DNA of 64,000 nt from Microlunatus flavus (GTDB taxonomy: Bacteria; Actinomycetota; Actinomycetes; Propionibacteriales; Propionibacteriaceae), in NCBI RefSeq assembly GCF_900110855.1, contig NZ_FOFA01000001.1, positions 62,001 through 126,000 of the forward strand, in the 5' to 3' direction. This document shows, in pieces, positions 1-64,000 of the stretch. Each line of letters starts with the position of its first letter. Within the stretch, counting starts at the first letter, position 1. The notes beneath the pieces were generated by a model, which saw only the letters and a program-made list of their open reading frames with translations, had not been told where the DNA came from and made no database searches. The translations under genes and the position numbers were made by a program.

Positions 1-54
1 GGTCCGCCCGTACGCCCCGACGCTCGCAGGCATCGGGGCGTAACGGGGCGGACC
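1..54 (-). terminator. Hairpin terminator of the Lys-rich gene
   Basis: An imperfect inverted repeat of about 20 bp (arms near 1-20 and 33-54, loop about 12 nt, small bulges in the right arm) lies just past the stop codon of the minus-strand gene at 66-842. It has no clear U-tract, as is common in high-GC actinomycetes. Confidence 0.6.
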
Positions 55-65
55 TCGCCGGCCGA

Positions 66-842
66 CTACTTCTTCTTGCTCTTCTTCTTGTCGTCCTTCT
101 TGGACTTCGACTTCTTGTCGTCGTCCTTCTTGGACGACTTCGACTTCTTGGCGTCGTCCTTGGTGCTCTTCTTGTCGTCCTTCTTCGACGACGGCGCGGC
201 CTTCTTCGCGGCCTTCGGCGCGGACGGCTCGCTCGCCCCGGTCGCCGCCGCAGTCTGAACCGTCGCCTCGAGCCGGGCCAGACGCTCCTCCGCGCTTGCC
301 AGCGCACGGCTCAGCACCTTGAGCTGGTCGCCCTGCGCGTCGACCTGGTTGTCGATCTCGGTGATGACGTCGCTCACCGGGGTGTCGATCGTCGCCGGGC
401 GCGCGGGGGCCGGGGCCGCCGCCTTGCGGGCGCCGGTCGAGCGCGGGCGACGGGTGAGCCGCTCGGCGGTCTCCTCGGGCAGCGCCTGCTTGTTGTTCGG
501 CGCGTCGAGCGGCGAGTCCGGGGTCTCGGCGCCCGACTGCGGCGTCGGCGCGGGCGTGCTGGCCGTCTTGCGCGGCGTCGTGGTGGTCTTGCGCGGGGTG
601 GTCGCCTTGCGGGGCGTCGTCGTCTTGCGCGCGGTCGTCGTGCGCGGCGTCGTGGTGCGGCGCGTGGTCGTCTTCTTCGCCGGCGGCGCTCCCGCCGGCG
701 CGGTGCCGGCGTCGGCGGCCTCGTTCCCGGGCGTCACGCTCGGCTCGTCGGCGGTCGTCGCGCTGGTGTCGGTCGGGGCCGCGGGACGCTCGGCGGCGTC
801 GTCGGCGGCGGGCGTGGCCGCGTCGGCGGTCGGTTCGGTCAT
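66..842 (-). CDS. Lys/Thr/Ala-rich low-complexity protein
   Basis: Function unknown. The 258-residue protein is strongly biased in composition. Residues 1-55 are Ala/Pro/Asp-rich. About 55-95 is a run of Thr-Arg-Lys repeats of the type TTTPRKT. About 155-195 looks like one amphipathic, possibly coiled helix (TEIDNQVDAQ to LARLEATV). The last 50 residues are almost only Lys, Asp and Ser and end in KKKSKKK. No signal peptide or membrane segment is seen. The basic tail resembles histone H1-like or polyanion-binding tails, so binding of nucleic acid or polyphosphate is possible, but this is inference. It is transcribed alone and followed by a strong hairpin. The reading frame has the high GC third positions expected here, so it is probably a real gene. 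Confidence 0.7.
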   Translation of the reverse strand: MTEPTADAATPAADDAAERPAAPTDTSATTADEPSVTPGNEAADAGTAPAGAPPAKKTTTRRTTTPRTTTARKTTTPRKATTPRKTTTTPRKTASTPAPTPQSGAETPDSPLDAPNNKQALPEETAERLTRRPRSTGARKAAAPAPARPATIDTPVSDVITEIDNQVDAQGDQLKVLSRALASAEERLARLEATVQTAAATGASEPSAPKAAKKAAPSSKKDDKKSTKDDAKKSKSSKKDDDKKSKSKKDDKKKSKKK

Positions 843-922
843 CTGCGGTCCTCGGGTTCGGCGGGGTGGGTGGGGTGCTCGGCAGGCTGGATCCGGGGGT
901 GGCTTACCCGCCCCGGAGACGA

Positions 923-952
923 CTCAGCCGCCACCGTGCGGTGGCGGCTGAG
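923..952 (-). terminator. Perfect 13-bp terminator hairpin after csbD-like gene
   Basis: A perfect 13-bp stem (923-935 with 940-952) closes a 4-nt loop 15 nt past the stop of the CsbD-like gene. Its position and perfect pairing suggest a rho-independent-type terminator lacking a U-tract. Confidence 0.75.
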
Positions 953-967
953 ACGAGGACGTCGTGC

Positions 968-1159
968 TTACTTGAAGGCGTCCTTGACGTCGCCGGCGGC
1001 GTCCTTGACGTGCTCGCCCGCCTGCTTGGTCTGGCCCGAGGCCTGGTCGGCCTGACCCTCGGCCTGCAGCCGCTCGTTGTCCGTGGCGTCGCCGGCGGCC
1101 TCCTTGGCCTTGCCGCCCAGCTCCTCCGCCTTGTTCGAGATCTTGTCGCCGATACCCAT
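968..1159 (-). CDS. CsbD-family stress protein
   Basis: Small 63-residue hydrophilic protein of the CsbD family, general-stress-induced proteins of unknown biochemical role. The N-terminus MGIGDKISNKAEELGGKAKE, then repeated Ala/Gly/Lys/Gln-rich helical segments and a C-terminal VKDAAGDVKDAFK are typical, and the length matches the family (about 60-70). No transmembrane segment is present. It is monocistronic: a GGGAGC-type ribosome-binding site precedes the ATG and a perfect hairpin follows the stop. In other actinomycetes such genes are induced by osmotic or envelope stress through alternative sigma factors, but no such promoter could be recognised here. Confidence 0.85.
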   Translation of the reverse strand: MGIGDKISNKAEELGGKAKEAAGDATDNERLQAEGQADQASGQTKQAGEHVKDAAGDVKDAFK

Positions 1160-1231
1160 TCCTGGCTCCCTTCGTCGTCCGACGTGTGACAGCCACGTTA
1201 CGTGGGTACAGGCGGGGGTTCACAGGGGGCC

Positions 1232-2221
1232 TCAGCCGACGCCGAGGCGCGGCCTCACGTGCAGCCCGACCTCCGGGTCGACGAGCACCTCCTGCGCGGC
1301 CGCGACGCCGTCGGCCAGCAGCGTCGCGTCGACGTCGACGTTCCGCTTGACCAGCCCGAGGGCGATCGCGCCGAGCTCGTGGTGGCGGGCCGAGGTGCCG
1401 ACCCTCCCGACGGTGCGCCCGTCGAGGACGAGGGCCGAGCCGACCTCGGGCAGCCGCTCGGCGCTGCCGTCGAGGAGCAGCAGGACCAGGCGGCGCGGCG
1501 GGCGGCCGAGCGTGTGGACGCGCGCGACCGTCTCCTGCCCGCGGTAGCAGCCCTTGTCCAGGTGCACGGCGACGCCCAGCAGCCCCGCCTCGTTGGGGAT
1601 CGTGCGGTGGTCGGTGTCGAGGCCGATCCGGGCCACCCCGGCAGCGACGCGCCGCGCCTCGTACGCCCAGGTCCCGGCCAGCGGGCCGTCGCCGAGCACC
1701 TCGGCGAGCCGCGCGCGAGGGACGAGCAGCTCCGCGCCACCGAGCGAGTCGGCCGCCCGACGCACGACCAGGGCCGCCTCGTGCTGCACCTCGGGGTCGG
1801 CGCTCCAGACGACGGCCACCTCGTCGGACACGTCGGCGACCTCGACCCGCATCATGAAGCGCATCGAGTCGAGCCAGGCGGCAGCGGCCGCGGCGGCGCC
1901 CGGCTCGGTGTGCGCCCAGAAGCTCGTGCCGTCGTCGACGCCGTGCAGCGCGTGCTCGACGTGGCCCTGCGGCGACAGCACGAGCGTCGTCGTGCCCTGC
2001 CCGGGGGCGAGGCCCAGCAGGTGCTGGGTGGTCAGCGAGTGCAGCCAGCTCAGGCGGTCCGGCCCCGAGATGCGCAGCACGCCGCGGTGCGACAGGTCGA
2101 CCCGGCCGGACCCGCGCTCGAGGGCCCGCTGCTCGCGGACCGGGTCGCCGTAGTGCCACGCGACACCGGCGTCAGGGCCTTCGTGGGCCACCACGGCGGT
2201 GGGCGTACGTGCGTCGTTCAT
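1232..2221 (-). CDS. ygfZ: YgfZ/GcvT-type folate-binding protein
   Basis: A 329-residue folate-binding protein related to the glycine-cleavage T protein, of the YgfZ family that supports repair or assembly of certain Fe-S enzymes, including tRNA-modifying MiaB. The family signature KGCYRGQE is at about residues 223-230, with the conserved Cys at 225. The N-terminal tetrahydrofolate-binding fold is recognisable around RVDLSHRGVLRISGPDRLSWLHS (residues about 40-62). The ATG start is followed by a sensible N-terminus and the length is normal. It lies upstream of the CsbD-like gene in the same direction and downstream of the nitrobindin-like gene, with about 40 bp between each pair, so co-transcription with nitrobindin is possible. 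I am confident of the family; the substrate pathway is inferred from it. Confidence 0.88.
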   Translation of the reverse strand: MNDARTPTAVVAHEGPDAGVAWHYGDPVREQRALERGSGRVDLSHRGVLRISGPDRLSWLHSLTTQHLLGLAPGQGTTTLVLSPQGHVEHALHGVDDGTSFWAHTEPGAAAAAAAWLDSMRFMMRVEVADVSDEVAVVWSADPEVQHEAALVVRRAADSLGGAELLVPRARLAEVLGDGPLAGTWAYEARRVAAGVARIGLDTDHRTIPNEAGLLGVAVHLDKGCYRGQETVARVHTLGRPPRRLVLLLLDGSAERLPEVGSALVLDGRTVGRVGTSARHHELGAIALGLVKRNVDVDATLLADGVAAAQEVLVDPEVGLHVRPRLGVG

Positions 2222-2261
2222 GTGGGGTCAGCGTCCGCCGGACGCCGATTCTTCCCGGGTC

Positions 2262-2756
2262 TCAGACCCGGCGGAGCCGCGCCCAGAGGTGGTTCTGCAG
2301 GGGGTGACCGCCGGCCGCCTTGTCGAGGGTCCACAGCAGGTCGCCCTCGACGAGCCCGTACAGCCGCTGACCGGCGGTGTACTCCTCGGCCGTCGCGGTG
2401 CGCACGACCGCGTCGGTCGTGAGCTCGATCTTGGCGCCGGTGATCTTGCCGTACCAGATCTCCGCGTAGCCGGTCGGGTGCGCCATGACGACCTCGAGGG
2501 AGTCGTCCGGCTGCGGACGCCAGAAACCCGTCTCCATCGACAGCGGCCGCACGGCCTTCCCGTCGGCGTCGACCTCGAAGGTCTGCGAGAGGTAGTGCAG
2601 GAAGTCGCCGCCGTTGTGGGCGAAGTCGACCTGCTGACCGAAGTCGAACTCCTCGGTGCCCGGGTAGACGCCCTTGCCCGTCCCCTCCCAGCGGCCCACG
2701 AGCCAGGCCAGGCGGTTGACGGCGGGGTTCAGCCCATCGGGGATCTCGAACGGCAC
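2262..2756 (-). CDS. Nitrobindin-like FABP-family haem protein
   Basis: A 164-residue beta-barrel protein of the nitrobindin / fatty-acid-binding-protein-like family (formerly DUF1794). These proteins bind ferric b-type haem and react with NO or peroxynitrite. The hallmark GRWEGTGKGVYP is at about residues 21-32, and the C-terminal segment with HPLQNHLWARLRR carries the His that acts as proximal haem ligand in characterised members. The length is normal. It is divergent from the ketopantoate reductase-like gene, with only 37 bp between starts, and lies upstream of ygfZ in the same direction. A role in NO or peroxynitrite defence is inferred from the family. Confidence 0.87.
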   Translation of the reverse strand: MPFEIPDGLNPAVNRLAWLVGRWEGTGKGVYPGTEEFDFGQQVDFAHNGGDFLHYLSQTFEVDADGKAVRPLSMETGFWRPQPDDSLEVVMAHPTGYAEIWYGKITGAKIELTTDAVVRTATAEEYTAGQRLYGLVEGDLLWTLDKAAGGHPLQNHLWARLRRV

Positions 2757-2781
2757 GCCCCAACCCTAGTGGCCCACCGCA

Positions 2782-2787
2782 TACCGT
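2782..2787 (+). promoter_or_regulatory. -10 box of leaderless ketopantoate reductase-like gene
   Basis: TACCGT lies 6 nt before the GTG start at 2794, the arrangement of a leaderless actinobacterial transcript. It supports that start. Confidence 0.5.
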
Positions 2788-2793
2788 GGCCCG

Positions 2794-3825
2794 GTGCCGA
2801 AGCGCTACGTGATCATCGGGGCCGGAGCCATCGGCGGGTCGGTCGGCGGCCGCCTGCACCAGGCCGGCCGCGACGTCGTCCTCGTCGCCCGCGGGCAGCA
2901 CCTCGACGTGCTGCGGAACGAGGGCCTGCGGCTGCGCACGCCGGACGAGGACGTGACCCTGCGCGTGCCGGCCGTCGCCGGTCCCGACGAGCTGGTCCTG
3001 AGCGACGACGACGTGCTCGTCTTCGCCACGAAGACGCAGCAGGTGGAGGCCGCGCTCGTCGCCTGGGCCGACGCGCCCGTACGCGGCGGGGACGGCTCGG
3101 AGGGCACCGCCGGGTCGCGCCTGCCCGCGCTGATGGCCCTCAACGGCGTCGCGTCGGAGGCGATGGCGCTGCGCTGGTTCGCCCGGGTGGTCGGCGTCTG
3201 CCTCTGGCTGCCGTCGGTGCACCTGACCCCGGGCGAGGTGATCATCCGCGGCGGTCCGCGTTCGGGGATGCTGCACCTGGGGTCCGTGCCGGCGGCGCGG
3301 GAGACCACGCTGCTCGCCGAGGTGGCGGCCGACCTGGAGGCGGCCAACTTCGACGTGCCGCTGCCGGCCGACGTGATGCCGTGGAAGTACCGCAAGCTGA
3401 TCTCCAACCTCGCCAACGGGCTGCAGGCCCTGCTGGGTGCCGGCGGTGGCTCGGCCCCGCTCGCCCGCGCGGTCGACGCCGAGGCCCGGGCCGTGCTCGA
3501 CGCGGCGGGCATCGAGGTCACGACCGACGCCGAGGAGAGCGCCGCTCGGGCAGCCGCGTTCACCATGCACCACGTCCCCGGCGTGCCCGACGACGTCGGC
3601 GGCTCGACCTGGCAGTCGCTGCAGCGCGGCACCGGCAACGTCGAGACCGACTACCTCAACGGCGAGATCGCCCGGATCGCCCACGCCCACGGCACCGAGG
3701 CGCCGCTGAACACGCGGCTCGCCTCGCTCGTCCGCCGAGCCGCGGCACGCGGCCAGCAGCCGGGCGAGATCAGCGCCGACGAGCTGGCGGTGGCGCTGGG
3801 CCTGGAGTCAGCCGACGCTTCCTGA
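2794..3825 (+). CDS. Ketopantoate reductase-family oxidoreductase (ApbA/PanE)
   Basis: A 343-residue NADPH-dependent 2-dehydropantoate 2-reductase-family protein. The Rossmann motif GAGAIGGSVGG (residues 8-18) follows the start directly. The central substrate/cofactor region (KTQQVEAAL near residue 80, then ALNGVASEAMALRWF near 110) and the C-terminal all-helical domain, with the conserved Lys-rich WKYRKLISNLANGLQALLG near 190-210, are as in PanE. There are many paralogues in actinomycetes, so true pantothenate synthesis cannot be claimed; no other pan gene is nearby. The gene converges on the DsrE-family gene with a 10-bp gap. The GTG start is supported by a -10 box 6 nt upstream. Confidence 0.82.
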   Translation: MPKRYVIIGAGAIGGSVGGRLHQAGRDVVLVARGQHLDVLRNEGLRLRTPDEDVTLRVPAVAGPDELVLSDDDVLVFATKTQQVEAALVAWADAPVRGGDGSEGTAGSRLPALMALNGVASEAMALRWFARVVGVCLWLPSVHLTPGEVIIRGGPRSGMLHLGSVPAARETTLLAEVAADLEAANFDVPLPADVMPWKYRKLISNLANGLQALLGAGGGSAPLARAVDAEARAVLDAAGIEVTTDAEESAARAAAFTMHHVPGVPDDVGGSTWQSLQRGTGNVETDYLNGEIARIAHAHGTEAPLNTRLASLVRRAAARGQQPGEISADELAVALGLESADAS

Positions 3826-3835
3826 GCAAAGGGAT

Positions 3836-4207
3836 TCAGTAGACGAGGGCCTGGACGTCGGGCTGGAGCACCCGCTCGACGAACGTCGCCGCCCCGGCGA
3901 TGCGGGACCCGTCGAGCAGGTCGGCCTGGGTGAGCTCACGCCGGGCGGCGCACTGGGTGCAGACGACGACGGCGCCGGTCTCGACCAGCGGGGCGACGAG
4001 CTCGGCGACCGGCGTGGCGTGCTCCAGGCCCAGGTCCGGCTGCGCGTCGCGGACCGCGAACCACACCGCCTCACCGGTCAGCCAGACGCCGACCTCGGCG
4101 CCGGCGGCGAGCGCGGTCGCCGCGACGGTCCAGGCCTGGTTCGCCCGTTCGGGCGCCTCGGCACCGCAGGTGATCTTGACCATCAGGGGCCGTGGCGTCG
4201 CGGGCAC
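3836..4207 (-). CDS. DsrE-family protein
   Basis: A 123-residue protein of the DsrE/DsrF-like fold, a small alpha/beta family used as sulfur carriers or peroxiredoxin-like partners. The core GAEAPERANQAWTVAATALAAG is followed by a VGVWLTGEAVWF strand-helix and a VVCTQCAARREL segment containing a CxxC pair (about residues 84-87). The Cys placement resembles that of sulfur-handling relatives, but function is unproven. The GTG at 4207 gives the listed start; an ATG at 4183 (MVKITCG) is an alternative. It lies between the converging ketopantoate reductase-like gene and the divergent dtd gene, and close to the sulfurtransferase block. Confidence 0.75.
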   Translation of the reverse strand: MPATPRPLMVKITCGAEAPERANQAWTVAATALAAGAEVGVWLTGEAVWFAVRDAQPDLGLEHATPVAELVAPLVETGAVVVCTQCAARRELTQADLLDGSRIAGAATFVERVLQPDVQALVY

Positions 4208-4244
4208 CGCCCCATCGTCGCGCGTCGCCCGGACCGGCGCTCGC

Positions 4245-4250
4245 TAGGGT
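4245..4250 (+). promoter_or_regulatory. -10 box of leaderless dtd
   Basis: TAGGGT ends 6 nt before the GTG start of dtd at 4257, which fits a leaderless mRNA and confirms the start. Confidence 0.55.
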
Positions 4251-4256
4251 CGGCGC

Positions 4257-4688
4257 GTGCGGGTGGTGGTGCAGCGGGCGACGACGGCCAGCGTCACGGT
4301 CGACGGGGCGGTGGTCGGGTCGCTCCCCGCCCCCGGCCTCGTGGTCCTCGTGGGGGTGACCCACGACGACACGCCGGCCGACGCCGTACGGCTCGCGGAG
4401 AAGGTGTGGACACTCCGGATCCTCGCGGGCGAGCGTTCCGCGGCCGACGAGTCCGCGCCCCTGCTCGTGGTCAGCCAGTTCACGCTCTACGCCGACACCC
4501 GCAAGGGCCGCCGCCCGTCGTGGAGCGCGGCGGCGCCGCGACCGGTCAGCGAACCGCTCGTCGAGGCCTTCGTCGCCGACCTGCGCGAGCGCGGCGCGCA
4601 CGTCGAGACCGGCGTCTTCGGGGCCATGATGCAGGTCGCCCTCGTCAACGACGGCCCGATGACGCTGCTGCTCGACTCCGCGACCTGA
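4257..4688 (+). CDS. dtd: D-aminoacyl-tRNA deacylase
   Basis: A 143-residue D-aminoacyl-tRNA deacylase, which removes D-amino acids (and glycine mischarged on tRNA-Ala) from tRNA as a chirality proofreader. Start [17 protein letters not shown], the catalytic [16 protein letters not shown] motif (about residues 80-95) and the C-terminal Gly-Pro motif region [18 protein letters not shown] are all present, and the length matches the family. It is probably transcribed from a leaderless promoter. It converges on sseC, and the two are separated by an unusual perfect inverted repeat that probably terminates both. Confidence 0.93.
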
Positions 4689-4704
4689 ACCCGGGCGCCC
4701 TCGG

Positions 4705-4787
4705 AAACCCATGAAGGCATGGGTTCCTGGTGCTCAGCACGTCCTGCAGCGTGTGCCAAGCGCCGGAACCCATGCCTTCATGGGTTT
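4705..4787. terminator. Perfect 23-bp inverted repeat, bidirectional terminator or cruciform
   Basis: Arms 4705-4727 and 4765-4787 are exact reverse complements (23 bp) around a 37-nt spacer. Each arm is itself a hairpin: AACCCATG-AAGG-CATGGGTT on the left and AACCCATG-CCTT-CATGGGTT on the right. It lies between the converging dtd and sseC genes, which suggests a two-way terminator. Its nested symmetry is more elaborate than the other terminators in this window. Confidence 0.7.
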
Positions 4788-4797
4788 GTCAGCGGGC

Positions 4798-5100
4798 TCA
4801 GGCGGCCGTGAGCTCCACGTCCACCTCGGCCACGGAGCCGACGGCCGCGACGACCTGGCGGTCGGTCTTGGCGCCCGGCGCGAGGGTGCGCAGGGTCCAG
4901 CGGCCGTCGTGGGCGAAGAACCGGAAGTGCCCGGTCGCCGAGGTCGGGACCTCGGCCGTGAACTCGCCCGACGGGTCGAGCAGACGGACGTACGCGTTGC
5001 CGACCGGCTCGCCGCCGCGCAGGACGCGACCCTGGATGACCGCCTCCTTGGAGGTGTCGACGCCGGCGATGCTCAGGCCGCCCTTGGTGGAACCGCACAT
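4798..5100 (-). CDS. sseC: DUF1416 protein, SseC-like sulfur metabolism partner
   Basis: A 100-residue DUF1416 protein, homologous in sequence and position to mycobacterial SseC, encoded next to thiosulfate sulfurtransferase. The N-terminus MCGSTKGGLSIAGVD, with conserved Cys2, is followed by a transthyretin-like beta-sandwich pattern (VIQGRVLRGGEPVGNAYVRL, then FRFFAHDGRWTLR). Its biochemical function is not known. It is 39 nt downstream of sseA on the same strand and almost certainly in its operon. An AGCGAGG-type ribosome-binding site precedes the ATG. It is probably regulated with sseA through the leader peptide at 6164-6247. Confidence 0.85.
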   Translation of the reverse strand: MCGSTKGGLSIAGVDTSKEAVIQGRVLRGGEPVGNAYVRLLDPSGEFTAEVPTSATGHFRFFAHDGRWTLRTLAPGAKTDRQVVAAVGSVAEVDVELTAA

Positions 5101-5139
5101 GGTGTTGACCTCGCTGGGAGAAGGGGGAACGGGTGGGGG

Positions 5140-5988
5140 TCAGACGGTGCCGGGCTCGTCGCCGACGGCCACGGGCACGCCGACCAGGGAGCCGTACTCG
5201 GTCCAGGAACCGTCGTAGTTCTTGACGTTCTGCTGGCCGAGGATCTCGTGCAGCACGAACCAGGTGTGCGCGCTGCGCTCACCGATGCGGCAGTAGGCGA
5301 TGATGTCGGCGTCGAAGTCGAGGCCGGCGTCGCCGTACAGCTTCTTCAGGTCGTCGGCCGACTTGAAGGTGCCGTCGTCGTTGGCCGCCTTGCTCCACGG
5401 GACGTTGACCGCGGTCGGGATGTGGCCGCCGCGCTGCGCCTGCTCCTGCGGCAGGTGCGCCGGGGCGAGCAGCCGGCCGGCGAACTCGTCGGGGCTGCGG
5501 ACGTCGACCAGCGAGTCCTGGCCGATGGCGCCGACGACCTCGTCGCGGAACGCGCGGATCGACAGGTCGGGCTCGGACGCCTCGTACTGCGTGGACGGGC
5601 GGGTGACCGTCTCGGTCGACAGCGGGCGGGCGTCGAGCTCCCACTTCTTGCGGCCGCCGTCGAGCAGCTTGACGTCGCCGTGGCCGTAGAGCTTGAAGTA
5701 CCAGTAGGCGTACGCGGCGAACCAGTTGTTGTTGCCGCCGTAGAGGACGACCGTGTCCTCGTTCGCGATGCCGCGCTCGGAGAGCAGGGCGCCGAACTGC
5801 TCACGGTTGACGAAGTCACGACGCACCGGGTCCTGGAGGTCCTTCTTCCAGTCCAGCTTCACGGCGCCCTCGATGTGGCCGCCGTCGTACGCGGTGGTGT
5901 CCTCGTCGACCTCGACGAGGACGACGTGGTCGTCGGACGCGTGCTCGGCGACCCAGTCGGCGTCGACGAGGACTTCAGACGTGCTCAT
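5140..5988 (-). CDS. sseA: Thiosulfate/3-mercaptopyruvate sulfurtransferase (two rhodanese domains)
   Basis: A 282-residue tandem-rhodanese sulfurtransferase of the SseA/CysA type, moving a sulfane sulfur from thiosulfate or mercaptopyruvate to thiophilic acceptors in the cytoplasm. The N-terminal inactive domain has the YDGGHIEGAVKLDW motif. The C-terminal domain has LVDVRSPDEF, GGHIPTAVNVPW and the active loop CRIGERS, with catalytic Cys at residue 233. Length is as in the family. A GGAGATCACC-type ribosome-binding site precedes the ATG. It is followed by sseC and preceded by about 175 nt of leader RNA containing a 27-codon cysteine-type leader peptide, so cysteine-responsive attenuation is likely. 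I am confident of the enzyme class; the preferred donor is uncertain. Confidence 0.93.
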   Translation of the reverse strand: MSTSEVLVDADWVAEHASDDHVVLVEVDEDTTAYDGGHIEGAVKLDWKKDLQDPVRRDFVNREQFGALLSERGIANEDTVVLYGGNNNWFAAYAYWYFKLYGHGDVKLLDGGRKKWELDARPLSTETVTRPSTQYEASEPDLSIRAFRDEVVGAIGQDSLVDVRSPDEFAGRLLAPAHLPQEQAQRGGHIPTAVNVPWSKAANDDGTFKSADDLKKLYGDAGLDFDADIIAYCRIGERSAHTWFVLHEILGQQNVKNYDGSWTEYGSLVGVPVAVGDEPGTV

Positions 5989-6163
5989 GCGGTGATCTCC
6001 TGTGCAGGTTCGACGGGGGTACGGCTCGGGGGCGGGGCGGGCACGACGAGGCGCTCGGTCCCAGGGTTCGGCGTCAGGCGCGCGGGTGCGGTGCGCTCCG
6101 GACGAGCGCGGGCTCGGGCGGCGCGTTCAGCGCCGGTTCGACGAGCCGGTCAGGGCACCCAGG

Positions 6164-6247
6164 TCAGGCCCGACAGAGCGACGAGCGCATTCGGCCGTGG
6201 TCGACCGCCCGGCGGCGGACGAGCGGCAGCACATGCGCGGACGTCAT
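6164..6247 (-). CDS. Cysteine-type leader peptide upstream of sseA
   Basis: A 27-codon ORF, too short for routine calling, reads ...LVRRRAVDHGRMRSSLCRA. It matches the pattern of actinobacterial putative leader peptides found before sulfur genes: paired Arg, a (H/A)VD core, Arg, Ser-rich stretch, then a Cys-Arg near the end. The single Cys codon is third from the end. Family members are thought to act as cysteine-sensing upstream ORFs in which ribosome stalling at Cys codons controls the downstream operon. The downstream gene here is sseA, 175 nt away on the same strand. No strong Shine-Dalgarno precedes the ATG, so it may be leaderless. Assignment is by motif and context; I have not tested it against a family profile. 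Confidence 0.7.
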   Translation of the reverse strand: MTSAHVLPLVRRRAVDHGRMRSSLCRA

Positions 6248-6364
6248 AGGTGCCACGGTACGTCCACGGGCCCGGGAAGCGGCACCCCGTGTCCCGGTTT
6301 TCGAGATCGCTGTCCGACCAGTGAGACGCCAGGCGGACGGGAAGCCTTCGATCGGCGTGAAGTA

Positions 6365-6386
6365 GTTCACACGCCGTTCACCTCGC
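6365..6386 (+). promoter_or_regulatory. PHO-box-like direct repeat between sseA leader and moaD
   Basis: Two adjacent 11-nt units, GTTCACACGCC and GTTCACCTCGC, match the actinomycete PhoP direct-repeat pattern (core GTTCACC, 6/7 and 7/7). It lies 118 nt upstream of the sseA leader ATG but in the opposite orientation, 28 nt past the moaD stop, and about 400 nt upstream of glnR in the same orientation. The target gene is unclear. Confidence 0.5.
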
Positions 6387-6414
6387 CGACACCCGGCAGG
6401 GCCTGCGGGCGCGG

Positions 6415-6669
6415 TCATCCCCCCGCGAACGGAGGCAGCACCTCGATCGTCGTGGCCCCGGCGAGAGGACGCCCGAGGGCCTCCCCGGAGGCGCTCACGC
6501 CGTCGACCAGGAGGCTGCTTGCCCTGACCACACGCGTGAAACGGGCGTCGGCGTGCTGCTCGAGCACCAGCGCGAGGGCCTCGGCGACCGAACCCGCCTC
6601 GACGGCCTCGGTGGCGGTCCCGGCGGCCGCCCGGGCGCCCGCCCAGAAGTTCATGGTCACCAGTGGCAC
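6415..6669 (-). CDS. MoaD/ThiS-family sulfur-carrier protein
   Basis: A ubiquitin-fold sulfur carrier of the MoaD/ThiS family, 84 residues from the GTG at 6669. MNFWAGARAAAG is the typical first strand, LLVDGVSASGE the middle, and the protein ends in LPPFAGG with the C-terminal Gly-Gly that is adenylated and converted to a thiocarboxylate. The GTG at 6669 is preferred because GGGAG lies 9 nt upstream; a GTG at 6660 and an ATG at 6654 are alternatives. It lies upstream of the sseA block on the same strand and divergent from glnR. A link to SseA as sulfur donor is inferred from proximity. It may serve molybdopterin synthesis or another thiolation pathway. Confidence 0.82.
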   Translation of the reverse strand: MPLVTMNFWAGARAAAGTATEAVEAGSVAEALALVLEQHADARFTRVVRASSLLVDGVSASGEALGRPLAGATTIEVLPPFAGG

Positions 6670-6788
6670 TGGGATATTCTCCCGCCGTGCACCAGGGCAG
6701 CCTCGACACGGGGTTCGCGACCGGCCCGGGTGCGGTCCGGCGGCCGCGGCGACGCGGCTGACGGGGCGGACCGACCGAGGAGACCACC

Positions 6789-7487
6789 ATGGCCACCTTG
6801 CTCCTGCTGACCAACGACATGCACGCCTCCGCGGAGATCCTGCCCGCGCTCGAGCTGCTGCCCCACCAGGTGAAGGTGGCCCAGGCGGAGGCGACCGCGC
6901 TGCTCGACGCCCCCGCCGCGGACGTGATCCTCCTCGACGCCCGGCGCGACCTGGCCGGCGCACGGTCCCTGTGCCGCCTGATCGAGACCACGGGCAAGGA
7001 GTCCCCGCTGCTGGTGATCGCCAGCGAGGGCGGGCTGGCCGCGCTCAGCTCCGACTGGGGCTTCGACGACCTGCTCCTCGCCACGGCCGGGCCGGCCGAG
7101 GTCGACGTGCGCCTGCGCCTCGCCATGACCCCGGTGACGCCGGCCGGCGCCGACCCCCTGATCCAGACCGGCAACATCGTCATCGACGAGGCCGGCTACA
7201 GCGCCAAGCTCAACGGCGTCCAGCTCGACCTCACCTACACCGAGTTCGAGCTGCTGAAGTACCTCGCGCAGCACCCGGGCCGGGTGTTCAGCCGCCAGCA
7301 GCTGCTGAGCGACGTGTGGGGCTACGACTACTACGGCGGCACCCGCACCGTCGACGTCCACGTGCGCCGGCTGCGCGCCAAGCTCGGCCCCGAGTACGAG
7401 TCCGTCATCGGCACGGTGCGCAACGTCGGCTACCGCTTCGTCACGCCCGCCGACGAGACCGGGCGCGAGCCCAGCCGGGTCTCCTAG
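6789..7487 (+). CDS. glnR: GlnR-type OmpR-family nitrogen regulator
   Basis: A 232-residue atypical response regulator of the OmpR/PhoB class that matches actinobacterial GlnR, the global regulator of nitrogen assimilation. The receiver domain (residues 1-115) keeps one Asp (ILLDARRD) but lacks the usual acidic pair near the N-terminus (NDMHAS), as expected for phosphorylation-independent GlnR. The C-terminal winged helix (about 130-222) has the strongly conserved [20 protein letters not shown] and [15 protein letters not shown]. No sensor kinase gene is adjacent. GAGGAGACC precedes the ATG. The order sseC-sseA-glnR-mshD resembles that around mycobacterial Rv0814c-Rv0819. GlnR identity rests on sequence pattern and synteny. 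Confidence 0.88.
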
Positions 7488-7679
7488 CCGGAGCCGAAGG
7501 CGCGGCCCTCGCGAGGAGGACTTCCTCCGAGCGTCGGCAAGGGCTGGGCCGGGTCCGGTCTGGACGACCAAGCGAGCACGTCGCGTCACGATGCCCGACC
7601 CGCGCCGAGAACACCGCGGCGTGCGAGCGCGGGAGGAAGACCGGAGCTGGAGGCCCAGTCCGGGCGCGAGGAGGAGCGA

Positions 7680-8243
7680 TCAGTCCTCGTGCCGCGCCCG
7701 CTCGATGCGGGCGGACAGGTTCCGGACGTGCGTCGGGACCGTCCCGGGCGGGCCGTCCCGGCGCACGTGCTGCACGGCACCGAGGACCTGGGCGGCGATG
7801 AGCGGGACCAGGGCCAGCGTGGCGAAGGTCGAGACACCACCCGCGAAGCCGACGTCGTGGCTGGCCGCGACGCCGGCGAAGATGCCGAGCACGACGACGA
7901 CGTACGAGGCGACGTGCAGCCACCACGACGTGCGCTCGACGCGCTCGGTGGCGATCGAGGAGAGCCAGCGGCGCCAGGCGAGGTTCCACAGCCGGACCTG
8001 CACCACGCAGAGCAGGCCCATGGCCGCCGCGCAGGCCAGCAGGACGACGATCCACGGCACGGCGGTGCTGTCGGCCGCACCCGTGTAGGCGGCGCTCAGC
8101 GCGAGCAGCCCGAGCACGAGCGCCACCGTCGAGAGCAGCGTGCCGACCGCCACGAAGAGCATGGTCCGCTGCGCGCGGGCGACCTGAGCCTCGACCTCGG
8201 AGGTCCCGCGCCTGCCTGCTCCTGCCTGTGCCACGGCGCCCAA
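7680..8243 (-). CDS. Four-helix membrane protein, unknown function
   Basis: A 187-residue protein with four predicted membrane helices at about residues 28-50, 61-82, 107-127 and 135-157, a cytoplasmic basic loop (RLWNLAWRRWLSS, then RVERTSWW) and a charged C-terminus (IERARHED). No known motif was recognised. The N-terminal 25 residues are polar and the exact start is uncertain. It is divergent from mshD, with 56 bp between starts, and converges on glnR. Codon usage matches its neighbours, so it is a real gene, but no function can be given. Confidence 0.65.
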   Translation of the reverse strand: MGAVAQAGAGRRGTSEVEAQVARAQRTMLFVAVGTLLSTVALVLGLLALSAAYTGAADSTAVPWIVVLLACAAAMGLLCVVQVRLWNLAWRRWLSSIATERVERTSWWLHVASYVVVVLGIFAGVAASHDVGFAGGVSTFATLALVPLIAAQVLGAVQHVRRDGPPGTVPTHVRNLSARIERARHED

Positions 8244-8287
8244 GGATAGGGGCGCGGACCGTGGGCAGGTCCGCCGTACACGGCCGG

Positions 8288-8293
8288 TAGCGT
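8288..8293 (+). promoter_or_regulatory. -10 box of leaderless mshD
   Basis: TAGCGT ends 6 nt before the ATG of mshD at 8300, consistent with a leaderless transcript. Confidence 0.55.
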
Positions 8294-8299
8294 CGCGGC

Positions 8300-9244
8300 A
8301 TGGCTGCGGGTGACGACGAGCTCGACCTCACCGACGACCCGGGCCGGGAGCTGTTCGCCCAGGTCGAGGACCTGATCGCGGCGGCCGCCGCCTCCGACGG
8401 CGTGCCTGCCCTCAACGAGGCCGGCGTGCTGGCGCTGCGGCACCCGCACCGCGGCGGCACCCGGCACCTCGTGGCCGCGGTGGACGGCGACGCGGTCGGC
8501 TACGGCCAGCTCGCCTCCGACGGCACCGGGCAGGTGGTCGTGGGCCCGTCGTACCGGCGCCGCGGGGTGGGCCGGCGCCTCGTCGCCGCCCTCCTCGAGC
8601 AGGCCGCCCGGCAAGGTCTGCCGCTGCGCGTGTGGGCGCTCGGGAACACTCCCGCCGCCGCCGGCCTGGCCGCGCGGACCGGGCTGGTCGCCGAGCGCGT
8701 CCTGCTCGTGATGCGCCGTCCGCTGGCCGACCTGCCCGCGCCCGTCGTCCCCCCGGGTGTGGTCGTGACGACGTTCCGTCCGGGCGCCGACGAGGACGCC
8801 TGGCTCCACGTGAACGCGCGGGCCTTCGCCCACCACCCCGAGCAGGGTGCGATCGACCGCGAGGACCTGGCCGAGCGGACCGCCGAGCCCTGGTTCGACC
8901 CGGCGGGTTTCTTCCTCGCCCGCTCGGTCGAGGACGACGCCCCGGGCGCCCCGGTCCTCGGCTTCCACTGGACCAAGCAGCACGACGCCATCGGCGAGCC
9001 CGGCCTGGGCGAGGTGTACGTGCTCGGCGTCGACCCCGACGCGCAGGGCCGGGGGCTGGCCAAGGCGCTGCTGCTGACCGGGCTCGCGCACCTGCGCGAC
9101 GCCGGCGACGAGACCGTCGAGCTCTACGTCGAGGCCGACCAGGCCGGGCCTGTCGGGCTCTACACCGCGTACGGTTTCACCGAGTCCAGCCGCGACGTGA
9201 TGTACGCCGGCCCGGGTCCCGCAGGGCCCGCGAGCGATCGCTGA
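8300..9244 (+). CDS. mshD: Mycothiol synthase (acetyl-CoA:Cys-GlcN-Ins acetyltransferase)
   Basis: A 314-residue protein with two tandem GNAT domains, as in MshD, which acetylates the cysteinyl amine of Cys-GlcN-inositol in the last step of mycothiol synthesis. The N-terminal GNAT half has VVVGPSYRRRGVGRRLVAALL. The C-terminal half has the acetyl-CoA motif YVLGVDPDAQGRGLAKALL and ends LYTAYGFTESSRDVMYA, both highly characteristic of MshD. Length is as expected. It lies 61 bp upstream of ppk1 on the same strand but ppk1 seems to have its own promoter. Together with mtr (36490-37902) this shows the organism uses mycothiol as its main low-molecular thiol. Confidence 0.95.
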   Translation: MAAGDDELDLTDDPGRELFAQVEDLIAAAAASDGVPALNEAGVLALRHPHRGGTRHLVAAVDGDAVGYGQLASDGTGQVVVGPSYRRRGVGRRLVAALLEQAARQGLPLRVWALGNTPAAAGLAARTGLVAERVLLVMRRPLADLPAPVVPPGVVVTTFRPGADEDAWLHVNARAFAHHPEQGAIDREDLAERTAEPWFDPAGFFLARSVEDDAPGAPVLGFHWTKQHDAIGEPGLGEVYVLGVDPDAQGRGLAKALLLTGLAHLRDAGDETVELYVEADQAGPVGLYTAYGFTESSRDVMYAGPGPAGPASDR

Positions 9245-9259
9245 TCACGCGCCCGGGCT

Positions 9260-9281
9260 GTTCACCTCGGCTGAGTAGCAT
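9260..9281 (+). promoter_or_regulatory. ppk1 promoter with a single PHO-box unit
   Basis: GTTCACCTCGG (9260-9270) lies where the -35 should be, followed by a TAGCAT -10 box at 9276-9281. The upstream 11-nt unit is not conserved, so only one good PHO unit is present. PhoP control of ppk is established in Streptomyces, which makes the match plausible but weak. Confidence 0.4.
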
Positions 9282-9305
9282 CAGCCGTCCCGAGCGACGA
9301 GGAGT

Positions 9306-11495
9306 GTGATGGACGTGGTCGACACGGCGGTCCCCAGCCTGGAGACCGACGGGGGGACCCGGAACACCGACGGCGCGGACCTCAGCCTCCTCGACGACCT
9401 GCCCGCCCCCGACCTGCCGGGCGACCGGTTCCTCGACCGCGAGCTGTCCTGGCTCGCCTTCAACAACCGCGTCCTCGACCTGGCCCGCGACACCCTCCGG
9501 GTCCCGCTGCTCGAGCGCGCGAAGTTCCTCGCGATCTTCTCCTCCAACCTCGACGAGTTCTTCATGGTCCGCGTCGCCGGGCTCAAGCGCCGGATCGCGG
9601 CCGGCGTCGCGGTGCCCGGGGTGAGCGGGATGCTGCCGCGCGACCTGCACCTCGCGATCCTCAACCGCACCCGCGAGCTGGTGGAGGAGCAGGCGCGGAT
9701 CTTCGGCGAGGAGATCCGCCCGTCGCTCGCCGCCGAGGGCATCGAGATCCTGCACTGGGACGAGCTGCGTCCCGACGAGCGCGAGCGCATGCACGTGCTC
9801 TTCGCCGAGCGGATCTTCCCGGTCCTGACGCCGCTCGCGGTCGACCCGTCGCACCCGTTCCCGTACATCTCCGGGCTGTCGATCAACCTCGCCGTGCTGG
9901 TGAAGAACCCCGAGACCGGGGTCCGGCAGTTCGCCCGGGTCAAGGTGCCGACCGTGCTGCCGCGCTTCGTCCAGCTCGACGAGGGCCGCTTCGTCCCCCT
10001 CGAGGACGTCATCGCGCGCCACCTCGACCAGCTCTTCAGCGGCATGCAGGTCGTCAGCCACCACGTCTTCCGCATCACGCGCAACGAGGACCTCGAGGTC
10101 GAGGAGGACGACGCCGAGAACCTCCTGCTCGCGCTCGAGAAGGAGCTGCTGCGCCGCAAGGTCGGTCGCCCGCCGGTCCGCCTCGAGGTCGAGGAGGACA
10201 TGGACCCGCGGATGCTGGAGATCCTCGTCTCCGAGCTCGACATCACCGAGCGCGAGGTCTTCGCCCTGCCCGGGCCGCTGGACCTGCGCGGGCTGTTCTC
10301 GCTGGCCGACATCGACCGGGCCGACCTCAAGTACCCGGCGTTCCTGCCGACGACCCACCCGCACCTGGCCGAGGTGGAGACCGCGCAGCCCGCCGACATG
10401 TTCGCGGCGATCAAGCAGCGCGACGTGCTGCTGCACCACCCGTACGACTCGTTCGCGACGAGCGTGCAGCGCTTCATCGAGCAGGCTGCCGACGACCCGC
10501 AGGTCCTGGCGATCAAGCAGACGCTCTACCGCACCTCCGGCGACTCCCCGATCATCGACGCCCTCATCGAGGCGGCCGAGGCGGGCAAGCAGGTGCTCGC
10601 GCTGGTGGAGATCAAGGCGCGCTTCGACGAGCAGGCGAACATCGCGTGGGCCCGTCGCCTGGAGCGCCACGGCTGCCACGTCGTCTACGGCGTCGTGGGC
10701 CTCAAGACCCACTGCAAGCTGTCGCTCGTCGTGCGCGACGAGCCCGACGGGCTGCGCCGCTACGCCCACGTCGGCACCGGGAACTACAACCCCAAGACGG
10801 CCCGCACGTACGAGGACATGGGTCTGCTCACCGCGAACCCGATCATCACCGACGACATCGGCCGGCTCTTCAACCACCTGTCCGGCATGAGCCAGGAGAC
10901 GTCGTACAAGCGGCTCCTCGTGGCGCCGCACGGCGTGCGCACCGGGCTGATCGAGCGCATCGAGACCGAGATCGCGCACCACGAGGCCGGCCGGCCCGCG
11001 TACGTGCGGATCAAGGTCAACTCCCTGGTCGACGAGGAGGTCAGCGACGCGCTCTACCGCGCCTCGCAGGCTGGCGTGCCCGTCGACCTGTGGGTGCGCG
11101 GCATCTGCACGATGCGTCCGGGGGCGCAGGGGCTGTCGGAGAACATCCGGGTGCGCAGCATCCTCGGACGGTTCCTCGAGCACAGCCGGCTGTTCTGGTT
11201 CGCCAACGGCGGGCAGCCCTCGGTCGGCATCGGCTCCTCCGACCTGATGCACCGCAACCTCGACCGCCGCGTGGAGGTCCTGGCCTCGATCAACGCCCCG
11301 GCGCACGTGGCCGAGATCGGCGAGCTCTTCGACGTGGCCTTCGACAAGGGCACCGCCTCCTGGAAGCTCCAGCCCGACGGCACCTGGGTGGCCTTCACCA
11401 CCGACGACGAGGGCAAGCCGCTCCTCGACATGCAGGAGTGGCTGATCAACTCCAAGAGCCGGCGCCGGCTCATGGGCAAACAGCCACCGGCGTGA
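9306..11495 (+). CDS. ppk1: Polyphosphate kinase 1
   Basis: A 729-residue polyphosphate kinase, which reversibly transfers the gamma-phosphate of ATP to inorganic polyphosphate. Domains follow the family: N-terminal helical domain ([18 protein letters not shown], then [20 protein letters not shown]), head domain, and two C-terminal PLD-like domains containing [18 protein letters not shown] and [13 protein letters not shown], with the autophosphorylated His near residue 488. Length is normal. GAGGAG precedes a GTG at 9306 and an ATG at 9309; either could start translation. The stop overlaps the start of mutT1, the same gene pair as in mycobacteria. A PHO-like unit overlaps its promoter. Confidence 0.97.
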
Positions 11496-12454
11496 CGCTC
11501 TCCGTCATGCGGCCGGGCGGGGTGCAGGTGATCCCGGCCAAGCCCGTCCTGGCCGGCGGCGCCGTCGTCACCCGGGAGCACCCGGTACGGGGCACCGAGG
11601 TCGTCGTCGTGCACCGCAAGCGCTACGACGACTGGTCGCTGCCCAAGGGCAAGGTCGAGGCGGGCGAGTCCGTGCCCGCCGCGGCGGTGCGCGAGGTCCT
11701 CGAGGAGACCGGCGTCTCCGTCCGCCTCGGCGTCCCGCTGGACACGGTCTCCTACGACCTGACCAAGCCGGCACGGCCGGACCTCTCCAAGCACGGCAAG
11801 GTGCTCAGCGGCATCAAGCGCGTCAGCTACTGGGGCGCGACGGCCACCTCCAGCGTCAAGCGCGCCCCCGACCACGAGGTCGACGTCGTCGCCTGGCTCC
11901 CGGTCCGCGCCGCGCTCGGGCGGCTCTCGTACGCCGCGGACCACTTCCTGCTCGAGCAGTACCTCGACCAGCCGGTCACCACGCCCCTCCTCATCGTCCG
12001 CCACGCGAAGGCGATGGACCGCAAGGACTGGTCCAAGAAGGACGCCGCCCGCCCCATCAACGCGCTGGGGCGGCGCCAGGCCAAGCTCCTCGTGCCGATG
12101 CTGCGGGCGTACGGCGTCGAGCGCCTGGTCTCCTCGACCGCCGTCCGCTGCCTGTCGACGTTGCAGCCGTACGCCGAGGCGAGCAAGCACAAGGTGAACA
12201 CCTACCCCGGTCTCACCGAGGAGGAGGGTTCGGACGACCCGAAGGGCGTGGCCAAGATCGTCCGCAGGATCCGCACGAGCGCGATCAAGGCCGGGCGCCC
12301 GACGGCGATCTGCGTGCACCGGCCCGTGCTCCCCCACATCCTCGACGCCCTCGAGATCGCCCCGACGACCCTGGTCACCGGCGAGTTCCTCGTCGCGCAC
12401 GTGACGGGGGACGGTTCCGTGCACGCCCTGGAGCGGCACCGGCCGCAGGCGTGA
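11492..12454 (+). CDS. mutT1: MutT1-type Nudix hydrolase with histidine phosphatase domain
   Basis: A 320-residue fusion of an N-terminal Nudix domain ([20 protein letters not shown] form of the Nudix box, residues about 54-76) and a C-terminal SixA/phosphoglycerate-mutase-like histidine phosphatase domain with the catalytic RHA motif in [15 protein letters not shown]. This architecture is that of mycobacterial MutT1, which hydrolyses 8-oxo-(d)GTP to the diphosphate and also acts on diadenosine polyphosphates. The GTG at 11492 overlaps the ppk1 stop (GTGA), so translation is coupled; an ATG at 11507 is the alternative. A 14-bp hairpin follows about 100 nt downstream. Confidence 0.93.
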
Positions 12455-12552
12455 CGCGCCTTCTGTCCTCGCTCCGCTCGGACGCGCGTGTGTTCTGCCT
12501 CCGCTTCGCTCCGGCGCGCCTCGCGCTCTGGTCCGACGGCGTCGTCGTCGAT

Positions 12553-12600
12553 CGTGACGCCGGCCCCATGGCTCGCTGGCGCTCGCGGGCCGGCGTCACG
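12553..12600 (+). terminator. 14-bp hairpin downstream of ppk1-mutT1
   Basis: Perfect 14-bp arms (12553-12566 and 12587-12600) with a 20-nt loop, followed by a pyrimidine-rich CTCTCCTCCTCC stretch. It is the only structure in the 253-bp gap between mutT1 and the next gene; the rest of the gap shows nothing recognisable. Confidence 0.55.
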
Positions 12601-12707
12601 CTCTCCTCCTCCGTCCGTCGGCGCGCGAGTCGGTGGTGGTCATCCTCACGATGAGTTCGGGTCGCTCGGGCGGTCTGGCCCTGGGAGCTGATCGACGAAG
12701 GAGAGAC

Positions 12708-13895
12708 ATGACGAACATCAGGGTGCTGGTGCAGGGGGCGAGCATCGCCGGGCCGGCGCTGGCGTACTGGCTGCGGCGGTACGGGGCCGAGGTCACGGTC
12801 GTGGAGCAGGCGCCCGGCCTGCGGCAAGGTGGCCAGGCCGTCGACGCCCGGGGGGTGGCCAGGGAGGTCGTCCGGCGGATGGGTCTCGAGGCGCAGGTGC
12901 AGGCGGCCCGCACCAGGACCGCCGGGGTGCAGCAGGTGGACGCCACCGGGAACGTCGTGCACACCGAGCGCGCCGAGGACCAGGGCGGCGACGGGTACGT
13001 CGCGGAGATCGAGATCCTGCGCGGCGACCTGGCCCGGGTGCTCCACGAGGCCACCCGCGACGACGTCGAGCACCTCTTCGGCGACCGGGTCGCCGCGCTG
13101 GCCCAGGACGCGGACGGGGTCGACGTGACGTTCGCGGGCGGCGCGCAACGGCGCTTCGACCTCGTCGTCGGCGCGGACGGGGTGCACTCCTCGCTGCGCA
13201 GGATGGCCTTCGGGCCGCACGAGTCGATCGTGCGCCACCTGGGGCTCGTGGTCGCGTGGTTCAGCCTGCCGAACGCGTTCGGGCTGGACCGGTGGCTGGT
13301 CGAGCACGCGGAGGGAGGTCGCTGCGCCGGCCTGCGGCCCGTGCAGGACACGGAGCGCGCGATCGCCACGCTGTGGTTCCCGGCGCCGGCGCAGGCCCTC
13401 GACCATCGCGACGCGGCGGGCCAGAAGGACCTGCTGCGCGCGGGCATGGCCGGCTTCGGCTGGAGGACCGACGAGATCCTCGGCCACGTCGACGACGCGG
13501 GGGACTTCTACCTCGACGAGTGCGCCCAGGTCGTGCTGGACCGGTGGTCCCGCGGCCGGGTCGGGCTGATCGGGGACGCTGCGTACAGCGCCTCACCGAT
13601 GTCCGGCGCCGGCACCGGCCTGGCCCTGGTCGGCGCCTTCCTGCTGGCCGGTGAGCTGGCGGGCGCCGGCTGGGACCCGGAGGCCGGGTTCGCCGGCTAC
13701 CAGCGGCGCATGCAGGACTACGTCGACGCCAACCAGGAGATCGGCCGGATGCACGTCGAGCACGTCCTCGGCCCCGGGCCGGGCGAGGCGGCCCCGGAGC
13801 CGGACATGGAAGCGCTGATGCCGCTCATCGAGCGTGCGGTCACCGGACCCGCGCTGCCCGACTACGCCTCGCCGGAGACGTCCCGGGCCCGCTGA
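12708..13895 (+). CDS. FAD-dependent monooxygenase (PHBH/TetX-like)
   Basis: A 395-residue class A flavoprotein monooxygenase. The first FAD-binding motif VLVQGASIAGPALAYWLRRY (residues 5-24), the DG motif (DLVVGADGVHSSLR near 155) and the second FAD motif GRVGLIGDAAYSASPMSGAG (near 282-301) are all present and in order. Such enzymes hydroxylate small aromatics or modify antibiotics; the substrate cannot be read from sequence. The ATG at 12708 has an AAGGAGAG ribosome-binding site 5 nt upstream, which excludes longer readings from 12633. Its 3' end overlaps the converging peptidase E gene by 34 bp. No TetR regulator or pathway partner is adjacent. Confidence 0.88.
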   Translation: MTNIRVLVQGASIAGPALAYWLRRYGAEVTVVEQAPGLRQGGQAVDARGVAREVVRRMGLEAQVQAARTRTAGVQQVDATGNVVHTERAEDQGGDGYVAEIEILRGDLARVLHEATRDDVEHLFGDRVAALAQDADGVDVTFAGGAQRRFDLVVGADGVHSSLRRMAFGPHESIVRHLGLVVAWFSLPNAFGLDRWLVEHAEGGRCAGLRPVQDTERAIATLWFPAPAQALDHRDAAGQKDLLRAGMAGFGWRTDEILGHVDDAGDFYLDECAQVVLDRWSRGRVGLIGDAAYSASPMSGAGTGLALVGAFLLAGELAGAGWDPEAGFAGYQRRMQDYVDANQEIGRMHVEHVLGPGPGEAAPEPDMEALMPLIERAVTGPALPDYASPETSRAR

Positions 13896-14587
13896 GCCGG
13901 CACCTCGTCCTCGACCACCCGGTCGTCGTCGGTCCGGCGGACCACGAAGGCCGAGGCGTCCGGGCGCGAGGCAAGGGGTCCGACGAGCTGCTCGTCGACG
14001 AGGTGGAGCGCGCAGCCGTCGTCGACCGCGTACGTGTCGCCGAACCCGCCGTCGACCAGGCGGTGCAGCTGCGGCCGGCGGGCCGGCTCGGAACGGTAGT
14101 GGGGGCAGAAGCCGCCGCTCAGCCAGCCCAGCCCGTCGCGCAGGCCGTCGGCCCGGCCGACGCGCCAGGAGTCGGTCGTGCACCGCTGGAACCAGCAGTT
14201 CGCGCCGGCGCTCACCCCGGCCATGACCACGCCGCGCTCGTACGCGCGCCGCAGCGCGGCGTCGAGGCCGTGGGCGCGCCAGACGGCGAGCAGGTTCACG
14301 GTGCTGCCCCCGCCGACGTAGACGAGGTCCTGCTCGGCCAGGAAGGCGTCGAGGTCGGCGACCTCCCGGTTGAAGAGCCGCAGCACGGCGAACCGCGCCC
14401 GCCCGGCGAGCGCGTCCTGCATCGTCGCCACGTACGCGTCCGCGTCGCCGCTCGCGGTCGGCACGAAGCAGACGCGCGGCTCGTCGCGGCCGGTCAGCGC
14501 GAGCAGCCCGTCCTCCAGGCCACGGTCGGCCGCCACCGCCTCGCCGAAGCCACCCCCGCCGAGGGCCACCACCTGCCGCGCCGCCAC
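13862..14587 (-). CDS. Peptidase E family protein (S51)
   Basis: A 241-residue protein of the S51 dipeptidase E / cyanophycinase-like family with a class-I glutamine-amidotransferase-like fold. ALGGGGFG at residues 8-15, YVGGGSTVNLLAVW near 90-103, and the nucleophile elbow GVSAGANCWF near 123-132 (catalytic Ser) match the family. Members cleave Asp-X dipeptides; this clade is often annotated only as peptidase E. It overlaps the FAD monooxygenase 3' end tail-to-tail (13862-13895) and is divergent from the phosphatase gene, with about 120 bp between them. Confidence 0.85.
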   Translation of the reverse strand: MAARQVVALGGGGFGEAVAADRGLEDGLLALTGRDEPRVCFVPTASGDADAYVATMQDALAGRARFAVLRLFNREVADLDAFLAEQDLVYVGGGSTVNLLAVWRAHGLDAALRRAYERGVVMAGVSAGANCWFQRCTTDSWRVGRADGLRDGLGWLSGGFCPHYRSEPARRPQLHRLVDGGFGDTYAVDDGCALHLVDEQLVGPLASRPDASAFVVRRTDDDRVVEDEVPAQRARDVSGEA

Positions 14588-14655
14588 GCAGGCAGCCTCC
14601 CACCTCCCGGCGACCGCCGCGCGGAGGGCCGGGTCGCGCTCGCGCGACCCCGGAT

Positions 14656-14677
14656 GTTCACCTGTCGTTGCATAGCC
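14656..14677 (+). promoter_or_regulatory. Possible PHO-box unit before the exported phosphatase
   Basis: GTTCACCTGTC (14656-14666) is a perfect core unit; the next 11 nt (GTTGCATAGCC) keeps only the first GTT and overlaps a likely -10 CATAGC. It lies about 46 nt before the GTG/ATG of a phosphatase gene, where PhoP control would make sense. Confidence 0.4.
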
Positions 14678-14711
14678 GTTCGATGGACCTGGGGCCGTCC
14701 CGAGGGTGACG

Positions 14712-16742
14712 ATGCGGGACGTGAGTCTTCTGGAGCAGGGCGGTCAGCCCACCACCATCGACGAGTACACCGAGTGGAACGCGCGCGAGCTGGCGCGCGA
14801 GTCCGTGAGCAGGCGCAGCATCCTCAAGGCGGTGATGGCCGGCGCCGGCGGGTACGCCGCGGCGCAGTTCGGCCTGGCGAGCGCCGCCTTCGCCGCGGGC
14901 GGAGGCACGGCCGGCACCACGGGGACGGTGATCTCCGGTCGGCACCTGTCCTTCGTGCAGGGCCACGGCGGCCGTCCCGACAACGCCATGGCGGTCACCG
15001 CGCAGCTGGTGAGCAAGACGGGGACGCTGCCGTCCAAGCTGCGCTGCTTCGTCGACGTCGGCACCGAGCCCGGGCACTACGGCGAGCGGTACGAGGCCGA
15101 GATCGTCCACCTCGTGGGCCAGTACGCGATCCCCGGCGGGCCGGTCGGGAGCCAGTTCTACGCGAAGGCGCGCCTCGACCACCTGCGGGCCGACAAGGTC
15201 TACCACTACCGTCTCCGCCTCTCCGACGGCGCGACGAGCGGGACGGCGTTCTTCACCACGGCGCCGAAGCCGCCGAGCGGCCGACGGAACCACGCCAGCG
15301 AGGTGCCCGAGGAGTTCACGTTCACGGCGTTCGCCGACGTCGGCACCAACAGCGCCCCGACCGACCCGCGCCACGCCTGGGCCGACGACCCCAAGGTGGT
15401 CACCGACGCCGGCGGCACGTGGCCGACGGGCGTCTTCGACAACAACTACTACAAGCCGGACGACCCGGTCGCGGGCACGAGCGGCCGCGACCCGCACCCG
15501 GCCGCGACGCAGACCAACCTGATGGCCTCGCAGCGTCCGGTCTTCACCCTCCTGGCCGGGGACATCTGCTACGCCGACCCGGGTGGCAGCGGCCTCCCGG
15601 CCGACGACTCCCACACCCCGCTGGGGACGTCGGCGCCGGGCACGAACCTCTACAACCCCTACGTCTGGGACGTCTTCCTCAACCAGATCGAACCCCAGGC
15701 GGCCTTCGCCCCCTTCATGTTCGCCACCGGCAACCACGACATGGAGCCCCTGTACGGCAACACCGTGCAGCTCGGCGACAGCCCGACGCACGGCTACGGC
15801 GGCCACCTCGACCGGCTCGACCTGCCGACCAACGGACCCAAGGGCTGCCCGTCGGTCTACGCGTTCGTGTACGGCAACGTCGCGGTGATCTCGGTCGACG
15901 CCAACGAGCTGAGCAACGAGATCCAGACCAACAAGGGCTACTCCGACGGCGCGCAGCTGGCCTGGCTGGAGCGCACCCTCAAGCACTGGCGGACCGACGC
16001 CGACCAGGCGCACGAGATCGACTTCGTCGTCGCCTTCTTCCACCACTGCGCGTACTCGACGACCAACAACCACGCCTCCGACGGCGGCCTGCGCGACGCG
16101 CTCGACCCGCTGTTCAGCCGCTACGAGGTCGACCTGGTCGTGCAGGGCCACAACCACCTGCTCGAGCGCACCGACCCGATCCGGTACGGCAAGCGCACCC
16201 GCAGCGCACCCGACGGTTCCGTGCTGCACCCGCAGGTCGACGGCGTCACCTACATCTGCGTGGGCAGCGGCGGCCGCCCGCGCTACCCGTTCCGGCCGGC
16301 CCCGAGCGCGGACGCCCCGGCCCCGCAGGGCGTGACCCCAACGGGTGCGCAGCTGCTGCCGGAGGGCCAGCGCTACCGCGGCTACTCTCCCGCCGGCGGC
16401 GCGAACACGGCAGAGAACAACACCGAGAACGTCGTGAACAGCTACTACTGGTCGGCCGACGGCACCGCCAAGAACGACTCCGGCTACCTGCAGGGGACCA
16501 AGGTGCCCGAGGTCGTCGACTGGTCGCAGGTCCGCTACGACGCGTACGCCTTCCTCGCGATCGACGTGAAGCCGGCCAAGCAGGGCCACCACACGACGTT
16601 CACGATCCGCACGCTGGCCGACGCGCTGCCCGGGACGAACGAGGCGTACAGCGAGATCGACCGGATCACGTTGCGCCGGCGGGCGGGCGAGGGACGCATC
16701 CGGCGCCTCGACGCAGGACCGGCGGCCGACCCGACGCCGTAG
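14712..16742 (+). CDS. Tat-exported purple acid phosphatase-like metallophosphoesterase
   Basis: A large exported phosphoesterase of about 676 residues. A twin-arginine signal is evident: SRRSILK followed by a hydrophobic stretch and AAFA before the mature chain. The catalytic metallophosphoesterase motifs appear in order: ADVGTN, GDICYAD, GNHDM, a HHCAYS segment and QGHNH. The N-terminal part before them resembles the fibronectin-like domain of purple acid phosphatases. It should release phosphate from extracellular esters at a dinuclear metal site. ATG 14712 is chosen because GAGGG lies 5 nt upstream; GTG at 14706 is the alternative. A PHO-like unit upstream, and glpQ and pst nearby, support a role in phosphate scavenging. 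Confidence 0.87.
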   Translation: MRDVSLLEQGGQPTTIDEYTEWNARELARESVSRRSILKAVMAGAGGYAAAQFGLASAAFAAGGGTAGTTGTVISGRHLSFVQGHGGRPDNAMAVTAQLVSKTGTLPSKLRCFVDVGTEPGHYGERYEAEIVHLVGQYAIPGGPVGSQFYAKARLDHLRADKVYHYRLRLSDGATSGTAFFTTAPKPPSGRRNHASEVPEEFTFTAFADVGTNSAPTDPRHAWADDPKVVTDAGGTWPTGVFDNNYYKPDDPVAGTSGRDPHPAATQTNLMASQRPVFTLLAGDICYADPGGSGLPADDSHTPLGTSAPGTNLYNPYVWDVFLNQIEPQAAFAPFMFATGNHDMEPLYGNTVQLGDSPTHGYGGHLDRLDLPTNGPKGCPSVYAFVYGNVAVISVDANELSNEIQTNKGYSDGAQLAWLERTLKHWRTDADQAHEIDFVVAFFHHCAYSTTNNHASDGGLRDALDPLFSRYEVDLVVQGHNHLLERTDPIRYGKRTRSAPDGSVLHPQVDGVTYICVGSGGRPRYPFRPAPSADAPAPQGVTPTGAQLLPEGQRYRGYSPAGGANTAENNTENVVNSYYWSADGTAKNDSGYLQGTKVPEVVDWSQVRYDAYAFLAIDVKPAKQGHHTTFTIRTLADALPGTNEAYSEIDRITLRRRAGEGRIRRLDAGPAADPTP

Positions 16743-16786
16743 CGCGGGCCGGTACGCGCACCCGGCCGGCCCTCCGGGCCCTGACC

Positions 16787-17002
16787 TCAGACGGTCGGGG
16801 CCGGAGGGTCGGCCGGGCTCGTGCGGTGGTGGTCCTTGGGGGCCGCGTTCGGGTCGCCGCCCATCTGACCGAGGGCGGGCAGCTTGGCCGAGGCGCTGGC
16901 GCCACGCGCGGTGCTGCGCCGCCTCAGCACCGGGACCAGGATCGCCGCGGCGACCACCAGCACGACGACGACGACGATCAGGACGATGGTTCCGGTGCTC
17001 AT
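16787..17002 (-). CDS. Small single-pass membrane protein
   Basis: A 71-residue protein with one N-terminal membrane helix (STGTIVLIVVVVVLVVAAAILV) followed by RRR, which marks the cytoplasmic side, and a polar, Pro-rich tail (GGDPNAAPKDHHRTSPADPPAPTV). GAGGAGG lies just before the ATG, which supports this start over longer readings. No family was recognised. It is downstream of the unknown gene at 17085-17477 in the same direction, and converges on the phosphatase. Confidence 0.6.
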   Translation of the reverse strand: MSTGTIVLIVVVVVLVVAAAILVPVLRRRSTARGASASAKLPALGQMGGDPNAAPKDHHRTSPADPPAPTV

Positions 17003-17084
17003 GAGGCCTCCTCGGCCGGACCTGACGGTCCATGCCCCCAGAGTGCGCGCACCCACCTGACGGACACCCCGAGCGGGCAGCCGT

Positions 17085-17477
17085 TCAGTCGGTGACGACG
17101 AACGCCTGGTCGCGCACGGCGCGGGCGACCAGGCGGATGGACATGCGCTTGAAGGCGTCCTCGATGAAGGCGTCGACGCGGTCGGCGCTCACCGGGAACG
17201 AGGAGACCGGGATCTGCCCGGACTCCCAGCCCAGCCGCTCGATGTCGTCGATCGACACCAGCCCCGAGGTCTGGCGGTCGAACGCGTACACCGTCACCGC
17301 GGTGGACTCGTCGACGGCGATGTCGATGCCGAGGATCGTCCAGCGCTCGCGGTCCACGCCGGCCAGCTCGTAGAGGCTCGGCGAGCCGAGCGTCGCCACG
17401 GCGTCCTCGGCCGCGGCGGTCCCCACGTAGTCGCTCCAGCCGGCGCTCGCCGGGCCCAGCACCTGGTGCTCAGTCAC
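17085..17477 (-). CDS. Conserved-looking unknown protein, possible Pho-regulon member
   Basis: A 130-residue soluble protein of unknown function. No motif was recognised; the segments GSPSLYELAGVDRERWTILGIDI and AVTVYAFDRQ suggest an alpha/beta fold. The GTG at 17477 is chosen over a longer GTG at 17507 because a GAGCAT -10 box ends 6 nt upstream (leaderless pattern), and the longer version would begin inside the PHO-like repeat. The promoter has two PHO-like units in the same orientation as the gene. It lies between the exported phosphatase and glpQ, so a role in phosphate starvation is a reasonable guess. Confidence 0.65.
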   Translation of the reverse strand: MTEHQVLGPASAGWSDYVGTAAAEDAVATLGSPSLYELAGVDRERWTILGIDIAVDESTAVTVYAFDRQTSGLVSIDDIERLGWESGQIPVSSFPVSADRVDAFIEDAFKRMSIRLVARAVRDQAFVVTD

Positions 17478-17483
17478 GTCCGG

Positions 17484-17516
17484 ATGCTCGCAGGGCCAGG
17501 TGAACACGCGACGAAC
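17484..17516 (-). promoter_or_regulatory. PHO-like direct repeat plus -10 of the unknown gene
   Basis: On the minus strand, units GTTCGTCGCGT and GTTCACCTGGC (17516-17495; cores 5/7 and 7/7) sit where the -35 is expected, followed by GAGCAT at 17489-17484, 6 nt before the GTG at 17477. Confidence 0.45.
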
Positions 17517-17552
17517 GACAGGCGACGACCGGCGTCGGGCAGGGCGGCGGCG

Positions 17553-18548
17553 TCAGGCGACCAGCGCCGAGCGGGCGACGTCGCCGATGTCGGGGTTGTC
17601 GGTGAAGAAGTCGTCCATGCCCGCCCGCAGGAACGTCTCGATCTCGCCGAGCAGGTCGCCGGGTGCGTCCTCCGACCCGGCGCTGCGGTGCTGGAGCGGG
17701 AGGAAGCGGTTCTCGCGGCGGAACGTCCAGCCGGTCACGCGCAACCCGGCCGCGTGGGCGTCGTCCAGGACCGGGCCCGGCTCGAGCAGCCGCCCGTCGG
17801 CGTCGCGCGGGATCATCAGGTCCTTGTGGAGCGCCACCTGGTCGGCGTACTCCTTGATCCCGGCGAGGCCTTGCGGGGTGACGAGGTCGAGCGACGTGCG
17901 CGGGTCGCCCGTGCTGCGCAGGTCGTACGGGGCGCCCACGACGTGCAGGACCTGGATCAGCGGCAGCTCGGTGAGCCCGCGCAGCATCCGCAGGTTGCCG
18001 GTCTCGAAGCTCTGGATGACCACGGGGTCGTCGCGCCGGCTCCACCCGTGCGCGCCGAGCGCGTCGACCAGCGCCTCCTCCAGCGGCAGCCCGATCGAGC
18101 GGAAGTACGTCGGGTGCTTCGTCTCCGGAGCCACGCCGACCGGTCGGCCGTCGCGGGTGCGGGAGCGCCGGGCGAGGTCGAGGACCTCGTCGAGGGTGGC
18201 GACCGGTTGGCCGTCGAAGGCGACGTTCTGGGGCCGCAGCGCCGGCAGCGGCTCGCGGGCGGTCAGGGTGCGGATCTCGTCGAGGGTGAAGTCCTCGGTG
18301 AACCACCCGGTCAGCTCGCGCCCGTCGATCGTCTTCGTCGTGCGCCGGTCGGCGAACTCCGGGTGCTCCGAGACGTCGGTGCTGGCCGTGATCGCGCTCT
18401 CGTGGCGCACGACGAGGTGGCCGTCGCGGGTGGGGACGACGTCGGGCTCGATGACGTCGGCCCCCTGCTCGATCGCGAGCTCGTACGCCGCGATCGTGTG
18501 CTCCGGGCGGTAGCCGCTGGCGCCGCGGTGTCCGATGACGAGGTTCAC
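17553..18548 (-). CDS. glpQ: Glycerophosphodiester phosphodiesterase
   Basis: A 331-residue GDPD-family enzyme that hydrolyses glycerophosphodiesters to glycerol-3-phosphate and alcohol. The catalytic NLVIGHRGASGYRPEHTIAAY with active-site His-Arg (residues 6-8), ADVIEPDVVPTRDGHLVVRHE with metal-binding acids and general-acid His, and APETKHPTYF are all present, with a TIM-barrel length. The GTG at 18548 gives the canonical start; upstream in-frame codons add unconserved Pro/Arg-rich sequence. No signal peptide is visible from this start, so the site of action is probably the cytoplasm unless the start is further upstream. It is divergent from the polysialyltransferase-like gene across a region with a two-unit PHO-like repeat. 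GlpQ of other actinomycetes and bacilli is a classic Pho-regulon enzyme, used on phospholipid head groups or teichoic acid. Confidence 0.9.
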   Translation of the reverse strand: MNLVIGHRGASGYRPEHTIAAYELAIEQGADVIEPDVVPTRDGHLVVRHESAITASTDVSEHPEFADRRTTKTIDGRELTGWFTEDFTLDEIRTLTAREPLPALRPQNVAFDGQPVATLDEVLDLARRSRTRDGRPVGVAPETKHPTYFRSIGLPLEEALVDALGAHGWSRRDDPVVIQSFETGNLRMLRGLTELPLIQVLHVVGAPYDLRSTGDPRTSLDLVTPQGLAGIKEYADQVALHKDLMIPRDADGRLLEPGPVLDDAHAAGLRVTGWTFRRENRFLPLQHRSAGSEDAPGDLLGEIETFLRAGMDDFFTDNPDIGDVARSALVA

Positions 18549-18623
18549 GTCGCCATCCCAGCAGAACGGCCGCCGCCTCGTGGGTATTGGCGGTGGAACC
18601 CCGCGCGCCGCACGCCACCGGGA

Positions 18624-18645
18624 GTTCACCTGGTGTCCACCGGGC
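18624..18645 (+). promoter_or_regulatory. PHO-box-like repeat between glpQ and the glycan block
   Basis: Adjacent 11-nt units GTTCACCTGGT and GTCCACCGGGC (cores 7/7 and 6/7) lie in the 146-bp divergent intergenic region, oriented toward the gene at 18695 and 76 nt from the glpQ start on the other side. Confidence 0.55.
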
Positions 18646-18682
18646 GCTTCTGCCGCCGACACCTGCGGACGGGTTCGCACCC

Positions 18683-18688
18683 TAGGTT
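18683..18688 (+). promoter_or_regulatory. -10 box of leaderless gene at 18695
   Basis: TAGGTT ends 6 nt before the GTG at 18695, which fits a leaderless start and fixes the orientation of this promoter relative to the PHO-like repeat. Confidence 0.5.
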
Positions 18689-18694
18689 TCGGGC

Positions 18695-19873
18695 GTGAGC
18701 GCTCCCTGCTACCTGGTCGCCACCACGCCGCACGAGGTGCTCGTCATGGCCGCGGCGCTGCGCGGCGGCCACCTCGACGCCGCCGCGTCCTGCGTCCTCG
18801 TCCTCGGCACGGGCGACGCCTCGGACGCGGCTCGGCGGACCGCGGACCAGCTCGGCCTCGCCGAGCGGGTCGTCGCGCTCGACGACCTCGTCGCCACGTC
18901 CGGGCGCCTCGAGGAGGGTCCGGTCGAGCTGGTCGTCGGCACCGCGTCGGTCGAGGCGGGCCGCGCGCTGGCGCGGCGCCTCGTCGAGCTCAGCGTCACC
19001 CTCGTCGCGGTGGGCGCCGACGCGTACGGGCCGACGCCGGACGGCGTGCGGGGACGGTTCGCCCGCCTGACCCACCGCGTGCTGCACCTGGACCTGGTGC
19101 CCGGCGTGACCCCTCTGCTGCTGGCGGAGCGCCGGGTGCCCGCCGTGGCGGTCGCGCTCCCCGACCACCGCGCCGCGGCGTCCGCGCTGCCCGCCCCCGG
19201 CCCGGTGAGCAACCCCACGACCCTGGTGATCGGCCGCACGTCCGCCTGGGCGGACGCCCTCGACGCCGAGCGCCGCACCGCCCTGCTGGTGGCGATGGTG
19301 CAGCGCTGCGCCGAGGCGGGTCACTCGCGCATCGTCCTGCTCGCCGAGCCTGGCCTGCGGCCCCGGGCGCGCCGCGAGCTGGAGAAGGCGGCGAAGCAGG
19401 TGCGGGCCGACCTGACGGTCGTGGACGACCTCGGTCCCGTCGAGGCCTGGCTGGAGACCGGCGCGGTCCGCCTGGTCGTGGGGTCCGCTGCGCCGGAGCT
19501 GCTCGTGGCCCGCGACGTCTACGGCCTGCGCGTGGCCCAGCTCGACTCCGACGTCGTGCTCAAGCGGCTGGCGCCCTTCTCCCACCCCGGCCGGACGGCC
19601 GCGGCGCTGGTCGAGGCCACGGTGCCCGACCTGCGCAGCTGGACGCGCGCGCCCGAGGGCGAGCCCCCCGCCGCCGTCGACCTGGGGGCCACGATGACCG
19701 CCGTCGCGTACGCCATGGCGCCAGGACTGCTCGCCGAGCGTCGTGCCGACGTCATCGCGCACCTGGCCCGGACGCCGGACGACGTGCGCCGTCGCTTCGT
19801 GCGGCGGCGCCGGCTCGGCGAGCTCCGGCTGCCCGGCGGGAAGCGCAAGGTGAGGGCCGCGCTCGATGCGTGA
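18695..19873 (+). CDS. Polysialyltransferase-family glycosyltransferase (probable)
   Basis: A 392-residue soluble protein whose C-terminal half resembles the alpha-2,8-polysialyltransferase family: a segment VRLVVGSAAPELLVARDVYGLRVAQLDSDVVL followed by LAPFSHPGRTAAALVEATVPDL, where family members have a conserved position for the sugar nucleotide and an HP-containing motif. The N-terminal half begins YLVATTPHEVLVMAAALRGGHLDA, also typical of this group. In actinomycetes such proteins are associated with surface carbohydrate synthesis. No sialic acid genes are nearby, so the donor is unknown. It is the first gene of the glycan block and has a PHO-like repeat and a leaderless promoter upstream. 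Assignment is by pattern, and moderately sure. Confidence 0.55.
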   Translation: MSAPCYLVATTPHEVLVMAAALRGGHLDAAASCVLVLGTGDASDAARRTADQLGLAERVVALDDLVATSGRLEEGPVELVVGTASVEAGRALARRLVELSVTLVAVGADAYGPTPDGVRGRFARLTHRVLHLDLVPGVTPLLLAERRVPAVAVALPDHRAAASALPAPGPVSNPTTLVIGRTSAWADALDAERRTALLVAMVQRCAEAGHSRIVLLAEPGLRPRARRELEKAAKQVRADLTVVDDLGPVEAWLETGAVRLVVGSAAPELLVARDVYGLRVAQLDSDVVLKRLAPFSHPGRTAAALVEATVPDLRSWTRAPEGEPPAAVDLGATMTAVAYAMAPGLLAERRADVIAHLARTPDDVRRRFVRRRRLGELRLPGGKRKVRAALDA

Positions 19874-19935
19874 ACGTTCGGCGACGACTCCGGGAACGGG
19901 CCCGAGCCGCAGCAGGCTGCACGCCCAGGTCTTTG

Positions 19936-19941
19936 TAGCGT
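19936..19941 (+). promoter_or_regulatory. -10 box before the GT39-like gene
   Basis: TAGCGT ends 8 nt before the ATG at 19950, which supports that start and a leaderless transcript rather than read-through with a start at 19866. Confidence 0.45.
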
Positions 19942-19949
19942 CCGCGGAC

Positions 19950-21524
19950 ATGACCACGCTGCACGAGCCCGACGCCGCCCCGGTCGACGCCGCGACGCGC
20001 CCCGTCGAGCACCGGACCGGGCCGGCGCGGCTGCGCCGGGTCGACCCGGCGGTCGCCGCACCCGTCGTCGCCTCGGTCGTCGTCATGCTGGTGGTCGGCC
20101 TCTGGGGCCTCGACCGCGGGTCGATGTGGCTGGACGAGGCCGCGACGTACACGGTGGCGACGCGCCCGGTCCACCAGATCCTCGCCGTGCTGCAGAACAT
20201 CGACCTCGTCCACGGCGCGTACTACCTCTTCATGCACCTCTGGCTGCTGCCCGGCGGCGGGGAGGTCTGGATGCGGGTGCCCTCGGTGCTAGGGATGGCC
20301 GTCGGCGCCGGCGCGACGGCCGCGCTCGGCGTGCGCCTGGCCGGTCCTCGGACGGGGCTCGTGGCCGGGCTGCTCTTCGCCGGATGGCCCCTGGTGTCGT
20401 ACTACGGGCAGGAGGGGCGCTCCTTCGCCCTGGTCCTGGGCGCGGTCCTGCTCGCCACGTGGTGCCTGGTCCAGGCCCTCGCGTCGGGCCGGCGGCGCTG
20501 GTGGTGGGGCTGCACGGTCTGCCTCGTCACGGCGGCGACGCTGCACGAGTTCGCGGTGCTGGCGGTCGCCGCGCACGCGGTGACGCTGCTCCTGGCGCGG
20601 CCGGCCTGGCGGGTGTGGCGCGCCTGGCTGCTCTCCGCAGTGGTGTGCGGTCTCCTCGTCGCCCCGCTGGCCTGGCTCACCCAGCAGCAGGCGGGCCAGG
20701 TGAGCTACATGACCTCCCCCACCTGGAGCACGCTCACCGACCTGGCGGCGAAGTTCCTGTCGGTGAACCTGTGGCTCTCGCTGGTGCTGGTCGCCCTCGT
20801 CGCCGTCGGGACGGTGGCCGAGGTGCGGCGCCGGCCGCCCACGCCGCTCGGCCTCGCCGCCGTCGCGCTGCCGCTGCTGCTGGTGCCGGTCGGGCTCCTG
20901 CTGGCCGCGTCCCTGGTCCACCCCTTCTTCCAGGTCCGCTACGTCCTGTTCTCCGTCGCCGGGCTGCCGCTCCTCGCCGGGCGCGGGGTCGACCAGCTCG
21001 CGTCCACGGCAGCCCGCGTCACCCGCAGGACGGCCGTCGGCTGGGTCGTGGCCGTCGTGCTCGTCCTCGCCGTCTCCCTCGCGCAGCTGCCCGCGCTGCG
21101 CCACGAGCGGACCACCGGCTCCCGCTCCCAGGACTTCGCCGGCGCTGCGGCCGTCGTCGCGGCCGTGGCCCGGCCCGGCGACGGCGTGCTGTTCCTGCCC
21201 CTGAGCTACCGGCTCGGCGCCATGGCCTACCCCGACGCGTACGCGGGCGTCGACGACCTGGCCCTCAAGCGGTCAGCGGTGCAGGCCGCCAACCTGCGCG
21301 GCACGAACCGCACGCCGGACGCCATCCGCAAGGAGATGCTCACCCGCCAGCGCATCTGGGTCGTCAGCACCAAGAACCAGCGGGTGAAGGCCGGCGACGA
21401 GGTCGGGGCCGCGGAGATGGCCGTGCTGAAGGACCACTTCGCTGCCGAGCAGCTGTTCCCCGCCCCCGGAGCAGGGGTCCGCAGCCTCGAGGTGCACCTC
21501 TACGTCCGCACGGACGCGGGCTGA
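19950..21524 (+). CDS. GT39/ArnT-like polytopic glycosyltransferase
   Basis: A 524-residue integral membrane protein with around ten hydrophobic helices and the features of the GT-C superfamily (PMT/ArnT-like): a first helix followed by WGLDRGSMWLDEAATYTVATR, in which the acidic loop residues (LDEA) after the first helix are the typical catalytic site. It also has SYYGQEGRSFAL and a later FFQVRYVLFSVAGL segment. These enzymes use polyprenyl-phosphate sugars at the outer membrane face to glycosylate proteins or polymers. A soluble C-terminal part of about 130 residues follows. The ATG at 19950 is favoured by a -10 box; a longer form from 19866 would overlap the preceding gene. Substrate unknown; the context suggests a surface glycan. 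Confidence 0.75.
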   Translation: MTTLHEPDAAPVDAATRPVEHRTGPARLRRVDPAVAAPVVASVVVMLVVGLWGLDRGSMWLDEAATYTVATRPVHQILAVLQNIDLVHGAYYLFMHLWLLPGGGEVWMRVPSVLGMAVGAGATAALGVRLAGPRTGLVAGLLFAGWPLVSYYGQEGRSFALVLGAVLLATWCLVQALASGRRRWWWGCTVCLVTAATLHEFAVLAVAAHAVTLLLARPAWRVWRAWLLSAVVCGLLVAPLAWLTQQQAGQVSYMTSPTWSTLTDLAAKFLSVNLWLSLVLVALVAVGTVAEVRRRPPTPLGLAAVALPLLLVPVGLLLAASLVHPFFQVRYVLFSVAGLPLLAGRGVDQLASTAARVTRRTAVGWVVAVVLVLAVSLAQLPALRHERTTGSRSQDFAGAAAVVAAVARPGDGVLFLPLSYRLGAMAYPDAYAGVDDLALKRSAVQAANLRGTNRTPDAIRKEMLTRQRIWVVSTKNQRVKAGDEVGAAEMAVLKDHFAAEQLFPAPGAGVRSLEVHLYVRTDAG

Positions 21525-21573
21525 AGGCTCGGAAGACCGAGGGGCTCGGAAGACCGACGACCGAAGGCAGGGC

Positions 21574-22557
21574 TCAGAGGACGGGCGGGCGGCCCAGGAC
21601 GGTCATCCGCGCCACCGTGCGCCAGCGCATCGGGCGCCGGGCCGGGCGCGCCGCCCAGGCCTGGCGGTAGCCCGCCAGCACCTGACGTGCCGCACCGCCG
21701 CGGGCGACCGCGAGCAGCGTCCAGATCGACACGTAGACGGCGGCGACGGGCAGCGGGAGCGAGCGCCAGGCCGCCCAGAAACGGTTCCGGGCGGTCAGGA
21801 GGACGTGGCCCGGGTGCCGCGACGGCGTGGTCCGCGGGTGGAACGCGGTGAGGTCGGCGGAGTACCAGAGCGACCAGCCCGCGTCGAGGAGCCGCCAGGA
21901 GAGGTCGGACTCCTCCATCGCGTAGAAGAAGCGCTGGTCGAAGCCCGCAGCGCCCGTGAACGCCTCGGCGCGCACCGCGCAGGCCGCGCCGATGAAGTGC
22001 GTGACCTCGCCCGAGCGGAGCGCGGAACGCTTCCCGACCCGGGGCACGTGCCGCCGCTGCGTGAGGCCCTCGTGGTCGACGAGGCGGATCGCCATCGCGC
22101 CGAGGCCGGCGTCGGCGTCGAACCGCTCGACCACCGTGGCGAGCACGTCGGGCCCGAGGAGCTCCGCGTCGTCGTCGAGGAACATGATCACCCGGGCGTC
22201 GGCCGCGGCGGCGCCGATGTTGCGCCCGCCGGGGATGCCCGCGTTCTCGGGCAGCACGATGAAGCGGTCGGACGGGCCGAGCCGCGGCAGCTCCAGCCGA
22301 GCGGCGTTCTCGGCGAGGGCGCCGTTGAGGACCAGGACGAGCTGCAGGTCGAGGCCCCGCTGCGTGCGCACGGACGCCAGGGCCCGCACCAGCTCGTCGG
22401 GCCGGTTCGCCTGGGTGAGCACGACGACCGCCAGGTCGTGGGGCCGGCCCGCACGGGCGACCCCCTCGGCGGGTGCCGCCTGCGTGGCCAGGCCGCCCTC
22501 GAGGAACAGCCCTGCGTCCAGCCAGGCCCCGAGGGGCCGCTCAGCGACCGCCGTCAT
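21574..22557 (-). CDS. Family 2 glycosyltransferase
   Basis: A 327-residue GT-A-fold glycosyltransferase. LAVVVLTQANRPDELVRALASV is the nucleotide-binding strand, NAGIPGGRNIGAAAADARVIMFLDDDAEL contains the metal-binding DDD motif, and DQRFFYAMEESDLSWRLLDAGW is the conserved C-terminal acceptor/base region (EESDLSWR), as in rhamnosyl- and galactofuranosyl-type GT2 enzymes. The C-terminal 70 residues hold a hydrophobic, possibly membrane-attached helix (LPLPVAAVYVSIWTLLAVA). GGAGGTGC precedes the ATG at 22557, which excludes much longer readings. A two-unit PHO-like repeat lies 51-72 nt upstream on the same strand. It converges on the GT39-like gene. Confidence 0.85.
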   Translation of the reverse strand: MTAVAERPLGAWLDAGLFLEGGLATQAAPAEGVARAGRPHDLAVVVLTQANRPDELVRALASVRTQRGLDLQLVLVLNGALAENAARLELPRLGPSDRFIVLPENAGIPGGRNIGAAAADARVIMFLDDDAELLGPDVLATVVERFDADAGLGAMAIRLVDHEGLTQRRHVPRVGKRSALRSGEVTHFIGAACAVRAEAFTGAAGFDQRFFYAMEESDLSWRLLDAGWSLWYSADLTAFHPRTTPSRHPGHVLLTARNRFWAAWRSLPLPVAAVYVSIWTLLAVARGGAARQVLAGYRQAWAARPARRPMRWRTVARMTVLGRPPVL

Positions 22558-22607
22558 CGCGCACCTCCGTCGTCGTGGCCAGCACTGCTGGACGTGATCC
22601 TCCGGGC

Positions 22608-22629
22608 GGCTGCTGAACGGTCGGTGAAC
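22608..22629 (-). promoter_or_regulatory. PHO-box-like repeat before a glycosyltransferase
   Basis: On the minus strand, units GTTCACCGACC and GTTCAGCAGCC (cores 7/7 and 6/7) are adjacent with the exact 11-nt period, 51-72 nt upstream of the GT2 start at 22557. Confidence 0.5.
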
Positions 22630-22700
22630 CCCGGAGGTGCAGTCGCCCAACAGGGTGTGACGACGTGCGCGCAGGCCCTGGTCGGGGCGTGACCCCGCAC

Positions 22701-22706
22701 TACGGT
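22701..22706 (+). promoter_or_regulatory. -10 box of leaderless GT2 gene
   Basis: TACGGT ends 7 nt before the GTG at 22714. A GTG at 22705 lies inside this box and is therefore less likely to be the start. Confidence 0.45.
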
Positions 22707-22713
22707 GCGGCGC

Positions 22714-23679
22714 GTGCCACCGGTCCCTGCCGTCCTGCCCGTCACCGAGACGGGCCGCCCCCGCTGGTCCGTCGTGATCCCTGTGCACGACTGCGCGGGC
22801 TACCTGGCCGAGGCGCTGCCGGAGGTGCTCGCGCAGCTCGGGGGCGACGTCGACGCCGGCCGCGCCGAGGTCGTCGTCGTCGACGACGCGTCGGCCGACG
22901 ACCCGGCCGCCGTCGTCGGGCGGCTCGGCCGGGGCCGGGTGCGCTACGAGGGCCAGGCCGTGAACCGGGGCGCGATCGGCACCTTCAACCACTGCCTGGA
23001 CCTCGCCTCCGGCGAGCTGGTGCACCTGCTGCACGGCGACGACCTGGTCCTGCCCGGCTTCTACGACGCCGTCGAGGACGCGCTCGACGACGACCCGGCC
23101 GCGGTCGCCGCCGTCTGCCGGGTCGAGGACGTCACGGCCGACGGACGGCCGACCGACGTGACCCGCTCCTACCGCCGCGGCACCGGCCGGTGGACCGGCG
23201 CGCTCGGGTCGCTCGCCGTGTCGAACCGGGTCCGCGCCCCGGGCGTCGTCGTCCGTCGCAGCGCGTACGAGGCGGTCGGCGGCTTCTCCACCGACCTCCC
23301 CCACGCGGCGGACTGGGAGATGTGGGCCCGGCTCGCCGCCCACGGGCCCGTGGTCTTCGTCGACGAGGTCCTCGCCCGCTACCGCCGCCACGACGCGTCG
23401 GACACCTCGACGCGGGTGCAGAGCGGGGAGAACGTGCGCGAGCGCGTCACCGCCCTCACCCCGGTGCTCGCCCACGTGGCGCCGGAGCGACGCGGCGCGC
23501 TGCGGCGACGGGCGCTGGCGTACGCGGCGGTGTTCGCCGGCAGGACCGCGCTGCAGCTCGCGCGACGGGGGCGCTGGGCCGGTGCGGCGCGCCAGGCGCG
23601 CGAGTCTGTCCGCTGCCTCGCGCTCCTCGTCCGGCCTGCTCCGACGCCCGATGGTGAACCTTCGCCGACGCCCCGGTGA
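22714..23679 (+). CDS. Family 2 glycosyltransferase
   Basis: A 321-residue GT2 enzyme with WSVVIPVHDCAGYLAEALPEV at the N-terminus, VVVVDDASADD, NRGAIGTFNHCLDLASGELVHLLHGDDLV (with the HGDD metal-binding motif) and DWEMWARLA in the acceptor region. The GT-A domain covers residues 15-230; a basic helical tail follows (RRALAYAAVFAGRTALQLARRGRWAGAARQARESV), probably membrane-peripheral. It is divergent from the previous GT2 gene and precedes glf with 120 bp between. The sugar cannot be told from sequence. Confidence 0.85.
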   Translation: MPPVPAVLPVTETGRPRWSVVIPVHDCAGYLAEALPEVLAQLGGDVDAGRAEVVVVDDASADDPAAVVGRLGRGRVRYEGQAVNRGAIGTFNHCLDLASGELVHLLHGDDLVLPGFYDAVEDALDDDPAAVAAVCRVEDVTADGRPTDVTRSYRRGTGRWTGALGSLAVSNRVRAPGVVVRRSAYEAVGGFSTDLPHAADWEMWARLAAHGPVVFVDEVLARYRRHDASDTSTRVQSGENVRERVTALTPVLAHVAPERRGALRRRALAYAAVFAGRTALQLARRGRWAGAARQARESVRCLALLVRPAPTPDGEPSPTPR

Positions 23680-23763
23680 CGCCTCGACGACGGCTGGTCG
23701 ACGGTCGTCGGACAACCCGTCCGGAGCCGTGTCTTCGGAGCCGGGAGGGCCCGTACGCCTCAC

Positions 23764-23769
23764 TACGGT
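23764..23769 (+). promoter_or_regulatory. Possible -10 box of glf
   Basis: TACGGT, in the same CACTACGGTG context as the box before the preceding gene, lies 30 nt before the glf ATG. A GGGAG ribosome-binding site is 8 nt before the ATG, so this transcript would have a short leader. Confidence 0.35.
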
Positions 23770-23799
23770 GACGGCCGTGACGCGACGGGAGACGACTCG

Positions 23800-24942
23800 A
23801 TGAGGTTCGGCATCGCCGGCGCCGGCTTCTCCGGGGCGGTGATCGCGCGACAGCTGGCCGAGGCCGGGCACGACGCGATCGTCTTCGAGACCCGCGACCA
23901 CGTGGCCGGGAACTGCCACACCGAGCGCGACGCCGAGACCGGCGTCATGGTCCACCGCTACGGCCCGCACATCTTCCACACCGCCGACGAGCGCGTCTGG
24001 TCCTACGTCAACCGGTTCGGCGTGATGGTCCCGTACGACCACCGCGTCCGGACGACCGTGGGCGGCCGGGTCTACTCCCTGCCGGTCAACCTGATGACGA
24101 TCAACCAGCTCTTCGGCACCGCGCTCGGCCCCGACGACGCGAGGACCTTCATCGCCGCCCAGGCCGACTCCTCCATCGGCGAGCCGCGCAACTTCGAGGA
24201 GCAGGCGCTCAAGTTCATGGGCCGCGACCTGTACGAGGCCTTCTTCCTCGGCTACACCCGCAAGCAGTGGGGCCTGGCGCCGACCGAGATCCCGGCGTCG
24301 GTGCTCAAGCGCCTGCCGCTGCGCTTCAGCTACGAGGACTCCTACTTCAACCACCCGCACCAGGCGATCCCCCGCGACGGCTACACCGCGGTGGTCGAGG
24401 CGGTCCTCGACCACCCGCGCATCGAGGTGCGGCTGTCCACGCCCTACACCGAGGCCGACCGCGGCGACGTCGACCACTCGGTCTGGTCGGGCCCCCTGGA
24501 CGCGTGGTTCGGCTTCGCGCACGGGCGCCTCGGCTACCGGACGCTCGACTTCGAGGAGATCCGCGCCGACGGCGACCACCTGGGCTGCGCGGTGATGAAC
24601 TACGGCGACCTCGAGGTCCCGCACACCCGCATCGCCGAGCACAAGCACTTCGCCCCGTGGGAGCACCACGCGCAGACGGTCTGCTTCCGCGAGACGAGCC
24701 GGCTCGCCGAGGAGGGCGACACGCCCTACTACCCGATCCGCCTGGCCGAGGACAAGAGCCTGCTGCGCAGCTACGTCGACGCCGCGCGCGCCGAGCGGGG
24801 CGTGACCTTCGTCGGCCGGCTCGGCACCTACCGCTACCTGGACATGGACGTCACCATCGGCGAGGCCCTGGCCGCGGCGGACGGGATCCTCGCCGCCGTC
24901 GAGGCCGGCCGAGCGGTGCCGTCGCTGTTCGTGGACGCATGA
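23800..24942 (+). CDS. glf: UDP-galactopyranose mutase
   Basis: A 380-residue flavoenzyme converting UDP-galactopyranose to UDP-galactofuranose. FGIAGAGFSGAVIARQLAEAGH is the FAD Rossmann motif at the N-terminus. HVAGNCHTERDAETGVMVHRYGPHIFHT, GYTRKQWG, and the family-specific FEEIRADGDHLGCAVMNYGDLEVPHTRIAEHKHF region with PYYPIR are all present. The length matches Glf. Its presence shows that this glycan block uses galactofuranose. The next gene overlaps or is coupled (ATGA at 24939), so the two are co-transcribed. Confidence 0.97.
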   Translation: MRFGIAGAGFSGAVIARQLAEAGHDAIVFETRDHVAGNCHTERDAETGVMVHRYGPHIFHTADERVWSYVNRFGVMVPYDHRVRTTVGGRVYSLPVNLMTINQLFGTALGPDDARTFIAAQADSSIGEPRNFEEQALKFMGRDLYEAFFLGYTRKQWGLAPTEIPASVLKRLPLRFSYEDSYFNHPHQAIPRDGYTAVVEAVLDHPRIEVRLSTPYTEADRGDVDHSVWSGPLDAWFGFAHGRLGYRTLDFEEIRADGDHLGCAVMNYGDLEVPHTRIAEHKHFAPWEHHAQTVCFRETSRLAEEGDTPYYPIRLAEDKSLLRSYVDAARAERGVTFVGRLGTYRYLDMDVTIGEALAAADGILAAVEAGRAVPSLFVDA

Positions 24943-24956
24943 ACGAGGAGGGTTCC

Positions 24957-26234
24957 GTGACGCCCGAGCCCACGCCGTCGCCGGAGAGCACGTCGACCGC
25001 CCCCGGCAGGCTGTTCACCGTCGGCATCCCGGTCTACAACGGCCGCGGCCTGCTGCGGGCCTGCCTCGCCTCCGTGGTGCGCGCGGACTTCCCGCACGAG
25101 CGCTACGAGGTCGTCCTCGCCGACGACGGGAGCACCGAGCCCGAGACGCTCGCGATCCTGCGCGAGCTCGAGGCCGCGCACGCCGACGAGCCGGGCTTCG
25201 TCCGGGTGCTCCGGCTGCCCGAGAACTCCGGCGGCGCCGCGCGGCCGCGCAACCTGATTCTCGACGAAGCCGTCGGGGAGTACGTGTTCTTCGTCGACGC
25301 CGACGACACCGTCGGCAGCGAGTCGCTGCGGCGCATCGCCGACGCGCTCGCCGAGACCCCCGACGAGCCGCCGGTCGACTGGATCGCCCTGCACCAGGCC
25401 CTGGTGAACGGCCGGCAGGGCGCCGCCCGGGTCAAGCAGGCCCGTCTCGACGTCCCCCGCATGAAGGCCTTCTCCACGCTCACCGTGCACAAGGTGTTCC
25501 GGCGCGCCGAGATCGAGCGCCAGCGGCTGCGGTTCGACGACCGGCTGCCGTCCGGGCAGGACGTGACCTTCGCCTTCTCCTACATCCTGGGCGCCAGCCG
25601 CTTCCTGATGCTCGGCGGCTACGACTACTACTACCTGACGCGCCACGCCGGGAACCCGGAGGAGCCGCCGCACCTGTCGCGCACCGCGAACACGGCCAAG
25701 CGGCTCATCGACAAGAACCACCGCATCCTCACCTCGATGCTGGCCGACCTCAACCGCAGCGAGCTGCCGATGGCCGAACGCCTGGACGTCCTCGGCAACG
25801 TCGCCCTGCCGCGGGTCCTGGTGCAGCAGCGCTACCTCACCTCGATCGTCAGCGAGGGGCCCCGGGCCGGCGCCCGCGAGCTGCTGCGGCTCTCGGCCCT
25901 GCTCGACGACCCGCTCGCCGTACGGCTCGACCCGGCGCGGCTGCAGAAGGCCTTCACCGCCGAGCAGCTCGCGGTCGTCCGCGCGGCGGACTGGCCGGCG
26001 CTGGCCGAGCTGCTGGCCGAGCCCGGCGACACCGCGAAGGCGCCCCCGAGCCGTACGGAGCGCTGGGTGCGGCTCGGGCGGCGTGTCTCCGACGCCGCCA
26101 CGGGACGCGGGCGGCACCGCCGCGTGCTCCACGAGCTGACCGGCCTGCGCACGGCCGTGCGCGACCTGCAGAAGGCGCAGGCCCGCCTCGAGGCCGAGGT
26201 GCGCGAGGCCCTGGGTCGCGGCCCGACCGGCTGA
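24957..26234 (+). CDS. Family 2 glycosyltransferase coupled to glf
   Basis: A 425-residue GT2 enzyme: LFTVGIPVYNGRGLLRACLASV, VVLADDGSTEPE, ENSGGAARPRNLILDEAVGEYVFFVDADDTV (metal-binding DADD) and RLPSGQDVTFAFSYI. A helical region follows, ending in a predicted coiled segment (LHELTGLRTAVRDLQKAQARLEAEV), which may mediate assembly with other transferases. GTG 24957 is chosen for its GAGGAGGG ribosome-binding site; the alternative ATG at 24939 overlaps the glf stop. Because it is directly coupled to glf, a galactofuranosyltransferase role is plausible but unproven. Confidence 0.82.
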   Translation: MTPEPTPSPESTSTAPGRLFTVGIPVYNGRGLLRACLASVVRADFPHERYEVVLADDGSTEPETLAILRELEAAHADEPGFVRVLRLPENSGGAARPRNLILDEAVGEYVFFVDADDTVGSESLRRIADALAETPDEPPVDWIALHQALVNGRQGAARVKQARLDVPRMKAFSTLTVHKVFRRAEIERQRLRFDDRLPSGQDVTFAFSYILGASRFLMLGGYDYYYLTRHAGNPEEPPHLSRTANTAKRLIDKNHRILTSMLADLNRSELPMAERLDVLGNVALPRVLVQQRYLTSIVSEGPRAGARELLRLSALLDDPLAVRLDPARLQKAFTAEQLAVVRAADWPALAELLAEPGDTAKAPPSRTERWVRLGRRVSDAATGRGRHRRVLHELTGLRTAVRDLQKAQARLEAEVREALGRGPTG

Positions 26235-26256
26235 CCGGCCCGGGGCGCCGCCCCGG

Positions 26257-27549
26257 TCAGGAGGGCCGAGAGCCCTCGCCCAGCTGCGCCTCGAGCTCGG
26301 CCAGCCGCCCGTCGATGCCGGTCAGGTGGTCCTCCAGCCCGTCGAGGCGCTGCTGGATGACGACCAGGCCGAACATGAGGTCCTGCCGGGTCGGCTCGTG
26401 GTGCCGGACCCGGGAGGCCAGCGTGGCGACGCGGTGCAGCCGCCGCCCGCGCAGGACGTTGCGGACGTAGCGCCCCGTGAGGACGGCGGTGTGGGTGACG
26501 CCCGAGTGCTTGAGGTGGAACGTGGCCGTCACCAGTGGGTTGTCGGAGGCGGGCCGGTTCGACAGCCGGCGCACGAAGCTGCCGAACTCGCGCTTCGCGA
26601 CCGCCGCGCTCATCCGCTGCGTCGTCGCGCCCTTGTTGCCCTCGCGCAGGGCGGCGGCGAGCGTCGTCGGCGGGTACTGCCCGACGATCGGCACCAGCGT
26701 GTCGAAGAGGCGGCGCTGCAGCGCCGGCGGCGTGCGCTTGGAGATCCACTCCATCTGCGAGACCACCCAGCCCAGCAGCGTGGTGTCGTAGACGTCGAGC
26801 AGTCCGCGGGCCTCGAGCCAGGCGTGGATCGTGTCGTGGTGGGCGAAGATCTGGAACAGCCGCTCGTCGGCGGCGGCCATGGTCTGGCCGCTGCGGCCGA
26901 CCCGGTGGTAGCAGAGCACCTCGGGCACCACGGCGACGGAACGCGCGGCCAGCAGCGTGAACCAGTGGAACGGGTTGTCCTCGTAGAAGCCCTCGCTCAC
27001 CGGGAAGCGGATCCGCTGCTCCTCCAGGACGCTGCGCCGGTAGAGCTTGCGCCACGGCACCGCGATGAAGCGCAGGAAGCGCTTGCGCGTCTCGACGTCC
27101 AGCACGTACGCCGGCTGCGTCAGCGCGCCCCAGCGGTGCGCGTCGGCAGGGTCGTGGCGCTCGCCGGTGCCGTCGACCACCTCGGCGTACTCGCACATCG
27201 CCAGGTCGGCGTCGTGGGCGACGGCCGCGCCGACCAGGCGCTCGAACATCGTCGGTTCGACGAAGTCGTCGCCGTCGACGAAGCCCAGCCAGCGCCCGGT
27301 GGCGCGGTCGAGCCCGGCGTTCGCGGCCGTCGCCACCCCGCCCGGGCTGTTCGTCGGCAGCAGCACCGGGACGAAGCGCGGGTCGCGCGCGCAGAACGCG
27401 GTGATCACGGCCGGCGTCGAGTCGCTCGAGCCGTCGTCGACGACCAGCACCTCGAGGTCGGTGAGGGTCTGCGCGGCGACGCTCTCCAGGCACTGCTCGA
27501 CGTAGGCCTCGATGTTGTACGTCGTCACGACGATGCTCAGCTCGGGCAC
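26257..27549 (-). CDS. Family 2 glycosyltransferase
   Basis: A 430-residue GT2 enzyme: ELSIVVTTYNIEAYVEQCLESV, VLVVDDGSSDST, NAGLDRATGRWLGFVDGDDFVEP (metal-binding DGDD) and KLYRRSVLEEQ / FPVSEGFYEDNPFHWF in the acceptor part. The C-terminal end has heptad-like sequence (QQRLDGLEDHLTGIDGRLAELEAQLGEG), as does the GT2 at 24957. GTG 27549 is preferred for a GGAAGGGG site 6 nt upstream; GTG 27585 overlaps the stop of the upstream gene as GTGA. It forms an operon with the GT2 gene at 27582-28544. Confidence 0.82.
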   Translation of the reverse strand: MPELSIVVTTYNIEAYVEQCLESVAAQTLTDLEVLVVDDGSSDSTPAVITAFCARDPRFVPVLLPTNSPGGVATAANAGLDRATGRWLGFVDGDDFVEPTMFERLVGAAVAHDADLAMCEYAEVVDGTGERHDPADAHRWGALTQPAYVLDVETRKRFLRFIAVPWRKLYRRSVLEEQRIRFPVSEGFYEDNPFHWFTLLAARSVAVVPEVLCYHRVGRSGQTMAAADERLFQIFAHHDTIHAWLEARGLLDVYDTTLLGWVVSQMEWISKRTPPALQRRLFDTLVPIVGQYPPTTLAAALREGNKGATTQRMSAAVAKREFGSFVRRLSNRPASDNPLVTATFHLKHSGVTHTAVLTGRYVRNVLRGRRLHRVATLASRVRHHEPTRQDLMFGLVVIQQRLDGLEDHLTGIDGRLAELEAQLGEGSRPS

Positions 27550-27581
27550 GGGGCGCCCCTTCCGCTCGTGGTCCGCGACGC

Positions 27582-28544
27582 TCACGCGAGCGCCCGCCGG
27601 ACCAGGCGGGTCGCGAGCTCGGTGTCGTGCCGCAGCCGGATCCGGGTCAGGTCGCCCAGGTCGATGCGCAGCAGGTGCTCCTGCAGGCGCAACGAGAACT
27701 CGTCGGCCACGTCCGGGGTCACGCGGCTGGTCGCCCAGCCGCCGACCCGCAGCACGAAGTCCCAGTAGTGGTGGGCGTAGCGGGCCCGCTTCTCGGGACG
27801 CCGCTCCAACGCGGTGTAGGTCTCGTCGAGGGCGTCGAACAGGCTCAGCCGCGCCCGGCTCTCGCGGTTGGTGAGGTTGCGGGCGCCGACGTTGACGATG
27901 TGGGTGCACAGCGGCTGGTCGAGCAGCAGCACCGTCTCCGCGTCGAGCAGGGTCAGCCAGTGCCCGAGGATGTCGTTGTGCACGACGGTGCCGCTGAACC
28001 GCAGCCCCGTACGCCGGTAGTGGTCGGTGCGGACCACCTTGTTCCAGGGGTAGTTCGAGCACCCGAGCAGCGAGGGCACCTCGCCCAGCCGGGTGAGGCG
28101 GCGCGGACCGGTCGCGTAGCGGGTCCACACGGCGGCGTCGAAGGAGTTCATGCCCTCCGCGCCGCCTCCCCCGCGCCGGTAGCGGTACGGCAGCACCGCC
28201 ACGTCGGCCCCGGTGTCCTCCAGCCCGCGGACCGCCGCCACCAGGCTGTCGGGGTGGAGCTCGTCGTCGGCGTCGAAGAAGAGCGCGTAGCGGCCGGTGG
28301 CGCGCTCGAAGCCGCGGTTGCGGGCGACGCCCGCGCCGGCGTTGGTGCTGAACCGTTCGACGACGACCTCGGCACGGCCCAGCGCCTCGACCTGCGCGAC
28401 GGAGTCGTCGGTCGACGCGTCGTCGACGACGACCACCTCGACGTCCAGGGCGTCGATGGTCAGGGCCGAGCGCACCAGGCCGCCGACCGTGCCGCCGGCG
28501 TTGTGCACGGGGATGATCACGGACACGTCGGGACGCACCGTCAT
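27582..28544 (-). CDS. Family 2 glycosyltransferase
   Basis: A 320-residue GT2 enzyme: VSVIIPVHNAGGTVGGLVRSAL, VVVVDDASTDDS, NAGAGVARNRGFERATGRYALFFDADDELHP (metal-binding DADD), then YPWNKVVRTDHYRRTGLRFSGTVVHND, which is the conserved start of the acceptor region. GGAGGACC precedes the ATG at 28544. It is the first gene of a two-gene minus-strand operon and is divergent from pstS across a 279-bp region holding the pst PHO box. The sugar and acceptor are unknown. Confidence 0.83.
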   Translation of the reverse strand: MTVRPDVSVIIPVHNAGGTVGGLVRSALTIDALDVEVVVVDDASTDDSVAQVEALGRAEVVVERFSTNAGAGVARNRGFERATGRYALFFDADDELHPDSLVAAVRGLEDTGADVAVLPYRYRRGGGGAEGMNSFDAAVWTRYATGPRRLTRLGEVPSLLGCSNYPWNKVVRTDHYRRTGLRFSGTVVHNDILGHWLTLLDAETVLLLDQPLCTHIVNVGARNLTNRESRARLSLFDALDETYTALERRPEKRARYAHHYWDFVLRVGGWATSRVTPDVADEFSLRLQEHLLRIDLGDLTRIRLRHDTELATRLVRRALA

Positions 28545-28681
28545 GCTGGTCCTCCGGGCTTGCGAGTGGCTGCCCACCCTCGGAAATCGCGTGCAGCCTA
28601 GACGACCCGGACGTCCTCGCCGCCCTGTTGATCACGGCCTGTCGTCCTTGATCATGAGGCTCCACGGAGGCCGCCCGAGCC

Positions 28682-28736
28682 GTTCACCTCGCGTTCACCT
28701 GACGGGGGCCAACCGGACAACTGGCGTGCGTAGTTT
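28682..28736 (+). promoter_or_regulatory. PHO box and promoter region of pstS
   Basis: Two perfect-core 11-nt direct repeats, GTTCACCTCGC (28682-28692) and GTTCACCTGAC (28693-28703), are the best PHO box in the window. A TAGTTT -10 candidate is at 28731-28736. The leader of about 80 nt contains a small CCGGC/GCCGG hairpin before the AAGGA ribosome-binding site of pstS. The region also separates pstS from the divergent glycosyltransferase operon. Confidence 0.8.
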
Positions 28737-28823
28737 CACCGTCAACCGGCGAGGTGCCGGTCGGCGTCGGGGGGCGCGAGAGCGCTCCCGCGGCAGCCCT
28801 CCACTGTTGTGTGAAGGACTCGA

Positions 28824-29972
28824 ATGATCAGCTCCCGCCGCGTGCGGAACACCACGTTCGCCGCCCTCGCCGCGATGGCCTCCCTGAGCCTCGTGGCCTG
28901 CGGCTCCGACCCGGGTGGCACCACCGCAGCCCCGGGTTCGTCGGGCTCCGGCTCGACCAGCGCCAACGCCTCCGGCCTCACCTGCCCCTCGGGCAAGCTG
29001 AACGCCGAGGGTTCGACGGCCCAGGCCAACGCCATCACCGAGGTCATCGCCGACTACCAGTCGGCCTGCAACAACGCCTCCACCATCGAGTACAACCCGA
29101 CCGGCTCCGGCGCGGGCATCAAGTCGTTCTACAACAACCTGGTCGACCTGGCCGGCTCGGACTCCGCGCTGAAGACCGTCGCGGTCGACGGCGTCGTCGA
29201 GGCGGACAAGGCCAAGGAGCGGTGCGGCGGCAACCCGGCCTGGAACATCCCGATGGTCGTCGGCCCGATCGCCTTCGCCTACAACGTCGACGGCGTCGAC
29301 AAGCTCGTGCTGAACGCCGAGGTGCTGGCCAAGATCTTCAACGGCACCATCAAGACCTGGAACGACCCGGCCATCGCCAAGCTCAACTCCGGCGTCACCC
29401 TGCCGGGCGACCCGATCACCGTGTTCTTCCGCTCCGACGAGTCGGGCACCACGGAGAACGCCACCAAGTTCCTCGCCGCGGCCGGCAACGGCGCGTGGAC
29501 CAAGGAGCCCGCCAAGGCGTGGAGCGGCACGGGCGAGGGCAAGAACAAGTCCTCCGGCGTGGCCGAGGCCGTCAGCAGCACCAAGAACTCCATCTCCTAC
29601 ATGGAGTGGAGCTACGCCCGCGACAACAAGCTCGCGATCGCCCAGCTCGACAGCGGCAGCGGCGCGACCGAGCTGACGGGTGACTCCGTCGGCAAAGCCG
29701 TCTCCGAGGCTACCGTCGCGGGCACCGGCAACGACCTGGCGCTCAAGCTCAACTACCAGCCCAAGGACGCCGGCGCCTACCCGGCGCTGCTGACGACGTA
29801 CGAGATCGTCTGCAGCAAGGGCCTCGACGCCGACAAGACCGCCCTGGTCAAGGACTTCCTGACCTTCTTCTCCTCGCCCGAGGAGCAGCAGTCCCTGCAG
29901 GACCTCGGCTACGCACCGCTGCCGACCGACCTGCAGACCAAGGTCAAGACCGCGGTCGCCGCGATCTCCTGA
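28824..29972 (+). CDS. pstS: Phosphate-binding lipoprotein of the Pst transporter
   Basis: A 382-residue periplasmic-type phosphate-binding protein, lipid-anchored on the outer face of the membrane. The signal peptide ends at the lipobox LVAC (Cys26) followed by a Gly/Ser/Thr linker. LNAEGSTAQANAITE, PTGSGAGIKSF, DLAGSDSAL and FRSDESGTTENATKFL contain the Ser/Thr/Arg/Asp residues that bind phosphate in PstS. It is the first gene of pstSCAB, preceded by the PHO box. A strong hairpin between pstS and pstC probably lowers expression of the downstream membrane genes. Confidence 0.97.
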   Translation: MISSRRVRNTTFAALAAMASLSLVACGSDPGGTTAAPGSSGSGSTSANASGLTCPSGKLNAEGSTAQANAITEVIADYQSACNNASTIEYNPTGSGAGIKSFYNNLVDLAGSDSALKTVAVDGVVEADKAKERCGGNPAWNIPMVVGPIAFAYNVDGVDKLVLNAEVLAKIFNGTIKTWNDPAIAKLNSGVTLPGDPITVFFRSDESGTTENATKFLAAAGNGAWTKEPAKAWSGTGEGKNKSSGVAEAVSSTKNSISYMEWSYARDNKLAIAQLDSGSGATELTGDSVGKAVSEATVAGTGNDLALKLNYQPKDAGAYPALLTTYEIVCSKGLDADKTALVKDFLTFFSSPEEQQSLQDLGYAPLPTDLQTKVKTAVAAIS

Positions 29973-29980
29973 ACCCCCGT

Positions 29981-30033
29981 CGCCGGTGCCGCCCGGCCGC
30001 GCCCTTCCGGGCGTGCGCCGGACGGCACCGGCG
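29981..30033 (+). terminator. Intercistronic hairpin between pstS and pstC
   Basis: An 11-bp perfect stem (29981-29991 with 30023-30033) encloses a GC-rich loop that can itself pair. It lies 9 nt past the pstS stop and 52 nt before pstC. Such structures commonly act as partial terminators or 3' stabilisers so that PstS is made in excess. Confidence 0.6.
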
Positions 30034-30084
30034 TCCTAGCGTGAGGCCCGTGCACTGCGTGAAGCGAAGGAGGAGGGCGGAGGC

Positions 30085-31296
30085 GTGACCGACACGACCC
30101 GCAAGCCCGGCCAGGACGGCAGCACCGGCATCTCGACGGTCGCCGACCCCCTGGGGCATGCCGACGTCGACGCGGACCGCCGCGACCAGACGTTCGACGA
30201 GACCCCCCGAGAGCTCCTCGAGGCCGGGCCCGCCGCGGCCGACCCGAGCATCTCGCCCGTGCACGACGAGGTGGCCCGGCACAGCCCGGTCCCCGTCGTC
30301 GAGCACCACGCGCGTCCCAGCCGGAGCGCCGACCCCGACCACGCGGTCGCCTCGACCGGTTCCGGCGTCAAGCTCGCGTCGATCAGCCGCACCGGAGACC
30401 TGCTCTTCGGCGGGCTGACCAAGGGCACCGCGATCGTCCTGGTGCTGCTGGTGGCCTTCGTGGGCATCTTCCTGCTCGTGCTCGCCCTGCCGAGCATCCT
30501 GGCCGACCAGGACAACTTCCTGACCAGCCGGAACTGGCAGGTGTCGGGCGGCGACCTGCGCTTCGGCATCCTCGGGCTGCTGTGGACCACGGTGCTCTCC
30601 TCCGTGGTCGCGCTCGTCATCGCCGTGCCCGTCGCGGTCGGGGTCGCGCTGAGCCTGACCCAGTACCTGCCCAAGCGGGTCGCGGGCCCGGTGGGCTTCC
30701 TCGTCGAGCTGCTCGCCGCGGTGCCCTCGATCATCTTCGGCCTGTGGGGCCTGATCGTCTTCGGGCCCTTCCTGGGTCCGATCGGCACCTGGATCGGCGA
30801 CGTCCTGGGCTTCATCCCGCTCTTCGCCCTGGTCTCGGACCCGAAGAGCACGGTCTTCGTCGCCGGCATCGTCCTGGCGATCATGATCCTTCCGATCATC
30901 ACGTCGATCTCGAAGAACGTGTTCGAGCAGACCCCCCGCGACCAGATCGAGGCCGCGCTCGCGCTCGGCGCCACGCGGTGGGAGGTCATCCGGACCTCGG
31001 TGCTGCCCTACGGCCGCTCCGGCGTCATCAGCGCCTCGATGCTCGGCCTGGGCCGCGCGCTCGGCGAGACCATCGCCGTGCTGATCATCCTCAGCCAGCC
31101 TGCGCCCGGCAGCCCGTTCACGCCGTCGATCTTCGCCGGCGGCGAGACCTTCGCCAGCAAGATCGCCAACAACGCGTCCGAGTTCGACACGCCGTCCAAG
31201 ACCGGCGCCTACATCGCGGCCGGCCTGGTGCTCTTCGTGGTCACCTTCGTGGTGAACGCGGCAGCCCGGGTCGTCGCCGACCGAGGGGTGAAGTGA
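30085..31296 (+). CDS. pstC: Phosphate ABC transporter permease PstC with N-terminal extension
   Basis: A 403-residue permease with six membrane helices from about residue 113 on, the ABC permease EAA-loop region ([23 protein letters not shown]) and the PstC-typical [21 protein letters not shown]. Usual PstC proteins have 300-340 residues; here about 107 hydrophilic residues precede the first helix, rich in Asp, Pro, Ala and His. The GTG at 30085 has a strong GGAGG site upstream, and no later ATG lies in the extension, so it is probably translated. Its role is unknown. It pairs with PstA to form the channel and is coupled to pstA (TGATG). Confidence 0.94.
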
Positions 31297-32219
31297 TGGC
31301 CACCGCCACCGCGCCGAACGACCTCCAGGGCGGCGACGCCCCGCTGTCCTTCCGCAAGCCCAGCGGCTCGCGCACCGTCAAGAACGCGCTGGCCACGGTC
31401 TACGTGACCGTGGCGACGGTCCTGGCCCTCATCCCCCTGGTCTGGGTGCTGTGGACCGTCGTCAGCAAGGGCATCGGGCTCGTGCTCACCTCGACCTGGT
31501 GGCTGCAGAGCCAGCGCGGGATCACCCCGCGGCGCGAGGGCGGCGGCGCCTACCACGCCATCGTGGGCACGCTCGAGATCGGGCTCGTCTGCGCCCTGAT
31601 CGCGGTGCCCCTCGGCGTCCTCGGCGCCATCTTCCTCGTCGAGTACGCCCGCGGGACCAAGGCGTCGAGGGTCGTCAGCTTCACCGTCGACATCCTCAGC
31701 GGCATCCCGTCGATCGTCGCGGCGCTGTTCGTCTACGCGCTCGTCATCACGATCCTCGGCTTCGGCCGCTCCGCGATCGCGGTGTCGCTCGCGCTGGTGC
31801 TGCTGATGCTGCCCGTCGTGCTGCGCTCCACGGAGGAGATGCTCAAGCTGGTGCCGGACTCGCTGCGCGAGGCCTCGTACGCGCTCGGCGTGCCGAAGTG
31901 GAAGACGATCCTCTTCGTCGTCATCCCCACCGCGTTCGGCGGCATCTCCACCGGCGTCATGCTCGGCCTGGCCCGCGTCATGGGCGAGACCGCTCCCCTG
32001 CTGATCCTCGTGTCGTACGCGGTGGGCATCAACTTCAGCCCGACCAGCTCGACCATGGCCTCGTTGCCCACCATGATCAACTCGAGCCGCGACGTGGCCC
32101 CCGGGCTGCCCGGCTACGACCGCACGTGGGCCGCGGCGCTCACCCTGATCATCATCGTCATGCTGCTCAACCTCGTCGCGCGGGGCATCGCCCGCGCGAC
32201 GAAGCTCAAGGAGAAGTGA
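31296..32219 (+). CDS. pstA: Phosphate ABC transporter permease PstA
   Basis: A 307-residue permease with six membrane helices. [21 protein letters not shown] and the EAA-loop [29 protein letters not shown] are characteristic of PstA. The ATG at 31296 overlaps the pstC stop by one base, so translation is coupled. It forms the heterodimeric membrane channel with PstC. Five bases separate its stop from the pstB start. Confidence 0.95.
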
Positions 32220-32224
32220 GAACC

Positions 32225-33001
32225 GTGGCCAAGCGCATCGACGCGAAGAACGTCGACATCTACTACGGCGCCTTCCACGCCGTCCAGGACGTGTCGCTCA
32301 CGGTCGAGCCCCGCACCGTCACCGCCTTCATCGGCCCGTCCGGCTGCGGCAAGTCGACCTTCCTGCGCACGCTCAACCGCATGCACGAGGTCATCCCGGG
32401 CGCCTACGTCAAGGGCAGCGTCACCCTCGACGGCACCGACCTCTACGCCCAGGGCGTCGACCCGGTGGCCGTGCGGCGGATGGTCGGCATGGTCTTCCAG
32501 CGGCCCAACCCCTTCCCCTCGATGTCGATCTTCGACAACGTGGCGTCCGGGCTGCGGCTCAACGGCGTGAAGAACAAGGGCGTGCTGAGCGACGCCGTCG
32601 AGCGCTCGCTCAAGGCCGCGAACCTGTGGAACGAGGTCAAGGACCGCCTCGGCCGCGCCGGCATGGGGCTGTCCGGCGGTCAGCAGCAGCGCCTCTGCAT
32701 CGCCCGCGCGATCGCGGTCGAGCCCCAGGTGCTGCTGATGGACGAGCCCTGCTCGGCGCTCGACCCGATCTCGACGCTGGCGATCGAGGACCTGATCAAC
32801 GAGCTCAAGGAGCAGTTCACGGTCGTCATCGTCACGCACAACATGCAGCAGGCCGCGCGCGTCAGCGACCGGACCGCGTTCTTCAACCTCGCCGCGCAGG
32901 GCAAGCCGGGCCGCCTCATCGAGGTCGGGCCGACCGACACGATCTTCTCCAACCCGACGGAGAAGGCGACCGAGGACTACATCACCGGCCGCTTCGGCTG
33001 A
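32225..33001 (+). CDS. pstB: Phosphate ABC transporter ATP-binding protein PstB
   Basis: A 258-residue ABC ATPase. Walker [11 protein letters not shown]-loop [17 protein letters not shown] (typical of PstB), signature LSGGQQQR, Walker B VLLMDEP and H-loop VTHN are all present. The GTG at 32225 gives the canonical [12 protein letters not shown] N-terminus. It is the last gene of the pst operon here; phoU is not downstream, where a gene for a DUF2510 membrane protein with its own promoter follows instead. Confidence 0.97.
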
Positions 33002-33027
33002 TCCCCCGTGCTCTGCGTCGAGGGGCT

Positions 33028-33108
33028 GCCGAGGGCTGCTCCCCGCCCCGCACCGTCAGGTCACAGTCCGCTGTGAGACGGCGCGCGGGCTGGGGGGCAG
33101 CCCTCGGC
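33028..33108 (+). terminator. Long inverted repeat after pstB with nested palindrome
   Basis: A perfect 12-bp pair (33028-33039 with 33097-33108), extendable by four C-G pairs after a one-base bulge, encloses about 50 nt that contain the separate palindrome TCACAG-TCCG-CTGTGA (33061-33076). It ends 5 nt before the -10 of the next gene, so it could terminate pst transcription or affect the downstream promoter. Confidence 0.5.
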
Positions 33109-33113
33109 CCTTC

Positions 33114-33119
33114 TAGAAT
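33114..33119 (+). promoter_or_regulatory. -10 box of leaderless DUF2510 gene
   Basis: TAGAAT ends 6 nt before the GTG at 33126, the clearest leaderless promoter in the window. Confidence 0.6.
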
Positions 33120-33125
33120 CGGCTC

Positions 33126-34265
33126 GTGAGCGCGACGGCCGGCTGGTACCCCGACCCGGGCGGCGGCCAGGGTCTCTACCGCTACTGGGACGGTCAGGCG
33201 TGGTCCGCCGCGACCACCACCAACCCGGCCTCCGCCCCGCCACCGCAGGGCATCGTCAACCCGGGACCGCCCGCAGGCGCCACCGGCCAGGGCACCGGCT
33301 ACGGGCAGGGCGCGTACGGCGGGGGCTCCTACGGCCAGGGCGCGTACGGCGCGGGCTCCTACGGGCAGGGTGCGTACGGCCAGCAGGGCGGGCAGACCGG
33401 TCAGAGCGGGCAGAGCGGTCAGTCCGGGCAGAGCGGGCAGACCTCGTTCGGCCAGAGCGCCTACGGCCAGGGCGCGTACGGCGCGGGTGCCGGCGCCGGT
33501 GCCCGTCCCGGGGGGCAGCAGGGCGGCGGGGCACCCTCGTACGCGCAGTTCCAGCGCAAGAGGCGCTCCGGCGTGGGCTGGTGGATCGGTGCGGGCGCGC
33601 TCGCGCTGGTCCTCGTGGTCGTCGCCGTGCTCGCGATCCAGGCCGCGACGAACGGCGGCGGGGCCGCCGGCGGCGGCGCGAGCGGCCAGGCCTCGTCCGA
33701 CCAGTGCCCGCCGCAACGTTCCGACTCCCCCAGCGCCCCGTCGTCGGGCACGAACGACGGCCGCGTCCACGGCGGACCCGTCTCCTACCCCCAGCTCGGC
33801 TCGCCCTGGGGCGCCCCGACGGGTGAGAACCGGGTGCCGTTCGGCGTCAACGTGCTCAGCCAGAACGTGACCGTCGAGAACAACTACGACGGGCAGGGCA
33901 GCAGCTGGGTCGCGTCGGTCACCATCGGCGAGCTGCAGGCCGGCGACGGCTTCTTCACCCCCGAGCAGGGCTCGCAGATCGTCGTGCGCTGCATCCTCGG
34001 CGCCTTCTACGGCAACAACCCCGTGAACAGCGACGTGGTGCAGAACAAGGCGACGACGATCGACGGCAAGGACGCCTGGCTCGTGGAGTCCAAGCTGACC
34101 TTCGACATCGCCGGGCTCCAGACCAAGGGCGAGCGCCTCATCGTCGCCATCGTGCAGGCCAGCCCCGAACGTTCCGGCCTCTTCTACGCCTCGATCCCCG
34201 ACACCACCCCGGAGCTCCTGCAGCCGGCACGCGACGCGCTGTCGCAGCTGAAGGTCGACGGCTGA
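33126..34265 (+). CDS. DUF2510 single-pass membrane protein with Gly-Gln-Tyr repeats
   Basis: A 379-residue protein. Residues 6-27 are a DUF2510 motif (GWYPDPGG...YRYWDGQAW). About 50-140 are low-complexity repeats of GQGAYGAGSY and GQSGQS type. One membrane helix (WWIGAGALALVLVVVAVLAI) is near residues 155-175, then a Ser/Gly linker and an external domain of about 180 residues with two Cys (QCPPQRSD and VRCILGAF) that may form a disulfide. The external domain has no recognised function. The gene follows pstB but has its own leaderless promoter, so it is probably independent. Confidence 0.75.
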   Translation: MSATAGWYPDPGGGQGLYRYWDGQAWSAATTTNPASAPPPQGIVNPGPPAGATGQGTGYGQGAYGGGSYGQGAYGAGSYGQGAYGQQGGQTGQSGQSGQSGQSGQTSFGQSAYGQGAYGAGAGAGARPGGQQGGGAPSYAQFQRKRRSGVGWWIGAGALALVLVVVAVLAIQAATNGGGAAGGGASGQASSDQCPPQRSDSPSAPSSGTNDGRVHGGPVSYPQLGSPWGAPTGENRVPFGVNVLSQNVTVENNYDGQGSSWVASVTIGELQAGDGFFTPEQGSQIVVRCILGAFYGNNPVNSDVVQNKATTIDGKDAWLVESKLTFDIAGLQTKGERLIVAIVQASPERSGLFYASIPDTTPELLQPARDALSQLKVDG

Positions 34266-34307
34266 GCGGGTGCCGGGACGGGCGCGGTCCTTCCCCGGCA
34301 CGCGCAC

Positions 34308-34313
34308 TAGGGT
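34308..34313 (+). promoter_or_regulatory. -10 box of leaderless bioY
   Basis: TAGGGT ends 6 nt before the ATG at 34320, consistent with a leaderless transcript. Confidence 0.55.
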
Positions 34314-34319
34314 GAGCGC

Positions 34320-34898
34320 ATGTCTCTGGTCAGCGCCTCTCCCCGCACCCTCGGCGACGTCGTCCCGGGCGGACTGGTCCGCAACGTCGCGCTCGTCGTC
34401 GGCGGCACGCTCTTCGTCGCGCTGAGCGCGCTCGTCCAGATCCCGCTGCCCTTCACCCCGGTCCCGCTGTCGCTGCAGACGTTCGCGGTGCTGCTGGTCG
34501 GCGCCTCGCTCGGCAGCCGCCGGGGCGCCGCCTCGATGGCGCTCTACCTGCTCGCCGGCGTGGCGGGCGTGCCGTGGTTCGCGGCGCACCAGAGCGGCTG
34601 GGCCTTCGCCTCCTTCGGCTACGTCGTCGGCTTCGTGGCCGCCGGCTGGCTGGCCGGCCGGCTGGCCGAGGCCGGCGCCGACCGCCAGGTCGTCAAGAAC
34701 ACCGGCCTCCTGGTCCTGGGCAACGTCGTCATCTACGCCTTCGGCGTCACCGGCCTGATCGCCTTCACCGGCAGGGGCGTGGGCGACGCGGTCGCCAAGG
34801 GCGTCGTGCCCTTCCTGATCGGCGACGTCGTCAAGATCGCCGTGGCCGCAGCGCTGCTGCCCGCGGCCTGGAAGCTCGTCGGCTCCCGTCGGGGCTGA
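34320..34898 (+). CDS. bioY: Biotin ECF transporter substrate-binding component
   Basis: A 192-residue BioY-family membrane protein, the substrate-binding S component for biotin uptake. Six hydrophobic helices; ALVQIPLPFTPVPLSLQTFAVLL and SLGSRRGAASMALYLLAGVAGVPWFA are the strongly conserved BioY motifs. The energising EcfT/EcfA genes are not adjacent, so this may be a solitary BioY or share a module encoded elsewhere. A small CGGGG/CCCCG hairpin overlaps the stop codon (34890-34905). Confidence 0.92.
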   Translation: MSLVSASPRTLGDVVPGGLVRNVALVVGGTLFVALSALVQIPLPFTPVPLSLQTFAVLLVGASLGSRRGAASMALYLLAGVAGVPWFAAHQSGWAFASFGYVVGFVAAGWLAGRLAEAGADRQVVKNTGLLVLGNVVIYAFGVTGLIAFTGRGVGDAVAKGVVPFLIGDVVKIAVAAALLPAAWKLVGSRRG

Positions 34899-34929
34899 GA
34901 CCCCGGGTCGCCGGACGCCGGCCGCCGCG

Positions 34930-35379
34930 GTGCCGGGCTTCGACGCGGAGGTCCGCGCCTCAGGGCGCGGCAGCCACGCCGTCGTCGTGCCCAAGGCCGT
35001 CGTCGCGGAGCTCGGTGCCCGCCGGGTCCGCGCGACCCTCGGGGCCGAGTCCTTCGAGGCGACGCTCGGCGCGTACGGCGGCCGCACGTTCCTGGGCCTG
35101 CGGAAGTCCCTGCTGACCGCGCTCGGCGTCACCGCGGGCGACACCGTCCACGTCGACCTCGAGCCCGCCGCTCCCCTCGAGGAGCCCGTGGTCGAGCCGG
35201 CGCCGCTGACCTGCGCCGAGCTCGACGAGGCGCTCGCCGCCGACGTCGCGCTGCACGACGCCTGGACGGCGCTGCCCGAGGGTCACCGCGACGAGTACGG
35301 CCGCTGGATCAGCGGCGCCGAGGACCCGGAGACCCGCCGCGCCCGCATCGCGCGGACGCGCGCCCGGCTGCTGCGCTAG
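34930..35379 (+). CDS. YdeI/OmpD-associated-family protein with DUF1905 domain
   Basis: A 149-residue protein. The N-terminal DUF1905-like beta-rich region (FDAEVRASGRGSHAVVVPKAVVAELGA, YGGRTFLGLRKSLLTALGVTAGDTVHVDL) is followed by a C-terminal YdeI-type helical region (LDEALAADVALHDAWTALPEGHRDEYGRWISGAEDPETRRARIARTRARL). YdeI homologues have been linked to resistance against peptides, but the function here is unknown. Its TAG stop codon lies within the GCTAGC target duplicated by the adjacent IS element, so the insertion just spared the coding sequence. Confidence 0.8.
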   Translation: MPGFDAEVRASGRGSHAVVVPKAVVAELGARRVRATLGAESFEATLGAYGGRTFLGLRKSLLTALGVTAGDTVHVDLEPAAPLEEPVVEPAPLTCAELDEALAADVALHDAWTALPEGHRDEYGRWISGAEDPETRRARIARTRARLLR

Positions 35380-35380
35380 C
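35375..35380. repeat. Target-site duplication, left copy (GCTAGC)
   Basis: GCTAGC directly precedes the left IS end and is repeated at 36479-36484. It matches the NCTAGN target reported for IS481 of Bordetella. Confidence 0.85.
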
Positions 35381-36365
35381 TGTGATGTCCAGGCAGGTTG
35401 TTGAGCCTGGTGGCTGGGGCTGCTCCGATGGCGGAGTGGATGCGGTGGTAATTGTAGAAGTGCAGCCAGCCTGGCAGGGCTGCTCGGCGGTCGGCGTCTG
35501 AGTTGTAGTGGCGGGCGTAGGCCCAGCCGTCGGCGAGGGTGCGGTGGAACCGTTCGATCTTGCCGTTCGTCTGTGGCCGATACGGCCGGGTCCGCTTGTG
35601 CGTGATCCCGAGCTCGGCGCAGGCGTCGCGCCAGGCGTTGGAGCGGTAGCAGGAGCCGTTGTCGGACAAGACCCGCTCGATGTCGACGCCACGTTCGGCG
35701 TACCAGGCCGCCGCGCGGCGCAGCACCGCGACCGCGGTGCTGGCTTGCTCGTTGGTGCAGATCTCGACGTACGCCAGTCGGGAATGGTCATCGATCACGG
35801 TGTGCAGGAACGCGGTGCCGGTGCGGGGCTTGCGGTCCGCGCCTCGGGGCAGCCCGGGCGTGGCTCGCTGGTTGCGGGCGCCTTGCTGACGCCCGACGTA
35901 GCGGTGCCCGCCGCCGTCGGGGATGTTGGCGAACTTGGTGACATCGACGTGGATCATCGAGCCGGGATGGTCGTGCTCGTAGCGGCGCAGCGGTTCGCCG
36001 CTGATGCGGTCGATGTGGCTGAGCCGGTTCAACCGGTTGCGGACCAAGACCGCGTGCACGGTCGAGGCCGGCACTCCGAGGCGGCCGCCGATCTGGACCG
36101 GTCCGAGGCGTTGGCGCCAGCGGAGCTGGACGATCCTGCGCACCATCGAACTGGTCGTGCGCCGCGGGCAGGTTCGGGGTCGGCTCGAGCGGTCCTGCAT
36201 TCCCGCTCGGCCCTCGGCACGCCAGCGCTGGGCCCACTTGCGCGCGGTGACCGCAGAGACCATGAACATCTTGGCCGCTGCCGAACAGGTCCAGCCGTCG
36301 TCGACGACCAGCCTGGCGAGGCGTTCGCGGGCTCGTGGGGTCAGCAGAGCATTAGCGTGGACCAC
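35376..36365 (-). CDS. IS481-family transposase
   Basis: A 329-residue DDE transposase. N-terminal helix-turn-helix domains (ALLTPRARERLARLVVDDGW, AAKMFMVSAVTARKWAQRW) are followed by the rve-type core with DDE residues in HVDVTKF, SDNGSCYRS and KIERFHRTL. GTG 36365 has AGGAGG 5 nt upstream. The frame has no internal stop, so the element may be active. Its TAG stop is not inside the IS: the last codons run through the left terminal repeat (CAT CAC A) and the stop is completed by the CTAG of the target duplication. Confidence 0.93.
   Translation of the reverse strand: MVHANALLTPRARERLARLVVDDGWTCSAAAKMFMVSAVTARKWAQRWRAEGRAGMQDRSSRPRTCPRRTTSSMVRRIVQLRWRQRLGPVQIGGRLGVPASTVHAVLVRNRLNRLSHIDRISGEPLRRYEHDHPGSMIHVDVTKFANIPDGGGHRYVGRQQGARNQRATPGLPRGADRKPRTGTAFLHTVIDDHSRLAYVEICTNEQASTAVAVLRRAAAWYAERGVDIERVLSDNGSCYRSNAWRDACAELGITHKRTRPYRPQTNGKIERFHRTLADGWAYARHYNSDADRRAALPGWLHFYNYHRIHSAIGAAPATRLNNLPGHHS
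35381..35403 (+). repeat. Left terminal inverted repeat of the IS481 element
   Basis: Starts TGTGATGTCCAGG and matches the reverse complement of the right end over 21 of 23 positions. Confidence 0.85.
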
Positions 36366-36455
36366 GAAGGCCTCCTGGTGGCGAAGCGGTGAACTAGACA
36401 GCTCCACTCCACACCGGGAGGCCTTCGCCTACGTCAATCGACGAGCCGCGTCACG

Positions 36456-36478
36456 CAACAACGTCCCTGGACATCACA
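36456..36478 (-). repeat. Right terminal inverted repeat of the IS481 element
   Basis: Ends CCTGGACATCACA; pairs with the left end at 35381-35403, differing at two positions. Confidence 0.85.
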
Positions 36479-36484
36479 GCTAGC
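36479..36484. repeat. Target-site duplication, right copy (GCTAGC)
   Basis: Second copy of GCTAGC, adjacent to the right IS end and 6 bp before the mtr stop codon. Confidence 0.85.
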
Positions 36485-36489
36485 CGGCC

Positions 36490-37902
36490 TCAGACGTCCA
36501 GCGAGCCCTCCGGGCGGGGCAGGGCGAGCAGCGCGTTCTCCACGACCTCGGCCATGGCGGGGTGGATCCAGTACTGGCCCCGGGCGACGTCGTGGGCCGG
36601 GACCCCGAAGCTCATGGCCTGGACCAGCGGCTGGACGAGCGACGAGGCCTGCGGGCCGATCAGGTGGGCGCCGAGCAGCAGCCCCGTGCGCCGGTCGGCG
36701 ACGACCTTGACGAAGTGGTCCTCGTCGCCCATCGCCCACCCGTATGCGGTCGAGCCGTAGTCGCGCACGCCGACGGCGTAGTCCAGGCCCTGCTCCTTCG
36801 CCTGCTCCTCCGTGAGGCCCACGGCGGCCACCTGCGGGTCGGAGAAGACCGCGTGCGGCACGTAGCGGTGGTCGGAGGAGACCATCGCGTCCGGGTGCAG
36901 GAGGTTGTGCCGCACCACGCGGGCCTCGTGGTTGGCCACATGCTTCAGCTGGTACTTCGAGGAGACGTCGCCGAGCGCGAAGACGCCGGCGGCGGCGGTG
37001 CGCTGCTGGGCGTCGACGACCACGCGGCCGTCGTCGTCGACCTCGACCCCGGTCGTGGCGAGGTCGAGGGTGTCCGCGTTGGGCACACGGCCGGTGGCGA
37101 CGAGCAGCAGGTCGCCCTCCACGTGGAACTCGGTGCCCGCGTCGCTGCAGGCGGACAGCCGCACCCCGTCGCCCGACGCCCGGGGCCCGACGTGCTGCAC
37201 GTCGCTGCTGGTGCGGACCTCGACCTTGCGCCGGAGGAGCTCGGTGAACCGCTGCGCGACCTGCGCGTCCTCGCGCGGCAGCAACGTCGGGGTGCGGGCG
37301 ACGACGCTGACGCGGACGCCGAACGAGGAGAAGACGTGCGCGAACTCGGCCGCGATGTAGCCGCCGCCGACGATGACGATCGACCGCGGCAGGCTCGGCA
37401 GCCGCATGACGGTGTCGGACGTGACGTGCGGGACGGTCTCCAGGCCCGGGAAGGGCGGGACGACGGCCCGGCTGCCGTTGGCGAGCACGAAGCGGTCGGC
37501 GGTGATCGTCGTGGCCGGCCGGCCTGCGCGCGCAGCGAGGGCGAGCTCGTGGTCGCCGACGAAGCGCCCCCACTGCTCGTACAACGTCATGTTGGGCCGG
37601 CTGGCCCGCCAGTCGCGGCCGCCCGAGGAGATCGTGTCGATGCGGCCGAAGATGCGGTCACGGATGTCGGGCCAGCGGACGTCGACGAGGTCGAGGTCGA
37701 CCCCGAGGGCCTTCGCGCCGGCCGGCGAGGACGCCAGGTCGGCCGGGTAGACGTACATCTTGGTGGGGATGCACCCGACGTTGAGGCAGGTGCCGCCGAA
37801 GGTGCCGGCCTCGACCATGGCGACCGACCAGTCGTCCATCTCCTCGTCGACGACGCTGTTGCCGGAACCGCTGCCGATGACGCAGAGGTCGAAGTGTCGC
37901 AC
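36490..37902 (-). CDS. mtr: Mycothione reductase
   Basis: A 470-residue flavoprotein disulfide reductase that reduces mycothione (oxidised mycothiol) with NADPH. FDLCVIGSGSGNSVVDEEM is the FAD motif; the redox-active pair is in GTCLNVGCIPTK (about residues 37-48). The NAD(P)H motif IVIVGGGYIAAEFAHVF and the C-terminal dimer interface HPAMAEVVENALL with the active-site His-Glu-type pair (H...E) are present. The SGSGNS and DEEM sequences near the FAD site are typical of Mtr rather than glutathione or lipoamide reductases. Partner of MshD in mycothiol redox cycling. The IS element lies just past its stop codon. Confidence 0.95.
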   Translation of the reverse strand: MRHFDLCVIGSGSGNSVVDEEMDDWSVAMVEAGTFGGTCLNVGCIPTKMYVYPADLASSPAGAKALGVDLDLVDVRWPDIRDRIFGRIDTISSGGRDWRASRPNMTLYEQWGRFVGDHELALAARAGRPATTITADRFVLANGSRAVVPPFPGLETVPHVTSDTVMRLPSLPRSIVIVGGGYIAAEFAHVFSSFGVRVSVVARTPTLLPREDAQVAQRFTELLRRKVEVRTSSDVQHVGPRASGDGVRLSACSDAGTEFHVEGDLLLVATGRVPNADTLDLATTGVEVDDDGRVVVDAQQRTAAAGVFALGDVSSKYQLKHVANHEARVVRHNLLHPDAMVSSDHRYVPHAVFSDPQVAAVGLTEEQAKEQGLDYAVGVRDYGSTAYGWAMGDEDHFVKVVADRRTGLLLGAHLIGPQASSLVQPLVQAMSFGVPAHDVARGQYWIHPAMAEVVENALLALPRPEGSLDV

Positions 37903-38027
37903 GCGACCATGGTGCCAGCCGAGGCCGAACGGCGAGGGTTCCCGCCGGTCTCACCGACCGGACGACCACGTGCGCGCGTTCCCCATGTTCCCTACTGTGG
38001 TGGCAGGGATTAGGAGGAACCACCGCG

Positions 38028-38108
38028 ATGAGGACGCTGCACCAGCGCCGGCACGTCGACCTGCTCCGCACGGCGAGCTCGACGTGTCGAATGACCACGC
38101 GCCTCTAG
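38028..38108 (+). CDS. Cysteine-type leader peptide upstream of cysteine dioxygenase
   Basis: A 26-codon ORF containing RRHVDLLRTASSTCR, which matches the actinobacterial leader-peptide pattern (RR-HVDL-R-x-x-S-x-x-CR) closely. AGGAGG lies 10 nt before the ATG, and a TACTGT box about 35 nt upstream may be the -10. The Cys codon is followed by only six codons. It precedes the cysteine dioxygenase gene by 70 nt. A hairpin overlapping its stop codon (38097-38114) may couple ribosome position to expression of the operon. Such leader ORFs are known to respond to cysteine supply. Confidence 0.85.
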   Translation: MRTLHQRRHVDLLRTASSTCRMTTRL

Positions 38109-38114
38109 GCGCGT
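38097..38114 (+). promoter_or_regulatory. Hairpin over the leader peptide stop codon
   Basis: ACGCGCC-TCTA-GGCGCGT forms a perfect 7-bp stem with a 4-nt loop that contains part of the leader TAG stop. A ribosome stalled at the Cys codon 37 nt upstream of the stem, or terminating at the stop, would affect this structure, so it could be part of an attenuation switch. Confidence 0.45.
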
Positions 38115-38178
38115 CTCGCGAGGGCCGGCCGCACCGTGCCGCCCCTCTCCCTCATCGTCGTGAACGGACCTTCCCACC

Positions 38179-38652
38179 ATGCCCGCACGTCATCTCGTCG
38201 ACCTCGCCGCCACCGCCACCCGGCTGGCGGACGCCCCGTACCTGTGGGAGCCGCTCGTCGACTACGACCCCGTCTCCCGCTTCTACGCCCGCCTCGCCCT
38301 GACGCCGGAGCACGAGGCCTGGCTGCTCACCTGGGTGCCCGGCCAGGGCACCGACTGGCACGACCACGGCGGCAGCGCCGGGGCGTTCGTCGTCGTCCGC
38401 GGCAGCCTGACCGAGGAGCACGCCCGGTTGCAGGACGACGGTTCGGCGCGCGTCGCCGAGACCCGCTCGCTGGGCACCGGGGCGTTGCGGCCCTTCGGCA
38501 CCCGGCACATCCACCGCGTCACCAACACCGGCCTGGAGCCGGCCGTGAGCATCCACGTGTACGCGCCAGCGCTCACCCGCATGAACGGCTACGTCCGCGA
38601 GGGCGACCGGCTCGAGCTCGTCGAGTCGCGGCTGGCGGGGGTGGCCTGGTGA
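38179..38652 (+). CDS. cdo: Cysteine dioxygenase
   Basis: A 157-residue cupin of the type I cysteine dioxygenase family, oxidising L-cysteine to cysteine sulfinate with non-haem iron. The iron-binding motif is WHDHGGSAGAFVVVRGSLTE (His61, His63), with the third His in TRHIHRVTNTG (residue 110 or 112). Length is normal for bacterial Cdo. The following rhodanese gene overlaps by 4 bp (GTGA). With a cysteine-type leader peptide in front, the operon probably disposes of excess cysteine or its persulfide. Confidence 0.9.
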   Translation: MPARHLVDLAATATRLADAPYLWEPLVDYDPVSRFYARLALTPEHEAWLLTWVPGQGTDWHDHGGSAGAFVVVRGSLTEEHARLQDDGSARVAETRSLGTGALRPFGTRHIHRVTNTGLEPAVSIHVYAPALTRMNGYVREGDRLELVESRLAGVAW

Positions 38653-39044
38653 GCACCCTCGCTCCCCCGCTCGCCCGGCGCCGCAGCATCGCCGAGGTCC
38701 TCGACGAGGCGCGCTCACGCCTGCACCGCCTGACCCCGGCCGAGGCCGTCGCGGCCCGCGCCGAGGGTGCGGTGGTCGTCGACATCCGCCCCGCCGCGCA
38801 GCGCGCGCTCGAGGGCGGCCCCGACGGCGTCCTGCTGGTCGAGCGCAACGTCCTGGAGTGGCGCTTCGACCCGCAGAGCGACGCGGCCCTGCCGATCGCC
38901 GCGTACGACCTGCAGGTGGTCGTGCTGTGCCAGGAGGGCTACACGTCCAGCCTGGCGGCGGCCGCGCTGCAGGACCTCGGCCTCCACCGCGCCACCGACG
39001 TGGTGGGCGGGTGGGCGGCCTGGCGCGAGCAGCTCGGCCGCTAG
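38649..39044 (+). CDS. Single-domain rhodanese
   Basis: A 131-residue rhodanese-like protein: LTPAEAVAARAEGAVVVDIRP, LVERNVLEWRFDP, then the active loop VVVLCQEGYTSSLAAAALQDLGL with a retained catalytic Cys, and GGWAAW near the end. It is translationally coupled to cdo (GTGA overlap). Cdo-rhodanese pairs recall persulfide-dioxygenase/rhodanese operons of sulfide detoxification, but here the dioxygenase is of the cysteine type. Sulfur transfer to cysteine or glutathione-like thiols is inferred. Confidence 0.83.
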   Translation: MSTLAPPLARRRSIAEVLDEARSRLHRLTPAEAVAARAEGAVVVDIRPAAQRALEGGPDGVLLVERNVLEWRFDPQSDAALPIAAYDLQVVVLCQEGYTSSLAAAALQDLGLHRATDVVGGWAAWREQLGR

Positions 39045-39047
39045 GCG

Positions 39048-40034
39048 CTACACCCCCGCGTAGGAGTGCAGGCCGGAGACCAGCAGGTTGACGCCGATGA
39101 AGTTGAACCAGAACGACGCCAGCCCGACGATCGCGATGACCGCCGCCTTGGTGCCGCGCCAGCCCGCGGTCGAGCGCGCGTGCAGGTAGCAGGCGTAGAT
39201 GACCCAGGTCACGAGCGCCCAGGTCTCCTTGGGGTCCCAGCCCCAGTAGCGGCCCCACGCGTACTCGGCCCAGATCGCCCCGGCGGCCACGGTGAAGGTC
39301 CACAGCGGGAACGCGAACGCGTGGAAGCGGTAGGTGATCAGGTCGATGCGCCGCGAGCTGGGGATGCGGGCGAGGTAGCCGCGCACCTCGCCCTTGTCCT
39401 CGGCGCGCTTCTTGACGATGTAGAGGATCGACAGCAGCCCGCCGACGTTGAACGCGGCGGCCGAGATCGAGGCCGCGGTGATGTGGATGAGGAACCACAC
39501 CGAGTGCAGCGCCGGGACGAGCGGGGCGACGGCGACGTAGAAGACGGTCACCGCGAGGCCGTTGGCGACGGTCGCCAGCAGCGTCACCGGCAGCCCGAGC
39601 CAGCCGAGGCCGGCGCGCCAGACCATCAGCAGGTACGCCGCGACGACGCACACCAGGGCCGTGGTCGTGAACTCGTACATGTTGCCCCAGGGCCCGCGGT
39701 CCGCGGCCAGGCCGCGACCGACCACGCCGATGACGCTCAGCGCGAAGCCGATGACCGTGAGCATCACGCCGATGCGCCCGAACTGCTCGATCCGGCGGTC
39801 GGCCAGCTCGTCGTCCGGACCGGCGACCAGCGGCTCGCGCACCCCCGTCGACGCGCTGCCGGAGCCGCTCGCCGAGGACCGCGCACCGGCCGTGACCAGC
39901 TCGCGCTCCACCGCCGGCTCCGCGACCCCGATGCGGCGGGCCGAGGCCCACTCCGCGGCGTGGGCGAAGAACGCCAGCAGGTAGACCACGACCGAGCTGA
40001 CCAGCGCCACGCTCGAGTAGTAGCCGTAGTTCAC
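39048..40034 (-). CDS. ccsB: Cytochrome c biogenesis protein CcsB/ResC
   Basis: A 328-residue polytopic membrane protein of system II cytochrome c maturation. It contains the haem-handling tryptophan-rich motif AWGRYWGWDPKETWALVTW, RGPWGNMYEFTTT and conserved His residues (FRFHAFAF-type region HAFAFPLW, and SGLHSY at the C-terminus). It delivers haem across the membrane with ResB. The ATG overlaps the resB stop (ATGA). It is the last gene of the hemB-hemL-...-ccsB operon. Confidence 0.95.
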   Translation of the reverse strand: MNYGYYSSVALVSSVVVYLLAFFAHAAEWASARRIGVAEPAVERELVTAGARSSASGSGSASTGVREPLVAGPDDELADRRIEQFGRIGVMLTVIGFALSVIGVVGRGLAADRGPWGNMYEFTTTALVCVVAAYLLMVWRAGLGWLGLPVTLLATVANGLAVTVFYVAVAPLVPALHSVWFLIHITAASISAAAFNVGGLLSILYIVKKRAEDKGEVRGYLARIPSSRRIDLITYRFHAFAFPLWTFTVAAGAIWAEYAWGRYWGWDPKETWALVTWVIYACYLHARSTAGWRGTKAAVIAIVGLASFWFNFIGVNLLVSGLHSYAGV

Positions 40035-41698
40035 GTCCGTGCCCTTTCCTCGTCGGAGCGCCCGGCCAGCCTCGCGGCCAGGTCGTCCACGTCGTCGGTC
40101 AGCCCGCCCCGCGCGTCCGCCCGGTCCAGGCCGCCGACCTCGATCACTCTAGGTGCGTCGTCCGCACCGACCGCGTCGTCTGCGTCGTCGGGGGTGGTTC
40201 CCCGGGCGACCCGGACCCAGACGCGACGCGGCCTCACGAACAGCGACAGGCACAGCCCGGCCACCGCGAAGCCGATCGCGACGAGCGCGATGGGGGCGCC
40301 GGGCGAGTCGCCGACCTGCAGCTTCACCCACCGGCTCCAGCCGTCCAGCTGGACCGAGCCGAGCCCGTTGGGCAGGTCGACGCCCTGCCCCGGCGAGAGC
40401 GCCAGCCGGACGATGTCGCCCTTGTCGTTCTTGAGCTGGGTGAGGCCGGTGGTGTCGAGGGAGTAGACGTTCTCCGGCTTGCCGGTCTCCTTCGCCGGCG
40501 GCCCGGACCAGACGTTGACGAACAGCTTCGGGTCGTAGGCGTCGGGGAAGACCGAGCGCGGGCCCTGGGCGTCGACGACGGCGGTCGGCAGGAAGAAGCC
40601 CTGGAAGGCGAGCCGCTGCGGGCGCGCGTCCGGCACCTTGACCACGCCGGCGGAGGTGAAGTTACCGTCCTGCGGCAGGAAGATCACCGGACCGGAGAAG
40701 GCGACGTTGCCCTGGCCGTCCTTGACCGTGACGACGGGGGCGTAGCCGTGCCCGATCAGGTGCACGGTCGACCCGTCGACGTGCAGCGGGTGGTTGACCT
40801 CGAGCACCTCGGAGCGGGTCGGCTCCCCCGGCGCGTCGGTGACGTCGACGTCGGCCTTGAACAGGCGCGCGGCGCCCGTCTGGACGGGGCCGGTCTCGAA
40901 GGCGACCTGGAAGTCCTTGACGACCACGTTGAACGGCTTGAGGTTCGGCGCCCGGAACCAGCCGCCCGCGCTGAGGTCGTCGTACTGGGTGACGCTGTTG
41001 GAGAAGCCCTGCCCGACGACCACCACGCTGCTGCCTCGGTAGCCCCAGAGCGCGCCGACGGCCACGCCGAGCAGGAGCACGAGCAGGCTGATGTGGAAGA
41101 CCAGGTTGCCGGCCTCGCGCAGGTAGCCGCGCTCCGCGGCGACCGAGGCGCCGTTCGGGCCCTCGACGACCCGGACGCGGTAGTGCTGGCGGCGCAGGTC
41201 CGCGGCGGCCCGCTCGAGGACGCCCTCCGCCTCGTCGGCCCCGACCTCGGCCCGGGCGTACGCGGGCAGGCGGCCCAGGTTGCGGGGCGTGCGCGGCGGC
41301 TGCGCACGCAGCGCGCGAGCGTACACGCCGAGGCGCGGCACGATGCAGCCGACCAGGGAGACGAACAGCAGCAGGTAGACCGCGGAGAACCACGGCGAGG
41401 TGTAGACCGAGAACAGCCCGACCTTGTCGTAGATCGGGCCCAGCGTCGGGTGCTGGGTGAGGAAGTCGCTGACCCGGACCGGCGAGATGTGGCGCTGCGG
41501 GATCAGCGACCCGGGGACGGCGGCGACCGCGAGGGCGAAGAGCAGCACGAGCGCTGTGCGCATCGAGGTGAGCTGCGCCCACAGGAACCGCAGGGTCCCG
41601 CGCCAGCCGAGCCGGGGCAGGTCGGGACCGGCGGTCTCCGGACGGGGGTCGTCCGGGCCGTCCGCGTGTCCCGGGGGCCGGGTCTGGGTGTCGGTCAT
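40031..41698 (-). CDS. resB: Cytochrome c biogenesis protein ResB
   Basis: A 555-residue membrane protein of system II cytochrome c maturation. Three N-terminal membrane helices (LTSMRTALVLLFALAVAAVPGSLIPQ is the typical first helix; then SPWFSAVYLLLFVSLVGCIVPR), a later helix with VFHISLLVLLLGVAVGAL, a large external domain, and a final helix near GAPIALVAIGFAVAGLCLSLFVRPRRVWVR. Length matches ResB. It acts with CcsB as the haem lyase complex. It lies between ccdA and ccsB in one operon. Confidence 0.94.
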   Translation of the reverse strand: MTDTQTRPPGHADGPDDPRPETAGPDLPRLGWRGTLRFLWAQLTSMRTALVLLFALAVAAVPGSLIPQRHISPVRVSDFLTQHPTLGPIYDKVGLFSVYTSPWFSAVYLLLFVSLVGCIVPRLGVYARALRAQPPRTPRNLGRLPAYARAEVGADEAEGVLERAAADLRRQHYRVRVVEGPNGASVAAERGYLREAGNLVFHISLLVLLLGVAVGALWGYRGSSVVVVGQGFSNSVTQYDDLSAGGWFRAPNLKPFNVVVKDFQVAFETGPVQTGAARLFKADVDVTDAPGEPTRSEVLEVNHPLHVDGSTVHLIGHGYAPVVTVKDGQGNVAFSGPVIFLPQDGNFTSAGVVKVPDARPQRLAFQGFFLPTAVVDAQGPRSVFPDAYDPKLFVNVWSGPPAKETGKPENVYSLDTTGLTQLKNDKGDIVRLALSPGQGVDLPNGLGSVQLDGWSRWVKLQVGDSPGAPIALVAIGFAVAGLCLSLFVRPRRVWVRVARGTTPDDADDAVGADDAPRVIEVGGLDRADARGGLTDDVDDLAARLAGRSDEERART

Positions 41699-41723
41699 GC
41701 GCTCAGGTCGCTCGTTCCGCTGG

Positions 41724-42488
41724 TCAGATCGGGGGCGTGAAGGAGGCGAAGGTCTGCCGCAGGTCGCCGGTGATGGTCGTCCACAGCCCGGTCACGAGCA
41801 GCACCCCGACCACCACCATGAGGATGCCACCGGTGCGCAGCAGCGCCGTCTGGTGACGACGCAGGAAGCCGACGGCCCGGGCCATCCGCGTGTAGACGAG
41901 CCCGGCGACGACGAAGGGGACGCCGAGGCCGAGCGCGAAGACGAAGGCCAGGAGGGCGCCGCGCCCGGCGGTGCCCTCGTTGAGCGCGAGGCTGTAGACG
42001 ACGGCCAGCGTCGGGCCGATGCACGGCGTCCAGCCGAGCGCGAAGACCACGCCCAGCAGGGGCGCCGCGGCCACGCCGACCGCGGGCAGGCGGTGGATCC
42101 GCACCTCGCGCCGGCCGAGCGGGAGCACGCCGGCGAACATCAGCCCGAGCGCGACGATCAGGACGCCGAGGACCCGGCTGATCGCCTCGGCGTGGCTCAG
42201 GACGAGCACGCCCGCGCTGCCGATCACGGCGCCCGTGACGACGAACACCGCGGCGATGCCGAGGACGAACAGCGACGTCCCGGCGAGCATCCGGCCGCGT
42301 CGGCGGGTGCCCTCGACGACCTCCGCGGCTCCGAGCCCCGTGGCGTACGAGAGGTAGCCCGGCAGCAGCGGCACCACGCACGGGGAGAAGAAGGAGACGA
42401 GCCCGGCCGCCAGCGCCACGGGCAGGGCGAGCAGCATCGAGCCGCCGACGGCCTGCTGCGCCCAGGTGGACACGTCGAGGGGCGTCAT
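41724..42488 (-). CDS. ccdA: CcdA-type thiol-disulfide membrane transporter
   Basis: A 254-residue membrane protein with six helices and the two redox Cys of CcdA: SFFSPCVVPLLPGYLSY in the first helix and FALGWTPCIGPTLA in the fourth. It passes reducing equivalents from cytoplasmic thioredoxin to outward-facing TlpA/ResA for apocytochrome c reduction. The ATG overlaps the tlpA stop (ATGA). Assignment is firm from motif and operon. Confidence 0.95.
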   Translation of the reverse strand: MTPLDVSTWAQQAVGGSMLLALPVALAAGLVSFFSPCVVPLLPGYLSYATGLGAAEVVEGTRRRGRMLAGTSLFVLGIAAVFVVTGAVIGSAGVLVLSHAEAISRVLGVLIVALGLMFAGVLPLGRREVRIHRLPAVGVAAAPLLGVVFALGWTPCIGPTLAVVYSLALNEGTAGRGALLAFVFALGLGVPFVVAGLVYTRMARAVGFLRRHQTALLRTGGILMVVVGVLLVTGLWTTITGDLRQTFASFTPPI

Positions 42489-43072
42489 CGCCCGGCCGCG
42501 ACCTCGGCGACCATGTCGACGAGGGTCGCCTTGGAGATGGTGCCGAGCACCCGGATGGCCACCCGGCCCTGGCGGTCGAGCACCAGGGTGGACGGGATGG
42601 CGCTGGGCGGCACCTGCCCGCCGAGCCGGAGCAGCGTCTGGCCGGAGGGGTCGAAGATGCTCGGGTAGGTGATGCCCTGCGCCCGGACGAAGGCCTCCGG
42701 TGCCGCGGGGGCGGCGTCGCGGGTGTTGATCCCGACGAACTGCGCGTCGGCCTTGGTCTCCACGCTGGCGGCCTGCAGGTCGGCGGCCTCCGCGCGGCAC
42801 GGCGCGCACCAGGAGCCCCAGACGTTGATCACGAGGACCTTGCCGGCGTAGTCGCCGGTCGAGACGGTCGCGCCGTCCTTGCCGAGCTGCGGCCCGCTGA
42901 GCGCGGGCACGGCGGCGCGCTTGTCCGGGGCGACCCGCGTGAGGGCGCCGTCGGACCCGACGTAGCCCTGCTGGTCGGCGCCGCGCACGGGTTCGTCGGC
43001 GCCCGTGGCCGAGCACCCGGCGAGCAGCACGAGGCCGGCGAGGAGACCGGCCAGGGCCCCGGGCCTACGCAC
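42485..43072 (-). CDS. TlpA/ResA-like lipoprotein thioredoxin
   Basis: A 195-residue membrane-anchored thioredoxin-fold protein. The lipobox LLAGC (Cys20) follows a short signal peptide. The active site is WGSWCAPCR (WCxxC) near residues 90-98, with the cis-Pro loop PPSAIPSTLV. It should keep apocytochrome c haem-binding cysteines reduced, fed by CcdA. The GTG start at 43072 overlaps the end of the preceding phosphatase gene by 8 bp. Confidence 0.92.
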   Translation of the reverse strand: MRRPGALAGLLAGLVLLAGCSATGADEPVRGADQQGYVGSDGALTRVAPDKRAAVPALSGPQLGKDGATVSTGDYAGKVLVINVWGSWCAPCRAEAADLQAASVETKADAQFVGINTRDAAPAAPEAFVRAQGITYPSIFDPSGQTLLRLGGQVPPSAIPSTLVLDRQGRVAIRVLGTISKATLVDMVAEVAAGR

Positions 43073-43724
43073 CGGCGACGAACTTGGTCGGGGGCGGGCC
43101 GGCGTAGAGCTCGGCGGCGGGCTCGGTGTAGTCGACGGAGGCGACCCGTCCGTCGAGCAGGGTCAGGGAGGTGACGCTGGCGAGGCGGCACTCGCGCTTG
43201 CGCGGGTCGTGCGCCAGCCGGCGGCCCTCGGCGTCGCAGCGCGCCATCCAGATCGGCAGCTGGTGGGAGACGATCACGGCCTCGTGGCCGCGCGCCTCCT
43301 CCTCCGCGTCACGGATCGCGAGGCGCATGCGCGCGACGATCTCGCGGTAGGGCTCGCCCCACGTCGGGCGCAGGGCGTTGCGGAAGAGCCACCAGCTCTG
43401 GGGGCGCCGGATGGTGCCCATCAGGCTGACCTTGATGCCTTCGAGGTAGTTGTCGGCCTCGATCACGCGGCCGTCCGTCGTCACGGGCAGCCCGACGTTC
43501 GCGGCGATCGGCTCCATCGTCTCCTGGGCCCGCTCGAGCGGCGAGCAGCGCAGGTGCACGACGTCGCGGCCGCGCAGGTGCTCGGCGACGAGCCCGGCCA
43601 TCGCCCGACCGGTCTCGGAGAGGTGGTAGTCGGGCAGGCGACCGTAGATGAGGCCGACGGGGTTGTAGACCTCGCCGTGACGCACCAGGTGGACGATGGT
43701 CCGGATCGGGGTGCGCTCGCTCAT
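43065..43724 (-). CDS. Histidine phosphatase-family protein
   Basis: A 219-residue protein of the phosphoglycerate mutase-like histidine phosphatase superfamily. VHLVRHGEVYNP contains the catalytic RHG, LRCSPLERAQETMEPI the second Arg region, and EAVIVSHQLPIW the second catalytic His. Its gene occupies the same place in the haem/cytochrome operon as Rv0525 in mycobacteria. Substrate unknown; a role linked to haem synthesis is only suggested by constant position. Confidence 0.87.
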   Translation of the reverse strand: MSERTPIRTIVHLVRHGEVYNPVGLIYGRLPDYHLSETGRAMAGLVAEHLRGRDVVHLRCSPLERAQETMEPIAANVGLPVTTDGRVIEADNYLEGIKVSLMGTIRRPQSWWLFRNALRPTWGEPYREIVARMRLAIRDAEEEARGHEAVIVSHQLPIWMARCDAEGRRLAHDPRKRECRLASVTSLTLLDGRVASVDYTEPAAELYAGPPPTKFVAGA

Positions 43725-45055
43725 CAGGCCTCCGCCCCGGCCGCCGCCGCGGCAGCCGCCGGCAGAGCGCTGACGACCCGGTCGAGGGCCGCGTCGTCGT
43801 GGGCGCTGGAGAGGAACCAGCCCTCGTACGCGCTGGGCGGCAGGTAGACGCCGCTGTCGAGCATCGAGTGGAAGAAGGCGGCGTAGCGCGTCGTCACCTG
43901 GGTCGACGCGGTCGCGTAGTCGGCCACGGCGTCCACGTCCTCGCCGACGAAGAACACGCTGAACAAGTTCCCCGCGGCCTGGATGACGTGCGGCACACCG
44001 GCCGCGGAGAGGGCGGCGGCGACCTCGCGCTGCAGCAGCGCCGCGGCGCGGTCGACGTGCGCGTAGACCTCGGGCGTCGCCAGCCGCAGCGTGGTGAGGC
44101 CGGCGGCGGTGGCGACGGGGTTCCCCGAGAGGGTGCCCGCCTGGTAGACCCCGCCGACCGGCGCCAGGCTGTGCATGAGCTCGGCGCGACCGCCGAACGC
44201 GGCGGCCGGGAACCCGCCGCCCATCACCTTGCCGAACGTCATGAGGTCGGGCTCGACGCCGTCGATGCCGAACTGGCCGGAGGCCGTGACCCGGAAGCCG
44301 GTCATCACCTCGTCGCTGATGAACAGCGCGCCGTGCTCGTGGCAGAGGTCGGCGAGGAACCGGTTGAAGCCGACCCCGTCCTCCTCGCCCGGCGGGACGA
44401 CGCCCATGTTCCCGCAGGCGGCCTCGCTGATCAGGCAGGCGATCTGGTCGCCGTAGGTCGCGAACGCCTCGCGCACCGCGGCGCGGTCGTTGTACTCGAC
44501 GACGATGGTGTCGGCGGTCGTCGCCTCGGTCACGCCCGGGGTGCCGGGGATCGCGAGCGTCGCGACGCCCGAGCCGGCCGACGCGAGCAGCGCGTCGACG
44601 TGGCCGTGGTAGCAGCCGGCGAACTTGACGATCTTGTCGCGGCCGGTGATCCCGCGGGCCAGCCGGAGCACCGACATGGTGGCCTCGGTGCCGCTGTTGA
44701 CCAGGCGCACCATCTCGACCGGCGTGCGCTCGACGATCGCCGCGGCCAGGTCGACCTCGGCCGTCGTCGGGGCGCCGTAGGAGGTGCCGTGCTGCGCGGC
44801 CGCCGTCACCGCGCCGATGACCTCGGGGTGCGCGTGGCCGAGCAGCATCGGGCCCCACGAGCAGATGAGGTCGACGAGCTCGTGGCCGTCGAGGTCGTAG
44901 AGGTACGGCCCCTGAGCCCGCGCGATGAAGCGCGGGGTGCCGCCGACCGAGCGGAAGGCGCGGACGGGCGAGTTCACGCCGCCCGGGATGACCTGCTGCG
45001 CGCGGGCGAAGGCGGCGGCGGAGGCGGTGTCGGCGGCCTGCTGCAGCGCGGTCAC
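43724..45055 (-). CDS. hemL: Glutamate-1-semialdehyde 2,1-aminomutase
   Basis: A 443-residue PLP enzyme that converts glutamate-1-semialdehyde to 5-aminolevulinate in the C5 haem pathway. [14 protein letters not shown] at the N-terminus, [29 protein letters not shown] and the PLP-Lys motif [11 protein letters not shown] (near residue 270) are characteristic. The usual EPVAGN segment reads EAACGN here, a small deviation. The GTG at 45055 overlaps the hemB stop (GTGA); a longer reading from 45088 adds unconserved residues. Confidence 0.95.
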
Positions 45056-46047
45056 CGGCGACCCGCCTCGGCCCAGCGCTGCGCCCACTCGAGGGCCCAG
45101 TAGGTGAGGACGGTGTCGGCCCCGGCCCGCCGGATCGACGTCAGCGTCTCGGCGACCGCGGCGTCCCGGTTGATCCAGCCGTTCGCGGCGGCGGCCTCGA
45201 CCATCGCGTACTCGCCGGAGATGTTGTACGCCGCGACCGGCACGTCGACGGCCTCGCGCACCGCGCGGATGACGTCGAGGTAGGCCAGCGCCGGCTTGAC
45301 CATGACCATGTCCGCGCCCTCGGCCAGGTCGAGCGCGACCTCGCGCAGGGCCTCACGGAGGTTGGCGCCGTCCTGCTGGTAGGTCTTGCGGTCGCCCGTG
45401 AGGGAGGACGCGACGGCCTCGCGGAACGGGCCGTAGAAGGCCGAGGTGTACTTCGCCGCGTACGCGAGGATCGCCGTGTCGTGGTGACCGGCCGCCTCGA
45501 GCGCGTCGCGGATGGCGCCGACCTGGCCGTCCATCATCCCGCTGGGGGCGACGACGTGGGCGCCGACCTCGGCGTGGAGGACCGCCATCTGCGCGTACAG
45601 CTCGACGGTGGCGTCGTTGTCGACCGTGCCCGACGGCGTGAGCACGCCGCAGTGGCCGTGGCTGGTGAACTCGTCGAGGCAGACGTCGGTCATCACCAGG
45701 CAGTCGTCGCCGACCTCCTGGCGGACCGCGCGCACGGCCTCGGTGAGGATGCCGTGCGGGTCGAGGGCACCCGAGCCCTGCGCGTCCTTGACCTCGGGGA
45801 TGCCGAAGAGCATGACGCCGGCCAGCCCGGCGTGCGCGGCTTCGACGGCCGTCTTGCGGAGCGTGTCGAGCGTGTGCTGGACGACGCCGGGCATCGAGGT
45901 GATCGGGCGGGGCTCGCGCAGGCCCTCCGCCACGAAGAGCGGCAGCACCAGCCGGCGGGGCTCGACGCTGGTCTCGGCCACCATCGAACGCATCGCCGGC
46001 GAGGTCCGCAGCCGGCGCGGGCGCTGGCGGAGCGACATCTCAGGCAC
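45052..46047 (-). CDS. hemB: Porphobilinogen synthase (delta-aminolevulinate dehydratase)
   Basis: A 331-residue enzyme that condenses two 5-aminolevulinate to porphobilinogen. Both Schiff-base lysines are present, in [14 protein letters not shown] and [12 protein letters not shown]. The metal site reads [14 protein letters not shown], intermediate between the three-Cys zinc and the Asp-type magnesium sites, as in mycobacteria. It starts at GTG 46047 with a TAGATT -10 box 6 nt upstream (leaderless) and heads the seven-gene hemB-to-ccsB operon. A pair of DnaA boxes lies just upstream of its promoter. Confidence 0.96.
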
Positions 46048-46053
46048 CTGCCC

Positions 46054-46059
46054 AATCTA
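46054..46059 (-). promoter_or_regulatory. -10 box of leaderless hemB operon
   Basis: TAGATT on the minus strand ends 6 nt before the hemB GTG, identifying the promoter of the haem/cytochrome operon. Confidence 0.6.
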
Positions 46060-46090
46060 GTCGCCCACCAGCCGGAACAGTGTTGTCCGC

Positions 46091-46112
46091 TTGTCCACAG
46101 TCCTGTGGAAAA
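46091..46112. promoter_or_regulatory. Pair of inverted DnaA boxes upstream of hemB
   Basis: TTGTCCACA (46091-46099), identical to the Streptomyces-type DnaA box, faces TTTTCCACA on the opposite strand (46104-46112), 4 bp apart. They lie about 45-65 bp upstream of the hemB start in the divergent intergenic region. Confidence 0.5.
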
Positions 46113-46218
46113 CCTCACGACGGGGCTCGCATCCGGTCGGTCTGGAGCCAGCTGCGGGCATGGACCGCACCGGCGCGCACGACGCCGGCATCCCGCCCCG
46201 GCTGCCGCCCCTCGAGGA

Positions 46219-46521
46219 GTGGCCCCGCTGCGCACGCAGGCCAAGCTGCACCACCACCGGCGCGGCCTGATGGGGCCGCTCGGCTTCACCGTCCGGCGGC
46301 TGTGCGCGCACGTCCAGCAGGGCGACCACCACGGCCGTATCGCCGTCCTGCTCAGCCGTCCCGGGCGTGCCGCGCTCTGCGCCAGCGACCGCCGGTGGGG
46401 CCGCGCGCTCGTCGACTCGGCCCGCAGGAGCGGCGTATGGCTCGCACCGTTGCACCTCGCGAACGACGAGGTGCTGGGTCCGCTGACCGGCGACGACCTG
46501 CTGGTGCCGCGCGGCCGATGA
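46219..46521 (+). CDS. Small unknown protein, probably frameshifted at its 5' end
   Basis: A 100-codon frame (from GTG 46219) with very strong GC third-position bias, reading VAPLRTQAKLHHHRRG...GFTVRRLCAHVQQGDHHGRIAVLLSRPG, and ending LTGDDLLVPRGR. No family was recognised. The GTG has no properly spaced ribosome-binding site. Upstream, another frame from ATG 46160 (MDRTGAHDAGIPPRLPPLEEW) shows the same coding bias and loses it exactly where this frame begins, at a CCCC run near 46223-46226. Adding one base there would give a single protein of about 120 residues. It may be a frameshifted gene or carry a sequencing error. Confidence 0.5.
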   Translation: MAPLRTQAKLHHHRRGLMGPLGFTVRRLCAHVQQGDHHGRIAVLLSRPGRAALCASDRRWGRALVDSARRSGVWLAPLHLANDEVLGPLTGDDLLVPRGR

Positions 46522-46576
46522 CTGCGCTCCTCGACGGAGGTCTGCACCGCAGGAGCGGATCGGGAGGAGACGCGGG

Positions 46577-47662
46577 ATGAGCGAGACGGTGCTGCTGGTC
46601 GGGACGCGCAAAGGCCTGTGGATCGGGCGGTCCGACGGGGCGCGACGACGCTGGGACTGGTCGGCGCCCGAGCTCCTCATGCAGGGCGTGTACGGGCTCG
46701 GCATCGACACCCGCGGCGCCGCGCCGCGGCTGTTTGCGAGCGGGACGAGCGAGCACTGGGGTCCGGGCGTCTACCGTTCCGACGACCTCGGCCGGACCTG
46801 GCGCGAGAACGAGGGCGTCTCCGTCCGCTTCCCGGCCGACCTGGGCAGCAGCGTGGAGCGGGTCTGGCAGATCCAGCCGGGCGGCGAGGCCGAGCCGGAC
46901 GTCGTCTGGGCTGGCACGCAGCCCTCGGCGCTGTTCCGCTCGGAGGACCGGGGCGAGTCGTTCAGCCTCGTGCGGTCGCTGTGGGACCACCCGCACCGCC
47001 CGCAGTGGGGCGCGGGCTTCGGCGGGCAGGCGATCCACACGATCGTCCCGCACCCGACCGACCCGCGGCAGGTGACGGTGGCGATGTCGACCGGCGGGGT
47101 CTACCGCACCACCGACGGGGGCCAGAGCTGGGCGCCGGCGAACGTGGGGATCAAGGCGTACTTCTTCCCCGACCCCTGGCCCGAGTTCGGTCAGTGCGTG
47201 CACAAGGTGGCGGCGCACCCGTCGGCGCCGCAGCGGCTGTTCGCGCAGAACCACCACGGCGTCTACCGCTCCGACGACGGCGGCGCGCGGTGGGTGTCCA
47301 TCGCCGAGGGGCTGCCGGCCGACTTCGGCTTCCCGATCGTCGTGCACCCGCACCAGCCCGAGACCGTGTACGTCTTCCCGCTCGTCGCGGACGGCGCGCG
47401 GATCCCGCCCGACGGCCGCGCTCGCGTCTGGCGCTCGACCGACGCGGGCGAGACGTGGACGCCCTCGGAGGCCGGGCTGCCCGACGGCTTCTGGTCGGCG
47501 GTGATGCGCGACGCCATGACCACCGACCGGGCCAACCAGGCTGGGCTCTACCTCGGGGCCCGCGACGGCACGGTCTGGGCCAGCCTCGACGACGGCGAGT
47601 CCTGGACGCAGATCGCCGCCCACCTGCCCGACGTGCTGTCCGTGCGCGCCGCTGTGGTCTGA
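46577..47662 (+). CDS. BNR/sialidase-like beta-propeller protein
   Basis: A 361-residue cytoplasmic protein made of beta-propeller repeats with Asp-box motifs (SxDxGxTW): SDDLGRTW, SEDRGESF, TTDGGQSW, SDDGGARW, STDAGETW and SLDDGESW, six in all. The N-terminus ETVLLVGTRKGLWIGRSD is typical of the WD40/YVTN/BNR-like family common in actinomycetes. No catalytic sialidase residues (RIP motif, Tyr-Glu pair) were recognised and no signal peptide is present, so it is probably not an enzyme on exported glycans. Function unknown. GGAGGAGACGCGGG precedes the ATG. Confidence 0.8.
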   Translation: MSETVLLVGTRKGLWIGRSDGARRRWDWSAPELLMQGVYGLGIDTRGAAPRLFASGTSEHWGPGVYRSDDLGRTWRENEGVSVRFPADLGSSVERVWQIQPGGEAEPDVVWAGTQPSALFRSEDRGESFSLVRSLWDHPHRPQWGAGFGGQAIHTIVPHPTDPRQVTVAMSTGGVYRTTDGGQSWAPANVGIKAYFFPDPWPEFGQCVHKVAAHPSAPQRLFAQNHHGVYRSDDGGARWVSIAEGLPADFGFPIVVHPHQPETVYVFPLVADGARIPPDGRARVWRSTDAGETWTPSEAGLPDGFWSAVMRDAMTTDRANQAGLYLGARDGTVWASLDDGESWTQIAAHLPDVLSVRAAVV

Positions 47663-47725
47663 AGCCCCCGCGCAGCCGGTCGTCGGGGGCTGTCGCTCCC
47701 GCCCGGGATGCGGCAGCGTGGACCC

Positions 47726-48136
47726 ATGCCCGATCCACTGGCTCACGCGCCCCTGTTCGACCTCGTCATCGTCGACTGCGCAGACCCCGAGACGCTCGGC
47801 CGCTTCTACGCGGACCTGCTCGGCTGGTCGATCCGTGAGGACTCCGACGAAGGCTGGGTCGACCTCGTCCCCCCGCGAGGCGGCCTCGGCGCCGACAACC
47901 CGGAGGGCCAGACGACGATCGCCTTCCAGCGGATCCCCGACTTCGTCCCGCCGACCTGGCCGGGCGGCGCGCACCCGCAGCAGATGCACCTCGACTTCTC
48001 CGTCGGCGACATCGACGCCGCCGAGCCGCGGGTCCTCGCGCTCGGCGCGACACGGCACCCGCACCAGCCGGCGACGGACGGCGGGTTCCGCGTCTACCTG
48101 GACCCGGCCGGCCACCCCTTCTGCCTGATTCGCTGA
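47726..48136 (+). CDS. VOC-family (glyoxalase/bleomycin resistance-like) protein
   Basis: A 136-residue protein with the paired beta-alpha-beta-beta-beta modules of the vicinal-oxygen-chelate superfamily: LFDLVIVDCADPETLGRFYADLLGWSIRED in the first half and MHLDFSVGDIDAAEPRVLALGATRH and FRVYLDPAGHPFCLIR in the second. The likely metal ligands are His in MHLDF and an acidic residue near the end of each module. Function cannot be set more closely. ATG 47726 is preferred; ATG 47708 is possible. Confidence 0.82.
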   Translation: MPDPLAHAPLFDLVIVDCADPETLGRFYADLLGWSIREDSDEGWVDLVPPRGGLGADNPEGQTTIAFQRIPDFVPPTWPGGAHPQQMHLDFSVGDIDAAEPRVLALGATRHPHQPATDGGFRVYLDPAGHPFCLIR

Positions 48137-48199
48137 CTCCTCTCGGACAGATCTCCCCGTACATGTAACGACGCGCGGGTCCCGTGCGATGAAGGAGGG

Positions 48200-48247
48200 G
48201 AAGTCGGCGCCCTACCTGAACCCCCGAGCAGGCATGGCGCCGACTTC
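48200..48247. terminator. 12-bp inverted repeat between converging genes
   Basis: Perfect arms (48200-48211 and 48236-48247), each ending in the self-complementary GGCGCC, around a 24-nt loop. It lies between the VOC gene and the converging HNH gene, so a two-way terminator is likely. Confidence 0.6.
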
Positions 48248-48282
48248 TCTACGTTCCCAGCACCTCGTCCTGCGTCCACTCG

Positions 48283-49704
48283 TCAGGGAGGGTCGGGCGC
48301 CCGGCTGGTGTAGTCGTGCCCGGTCGGCGCGGTGGTGACGACGGTGTGGGGCCGGTCGCCGAGGCCGTCGTGGACGACCGTCGCGCTCCAGCCGGGTTGT
48401 TCGCGGGCGAGGTTGTGCCGCGCGCACAGGCCGCGGGCGTTCGGCAGGGTCGTCGGGCCGCCGTCGGTGTGGCGCTGGACGTGGTCGAGGTGGCGGACCG
48501 GGGCGTCGCAGTACGGCTCGCGGCACGTCTGGTCGCGCGCCAGGACGAGGTCGGCCAGTGCCCCGGTGAACCGGCGCCGCCCACCGATGTCGACCAGGTG
48601 CCCGGCGGGTGATCGGTGCAGCAGGCGCAGGTGCTTGGTCCCGCCGCTGTCGTCGATCAGCTGACGGGCCACAGACAGGGGCAAGGCCCCGAGACCGGTG
48701 ACCGTCGCCGTGCCGGTCGCCTCTACCGATCTCGGAGCCAGGCCCTCGACGCCTGAGCTGTCGGGCACGAGTCCGTCGGGCGCGAGCCCGTCGGGGCCGG
48801 GCCCGCTCGGTACGTCGGTGACAACGCCTTCGGGGACGAGCGCGTCGGGAACGAGGGCATCGACCGGCACGATGACCTGGATCTCGACGGCGACGTCGCC
48901 GGCGCGGGTCTGGCCGGTGAGGCGTTCGACGAGGGTGTCGGCCATGATCTGGCCGCGGGTGCGTTCGTCGCCGGTGGCGACGGCGCTGTCGGTGTGCTTG
49001 CGCAGGGCGGCGAGGCAGGCGACGCCCTGCTCGACGGGCAGGTAGCCGCTCAGCACGCTCATCGTGTCCGGCGCCGGGCGCAGCGCGACGTAGCGGTCGT
49101 CGCGTGCGTGGCGGCCCCGTTCGACGTAGGCGCGGGGGTCCGCGGCGTAGGCCGTCGTCGTGATGGCGGCGAGGGCTCGTCGGACGCCGAGGCCGGGCAG
49201 GTCGGTGCGGGGGGCGTGGAGCTGCTGGTCGACCTCACGCCGCGTCACCGCGGGCAGGTGGCGGGTCTGCTCGGCGACGGCGTTCGCGACGCGTTCGTGC
49301 AGCCGGCCGGCGGCGAGGGCGGCGTAGGTGTGGGGCAGGTCGAACCACCACGCCTTCGCCGCGCCGAGGCGTCGGGCGGCGACGGTCGGTGAGAGGCGGC
49401 AGGCCAGGGCGATCTCCTCGGCCAGACCCCGCCCGATCCGTTCAGGGCGCTGCTGCTCGGCGGTCTCGCGTTCGACGCGGACTCTGGTGAGGCGCACCAT
49501 CGCCGCCGCCTGGGTCGCCGCGACCGCGCTGCGCAGGCGTTCCAGCAGGCCGACCTGGTCGACGAGGTCGGCCTCGGTGGACTCGTCCTCGACCCCGCCC
49601 AGCGCGTCGGCGGTCAGCTCGCTCAGCTGGGCCAGCAACCCGGTCAGCGCAGCAGTTGTCGGATGGAGGACCTCCTCCACCGATTCGACCGCCGCCAACG
49701 CCAT
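48283..49704 (-). CDS. DUF222 / HNH endonuclease-domain protein
   Basis: A 473-residue protein with an N-terminal DUF222 domain (residues about 30-290) and a C-terminal HNH nuclease domain with CREPYCDAPVRHLDHVQRHTDGGPTTLPNARGLCARHN (Cys pairs for zinc, DH and HN catalytic residues). This is the family of the multicopy 13E12-type genes of mycobacteria and other actinomycetes, often repeated within a genome and linked to mobile DNA. Between the domains is a low-complexity stretch of VPDALVPEGV / GPDGLAPDGLVPD repeats. Biological role unknown. Only one copy is present in this window. Confidence 0.88.
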   Translation of the reverse strand: MALAAVESVEEVLHPTTAALTGLLAQLSELTADALGGVEDESTEADLVDQVGLLERLRSAVAATQAAAMVRLTRVRVERETAEQQRPERIGRGLAEEIALACRLSPTVAARRLGAAKAWWFDLPHTYAALAAGRLHERVANAVAEQTRHLPAVTRREVDQQLHAPRTDLPGLGVRRALAAITTTAYAADPRAYVERGRHARDDRYVALRPAPDTMSVLSGYLPVEQGVACLAALRKHTDSAVATGDERTRGQIMADTLVERLTGQTRAGDVAVEIQVIVPVDALVPDALVPEGVVTDVPSGPGPDGLAPDGLVPDSSGVEGLAPRSVEATGTATVTGLGALPLSVARQLIDDSGGTKHLRLLHRSPAGHLVDIGGRRRFTGALADLVLARDQTCREPYCDAPVRHLDHVQRHTDGGPTTLPNARGLCARHNLAREQPGWSATVVHDGLGDRPHTVVTTAPTGHDYTSRAPDPP

Positions 49705-50097
49705 GCAACCACGCTAACGGCCACCACTGACAGAATCGAACACCTGTACGAAGCAGACAACACTCCCCGGGCTCCGGACACCACGACACCGGGGCGAGGC
49801 GGAGGCATCCTGACGGGCACCCGCCAGATCAGTCGAGGTCAGGGAGGTCGGAAGGGCCGCGTGTCGATCTGCAGGCGCGGACGCACTCACCGACGCACGG
49901 ACGGGAACGTCAACCCCTTCGGGGCCCCTCGACAGGCTCAGGGAGCGTTCCTCGCGGTCCCCGCAGGCGCGGAGTGCGACCATCCCCGAACTCTTCGACA
50001 GCGCGCAACGCCCACCACGCGCAACAGGGCCGACCGGGATTCCGGTCGACCCTGCTCGACGAACCTGCTCGGGCCCAGGGGCCCCCACGAACCCTCG
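49705..50097. other. Intergenic region with REP-like sequence and terminator
   Basis: A 393-bp non-coding region upstream of the HNH gene and downstream of hemD. It contains CCCCTTCGGGG followed by CCCCTCGACAGGCTCAGGG (49914-49942), a motif type recurring as REP-like palindromic DNA in many bacterial genomes, and the hairpin at 50026-50053. No ORF with convincing coding bias was seen. Confidence 0.55.
50026..50053 (-). terminator. Hairpin terminator of the rex-hemA-hemC-hemD operon
   Basis: A 12-bp stem with one mismatch (50026-50037 and 50042-50053) and a GATT loop lies 45 nt past the hemD stop codon on the minus strand. Confidence 0.7.
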
Positions 50098-51744
50098 TCA
50101 GACCCTGCGGCTCGGTGCCTTGCGCTGCGAGGGGCGGAGGACCGTCTCCCCCGCGGCGACCATGGCGTCGCGGCGGTCGGCGGCGAAGGAGGCGAGCGCG
50201 TCGGCGAGCGCGACGACCGACGGCTTGCCGGCGACGACGTCGACGCGCAGGCCGTGCTCCTCGCACGTCTTCTGCGTGGCCGGGCCGATCGCGGCGATCA
50301 CGGTGCCCGGGTGCGGCTTGCCGGCGATGCCGACGAGGTTGCGCACGGTGGAGGACGACGTGAAGACGACCGCGTCGAACTTGCCGGTCTTGATCGCCTC
50401 GCGCACCTCGGCGGGCGGCGGGGCGGCGCGGACGGTGCGGTAGGCCGTGACGTCCTCGACCTCCCAGCCCAGCTCGACGAGCCCGGCGGCGAGGGTCTCG
50501 GTGGCGATGTCGGCCCGCGGCAGGAACACGCGGTTGATCGGGTCGAGCACCTCGTCGTACGGCGGGAACTCGGCGGCGAGGCCGGCGGCCGACTGCTCGT
50601 CGGACGGGACGAGGTCCGGCTCGATGCCCCAGCCGCGCAGGGCGGCGGCGGTGACGTCACCGACCACGGCGACCTTCAGCCCGGAGAAGGCGCGGGCGTC
50701 GAGGCCGTACTCCTCGAACTTCTCGCGCACGGCCTTGACCGCGTTCACCGAGGTGAAGGCGATCCACTCGTAGCGGCCCTCGACGAGGCCGCGGATGGCC
50801 TTGTCCATCTGCAACGGGCTGCGCGGCGGCTCGACCGAGATGGTCGGGACCTCCTCGCTGTGTGCGCCGTACGTCCGCAGCCGCGCGACCATCGGCGCGG
50901 CCTGGTCCTTGGTGCGGGGGACGAGCACGCGCCAGCCGAACAGCGGCTTGGTCTCGTACCAGCTGAGCTCGCCGCGCTGCTCGGCGGCGACGCCCATGAT
51001 CACGTGCACGGGGTCGCCCCCGGGCGCCTCGGTCGCGGACACGGCGACGACGACCTCGTCGAGCCGGCACGGCACCGTGACCTGGTTGGTGCTGCCGCCG
51101 TGCAGCGTCAGCACGACGTGGTCGTCCGCGGGGCGGCCGGCGGCGAGCGCCGCGTCGACCAGGCCGGGCAGGTGCTGCACGAGCGTGCTGACGACGACCG
51201 TGGCCGCGTTGCCCCAGGGAGCGGTGGCCACCTTGGTGAACCGGCCGTCGGTCATCGACGCGAACTGCACGCCGCCGGCGTGGACCAGGTCGATGCCGGC
51301 GTACTCGGGCACGGCGGTGAGGCTGGAGACGCCGGGGACGACCTCGAAGTCGATGCCCCCGCGGACGCAGGCGGCGGCCTCGTCGGCGACGGCGTTGTCC
51401 CAGAAGGGGTCGCCGTTGACGAGCCGCACGACCCGGCCGCCACCGGCGGCCTGCTTGATCACGATGCGGGCGCGGGCGGACGGCGTGAGCGGCTTCTGCC
51501 CCTCCGCGAAGCCGAGGGCCGTGACCGCGGCGTCCTCGCCGAGCGTGATCGCCGGGTGCGACAGGATCTCGCGCTGCCGCTCGTCGTCCAAGATCACCGC
51601 GCTTGCGTCGGCCAGCGCCGCGATGGCCCCGAGCGTCAGAAGATCAGGATCGCCGGGACCCGCACCGACGAAGATCACCCGGCCGCGGGTCGTAGGAGCG
51701 CTGGAGGCGGAGTCGGAGGAGGTGGGGACCGAGGTTGTGCTCAC
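50098..51744 (-). CDS. hemD: Uroporphyrinogen-III synthase fused to SUMT-like domain
   Basis: A 548-residue fusion. The N-terminal half has the uroporphyrinogen-III C-methyltransferase-like fold (VGAGPGDPDLLTLGA at residues 26-40, RLVNGDPFWDN near 107 and EVVPGVSSLTAVPEYAGI), but the usual VxYDxLV active-site segment reads AVILDDER, so methyltransferase activity is doubtful. The C-terminal half (from VLVPRTKDQAAPMVARL) is uroporphyrinogen-III synthase, ending with FTSSSTVRNLVGIAG and AIGPATQKTCEEHGL. It cyclises hydroxymethylbilane made by HemC. The GTG start overlaps the hemC stop (GTGA). Confidence 0.92.
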   Translation of the reverse strand: MSTTSVPTSSDSASSAPTTRGRVIFVGAGPGDPDLLTLGAIAALADASAVILDDERQREILSHPAITLGEDAAVTALGFAEGQKPLTPSARARIVIKQAAGGGRVVRLVNGDPFWDNAVADEAAACVRGGIDFEVVPGVSSLTAVPEYAGIDLVHAGGVQFASMTDGRFTKVATAPWGNAATVVVSTLVQHLPGLVDAALAAGRPADDHVVLTLHGGSTNQVTVPCRLDEVVVAVSATEAPGGDPVHVIMGVAAEQRGELSWYETKPLFGWRVLVPRTKDQAAPMVARLRTYGAHSEEVPTISVEPPRSPLQMDKAIRGLVEGRYEWIAFTSVNAVKAVREKFEEYGLDARAFSGLKVAVVGDVTAAALRGWGIEPDLVPSDEQSAAGLAAEFPPYDEVLDPINRVFLPRADIATETLAAGLVELGWEVEDVTAYRTVRAAPPPAEVREAIKTGKFDAVVFTSSSTVRNLVGIAGKPHPGTVIAAIGPATQKTCEEHGLRVDVVAGKPSVVALADALASFAADRRDAMVAAGETVLRPSQRKAPSRRV

Positions 51745-52835
51745 TGGGCTCCATCGTGTCGGGCAGGCGCAGGACCGGCGCGGCGCCGGCCCTCGTCGGA
51801 CAGCTGTGCGAGCACCGACCGGGCCAGGTCCGCCCCGAGCCGCGCCGGGTCGGTGGTCGACCCGGAGACGTCGACGCGTACCGGTGGAAGGCTTTTGGTC
51901 GTTACTGACAACGTGTCCAGCAACGTTCTTTCAACAACCGCTCTCATAGTCAAATCGACGGCGTTACCACGACGCCCCACGACGCGTGCACGGACCCCGA
52001 CCGGAGCGGTGCAGCCGGCCTCGAGCGTCGCGAGGAACGCGCGCTCGGCGCGGATCTCGGTGTGCGCGACCGGATCGTCGAGGAGCAGGACGGCGGCACG
52101 GGCCGCGCCACCGAGCGAGCGGCTGACCTCGAGCGCCAGCGCACCCTGACCGGGCGCCGGCAGCATGAGGTCCTCGTCGAGCACCTCGGCCGGAAGACTT
52201 CTGACAACGGTGTCTCTTTTGTCAGATCCCGACAACTCGACCGCCGCGTCGGACAGGTAACCGAGCCGGCGCAGACCGGCACCGGCCAGCACCACGGCGT
52301 CGAGGCCACCGCCACGGGCGAGGTCGATGCGGGTGTCGACGTTGCCCCGGACGGGCACCACCTCGATGCTGCGGCCCTGCGACCGCGCCCAGTCCTGCAG
52401 CTGCATGGCACGCCGCGGCGCACCGGTGCCGACCCGTGCGCCGTCGGGCAGGTCGGCGAGCGTCGACCCGACGAGCACGTCACGGACGTCCTCGCGCGCG
52501 GGCACGCTGATCACCTCAAGATCAGCTTCGGCCGCGGTGGGCAGGTCCTTCAGCGAGTGCACCGCGCAGTCGATCTTGTCGACGCGCAGCGCGTCGCGCA
52601 CGGCGCTGGCGAAGACGCCCGTGCCCCCGATCTCGGTCAGCAGCCGCGGGTCCACGTCACCGGTCGTGGTCACCCCGACGAAGGACGAGCCGACGCCGTG
52701 CGCCGCCAGCATCGCGGCCACCAGGTCGACCTGCGCGCGCGCGAGCGGCGAGGTCCGCGCGCCGAGCCGCAGCGCGGGGGCCTCGGGCACGGCGGGCGTC
52801 CCGGACGCCGAGGGGTCGGTCATGACGGGCCTCAT
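51741..52835 (-). CDS. hemC: Hydroxymethylbilane synthase (porphobilinogen deaminase)
   Basis: A 364-residue enzyme polymerising four porphobilinogens. LRLGARTSPLARAQV at the N-terminus, HSLKDLPT, GTGAPRRAMQLQ, VRGNVDTRI and PAPGQGALALEV are conserved, and the cofactor-bearing Cys is in LEAGCTAPVG (Cys275). The protein is longer than usual (about 310-330), with extra sequence near ELSGSDKRDTVVRSLPAEV and in the C-terminal domain. Two AT-rich patches with unusual codons (51885-51968 and 52190-52240) coincide with these regions. Part of the rex-hemA-hemC-hemD operon. Confidence 0.95.
   Translation of the reverse strand: MRPVMTDPSASGTPAVPEAPALRLGARTSPLARAQVDLVAAMLAAHGVGSSFVGVTTTGDVDPRLLTEIGGTGVFASAVRDALRVDKIDCAVHSLKDLPTAAEADLEVISVPAREDVRDVLVGSTLADLPDGARVGTGAPRRAMQLQDWARSQGRSIEVVPVRGNVDTRIDLARGGGLDAVVLAGAGLRRLGYLSDAAVELSGSDKRDTVVRSLPAEVLDEDLMLPAPGQGALALEVSRSLGGAARAAVLLLDDPVAHTEIRAERAFLATLEAGCTAPVGVRARVVGRRGNAVDLTMRAVVERTLLDTLSVTTKSLPPVRVDVSGSTTDPARLGADLARSVLAQLSDEGRRRAGPAPARHDGAQ
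51885..51968 (-). other. AT-rich patch 1 inside hemC
   Basis: About 85 bp with many codons rare in this genome (TTG, ACT, AGA, GTT, GAA, TCA, GTA, AAA, CTT) within a gene that otherwise uses GC-ending codons. It shares the stretch CTGACAACG-TGTC (plus-strand sense) and a GGAAG-CTT element with patch 2. Confidence 0.6.
52190..52240 (-). other. AT-rich patch 2 inside hemC
   Basis: About 50 bp with rare codons (GGA, TCT, AAA, AGA, GTT, AGT, CTT) and an 8-bp inverted repeat TCTGACAA (52200-52207) / TTGTCAGA (52219-52226). It encodes residues that appear extra relative to usual HemC, between GYLSDAAVEL and LPAPGQGAL. Confidence 0.6.
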
Positions 52836-52856
52836 CCTGCCCGTTCGGGGCGGGGG

Positions 52857-54128
52857 CTAGGCGTTCGTCTCGGCTGACATGACGGCCGCGACGGTCTGCG
52901 GGTCGAGGGCGAAGAGCTCGCGCAGCGCGGCGGCGTAGTCGAGGGCGTCGGGGTCGGCGGAGAGCTCCTTGACCCGCACCGTGGGCTGGTGCAGCAGCTT
53001 GTCGGCGATGCGGCGCATGGTCCGGCCGACCTCGTCGCGCTCGTGGTCGTCGAGGCCGGGCACCCGGGCGTCGAGGCGCTTCATCTCGGCGGCCACGACC
53101 TGGGAGGCCATCGACCGCAGCGCCACGACGGTCGGGGCGACCGCGGCGGCGCGGCGTGCGCCGAGGAAGTCGTGGACCTCGGAGCGGACGAGCGCCCGCG
53201 CGGCCTCGACCTCGGGCGTCGCGGTCTCCGAGCGGGTGGCGACCAGCAGGTCGAGGTTGACCAGCAGGATGCCGAGCGAGGTCACGTCGGCGGAGATGTC
53301 GGCGGGCAGCGCCAGGTCGACGGCGGCCGTCACCGGCGTGCCGGCGAGGTCGGCCGCGTCGAGGTGGAGCGAGCGTGCCCCGGTGCAGGTGACGACGACG
53401 TCGGCCTCGGTCAGGGCGGCCGACAGCCGTTCCAGCGGCTCCGCGCGCCCGCCGACCACGTCGGCGAGCCGCTGCGCGCGCTCGAAGGTGCGGTTCACGC
53501 AGGTGACGCGCGCGCCCGCGGCGGCCGCGGTCCGGGCGGCCAGCCCCGCCATCGCGCCGGCGCCCACGACGAGGACGCGCCGGTCGTCGAGCTCGCCCTG
53601 CGCCTCGACGAGCAGGTCGTACGCGGCGGTCACCATCGAGCGGCCGGCGCCCGAGACGCCGGTCTCGGTGTGCACGCGCTTGCCGACGCGGATGGCCTGC
53701 TGGAACAGCGCGTTGAGGACGGTGCCCACCGTGCCCTGCTCCTGCGACAGGGCGAGCGCGGCCCGCACCTGCCCGAGGATCTGGCTCTCCCCCACGACGA
53801 CCGAGTCGAGCCCGGAGGCGACCGAGAACGCGTGCGCGACGGCCCCCTCGTCGAAGAAGACGCGGGCCATGGCGCGCAGCTCGTCGACCGGCTCCCCGGC
53901 CAGGTCGGACAGCGCGAGCACGGCGTCGTCGAGGCCGCCGTGGAAGCGCGACACCGACGCCCACAGCTCGGTGCGGTTGCACGTCGACAGAACGACCGCC
54001 TCGTCGATGTGCTCGCTGCCGACCAGCGTCTGCGCGAGCTTGGCCGCCGTCGCCCGGTCCATCGCCAGCGCCGCGAGGCGCGCGACGGACGTCGAGCGGT
54101 GCGACACGCTCACCGCGAGGATGCTCAT
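52857..54128 (-). CDS. hemA: Glutamyl-tRNA reductase
   Basis: A 423-residue enzyme making glutamate-1-semialdehyde from glutamyl-tRNA, the first committed step of the C5 pathway. SVSHRSTSVARL, the catalytic STCNRTE (Cys50), GLDSVVVGESQILGQVR, HTETGVSGAGRSMVTAA and the NADPH motif VLVVGAGAMAGLAA are all present; a C-terminal helical dimerisation domain follows. The ATG overlaps the rex stop (ATGA), so Rex and HemA are translationally coupled. Start and length are as in homologues. Confidence 0.97.
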   Translation of the reverse strand: MSILAVSVSHRSTSVARLAALAMDRATAAKLAQTLVGSEHIDEAVVLSTCNRTELWASVSRFHGGLDDAVLALSDLAGEPVDELRAMARVFFDEGAVAHAFSVASGLDSVVVGESQILGQVRAALALSQEQGTVGTVLNALFQQAIRVGKRVHTETGVSGAGRSMVTAAYDLLVEAQGELDDRRVLVVGAGAMAGLAARTAAAAGARVTCVNRTFERAQRLADVVGGRAEPLERLSAALTEADVVVTCTGARSLHLDAADLAGTPVTAAVDLALPADISADVTSLGILLVNLDLLVATRSETATPEVEAARALVRSEVHDFLGARRAAAVAPTVVALRSMASQVVAAEMKRLDARVPGLDDHERDEVGRTMRRIADKLLHQPTVRVKELSADPDALDYAAALRELFALDPQTVAAVMSAETNA

Positions 54129-54805
54129 ACGGCCTCTTCCACCTTGCGCTGCTCGTGGAACGCCAGGATCGCGAGCTCCTGGCCGAGGTCCACCTTGCGC
54201 ACGTTGACTCCTTCAGGGACCACCAGTGCGGTGGACGCGAAGTTGAGGATGCTCGTCACTCCCTGATGCACCAGACGGTCGGTCACGTCCTGCGCCGCCT
54301 CGGCGGGCGTGGCGATGACCGCGATCACCGCGCCCGTGTTCCGGACGACCTCCTCCAGGTCGGCGAGGTCGGAGACCTCGATGCCCTGGATCGTGGTGCC
54401 GACCCGCTCCGGTGCGGGGTCGACGAGGGCGACGAGGCGGAAGCCGCGCGCCGCGAAGCCGGCGTAGTTGGCCAGCGCCGTGCCCAGGTGGCCCACGCCG
54501 ACGACGACCACCGGCCACTCGGAGGCGGCGCCGATGTGCGTGGCGATCTGGCGCTGCAGGCGGGCGACGTCGTAGCCGACGCCGCGGGTGCCGTACGTGC
54601 CGAGGCAGGACAGGTCCTTGCGCAGCTGCGACGGGCTCACCCCGGCCGCCTCCGCCAGGGCGGCGCTGCTGACGACCTCGACGTGCCCGGCGAACAGCCG
54701 CTGGAGCGCCTCGTGGTAGACGGGCAGCCGCGCGACGGTCGCCGAGGGCACGCCGCGCGCCGGCCTCGTCCCTGCGCCGGGACCCGGCAGCAGGTCCGAG
54801 ATCAC
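54125..54805 (-). CDS. rex: Redox-sensing transcriptional repressor Rex
   Basis: A 226-residue repressor that senses the NADH/NAD+ ratio. An N-terminal winged helix (ATVARLPVYHEALQRLF, then SSAALAEAAGVSPSQLRKDLSCLGTYGTRGVGYDV) is followed by a Rossmann domain with VVVVGVGHLGTALANYAGF and a C-terminal domain-swapped helix. It is the first gene of the haem operon, as in Streptomyces. The GTG at 54805 follows a TAGAGT -10 box by 6 nt. No clear Rex operator (TTGTGAA...TTCACAA type) could be found at this promoter. Confidence 0.95.
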   Translation of the reverse strand: MISDLLPGPGAGTRPARGVPSATVARLPVYHEALQRLFAGHVEVVSSAALAEAAGVSPSQLRKDLSCLGTYGTRGVGYDVARLQRQIATHIGAASEWPVVVVGVGHLGTALANYAGFAARGFRLVALVDPAPERVGTTIQGIEVSDLADLEEVVRNTGAVIAVIATPAEAAQDVTDRLVHQGVTSILNFASTALVVPEGVNVRKVDLGQELAILAFHEQRKVEEAV

Positions 54806-54811
54806 CGGCCC

Positions 54812-54817
54812 ACTCTA
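54812..54817 (-). promoter_or_regulatory. -10 box of leaderless rex-hemACD operon
   Basis: TAGAGT on the minus strand ends 6 nt before the rex GTG start. Confidence 0.55.
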
Positions 54818-54827
54818 CGCAGCCGGC

Positions 54828-55109
54828 CTACGCCCGAGGGCGCGCGAGCGCCGCCCGCAGCCGGGCCGGGTCGACGCGCCAGTAGTCGTGCTGCGCGCCG
54901 TCGACGAAGGTCACGGGCACCTCGTCGGTGTAGCGCCGCAGCAGGGCGGGGTCGTCCTGGGCCGCGCGGTCCAGGTCGAGGAGCTCGTACGCCTCCCCCG
55001 TCTCGTCGCACACCGCCTGCACGACCGCGCGCGCCTCGTCGCAGAGGTGGCAGCCCTCGCGCACGAGCAGCCGGACGCGCGGCGGACGGGCGGGGTCGGT
55101 GGGCTCCAC
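54828..55109 (-). CDS. Glutaredoxin-like protein
   Basis: A 93-residue glutaredoxin/DUF836-type thioredoxin-fold protein with the active site REGCHLCDEAR (CxxC at residues 20-23) and the cis-Pro region TDEVPVTFVDGAQH. Its gene is upstream of rex-hemA in the same direction, as in mycobacteria (Rv0508 position). It may act with mycothiol; this is inference. The GTG at 55109 gives the normal length. Confidence 0.87.
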   Translation of the reverse strand: MEPTDPARPPRVRLLVREGCHLCDEARAVVQAVCDETGEAYELLDLDRAAQDDPALLRRYTDEVPVTFVDGAQHDYWRVDPARLRAALARPRA

Positions 55110-55129
55110 GCCTGCAGTCTCCCACCGCC

Positions 55130-55135
55130 TAGGCT
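55130..55135 (+). promoter_or_regulatory. -10 box of leaderless HAD-hydrolase gene
   Basis: TAGGCT ends 7 nt before the GTG at 55143, which supports that start. Confidence 0.5.
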
Positions 55136-55142
55136 GGCGCCC

Positions 55143-56030
55143 GTGGACGCGCCGGAGGCAGGGCTGCCGGACGGGGTGGAGGCCGAGGCGCTCCCGCACG
55201 GCGCCGGGGCGGTGCGGCTCGAACGGGAGCCGCGCGGCCAGGCCGTGATCCAGCCCGACCCCGGGGCCGCCGCGTTCTTCGACCTCGACAACACGATCGT
55301 CCAGGGCGCGTCGATCTTCCACTTCGCCAAGGGGCTCTACCGCCGCGGCTTCTTCGACGCGCGCACGATCGCCAAGGCCCTGTGGTTCCAGACCTACTTC
55401 CGCGCCGTCGGCAAGGAGAGCGCGGCCCACGTCGCCGACGCCCGGGAGACGATGCTCGCCTTCATCGAGGGCCACACCGTCGCCGAGATCACCCAGGTCA
55501 GCGAGGAGGTCTACGAGGAGTTCGTGGCCCAGCGGATCTGGGCCGGCACCCGCGCGATCGCCCAGCTGCACCTCGACGCCGGTCAGCAGGTCTGGCTCGT
55601 CACGGCCGCGCCGATCGAGATGGCGGGCATCATCGCCGCCCGCCTCGGCCTCACCGGGGCGCTGGGCACCATCGCCGAGCACGTCGAGGGCGTCTACACC
55701 GGGCGTCTGGTCGGCGAGATGCTGCACGGGCCCGCCAAGGCCGACGCCGTCCGCGACCTCGTGGCGGAGCACTCGCTCGACCTGAGCCGCAGCTTCGCCT
55801 ACTCCGACTCCTACAACGACCTGCCGATGCTGTCGCTGGTCGGCCACCCGTGCGCGATCAACCCGGACCGCCGCCTCGCCGCGCACGCCGAGGACCAGGA
55901 CTGGCAGGTCCGCGACTTCCGCCGCGGCCGGCGCGCGGCCCGGCTCGGGCTCCTCGGCGCGGGCGCGGCCGGAGCGGCGGCGGGGGCCGTCGCCGCCGGC
56001 GTGGCGGTCACGCGCTTCTTCCGCCGCTGA
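55143..56030 (+). CDS. HAD-IB family phosphatase (SerB1-like)
   Basis: A 295-residue HAD-superfamily subclass IB hydrolase. The nucleophile motif FFDLDNTIVQGASIFHFAKG (residues 41-60; DLDNT), the motif II Thr/Ser (WLVTAAPIEMAG) and SYNDLPMLSLVGHPCAINPDRRL (motif IV, with the two metal-binding Asp in SDSYND) are all present. A hydrophobic Ala/Gly-rich helix near the C-terminus (GLLGAGAAGAAAGAVAAGVAV) could associate with membrane. Similar proteins at this locus are called SerB1 in mycobacteria, but phosphoserine specificity is not shown. The substrate may be a lipid phosphate, given the neighbouring acyltransferase. Confidence 0.85.
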   Translation: MDAPEAGLPDGVEAEALPHGAGAVRLEREPRGQAVIQPDPGAAAFFDLDNTIVQGASIFHFAKGLYRRGFFDARTIAKALWFQTYFRAVGKESAAHVADARETMLAFIEGHTVAEITQVSEEVYEEFVAQRIWAGTRAIAQLHLDAGQQVWLVTAAPIEMAGIIAARLGLTGALGTIAEHVEGVYTGRLVGEMLHGPAKADAVRDLVAEHSLDLSRSFAYSDSYNDLPMLSLVGHPCAINPDRRLAAHAEDQDWQVRDFRRGRRAARLGLLGAGAAGAAAGAVAAGVAVTRFFRR

Positions 56031-56352
56031 CCGCCCGCCGCGCCGCGCGCCTCGCCGTGCGAGAGATGAGGGCGACCGCGACGAGCAGGTAGACCAGGTA
56101 GGCGATCAGGCCGAGCACGCCCATCGCCTCCGCCTGGCCCGCGCGCCCGGTGAGGCCGACCACGACGACGGCGACCGCGAGCAGCACGAGGGTGCCGGAG
56201 CCGACGAAGACGAAGCCCTGCAGCTGGTCGAGGTCGAGCGCGCCAAGGCCGGTCGTGGCCGCCGGGGCACCGGGGCGGCGGACGCGGCGCCAGACGATCC
56301 CGGCGGCGAACAGGGCGGTGGCGGCGACGAGCACCGCGATGGGGGCGTACAC
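56008..56352 (-). CDS. Three-helix membrane protein, unknown
   Basis: A 114-residue protein with three hydrophobic segments (residues 4-20, 49-68 and 76-98) and basic ends (WRRVRRPG; RTARRAARRAVSGGRSA). No family was recognised. Its 3' end overlaps the converging HAD phosphatase gene by 23 bp. It is 16 bp downstream of the acyltransferase gene on the same strand, and probably in its operon. Confidence 0.6.
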   Translation of the reverse strand: MYAPIAVLVAATALFAAGIVWRRVRRPGAPAATTGLGALDLDQLQGFVFVGSGTLVLLAVAVVVVGLTGRAGQAEAMGVLGLIAYLVYLLVAVALISRTARRAARRAVSGGRSA

Positions 56353-56368
56353 GAGGTCGTCGCGCCGC

Positions 56369-57259
56369 TCAGAAGAAGGTGCCGCGACGCTGCATGAGCA
56401 GCGTGTAGAGGGTCTGCTGGATGGTCTCGCGGACCTGGTCGGTGACGTCGAAGACCACCATGGGGTCGTCGGCCGCGCCCGGCGGGAGCTCGTCGGTGGC
56501 GATCGCCTCGCCGACCTCGATCACCCACTTGCTGGGCAGCGGAACCATCCCGAGCGGCCCGAGCCACGGGAACGTCGGGGTGAGCGGGAAGTACGGCCAC
56601 CCGAACGCGCGGGCGAGCGTCGGCAGCCGGCCCAGCAGCGGGTAGATCTCCTCCGAGCCCACGATCGAGACCGGGATGATCGGGACCGACGCCCGTACGG
56701 CGGTCGAGACGAAGCCGCCGCGTCCGAAGCGCTGCAGCTTGTAGCGGTCGGCGAAGCGCTTGCCCAGCCCCTTGAAGCCCTCGGGGAAGACCGACACCAG
56801 CTCGCCGGCCCGCAGCAGGCGCTCGGCGTCCTCCGGGCAGGCGAGGGTCGTGCCGGTCTTGCGGGCGAGGTCGGCTGAGAAGGGCGTGGAGAAGATCAGG
56901 TCGGCCCCCAGCATCCGCGGGTGCCGGCCGATCTCGTCGAACACGACCGAGTGCAGGACCATGCCGTCGAGCGGGAGCGCGCCCGCGTGGTTGGACACCA
57001 GGAGCGCCGGGCCGGTGGTCGGCAGGTTCTCGGCGCCGCGCAGCTCCACGCGGAACCAGGACCGGACGAGCGGGCGCAGCAGTGGCAGGAACACCTGCTC
57101 GGTCAGCTCGACGTCGAAGCCGAACTCGTCGACCGGGTAGTCGCCCTCGAGGCGGCGGCGCAGGAACCGCGCCAGCGCCTCGCGCGCGGCCGGGGTGTCC
57201 TCGGCGCCGCGGTGCCGGTCGGCCCAGTCCTCGAGCCGGACGACCTCCGCGTCAGGCAC
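56369..57259 (-). CDS. Lysophospholipid acyltransferase-family protein (PlsC-like)
   Basis: A 296-residue glycerolipid acyltransferase-like enzyme. The catalytic HX4D motif is in LLVSNHAGALPLDGMVL, with the second motif in ELVSVFPEGFKGLGK and VPIIPVSIVG following. It probably transfers an acyl chain to a lysophospholipid or related lipid at the inner membrane face. It overlaps the upstream SDR gene by 8 bp (57252-57259). The SDR-acyltransferase pair is conserved at this locus in mycobacteria (Rv0501-Rv0502). Confidence 0.88.
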   Translation of the reverse strand: MPDAEVVRLEDWADRHRGAEDTPAAREALARFLRRRLEGDYPVDEFGFDVELTEQVFLPLLRPLVRSWFRVELRGAENLPTTGPALLVSNHAGALPLDGMVLHSVVFDEIGRHPRMLGADLIFSTPFSADLARKTGTTLACPEDAERLLRAGELVSVFPEGFKGLGKRFADRYKLQRFGRGGFVSTAVRASVPIIPVSIVGSEEIYPLLGRLPTLARAFGWPYFPLTPTFPWLGPLGMVPLPSKWVIEVGEAIATDELPPGAADDPMVVFDVTDQVRETIQQTLYTLLMQRRGTFF

Positions 57260-58292
57260 GGCCCGCCCGCTCCTCGACGCCCCGCGCGAAGCGGGTCACG
57301 GCGCCGACCGCGCCCTCGACCCGTTCGGCCGACAGCAGCCCGGGACGCGACGCCGCGACGAACTCGGCCAGCGCGTCCGCGCTCGAGCGGGTCGGGACGA
57401 AGCCGGCCGCCGCGAAGCGGGAGGTGTCCATGACGCGACCGTAGGTGAGTGCGTCGATCTGGTCGGCCGAGAAGTCCGCGCCGCGCCAGCCGCGGAACAG
57501 CGACGCGACGCTGGACGCGCTCCCCCGCGGCACGCCGACGGTCGGACGGCCCATCCGGCGCAGCGCCTGGCCGAGGGTGACCACGTCGGGCGCGGCCACG
57601 TTGAACGTGCCGGGCACGTCCTCGCGCACCGCGTGCTCGAGCGCGCCGACGGCGTCGTCCGGGTGGAGGAACTGCAGCCGCGCGTCGAAGCCGAGCACCC
57701 GCGGCACGACCGGCAGCGCGAGGTAGCGCGCGATGCGGCTGTCGACCGTCGCGCCCATCAGGGCGGCGAGGCGCAGCGTGGTCACGACGACGTCGGGGCG
57801 CCGGCGAGCGAATCCGCGGACGTACGACTCGATCTCGATGGTGTCCTTGCCGAAGCCGGTCCTGGGCGACACGCGCGCCGAGTCGTCCTCCGTGAAGGAG
57901 GCGGGGTCGCGAGGGGAGGCGCCGTACACCGACACCGAGCTCTGCACGACGAGCTTGCGGACCGATGGCACCCGCTGGCACGCGGCGAGGAGCTGGAGCG
58001 TGCCGATGACGTTGATCTCCTTCGCCACCTCGCTCGACTGCCGACCGACCGCGCCCGCGGGCGCGGAGGTCACGGCCATGTGGACGACCGTGTCGACGCC
58101 GCGCGCCTCCACGACCCGGCCGACGGCGGGGCTGCGGATGTCGGCCCGGACGAACGAGGCGAGGCCGAGGTCGTCGCGCGGCGGGATCAGGTCGACCCCG
58201 ATGACCTCGAACTCCGGGTCCGCCGCGAGCGAGCGCGCGAAACGGGCGGCGAGGGCGCGCGAGGCCCCGGTGACCAGGACCTTGCGCGTCAT
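57252..58292 (-). CDS. Extended SDR (NAD-dependent epimerase-like) with altered active site
   Basis: A 346-residue extended short-chain dehydrogenase/reductase-like protein. The Rossmann start is VLVTGASRALAARFARSL; DTVVHMAVTSAP, LVVQSSVSVYGASP and FLHPDDAVGALEHAV are typical of the GalE-like clade. The expected YxxxK segment reads TGFGKDTIEIE, so the Tyr is replaced by Phe and the Lys at +4 by Thr. Catalysis may be lost or different. It forms an operon with the acyltransferase gene and lies upstream of it, downstream of the bS22-like gene. Confidence 0.82.
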   Translation of the reverse strand: MTRKVLVTGASRALAARFARSLAADPEFEVIGVDLIPPRDDLGLASFVRADIRSPAVGRVVEARGVDTVVHMAVTSAPAGAVGRQSSEVAKEINVIGTLQLLAACQRVPSVRKLVVQSSVSVYGASPRDPASFTEDDSARVSPRTGFGKDTIEIESYVRGFARRRPDVVVTTLRLAALMGATVDSRIARYLALPVVPRVLGFDARLQFLHPDDAVGALEHAVREDVPGTFNVAAPDVVTLGQALRRMGRPTVGVPRGSASSVASLFRGWRGADFSADQIDALTYGRVMDTSRFAAAGFVPTRSSADALAEFVAASRPGLLSAERVEGAVGAVTRFARGVEERAGRA

Positions 58293-58329
58293 CCCCTGCC
58301 GCCCTCAGGTGGCGCTGGTGCGCCGGTGC

Positions 58330-58431
58330 TTACTTGCCGGCGCGGCGACGCTGGATGCGCGTGCGCTTCAGCAGCTTGCGGTGCTTCTTCTTCGCCATGC
58401 GCTTGCGTCGCTTCTTGATGACCGAACCCAC
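58330..58431 (-). CDS. bS22-like small ribosomal peptide (AURKAIP1/COX24 domain)
   Basis: A 33-residue, extremely basic peptide ([20 protein letters not shown] core) that matches the actinobacterial AURKAIP1/COX24-domain protein seen as bS22 in the mycobacterial 30S subunit. GAGAGGG lies 6 nt before the GTG start, and a TATTTT box at 58479-58484 may be the -10. Its position upstream of the SDR/acyltransferase genes is the same as in mycobacteria (Rv0500B). It is too small for ordinary gene callers. Confidence 0.85.
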
Positions 58432-58536
58432 GTGAGACCCTCTCGTTCCCGAGACAGCCTGGCCCCGGACGACGTACGAAAATAGATTGGCGCGCCGGTT
58501 CACCGACGGCCACGGAAGCCTACCTGGCGCGACCGC

Positions 58537-58542
58537 TAACGT
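58537..58542 (+). promoter_or_regulatory. -10 box of leaderless beta-galactosidase gene
   Basis: TAACGT ends 7 nt before the GTG at 58550, which favours this start over longer readings from 58487. Confidence 0.5.
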
Positions 58543-58549
58543 CGAAGTC

Positions 58550-61500
58550 GTGGACGCGTCACCGGCAGACCTGCACCCCCTCGCGTACCTGGAGGACACC
58601 GGCCCGGGCTGCGGTCGCCGCAGCCGGGCGCGGGCCTGGCTCGCGACCGACGCCGGCTCGCTGAGCCTCGACGGCGACTGGCGCTTCCGCTGGTCGCCCT
58701 CCCCGGTGGGCCTCGACCCTGACCCCGGGCGCCCGGACTTCGCGGACCCGGCCTTCGACGACGCCGCCTGGGACACGCTGCCCGTGCCGTCGCACTGGGT
58801 GCTGCACGGCGACCCCTCGGGCGAGCGCCGCTACGGCGCCCCGGCCTACACGAACGTGCAGTACCCCTTCCCCGTCGACCCGCCGCACGTGCCCGACGAC
58901 AACCCGACGGGCGACCACCGGCGCCGGTTCACCGCGCCCGCCTGGGTCACCGACGAGGCGGAAGCACGCGGTGGCGCACGCACCCTCGTCCGGTTCGACG
59001 GGGTCGAGTCGCTCTACCGCGTGTGGCTCAACGGCGTCGAGGTCGGGATCGGCAAGGGCAGCCGGCTGGTCCAGGAGCTCGACGTCACCGAGGCCCTGCG
59101 GCCCGGCGAGAACGTCCTCGCGGTCCGGGTCCACCAGTGGTCGGCCGCGAGCTACGTCGAGGACCAGGACCAGTGGTGGCTGCCCGGCATCTTCCGCTCG
59201 GTCACCCTGCTCGAGCGCCCCGTCGGGTCGCTCGACGACGTCTGGCTCGCCACCGGCTACACCCGGGTGAGCCGGACGAGCGGCACCGGAACCGTCGACC
59301 CGCGCCTGGTCGCCGGAGCCGAGGCGTACCCGGTGACGGTCCGGGTGCCGGAGCTGGGCGTCGAGCGGACGTTCGCGTCGGCGGCCGACCTCGGGCCGTT
59401 CGCCGTCGGCGACGTCGAGCCCTGGACCGCGGAGTCGCCGCGCCTGTACGCGGCCAGCGTCAGCTCGAGCGGGGAGACGGTGAGCCTGCGGCTCGGGTTC
59501 CGCGACGTGGCGGTGGTCGGCGACCGGCTCCTCGTCAACGGCGACCGGCTCGTCTTCCGCGGCATGAACCGGCACGAGACGCATCCGGAGCGCGGGCGGA
59601 TGTTCGACGAGGACTTCGCCCGCGCCGACCTGCTGGCGATGAAGCGGGCGAACGTCAACGCGATCCGCACCAGCCACTACCCGCCGCACCCGCGCGTGCT
59701 GGACCTGGCCGACGAGATCGGCCTCTGGGTGGTCCTGGAGTGCGACCTGGAGACGCACGGCTTCGTCTTCACCGACTGGCGCGGCAACCCGAGCGACGAC
59801 CCAGCGTGGACCGAGGCGTACCTCGACCGCATGGAGCGCACCGTCGAGCGCGACAAGAACCACGCCAGCGTCGTGGTCTGGTCGCTCGGCAACGAGGCGG
59901 GCGACGGGCGCAACCTCGCGGCGATGAGCGACTGGGTGCACCGGCGCGACCCCAGCCGCCCGGTGCACTACGAGGGCGACCACAGCTGCGCCTACACCGA
60001 CCTCTACTCCCGGATGTACCCGAACTACGCCGAGACGGCGGCGATCGGGTCGGAGTCCGGCTTCGTCAGCTACCTGCGCTCGGCCGCGGAGGGCGTCCGC
60101 ATCCGGCAGCGCCCGACGGTGCTGTGCGAGTACGTGCACGCGATGGGCAACGGGCCCGGCGGGGTGCGGACCTACGACGACCTGTTCGAGGAGCACCCGC
60201 GGCTGCACGGCGGGTTCGTCTGGGAGTGGCGCGACCACGGGCTGCTGGCCCGGACACCCGACGGTGGCGACTACTTCGCCTACGGCGGCGACTTCGGCGA
60301 GGTCGTCCACGACGGCAACTTCGTCATGGACGGCATGGTGCTGCCCGACGGCACCGCCACGCCCGGCCTCGCGGAGTGGGCGCAGGTGAACGCTCCCGTA
60401 CGGCTGGGCCGCGACGGTTCCACGCTGCGCGTCGCCAACCGCCAGCACTCGGCGACGACCGCACGGTTCCGGCTCGTCGGGGTGCGCGAGGTCGACGGCG
60501 TCGCCGACACGCCCGTGCGGATCGACGCGCTGCCCGTCCCCGCGGGCGAGACCGCCGGCATCGCCCTGCCGCCGGCGCTGCTCGAGGCGTCCGACGAGCG
60601 CGGCGTCGAGACGTGGCTGACCGTGCGGGTGGAGCAGGCCGACGCCACGCCGTGGGCGCCCGCCGGGCACGTCATCGCGACCGGGCAGTGGGACCTGACG
60701 CCGCCGGCGCCCGTACCGCGCGCCGGGCGGTCGTGGACGTCGACCGGGCTGCGGCCTGCGCGACGTTCCGGGAACGTGCGCCTGGGCCCGGCGGAGCTCG
60801 ACCTCGCCACCGGCCTGCTGACGCGGCTCGGCGACCTGGAGGTCTCCGGGCCGCGGCTCGAGCTGTGGCGCGCCCCGACGGACAACGACCGCAGCAGCGA
60901 GCGTGGCTCGTACGAGCTGGGGGCACCCGAGGACACCCACGGCGAGGGTGCGCCCGGCCCGTCGTCGGCCGCCCGTTGGCGCGAACGCGGGCTGGACCGC
61001 CTGCTGCACCGGGTCCGCGACGTCCGCGAGGGGGCCGACGGCGACGAGGCGGAGGTGCGGGTGCGGGTCGCCGGTGCCACCCGCGCGCTCGGTGTCGAGG
61101 TCACCTACCGCTGGCAGACCACCGACGACGGGGTCCGGCTGCGCGTCGAGCTCCAGCCCGACCCGGCCTGGGACTGCACCTGGCCGCGCGCCGGCGTGCG
61201 GCTCGACCTCCCGCTCGCGCTCGAGCGGGCCACGTGGTTCGGCACCGGGCCGGACGAGAGCTATCCCGACACCCACGACGCCGCGCGGGTCGGCCGGTTC
61301 TCCGGCCGGGTGGACGAGCTCGGCGTGCGCTACTCCCGCCCGCAGGAGACGGGCCACCGGGCGTCGCTGCGCGAGCTGGTGCTGAGCGACGCCGGGGCGC
61401 CGCGGCTGGTGGTGCGCACCCGTGCGGCCGCCGACGGGCACCGGCCCGGCTTCACGCTGAGCCCGTGGACGCCTCAGCAGGTCGACCGGGCGCGCCACCC

Positions 61501-61651
61501 GTACGAGCTGCCGGCGCCGACGGCGACCCACCTGTTCCTCGACGACGCCGTGCACGGCGTCGGGAGCCGGGCGTGCGGCATGGACGTCCTACCCGAGCAC
61601 GCCCTGTGGCCCGGGGCGCGGGCGTTCGAGGTGGAGCTGGCGCTGCCCTGA
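58550..61651 (+). CDS. lacZ: Beta-galactosidase, glycoside hydrolase family 2
   Basis: A 1,033-residue LacZ-type enzyme. Domains in order: sugar-binding jelly roll ([19 protein letters not shown]), Ig-like domain, TIM barrel ([54 protein letters not shown]), and the C-terminal beta-sandwich. The acid/base Glu is in [10 protein letters not shown] (residue 449) and the nucleophile Glu in [11 protein letters not shown] (residue 527). No signal peptide, so cytoplasmic. No sugar transporter or LacI regulator is beside it. The 3' end overlaps the converging ctaG gene by 63 bp. Confidence 0.95.
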
Positions 61652-62410
61652 CCGGCCGCCCGCGCGGTACCAGCGCAGGCACACGAGCACCGCGAGCAGC
61701 AGGTCGACGGCGTCGCCGCCGTAGTACATGAGCTGCGCGCCCTGCGGCAGGTCGGCCATGCTCATCGGCGCGTACCCGTACGCGTAGAGGCGCTTGGCCA
61801 GCACGTCGTGCGCCGCGAGGGCGAGCACCAGCACGACCAGGAGGTGCCGCGTCCCGCGCCGGTGCGGCAGCGGGTCGCGGCCGACCATCACCGCGCTGAA
61901 GAGGTGGCCGGCGAGCAGCACGTGCGCGTGCACGAGGAGGCCGACCCCCGGGTGCGCGTGGGCGAGGGCGAGCAGCGGGGTGGCGTAGAGGAGCCAGAGC
62001 CCGCCGACGTCCAGGACGGCGGCGACCGAGGGTTCGGTGAGGACGCGCAGCGGACGGCTCCGGAGCACGCGGCTCAGCCGCCGTGCACCCGTCACGGGGA
62101 GCGCGCGGAGGGCGAGCGTGACCGGGCCGCCGAGGACGAGCAGCAGCGGGCCGAGCATCCCGAGCAGCAGGTGCCCGGCCATGTGGGCGGTCCAGCTCAT
62201 CGTGGACGCCGTGGCCAGCGGTCCGCTCACCGCGGCCGTGGCGGTGAGGCAGCCGGCGGTCCAGGCCAGGCTGCGGGACAGCGGCCAGGAACGACCGCGG
62301 CGGCGGCTGGCCACGACCGCGAGGGCGTACGCCGCGAGGGCCACGAGCCCGACGACCGGGCCGAGGACGGCGAGCAGGTCGACCGTGCCCGCGGGGTGCT
62401 CGTGGGTCAC
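61589..62410 (-). CDS. CtaG/Caa3-type cytochrome oxidase assembly-like membrane protein
   Basis: A 273-residue membrane protein with about seven helices, of the CtaG_Caa3 family. SWTAHMAGHLLLGMLGPLLLVLGGPVTLALRAL and LVHAHVLLAGHLFSAVMVGRDPLPHR contain the conserved His residues typical of the family, which is associated with copper delivery to cytochrome c oxidase. It is downstream of the DUF2243 gene, overlapping by 4 bp (ATGA), and converges on lacZ with a 63-bp overlap. The copper role is inferred from the family. Confidence 0.88.
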   Translation of the reverse strand: MTHEHPAGTVDLLAVLGPVVGLVALAAYALAVVASRRRGRSWPLSRSLAWTAGCLTATAAVSGPLATASTMSWTAHMAGHLLLGMLGPLLLVLGGPVTLALRALPVTGARRLSRVLRSRPLRVLTEPSVAAVLDVGGLWLLYATPLLALAHAHPGVGLLVHAHVLLAGHLFSAVMVGRDPLPHRRGTRHLLVVLVLALAAHDVLAKRLYAYGYAPMSMADLPQGAQLMYYGGDAVDLLLAVLVCLRWYRAGGRSGQRQLHLERPRPGPQGVLG

Positions 62411-62865
62411 GCCGTCACGGCGGCGGGGCGTGCGCGGAGCGTCACCACGGCGCCGGCGAGGAGGAGGACGGCGGCCAGGACGTTCCAGGTGACGTCGTAG
62501 GCGACGAGGTCGACGCCGTAGCGGATCTGGTGCAGGCCGAAGACCTTGTGCTGCACCAGGCCGTCGTAGAGCTGGAAGGCGCCCGCGCCGAGCAGGACGC
62601 CCCCGACCCAGCGCCCCACCACGAGGGTGCGGCGCCGGCGGAGGTCGGCGAGCAGGAACAGCCCCGTCACGACGGCCACGAAGCCGAAGGCGTGGAAGAT
62701 CCCGTCCGACACCAGCCCGGCGTCGGCGGTGGAACGGTCGTAGAAGTGGTGCCAGTGCAGGAGCTGGTGGAACACGGTCTCGTCGACGAAGGCGACCAGT
62801 CCGAGCCCGGCCAGCCCCCCCGAGGCCGTGCTGCGCCCGGCCTGGCCGGACGGTCGTGCGGTCAC
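62407..62865 (-). CDS. DUF2243 membrane protein
   Basis: A 152-residue protein with four membrane helices, of the DUF2243 family: GLAGLGLVAFVDETVFHQLLHWHHFYDRST contains the conserved His cluster (HQLLHWHHF), then SDGIFHAFGFVAVVTGLFLLADL and LVQHKVFGLHQIRYGV. The many His residues near the membrane surface suggest metal or haem binding. AGGAGG lies 8 nt before the GTG start. It is translationally coupled to the CtaG-like gene, a common pairing. Function unknown. Confidence 0.85.
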   Translation of the reverse strand: MTARPSGQAGRSTASGGLAGLGLVAFVDETVFHQLLHWHHFYDRSTADAGLVSDGIFHAFGFVAVVTGLFLLADLRRRRTLVVGRWVGGVLLGAGAFQLYDGLVQHKVFGLHQIRYGVDLVAYDVTWNVLAAVLLLAGAVVTLRARPAAVTA

Positions 62866-62894
62866 GAGCGGAACCTCCTGGTCGCGGTCGTCCC

Positions 62895-62900
62895 TATGCT
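62895..62900 (+). promoter_or_regulatory. -10 box of leaderless membrane protein gene
   Basis: TATGCT ends 7 nt before the GTG at 62908; the ATG at 62896 lies inside this box and is unlikely to be the start. Confidence 0.5.
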
Positions 62901-62907
62901 GTCGCAG

Positions 62908-63543
62908 GTGAGCGGACGGGCGGTGGGGCCGACGGCCGGCCGCGTCCGCCTCGCGCGCGCGACGCTGCTCGGCGGGCTCTCCCTGGTCCTCGCGAGCGGC
63001 GCGCACGTCGTCGGCGGCGGCACGCTGCCCGGCGCCGGCGTCCTCGCGGTCGCCACGGTCCTGCTCGGCCTCGCCGCGGCCGTAGTCACCGCCCACCGCT
63101 GCCGCTTCGTCGTGCTGGCCCTGCTGCTCGCCGGGCAGCAGGTGCTGCTCCACGCGCTGTTCAGCGTGGCCGGCGGCGCCGCCCACGTGCACCTGGCGGC
63201 CGGGCAGCACGGCCCCGGCCACGCGGCTGCGGTCCACGGCCTGGACCCCACGGCCCTGCACGCTCTCGGCGCACCCGCCATGGACATGGCGTCCCCGGGC
63301 TGGGCCATGGTGCTGGCGCACCTGGTCGCGACGCTCGCGACCGCCTGGCTGCTGGCCCGCGGCGAGGCGTGGCTGTGGCGGGCGGCGGACTCCGTCGCGG
63401 TCGCCGCCGGGCTGCGCTGTTCCCTCCGGCTCCGCCGCTCGGTCGCCGTCGTTCTCGTGGGCGCGGTGTCGTCGCGGCTGCGGCCCGACCCCTCCTGGCT
63501 CGTCGCCGGCCCCCGCGGACCCCCGGTGGTCGCCGCCGGCTGA
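62908..63543 (+). CDS. Membrane protein with His/Met-rich loop
   Basis: A 211-residue protein with four to five hydrophobic segments. Between the third and fourth lies a loop of about 45 residues rich in His and Met (HVHLAAGQHGPGHAAAVHG, then APAMDMASPGWAM), a composition typical of copper-binding regions. No family was recognised. It is divergent from the DUF2243-ctaG pair and followed by a PepSY-domain gene in the same direction, so a metal-related function is plausible. The GTG start is set by the -10 box. Confidence 0.65.
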   Translation: MSGRAVGPTAGRVRLARATLLGGLSLVLASGAHVVGGGTLPGAGVLAVATVLLGLAAAVVTAHRCRFVVLALLLAGQQVLLHALFSVAGGAAHVHLAAGQHGPGHAAAVHGLDPTALHALGAPAMDMASPGWAMVLAHLVATLATAWLLARGEAWLWRAADSVAVAAGLRCSLRLRRSVAVVLVGAVSSRLRPDPSWLVAGPRGPPVVAAG

Positions 63544-63628
63544 GGCCGGCGTCCGACTGTCCTTCCTCGGTGAGCGCCGGCCCGCGTACGGGTGCGGCGT
63601 CGCCGTCCCGTCCTCCCGCGAGGTTTCG

Positions 63629-64000
63629 TTGACCGCTCCTGTCCTGACCCCCGTGCGCGCCCCTGCGCCCGCACCCGAACGTTCCCGGCGCAGCTCCTGG
63701 TTCGCGCCCTTCTGGCGCTGGCACTTCTACGCCGGCTTCCTCGTCGTCCCCGTCTTCGCGGTGCTCGCCGCGACCGGGTTGATCTACCTCTTCCGCTTCC
63801 AGCTCGAGCCCGCCCTGCACCCCTCGCTGATGCGCGTCGAACCCGCGCAGGACGGCTCCCTCATGCCGTACGCCGTCCAGCAGCAGCAGGTCGTCGAGCG
63901 GGTCGGGACCGACCCGGCGCTCGCCGGGGCGACCCTCGTCTCCGTCACCGAGCCCGCCGACCCGCGCTCGTCGACCCGCTTCAGCCTCTCGCTGCCCGAC
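63629..64000 (+). CDS. PepSY-associated membrane protein (5' part, truncated by window end)
   Basis: The first 124 codons of a PepSY-TM family protein, cut off by the end of the window. WFAPFWRWHFYAGFLVVPVFAVLAATGLIYLF is the characteristic first membrane helix with flanking aromatic and His residues. The following external part (LEPALHPSLMRVEPAQDG, then MPYAVQQQQVVERVG) is the typical start of the first PepSY domain. The start is TTG 63629 with GAGG 5 nt upstream; a GTG at 63653 is the alternative. Relatives are linked to iron or copper handling. Its pairing with the His/Met-rich protein supports such a role. Confidence 0.82.
   Translation, partial: MTAPVLTPVRAPAPAPERSRRSSWFAPFWRWHFYAGFLVVPVFAVLAATGLIYLFRFQLEPALHPSLMRVEPAQDGSLMPYAVQQQQVVERVGTDPALAGATLVSVTEPADPRSSTRFSLSLPD

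What the first reader, a model, noticed from the sequence alone, without database searches (positions are those of the whole stretch)
14656..33001. Candidate Pho-controlled island linking phosphate scavenging, uptake and a galactofuranose glycan
Seen: PHO-box-like 11-nt direct repeats (core GTTCACC) in intergenic DNA at 18624-18645, 22608-22629 (minus) and 28682-28703, a weaker pair at 17495-17516 (minus), and a single unit at 14656. They flank an exported phosphatase, an unknown gene, glpQ, a polysialyltransferase-family gene, a GT2 gene and pstSCAB. glf and several glycosyltransferases lie between. Known: PhoP of actinomycetes binds such repeats, pstS and glpQ are classic targets, and Bacillus replaces teichoic acid by phosphate-free teichuronic acid under phosphate limitation using Pho control. 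Inference: this locus may be an actinomycete counterpart in which a phosphate-free galactofuranose polymer is made while GlpQ and the phosphatase recover phosphate. I know of no described system of this layout, but could not search.
Basis: partly seen in the sequence, partly recalled or inferred. Interest (0 to 1): 0.8.

Follow-up and report, generated by a model that had tools for sequence, protein, structure and literature searches.

The report
Phosphate-controlled sugar-polymer island beside pst
In one group of soil bacteria (Microlunatus), a block of sugar-polymer genes sits inside the phosphate-uptake gene cluster under the same kind of phosphate-starvation switches, perhaps standing in for a different starvation polymer that their relatives make.

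Summary
The repeats are real. A matrix trained on pstS boxes of 15 congeners without the island ranks 28682, 6365, 18624, 17495 and 22608 as the window's five best sites (shuffles average 0.055 such sites). The island lies between mutT1 and pstS, which are adjacent in 9 of 16 non-island congeners. Three genomes carry it, and all keep boxes before unk140, pstL, gtA and pstS.

What changes: the 'polysialyltransferase' keeps the fold and is under purifying selection, but none of 40 distinct island-type sequences keeps the catalytic Asp or the HP His, against 13 of 13 relatives. The genome shows no NeuB or CMP-sugar synthetase, so a sialic/Kdn polymer is unlikely. GlpQ shows no signal peptide by eye. 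Best reading: a Pho-controlled, probably Galf-containing envelope glycan in the niche of a teichulosonic-type polymer. Expression and glycan chemistry are untested.

The parts
6365..6386 (+).
   Evidence: matrix score 24.0; positional counterparts in G114 (21.3), G074 (only 9.9) and G148
14656..14688 (+). weak PHO-like element, three GTT units at 11-nt spacing, upstream of the phosphatase
   Evidence: score 5.9; units recur in G074
14706..16742 (+). metallophosphatase of purple-acid-phosphatase type, probably exported (Tat motif SRRSILK by eye); in G000 and G074, not found in G114
   Evidence: PF00149 9e-11; N-terminus
17085..17477 (-). unk140: conserved 130-aa protein of unknown function, Pho-boxed
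   Evidence: no Pfam; 93 hits with itself; beside a GDPD gene with a PHO box in G018 and G088
17495..17516 (-). PHO box for unk140
   Evidence: score 20.1; 22.7 in G074, 19.4 in G114
17553..18548 (-). GlpQ-type GDPD, no signal peptide visible
   Evidence: PF03009 2.5e-37 (longer ORF); N-terminus
18624..18645 (+). PHO box of the glpQ/pstL divergent promoter
   Evidence: score 20.5; counterparts 15.6 and 14.9
18695..19873 (+). pstL: polysialyltransferase-fold protein lacking the catalytic Asp and HP His
19866..21524 (+). PMT_2/GT-C glycosyltransferase; start uncertain (19866 overlaps pstL, my caller prefers 19950); in G000 and G074, not in G114
   Evidence: PF13231 2e-7; below the NF052499 cut-off
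21574..22557 (-). gtA: GT2 glycosyltransferase facing its own PHO box; weak GlfT1-like hit
   Evidence: PF00535; NF050113 23.2 bits against cut-off 330
22608..22629 (-). PHO box of the gtA/gtB divergent promoter
   Evidence: score 16.9; 20.9 in G074, 13.2 in G114
22705..23679 (+). gtB: GT2
   Evidence: PF00535 5.7e-18
23800..24942 (+). glf: UDP-galactopyranose mutase, the only PF03275 match in the genome
   Evidence: PF03275 4.7e-70
24939..26234 (+). gtC: GT2 overlapping glf; best solved relative 5tze/5tz8 (recalled: S. aureus TarS)
26257..27585 (-). gtD: GT2
   Evidence: PF00535 2.7e-33
27582..28544 (-). gtE: GT2, divergent from pstS
   Evidence: PF00535 9.3e-29
28682..28703 (+). PHO box of the gtE/pstS divergent promoter
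   Evidence: 0 mismatches to the core, score 24.5; 28.2 in G074, 29.0 in G114
28824..33001 (+). pstS, pstC, pstA, pstB
   Evidence: Pfam
9306..12454 (+). ppk and mutT1 (NUDIX/histidine phosphatase): left border of the insertion point
   Evidence: Pfam; synteny

Best explanation
A PhoP-controlled envelope-glycan island, inserted between mutT1 and pstS in one Microlunatus sub-clade. Shown: PHO boxes of canonical quality in the promoter regions of unk140, glpQ/pstL, gtA/gtB and gtE/pstS, kept in three genomes. Inferred: when phosphate falls, phosphorylated PhoP binds them and co-induces Pst uptake, a secreted phosphatase, GlpQ, and the glycan genes (pstL, gtA, gtB-glf-gtC, gtE-gtD; pmt where present). 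Glf supplies UDP-galactofuranose and the GT2 enzymes assemble a glycan without polyol phosphate, saving phosphate. It occupies the niche that an intact, PHO-boxed polysialyltransferase-NeuB cluster (teichulosonic-acid type) has in some congeners. The pstL product descends from a polysialyltransferase that lost sialyl transfer and was kept for another role, either as a non-catalytic partner or as a transferase with another donor.
For: Matrix and shuffles; own-genome check: close matches before phoU/phoRP, phoA, PHO4 and an SBP gene; boxes kept inside less conserved intergenic DNA; insertion between mutT1 and pstS; unk140 is Pho-boxed beside another GDPD gene in G018 and G088, away from any island; glf single-copy; TagF-type genes present; no NeuB and no CMP-sugar synthetase match; NeuB in 14 of 14 other carriers of a polyST-like gene and 0 of 3 island genomes; motif loss in 40 distinct sequences against 13 intact relatives; purifying selection on pstL; in G125, a congener without NeuB or island, a different glf locus has a strong box (20.9) before a 1496-codon ORF with a GT2-like stretch; S. 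coelicolor precedent.
Against: No expression, binding or glycan data. Box matches do not prove regulation: the review passage notes confirmed boxes without phosphate response, and in this genome two-mismatch sites also stand before genes with no phosphate link. gtB-glf-gtC and gtE-gtD have no box in their own orientation, only a shared divergent one; in G074 an opposite-strand methyltransferase gene separates pmt from pstL. No polymerase or exporter of the island's own is recognised. GT2 specificities are unknown; gtA is far below the GlfT1 cut-off. Five of 12 other genus genomes also lack NeuB without an island-type pstL, so 'replacement' is not forced. Of four other glf loci in the genus, only G125 shows a strong intergenic box; G041, G107 and G151 do not. 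In G114 one site unrelated to the island (10277, 16.2) outscores the pstL and gtA boxes. No strong intergenic box lies near the four TagF-type genes, so repression of teichoic acid by PhoP is not supported. The matrix was trained on sites picked with the same core consensus.
Confidence: 0.6

Rival explanations
1. The boxes serve only phosphate genes (pst, glpQ, unk140, phosphatase); the glycan genes are neighbours without phosphate control.
For: Clustering near pst may be a chance insertion; gtB, glf, gtC, gtD and gtE have no own-strand box; G041 holds a glf module without a strong intergenic box.
Against: Boxes face pstL and gtA from about 50 nt, with no phosphate gene next on that strand, and are kept in three genomes.
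Confidence: 0.12
2. Decoration rather than replacement: the GT2 enzymes put Galf or other sugars on an existing teichoic acid under phosphate limitation.
For: gtC and gtD match solved GT2 chains 5tze/5tz8 and 6h1j (recalled as TarS and TarP, which glycosylate wall teichoic acid); TagF-type genes exist in the genome.
Against: These matches cover the general GT2 domain; sugar-coating a phosphate polymer saves no phosphate; five GT2 genes suggest a longer chain.
Confidence: 0.15
3. The product is a phosphate-free glycolipid replacing phospholipids; cytoplasmic GlpQ recycles glycerophosphodiesters from lipid turnover.
For: GlpQ shows no signal peptide (by eye); lipid replacement under phosphate limitation is described for Streptomyces ornithine lipids (passage).
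Against: Five GT2 genes, a GT-C enzyme and a polysialyltransferase-fold protein are more than a glycolipid should need; no lipid-headgroup family was hit among the island proteins. One literature search for this idea returned no paper.
Confidence: 0.1
4. The repeats are chance matches in GC-rich DNA.
For: Outside the window, 18 of 30 two-mismatch genome hits lie inside genes.
Against: Shuffles, matrix, conservation and the own-genome check.
Confidence: 0.03

Closest known systems
Streptomyces coelicolor SCO4873-4882 teichulosonic-acid cluster (PhoP-activated)
   Same: Genes of a phosphate-free wall polymer under PhoP together with pst and scavenging genes (passages). The polyST-NeuB clusters of congeners resemble it (homology to SCO4873-4882 not tested).
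   Different: Here there is no NeuB, no CMP-sugar synthetase, a polyST-type protein without catalytic motifs, glf plus five GT2 genes, and linkage inside the pst locus.
Bacillus subtilis teichuronic-acid (tua) operon under PhoP-PhoR
   Same: Idea of swapping a phosphate-rich for a phosphate-free wall polymer (review passage).
   Different: No UDP-sugar dehydrogenase family among the island proteins; different enzymes.
[quoted passage not shown]
   Same: pst-nudix-ppk linkage (PMC7866108 passages); here ppk-mutT1-pst.
   Different: Glycan and scavenging genes are inserted between mutT1 and pst.
Mannheimia polysialyltransferase 5wc6/5wcn (GT38 type; name and family partly recalled)
   Different: 10% identity; catalytic acid and HP His absent.

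Membership tests
Actinobacterial Pho regulon (PHO-box genes) | two 11-nt direct repeat units with GTTCACC core upstream of genes | tested here: met
   core as given in the passage
Actinobacterial Pho regulon (PHO-box genes) | phoR-phoP-phoU present in the genome | tested here: met
   PhoU by Pfam; regulator and kinase read by eye from ORFs at L031:689-2610, not run against a family library
Actinobacterial Pho regulon (PHO-box genes) | PhoP binding and induction by low phosphate | not testable with these tools
   no expression or binding data
Teichulosonic-acid / sialic-type polymer cluster | NeuB-family synthase | tested here: not met
   control rings in 9 of 14 genomes
Teichulosonic-acid / sialic-type polymer cluster | CMP-sugar synthetase (PF02348) | tested here: not met
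   control rings in 11 of 14 genomes
Polysialyltransferase (GT38 type) | GT-B polysialyltransferase fold | tested here: met
   (predicted model; other GT-B families follow within about 1.5 Z)
Polysialyltransferase (GT38 type) | D/E-D/E-G acid and HP motif, needed for NmB-polyST activity | tested here: not met
   0 of 40 distinct island-type sequences keep the acid (one gapped) or the His (another gapped); 13 of 13 relatives keep both
Mycobacterial-type galactan (glf-glfT1-glfT2; recalled) | UDP-galactopyranose mutase | tested here: met
   PF03275 4.7e-70
Mycobacterial-type galactan (glf-glfT1-glfT2; recalled) | GlfT1 at the equivalog cut-off | tested here: not met
   gtA 23.2 bits against 330; not listed for the other island proteins scanned
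Teichuronic-acid tua operon | UDP-glucose dehydrogenase (TuaD type; recalled) | tested here: not met
   no such family among island proteins; rest of the genome not searched

The most novel reading that the evidence does not exclude
A starvation polymer was swapped: in this sub-clade the Pho-controlled Kdn/sialic (teichulosonic) wall polymer was lost and replaced by a galactofuranose polymer wired into the pst locus, while the old polymerase lost its catalytic and donor motifs and was retained as a conserved non-catalytic component of the new pathway.
Probability: 0.25. Interest if true: 0.75.

Novelty: new variant of a known kind. Interest (0 to 1): 0.55.

Why it matters
If true, it shows that the phosphate-sparing wall switch is a conserved strategy with exchangeable chemistry: the regulator and niche stay while the polymer changes. 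It also gives a testable case of a polysialyltransferase-fold protein under purifying selection without sialyl-transfer motifs, and warns that 'polysialyltransferase family' labels in actinobacteria need not mean sialic acid.

Tried and rejected
Chance matches: rejected. Sialic/Kdn polymer: rejected. Decaying pseudogene for pstL: rejected; dN/dS 0.32 against G074, with eight neighbours at 0.16-0.38, and no stop inside in three genomes. Rfam (gathering threshold) and tRNA features: none in the window. unk140 function: AF2 model only pLDDT 67.4, no PDB match at E <= 0.001; left open. The search for related loci in genome contigs confirmed no locus. An order-level search at E <= 1e-40 found island-type pstL in 3 of 293 genomes, one genus. 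Repression of teichoic-acid genes by PhoP: no strong intergenic box in stretches around four TagF-type genes (one stretch is cut by a contig end); for three weaker Glyphos_transf matches only short loci were scanned.

Limits of counts: PWM training used 15 of 16 non-island congeners (G107 dropped, best site above 2 mismatches; the G144 pstS start was set by hand). Of 14 genomes with a distant polyST-like gene, 13 were aligned; G002 was not, nor were second copies. The 42 island-type rows are 40 distinct sequences (G074 = P0003, G114 = P0027), defined by about 50% identity or more to the window protein, not by proven island context; P0041 (Asp and HP kept) and P0042 (both lost) were left out of both groups. 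Six of the 42 rows keep the Ser of the FST stretch and 18 the Pro of HP. Of 16 non-island congeners, 9 show mutT1 next to pstS; G135 and G144 contigs are too short, G125 is unclear in my gene calls, G120 has other genes between, and G107, G098 and G130 do not have ppk/mutT1 next to pstS. My gene caller was trained on the window and works poorly on some relatives (G151, G019, G041).
Full report
WHERE IT IS. The window is 64 kb of contig C16 of a 4,788,555-base genome, G+C 73.5%. Relatives place it near Microlunatus, Propionibacteriaceae. A taxonomic paper lists Friedmanniella (now Microlunatus) flava with 73.5% G+C and 4.79 Mbp (PMC6113628, passages), so M. flavus is likely; this is inference.

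THE BOXES. The consensus pair with up to three mismatches occurs 14 times in the window against 4.57 expected. Genome-wide, 10 sites have at most one mismatch. Four lie in this window (pstS, 6365, 18624, 22612). Of the other six, three are intergenic, before phoU, phoA (PF00245) and a PHO4 transporter; one overlaps a gene end before an SBP_bac_6 gene; one more overlaps a gene end; one is inside a gene. Of 30 two-mismatch sites outside the window, 18 are inside genes, 3 overlap gene ends and 9 are intergenic; two of the nine are further units at the phoU and phoA sites, and at least four stand before genes with no evident phosphate link. To avoid using the island as its own evidence, I built a matrix from pstS boxes of 15 congeners that lack it; the window's five best sites are 28682, 6365, 18624, 17495 and 22608, and shuffles give 0.055 such sites on average. 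The core consensus was used to pick the training sites, so the motif itself is not independent; the positions are.

CONSERVATION. In G074 the four best sites are the counterparts of pstS, unk140, gtA and pstL. In G114 the counterparts score 29.0, 19.4, 13.2 and 14.9; one unrelated site at 10277 scores 16.2 there. My gene caller places the G114 unk140 box inside the end of glpQ. The alignments show the repeat units largely kept while much of the spacer changed. In G074 and G114 a weaker opposite-strand site faces the glpQ side of the pstL promoter (11.3 and 11.7). The glnR-side box has positional counterparts in G074 (weak), G114 and G148, in line with the PhoP-glnR cross-talk reviewed in PMC4415409 (passages).

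ARCHITECTURE. The island's units start from five promoter regions: S51/phosphatase (weak box), unk140, glpQ/pstL, gtA/gtB and gtE/pstS. Its other six gaps, convergent or within apparent operons, have none. glf-gtC and gtE-gtD overlap; pmt overlaps pstL only if its upstream ATG is used, and in G074 an opposite-strand methyltransferase gene lies between them. In the window each glycan gene is thus within reach of a boxed promoter, but gtB-glf-gtC and gtE-gtD only through a divergent one.

INSERTION. In 9 of 16 congeners without the island, mutT1 is followed directly by pstS; in the window genome, G074 and G114 the island lies between. The core common to all three is S51, unk140, glpQ, pstL, gtA, gtB, glf, gtC, gtD, gtE. 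The phosphatase and pmt were not found in G114. G074 carries extra genes, among them a phytase-GDPD fusion and a BenE/short-chain-dehydrogenase/HTH block. Homologues of pstL with gtC and/or unk140 recur on further contigs of identical length (737237, 454765, 233462, 311131 and 25387 bases), which suggests but does not prove linkage there. Parts exist elsewhere: unk140 beside a large ORF with a GDPD match and a PHO box (18.7) in G018 and G088; a gtD-glf-gtB module in G041 without a strong intergenic box.

OTHER glf LOCI. Seven of 20 genus genomes have glf. Outside the island genomes: G125 has a more distant glf (46%) with a strong intergenic box (20.9) between it and a 1496-codon ORF with a GT2-like stretch; G107 has a similar locus (and a gtC-like gene, 49%) without a strong box; in G151 the best site is 15.1 and my gene calls fail; G041 as above. 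G125 has neither NeuB nor an island-type pstL. This one case fits a wider Pho-Galf link; the others do not show it.

THE POLYMER IT MAY STAND IN FOR. In all four same-genus polyST clusters examined (G018, G059, G140, G130) a PHO box of 17.5-21.5 lies in the gap beside NeuB, and one of 18.7 lies at a GT2-polyST pair in G005 (another genus). In the remaining eight family members no site of 17.5 or more was found at the cluster; G014 has 17.1 and G019 16.5 several kb away, and G015 is cut by a contig end. This resembles S. coelicolor SCO4873-4882, a PhoP-activated, phosphate-free polymer cluster (PMC13011467, PMC2824715, PMC2267785, passages). Against a simple swap: five other genus members lack NeuB without having an island-type pstL.

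CHEMISTRY. glf is the only UDP-galactopyranose mutase found in this genome, so Galf should depend on the island. The five GT2 enzymes cannot be assigned a linkage: gtA hits GlfT1 far below cut-off, and gtC is nearest to 5tze/5tz8 (recalled as TarS). The genome has four near-full-length TagF-type genes, so a phosphate-rich polymer is possible, but none has a strong intergenic box nearby. GlpQ shows no signal peptide by eye, so it more likely recycles imported or lipid-derived diesters than attacks the wall (inference).

LITERATURE. Nine searches of the open-access library listed no paper that, by title and abstract opening, describes such an island; subscription papers are mostly not held.

VERDICT. 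Pho control of at least pstL and gtA is likely (about 0.85, inference from sequence). A Galf-containing phosphate-sparing envelope glycan is the best guess (about 0.6 overall). It is a new variant of a known kind.

Noticed in passing
window 6365-6386: Second-best PHO box of the window, between a rhodanese gene and a small ORF, about 400 nt upstream of glnR; positional counterparts in G074 (weak), G114 and G148.
   Followed up: partly
window 17085-17477 (-); L140; L141: unk140, a conserved unknown protein with a strong PHO box, elsewhere beside a large GDPD-containing gene with a PHO box between them.
   Followed up: partly
L147:9486-9518 (G125): Strong PHO-box-like tandem between a distant glf and a 1496-codon GT2-like ORF in a congener without NeuB or island.
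   Followed up: partly
L139 (G041:C1:2508000-2527900): gtD-glf-gtB module away from pst, without a strong intergenic PHO box.
   Followed up: partly
L085:16095-16991 (G114): Gene of 298 residues without Pfam hit between glpQ and pstL in G114.
   Followed up: no
window 35376-36407 (-): IS481-type transposase gene downstream of the pst operon.
   Followed up: no
G000:C3:3435 (L032): PHO-box-like site before a solute-binding protein gene (SBP_bac_6), a candidate further Pho target.
   Followed up: no
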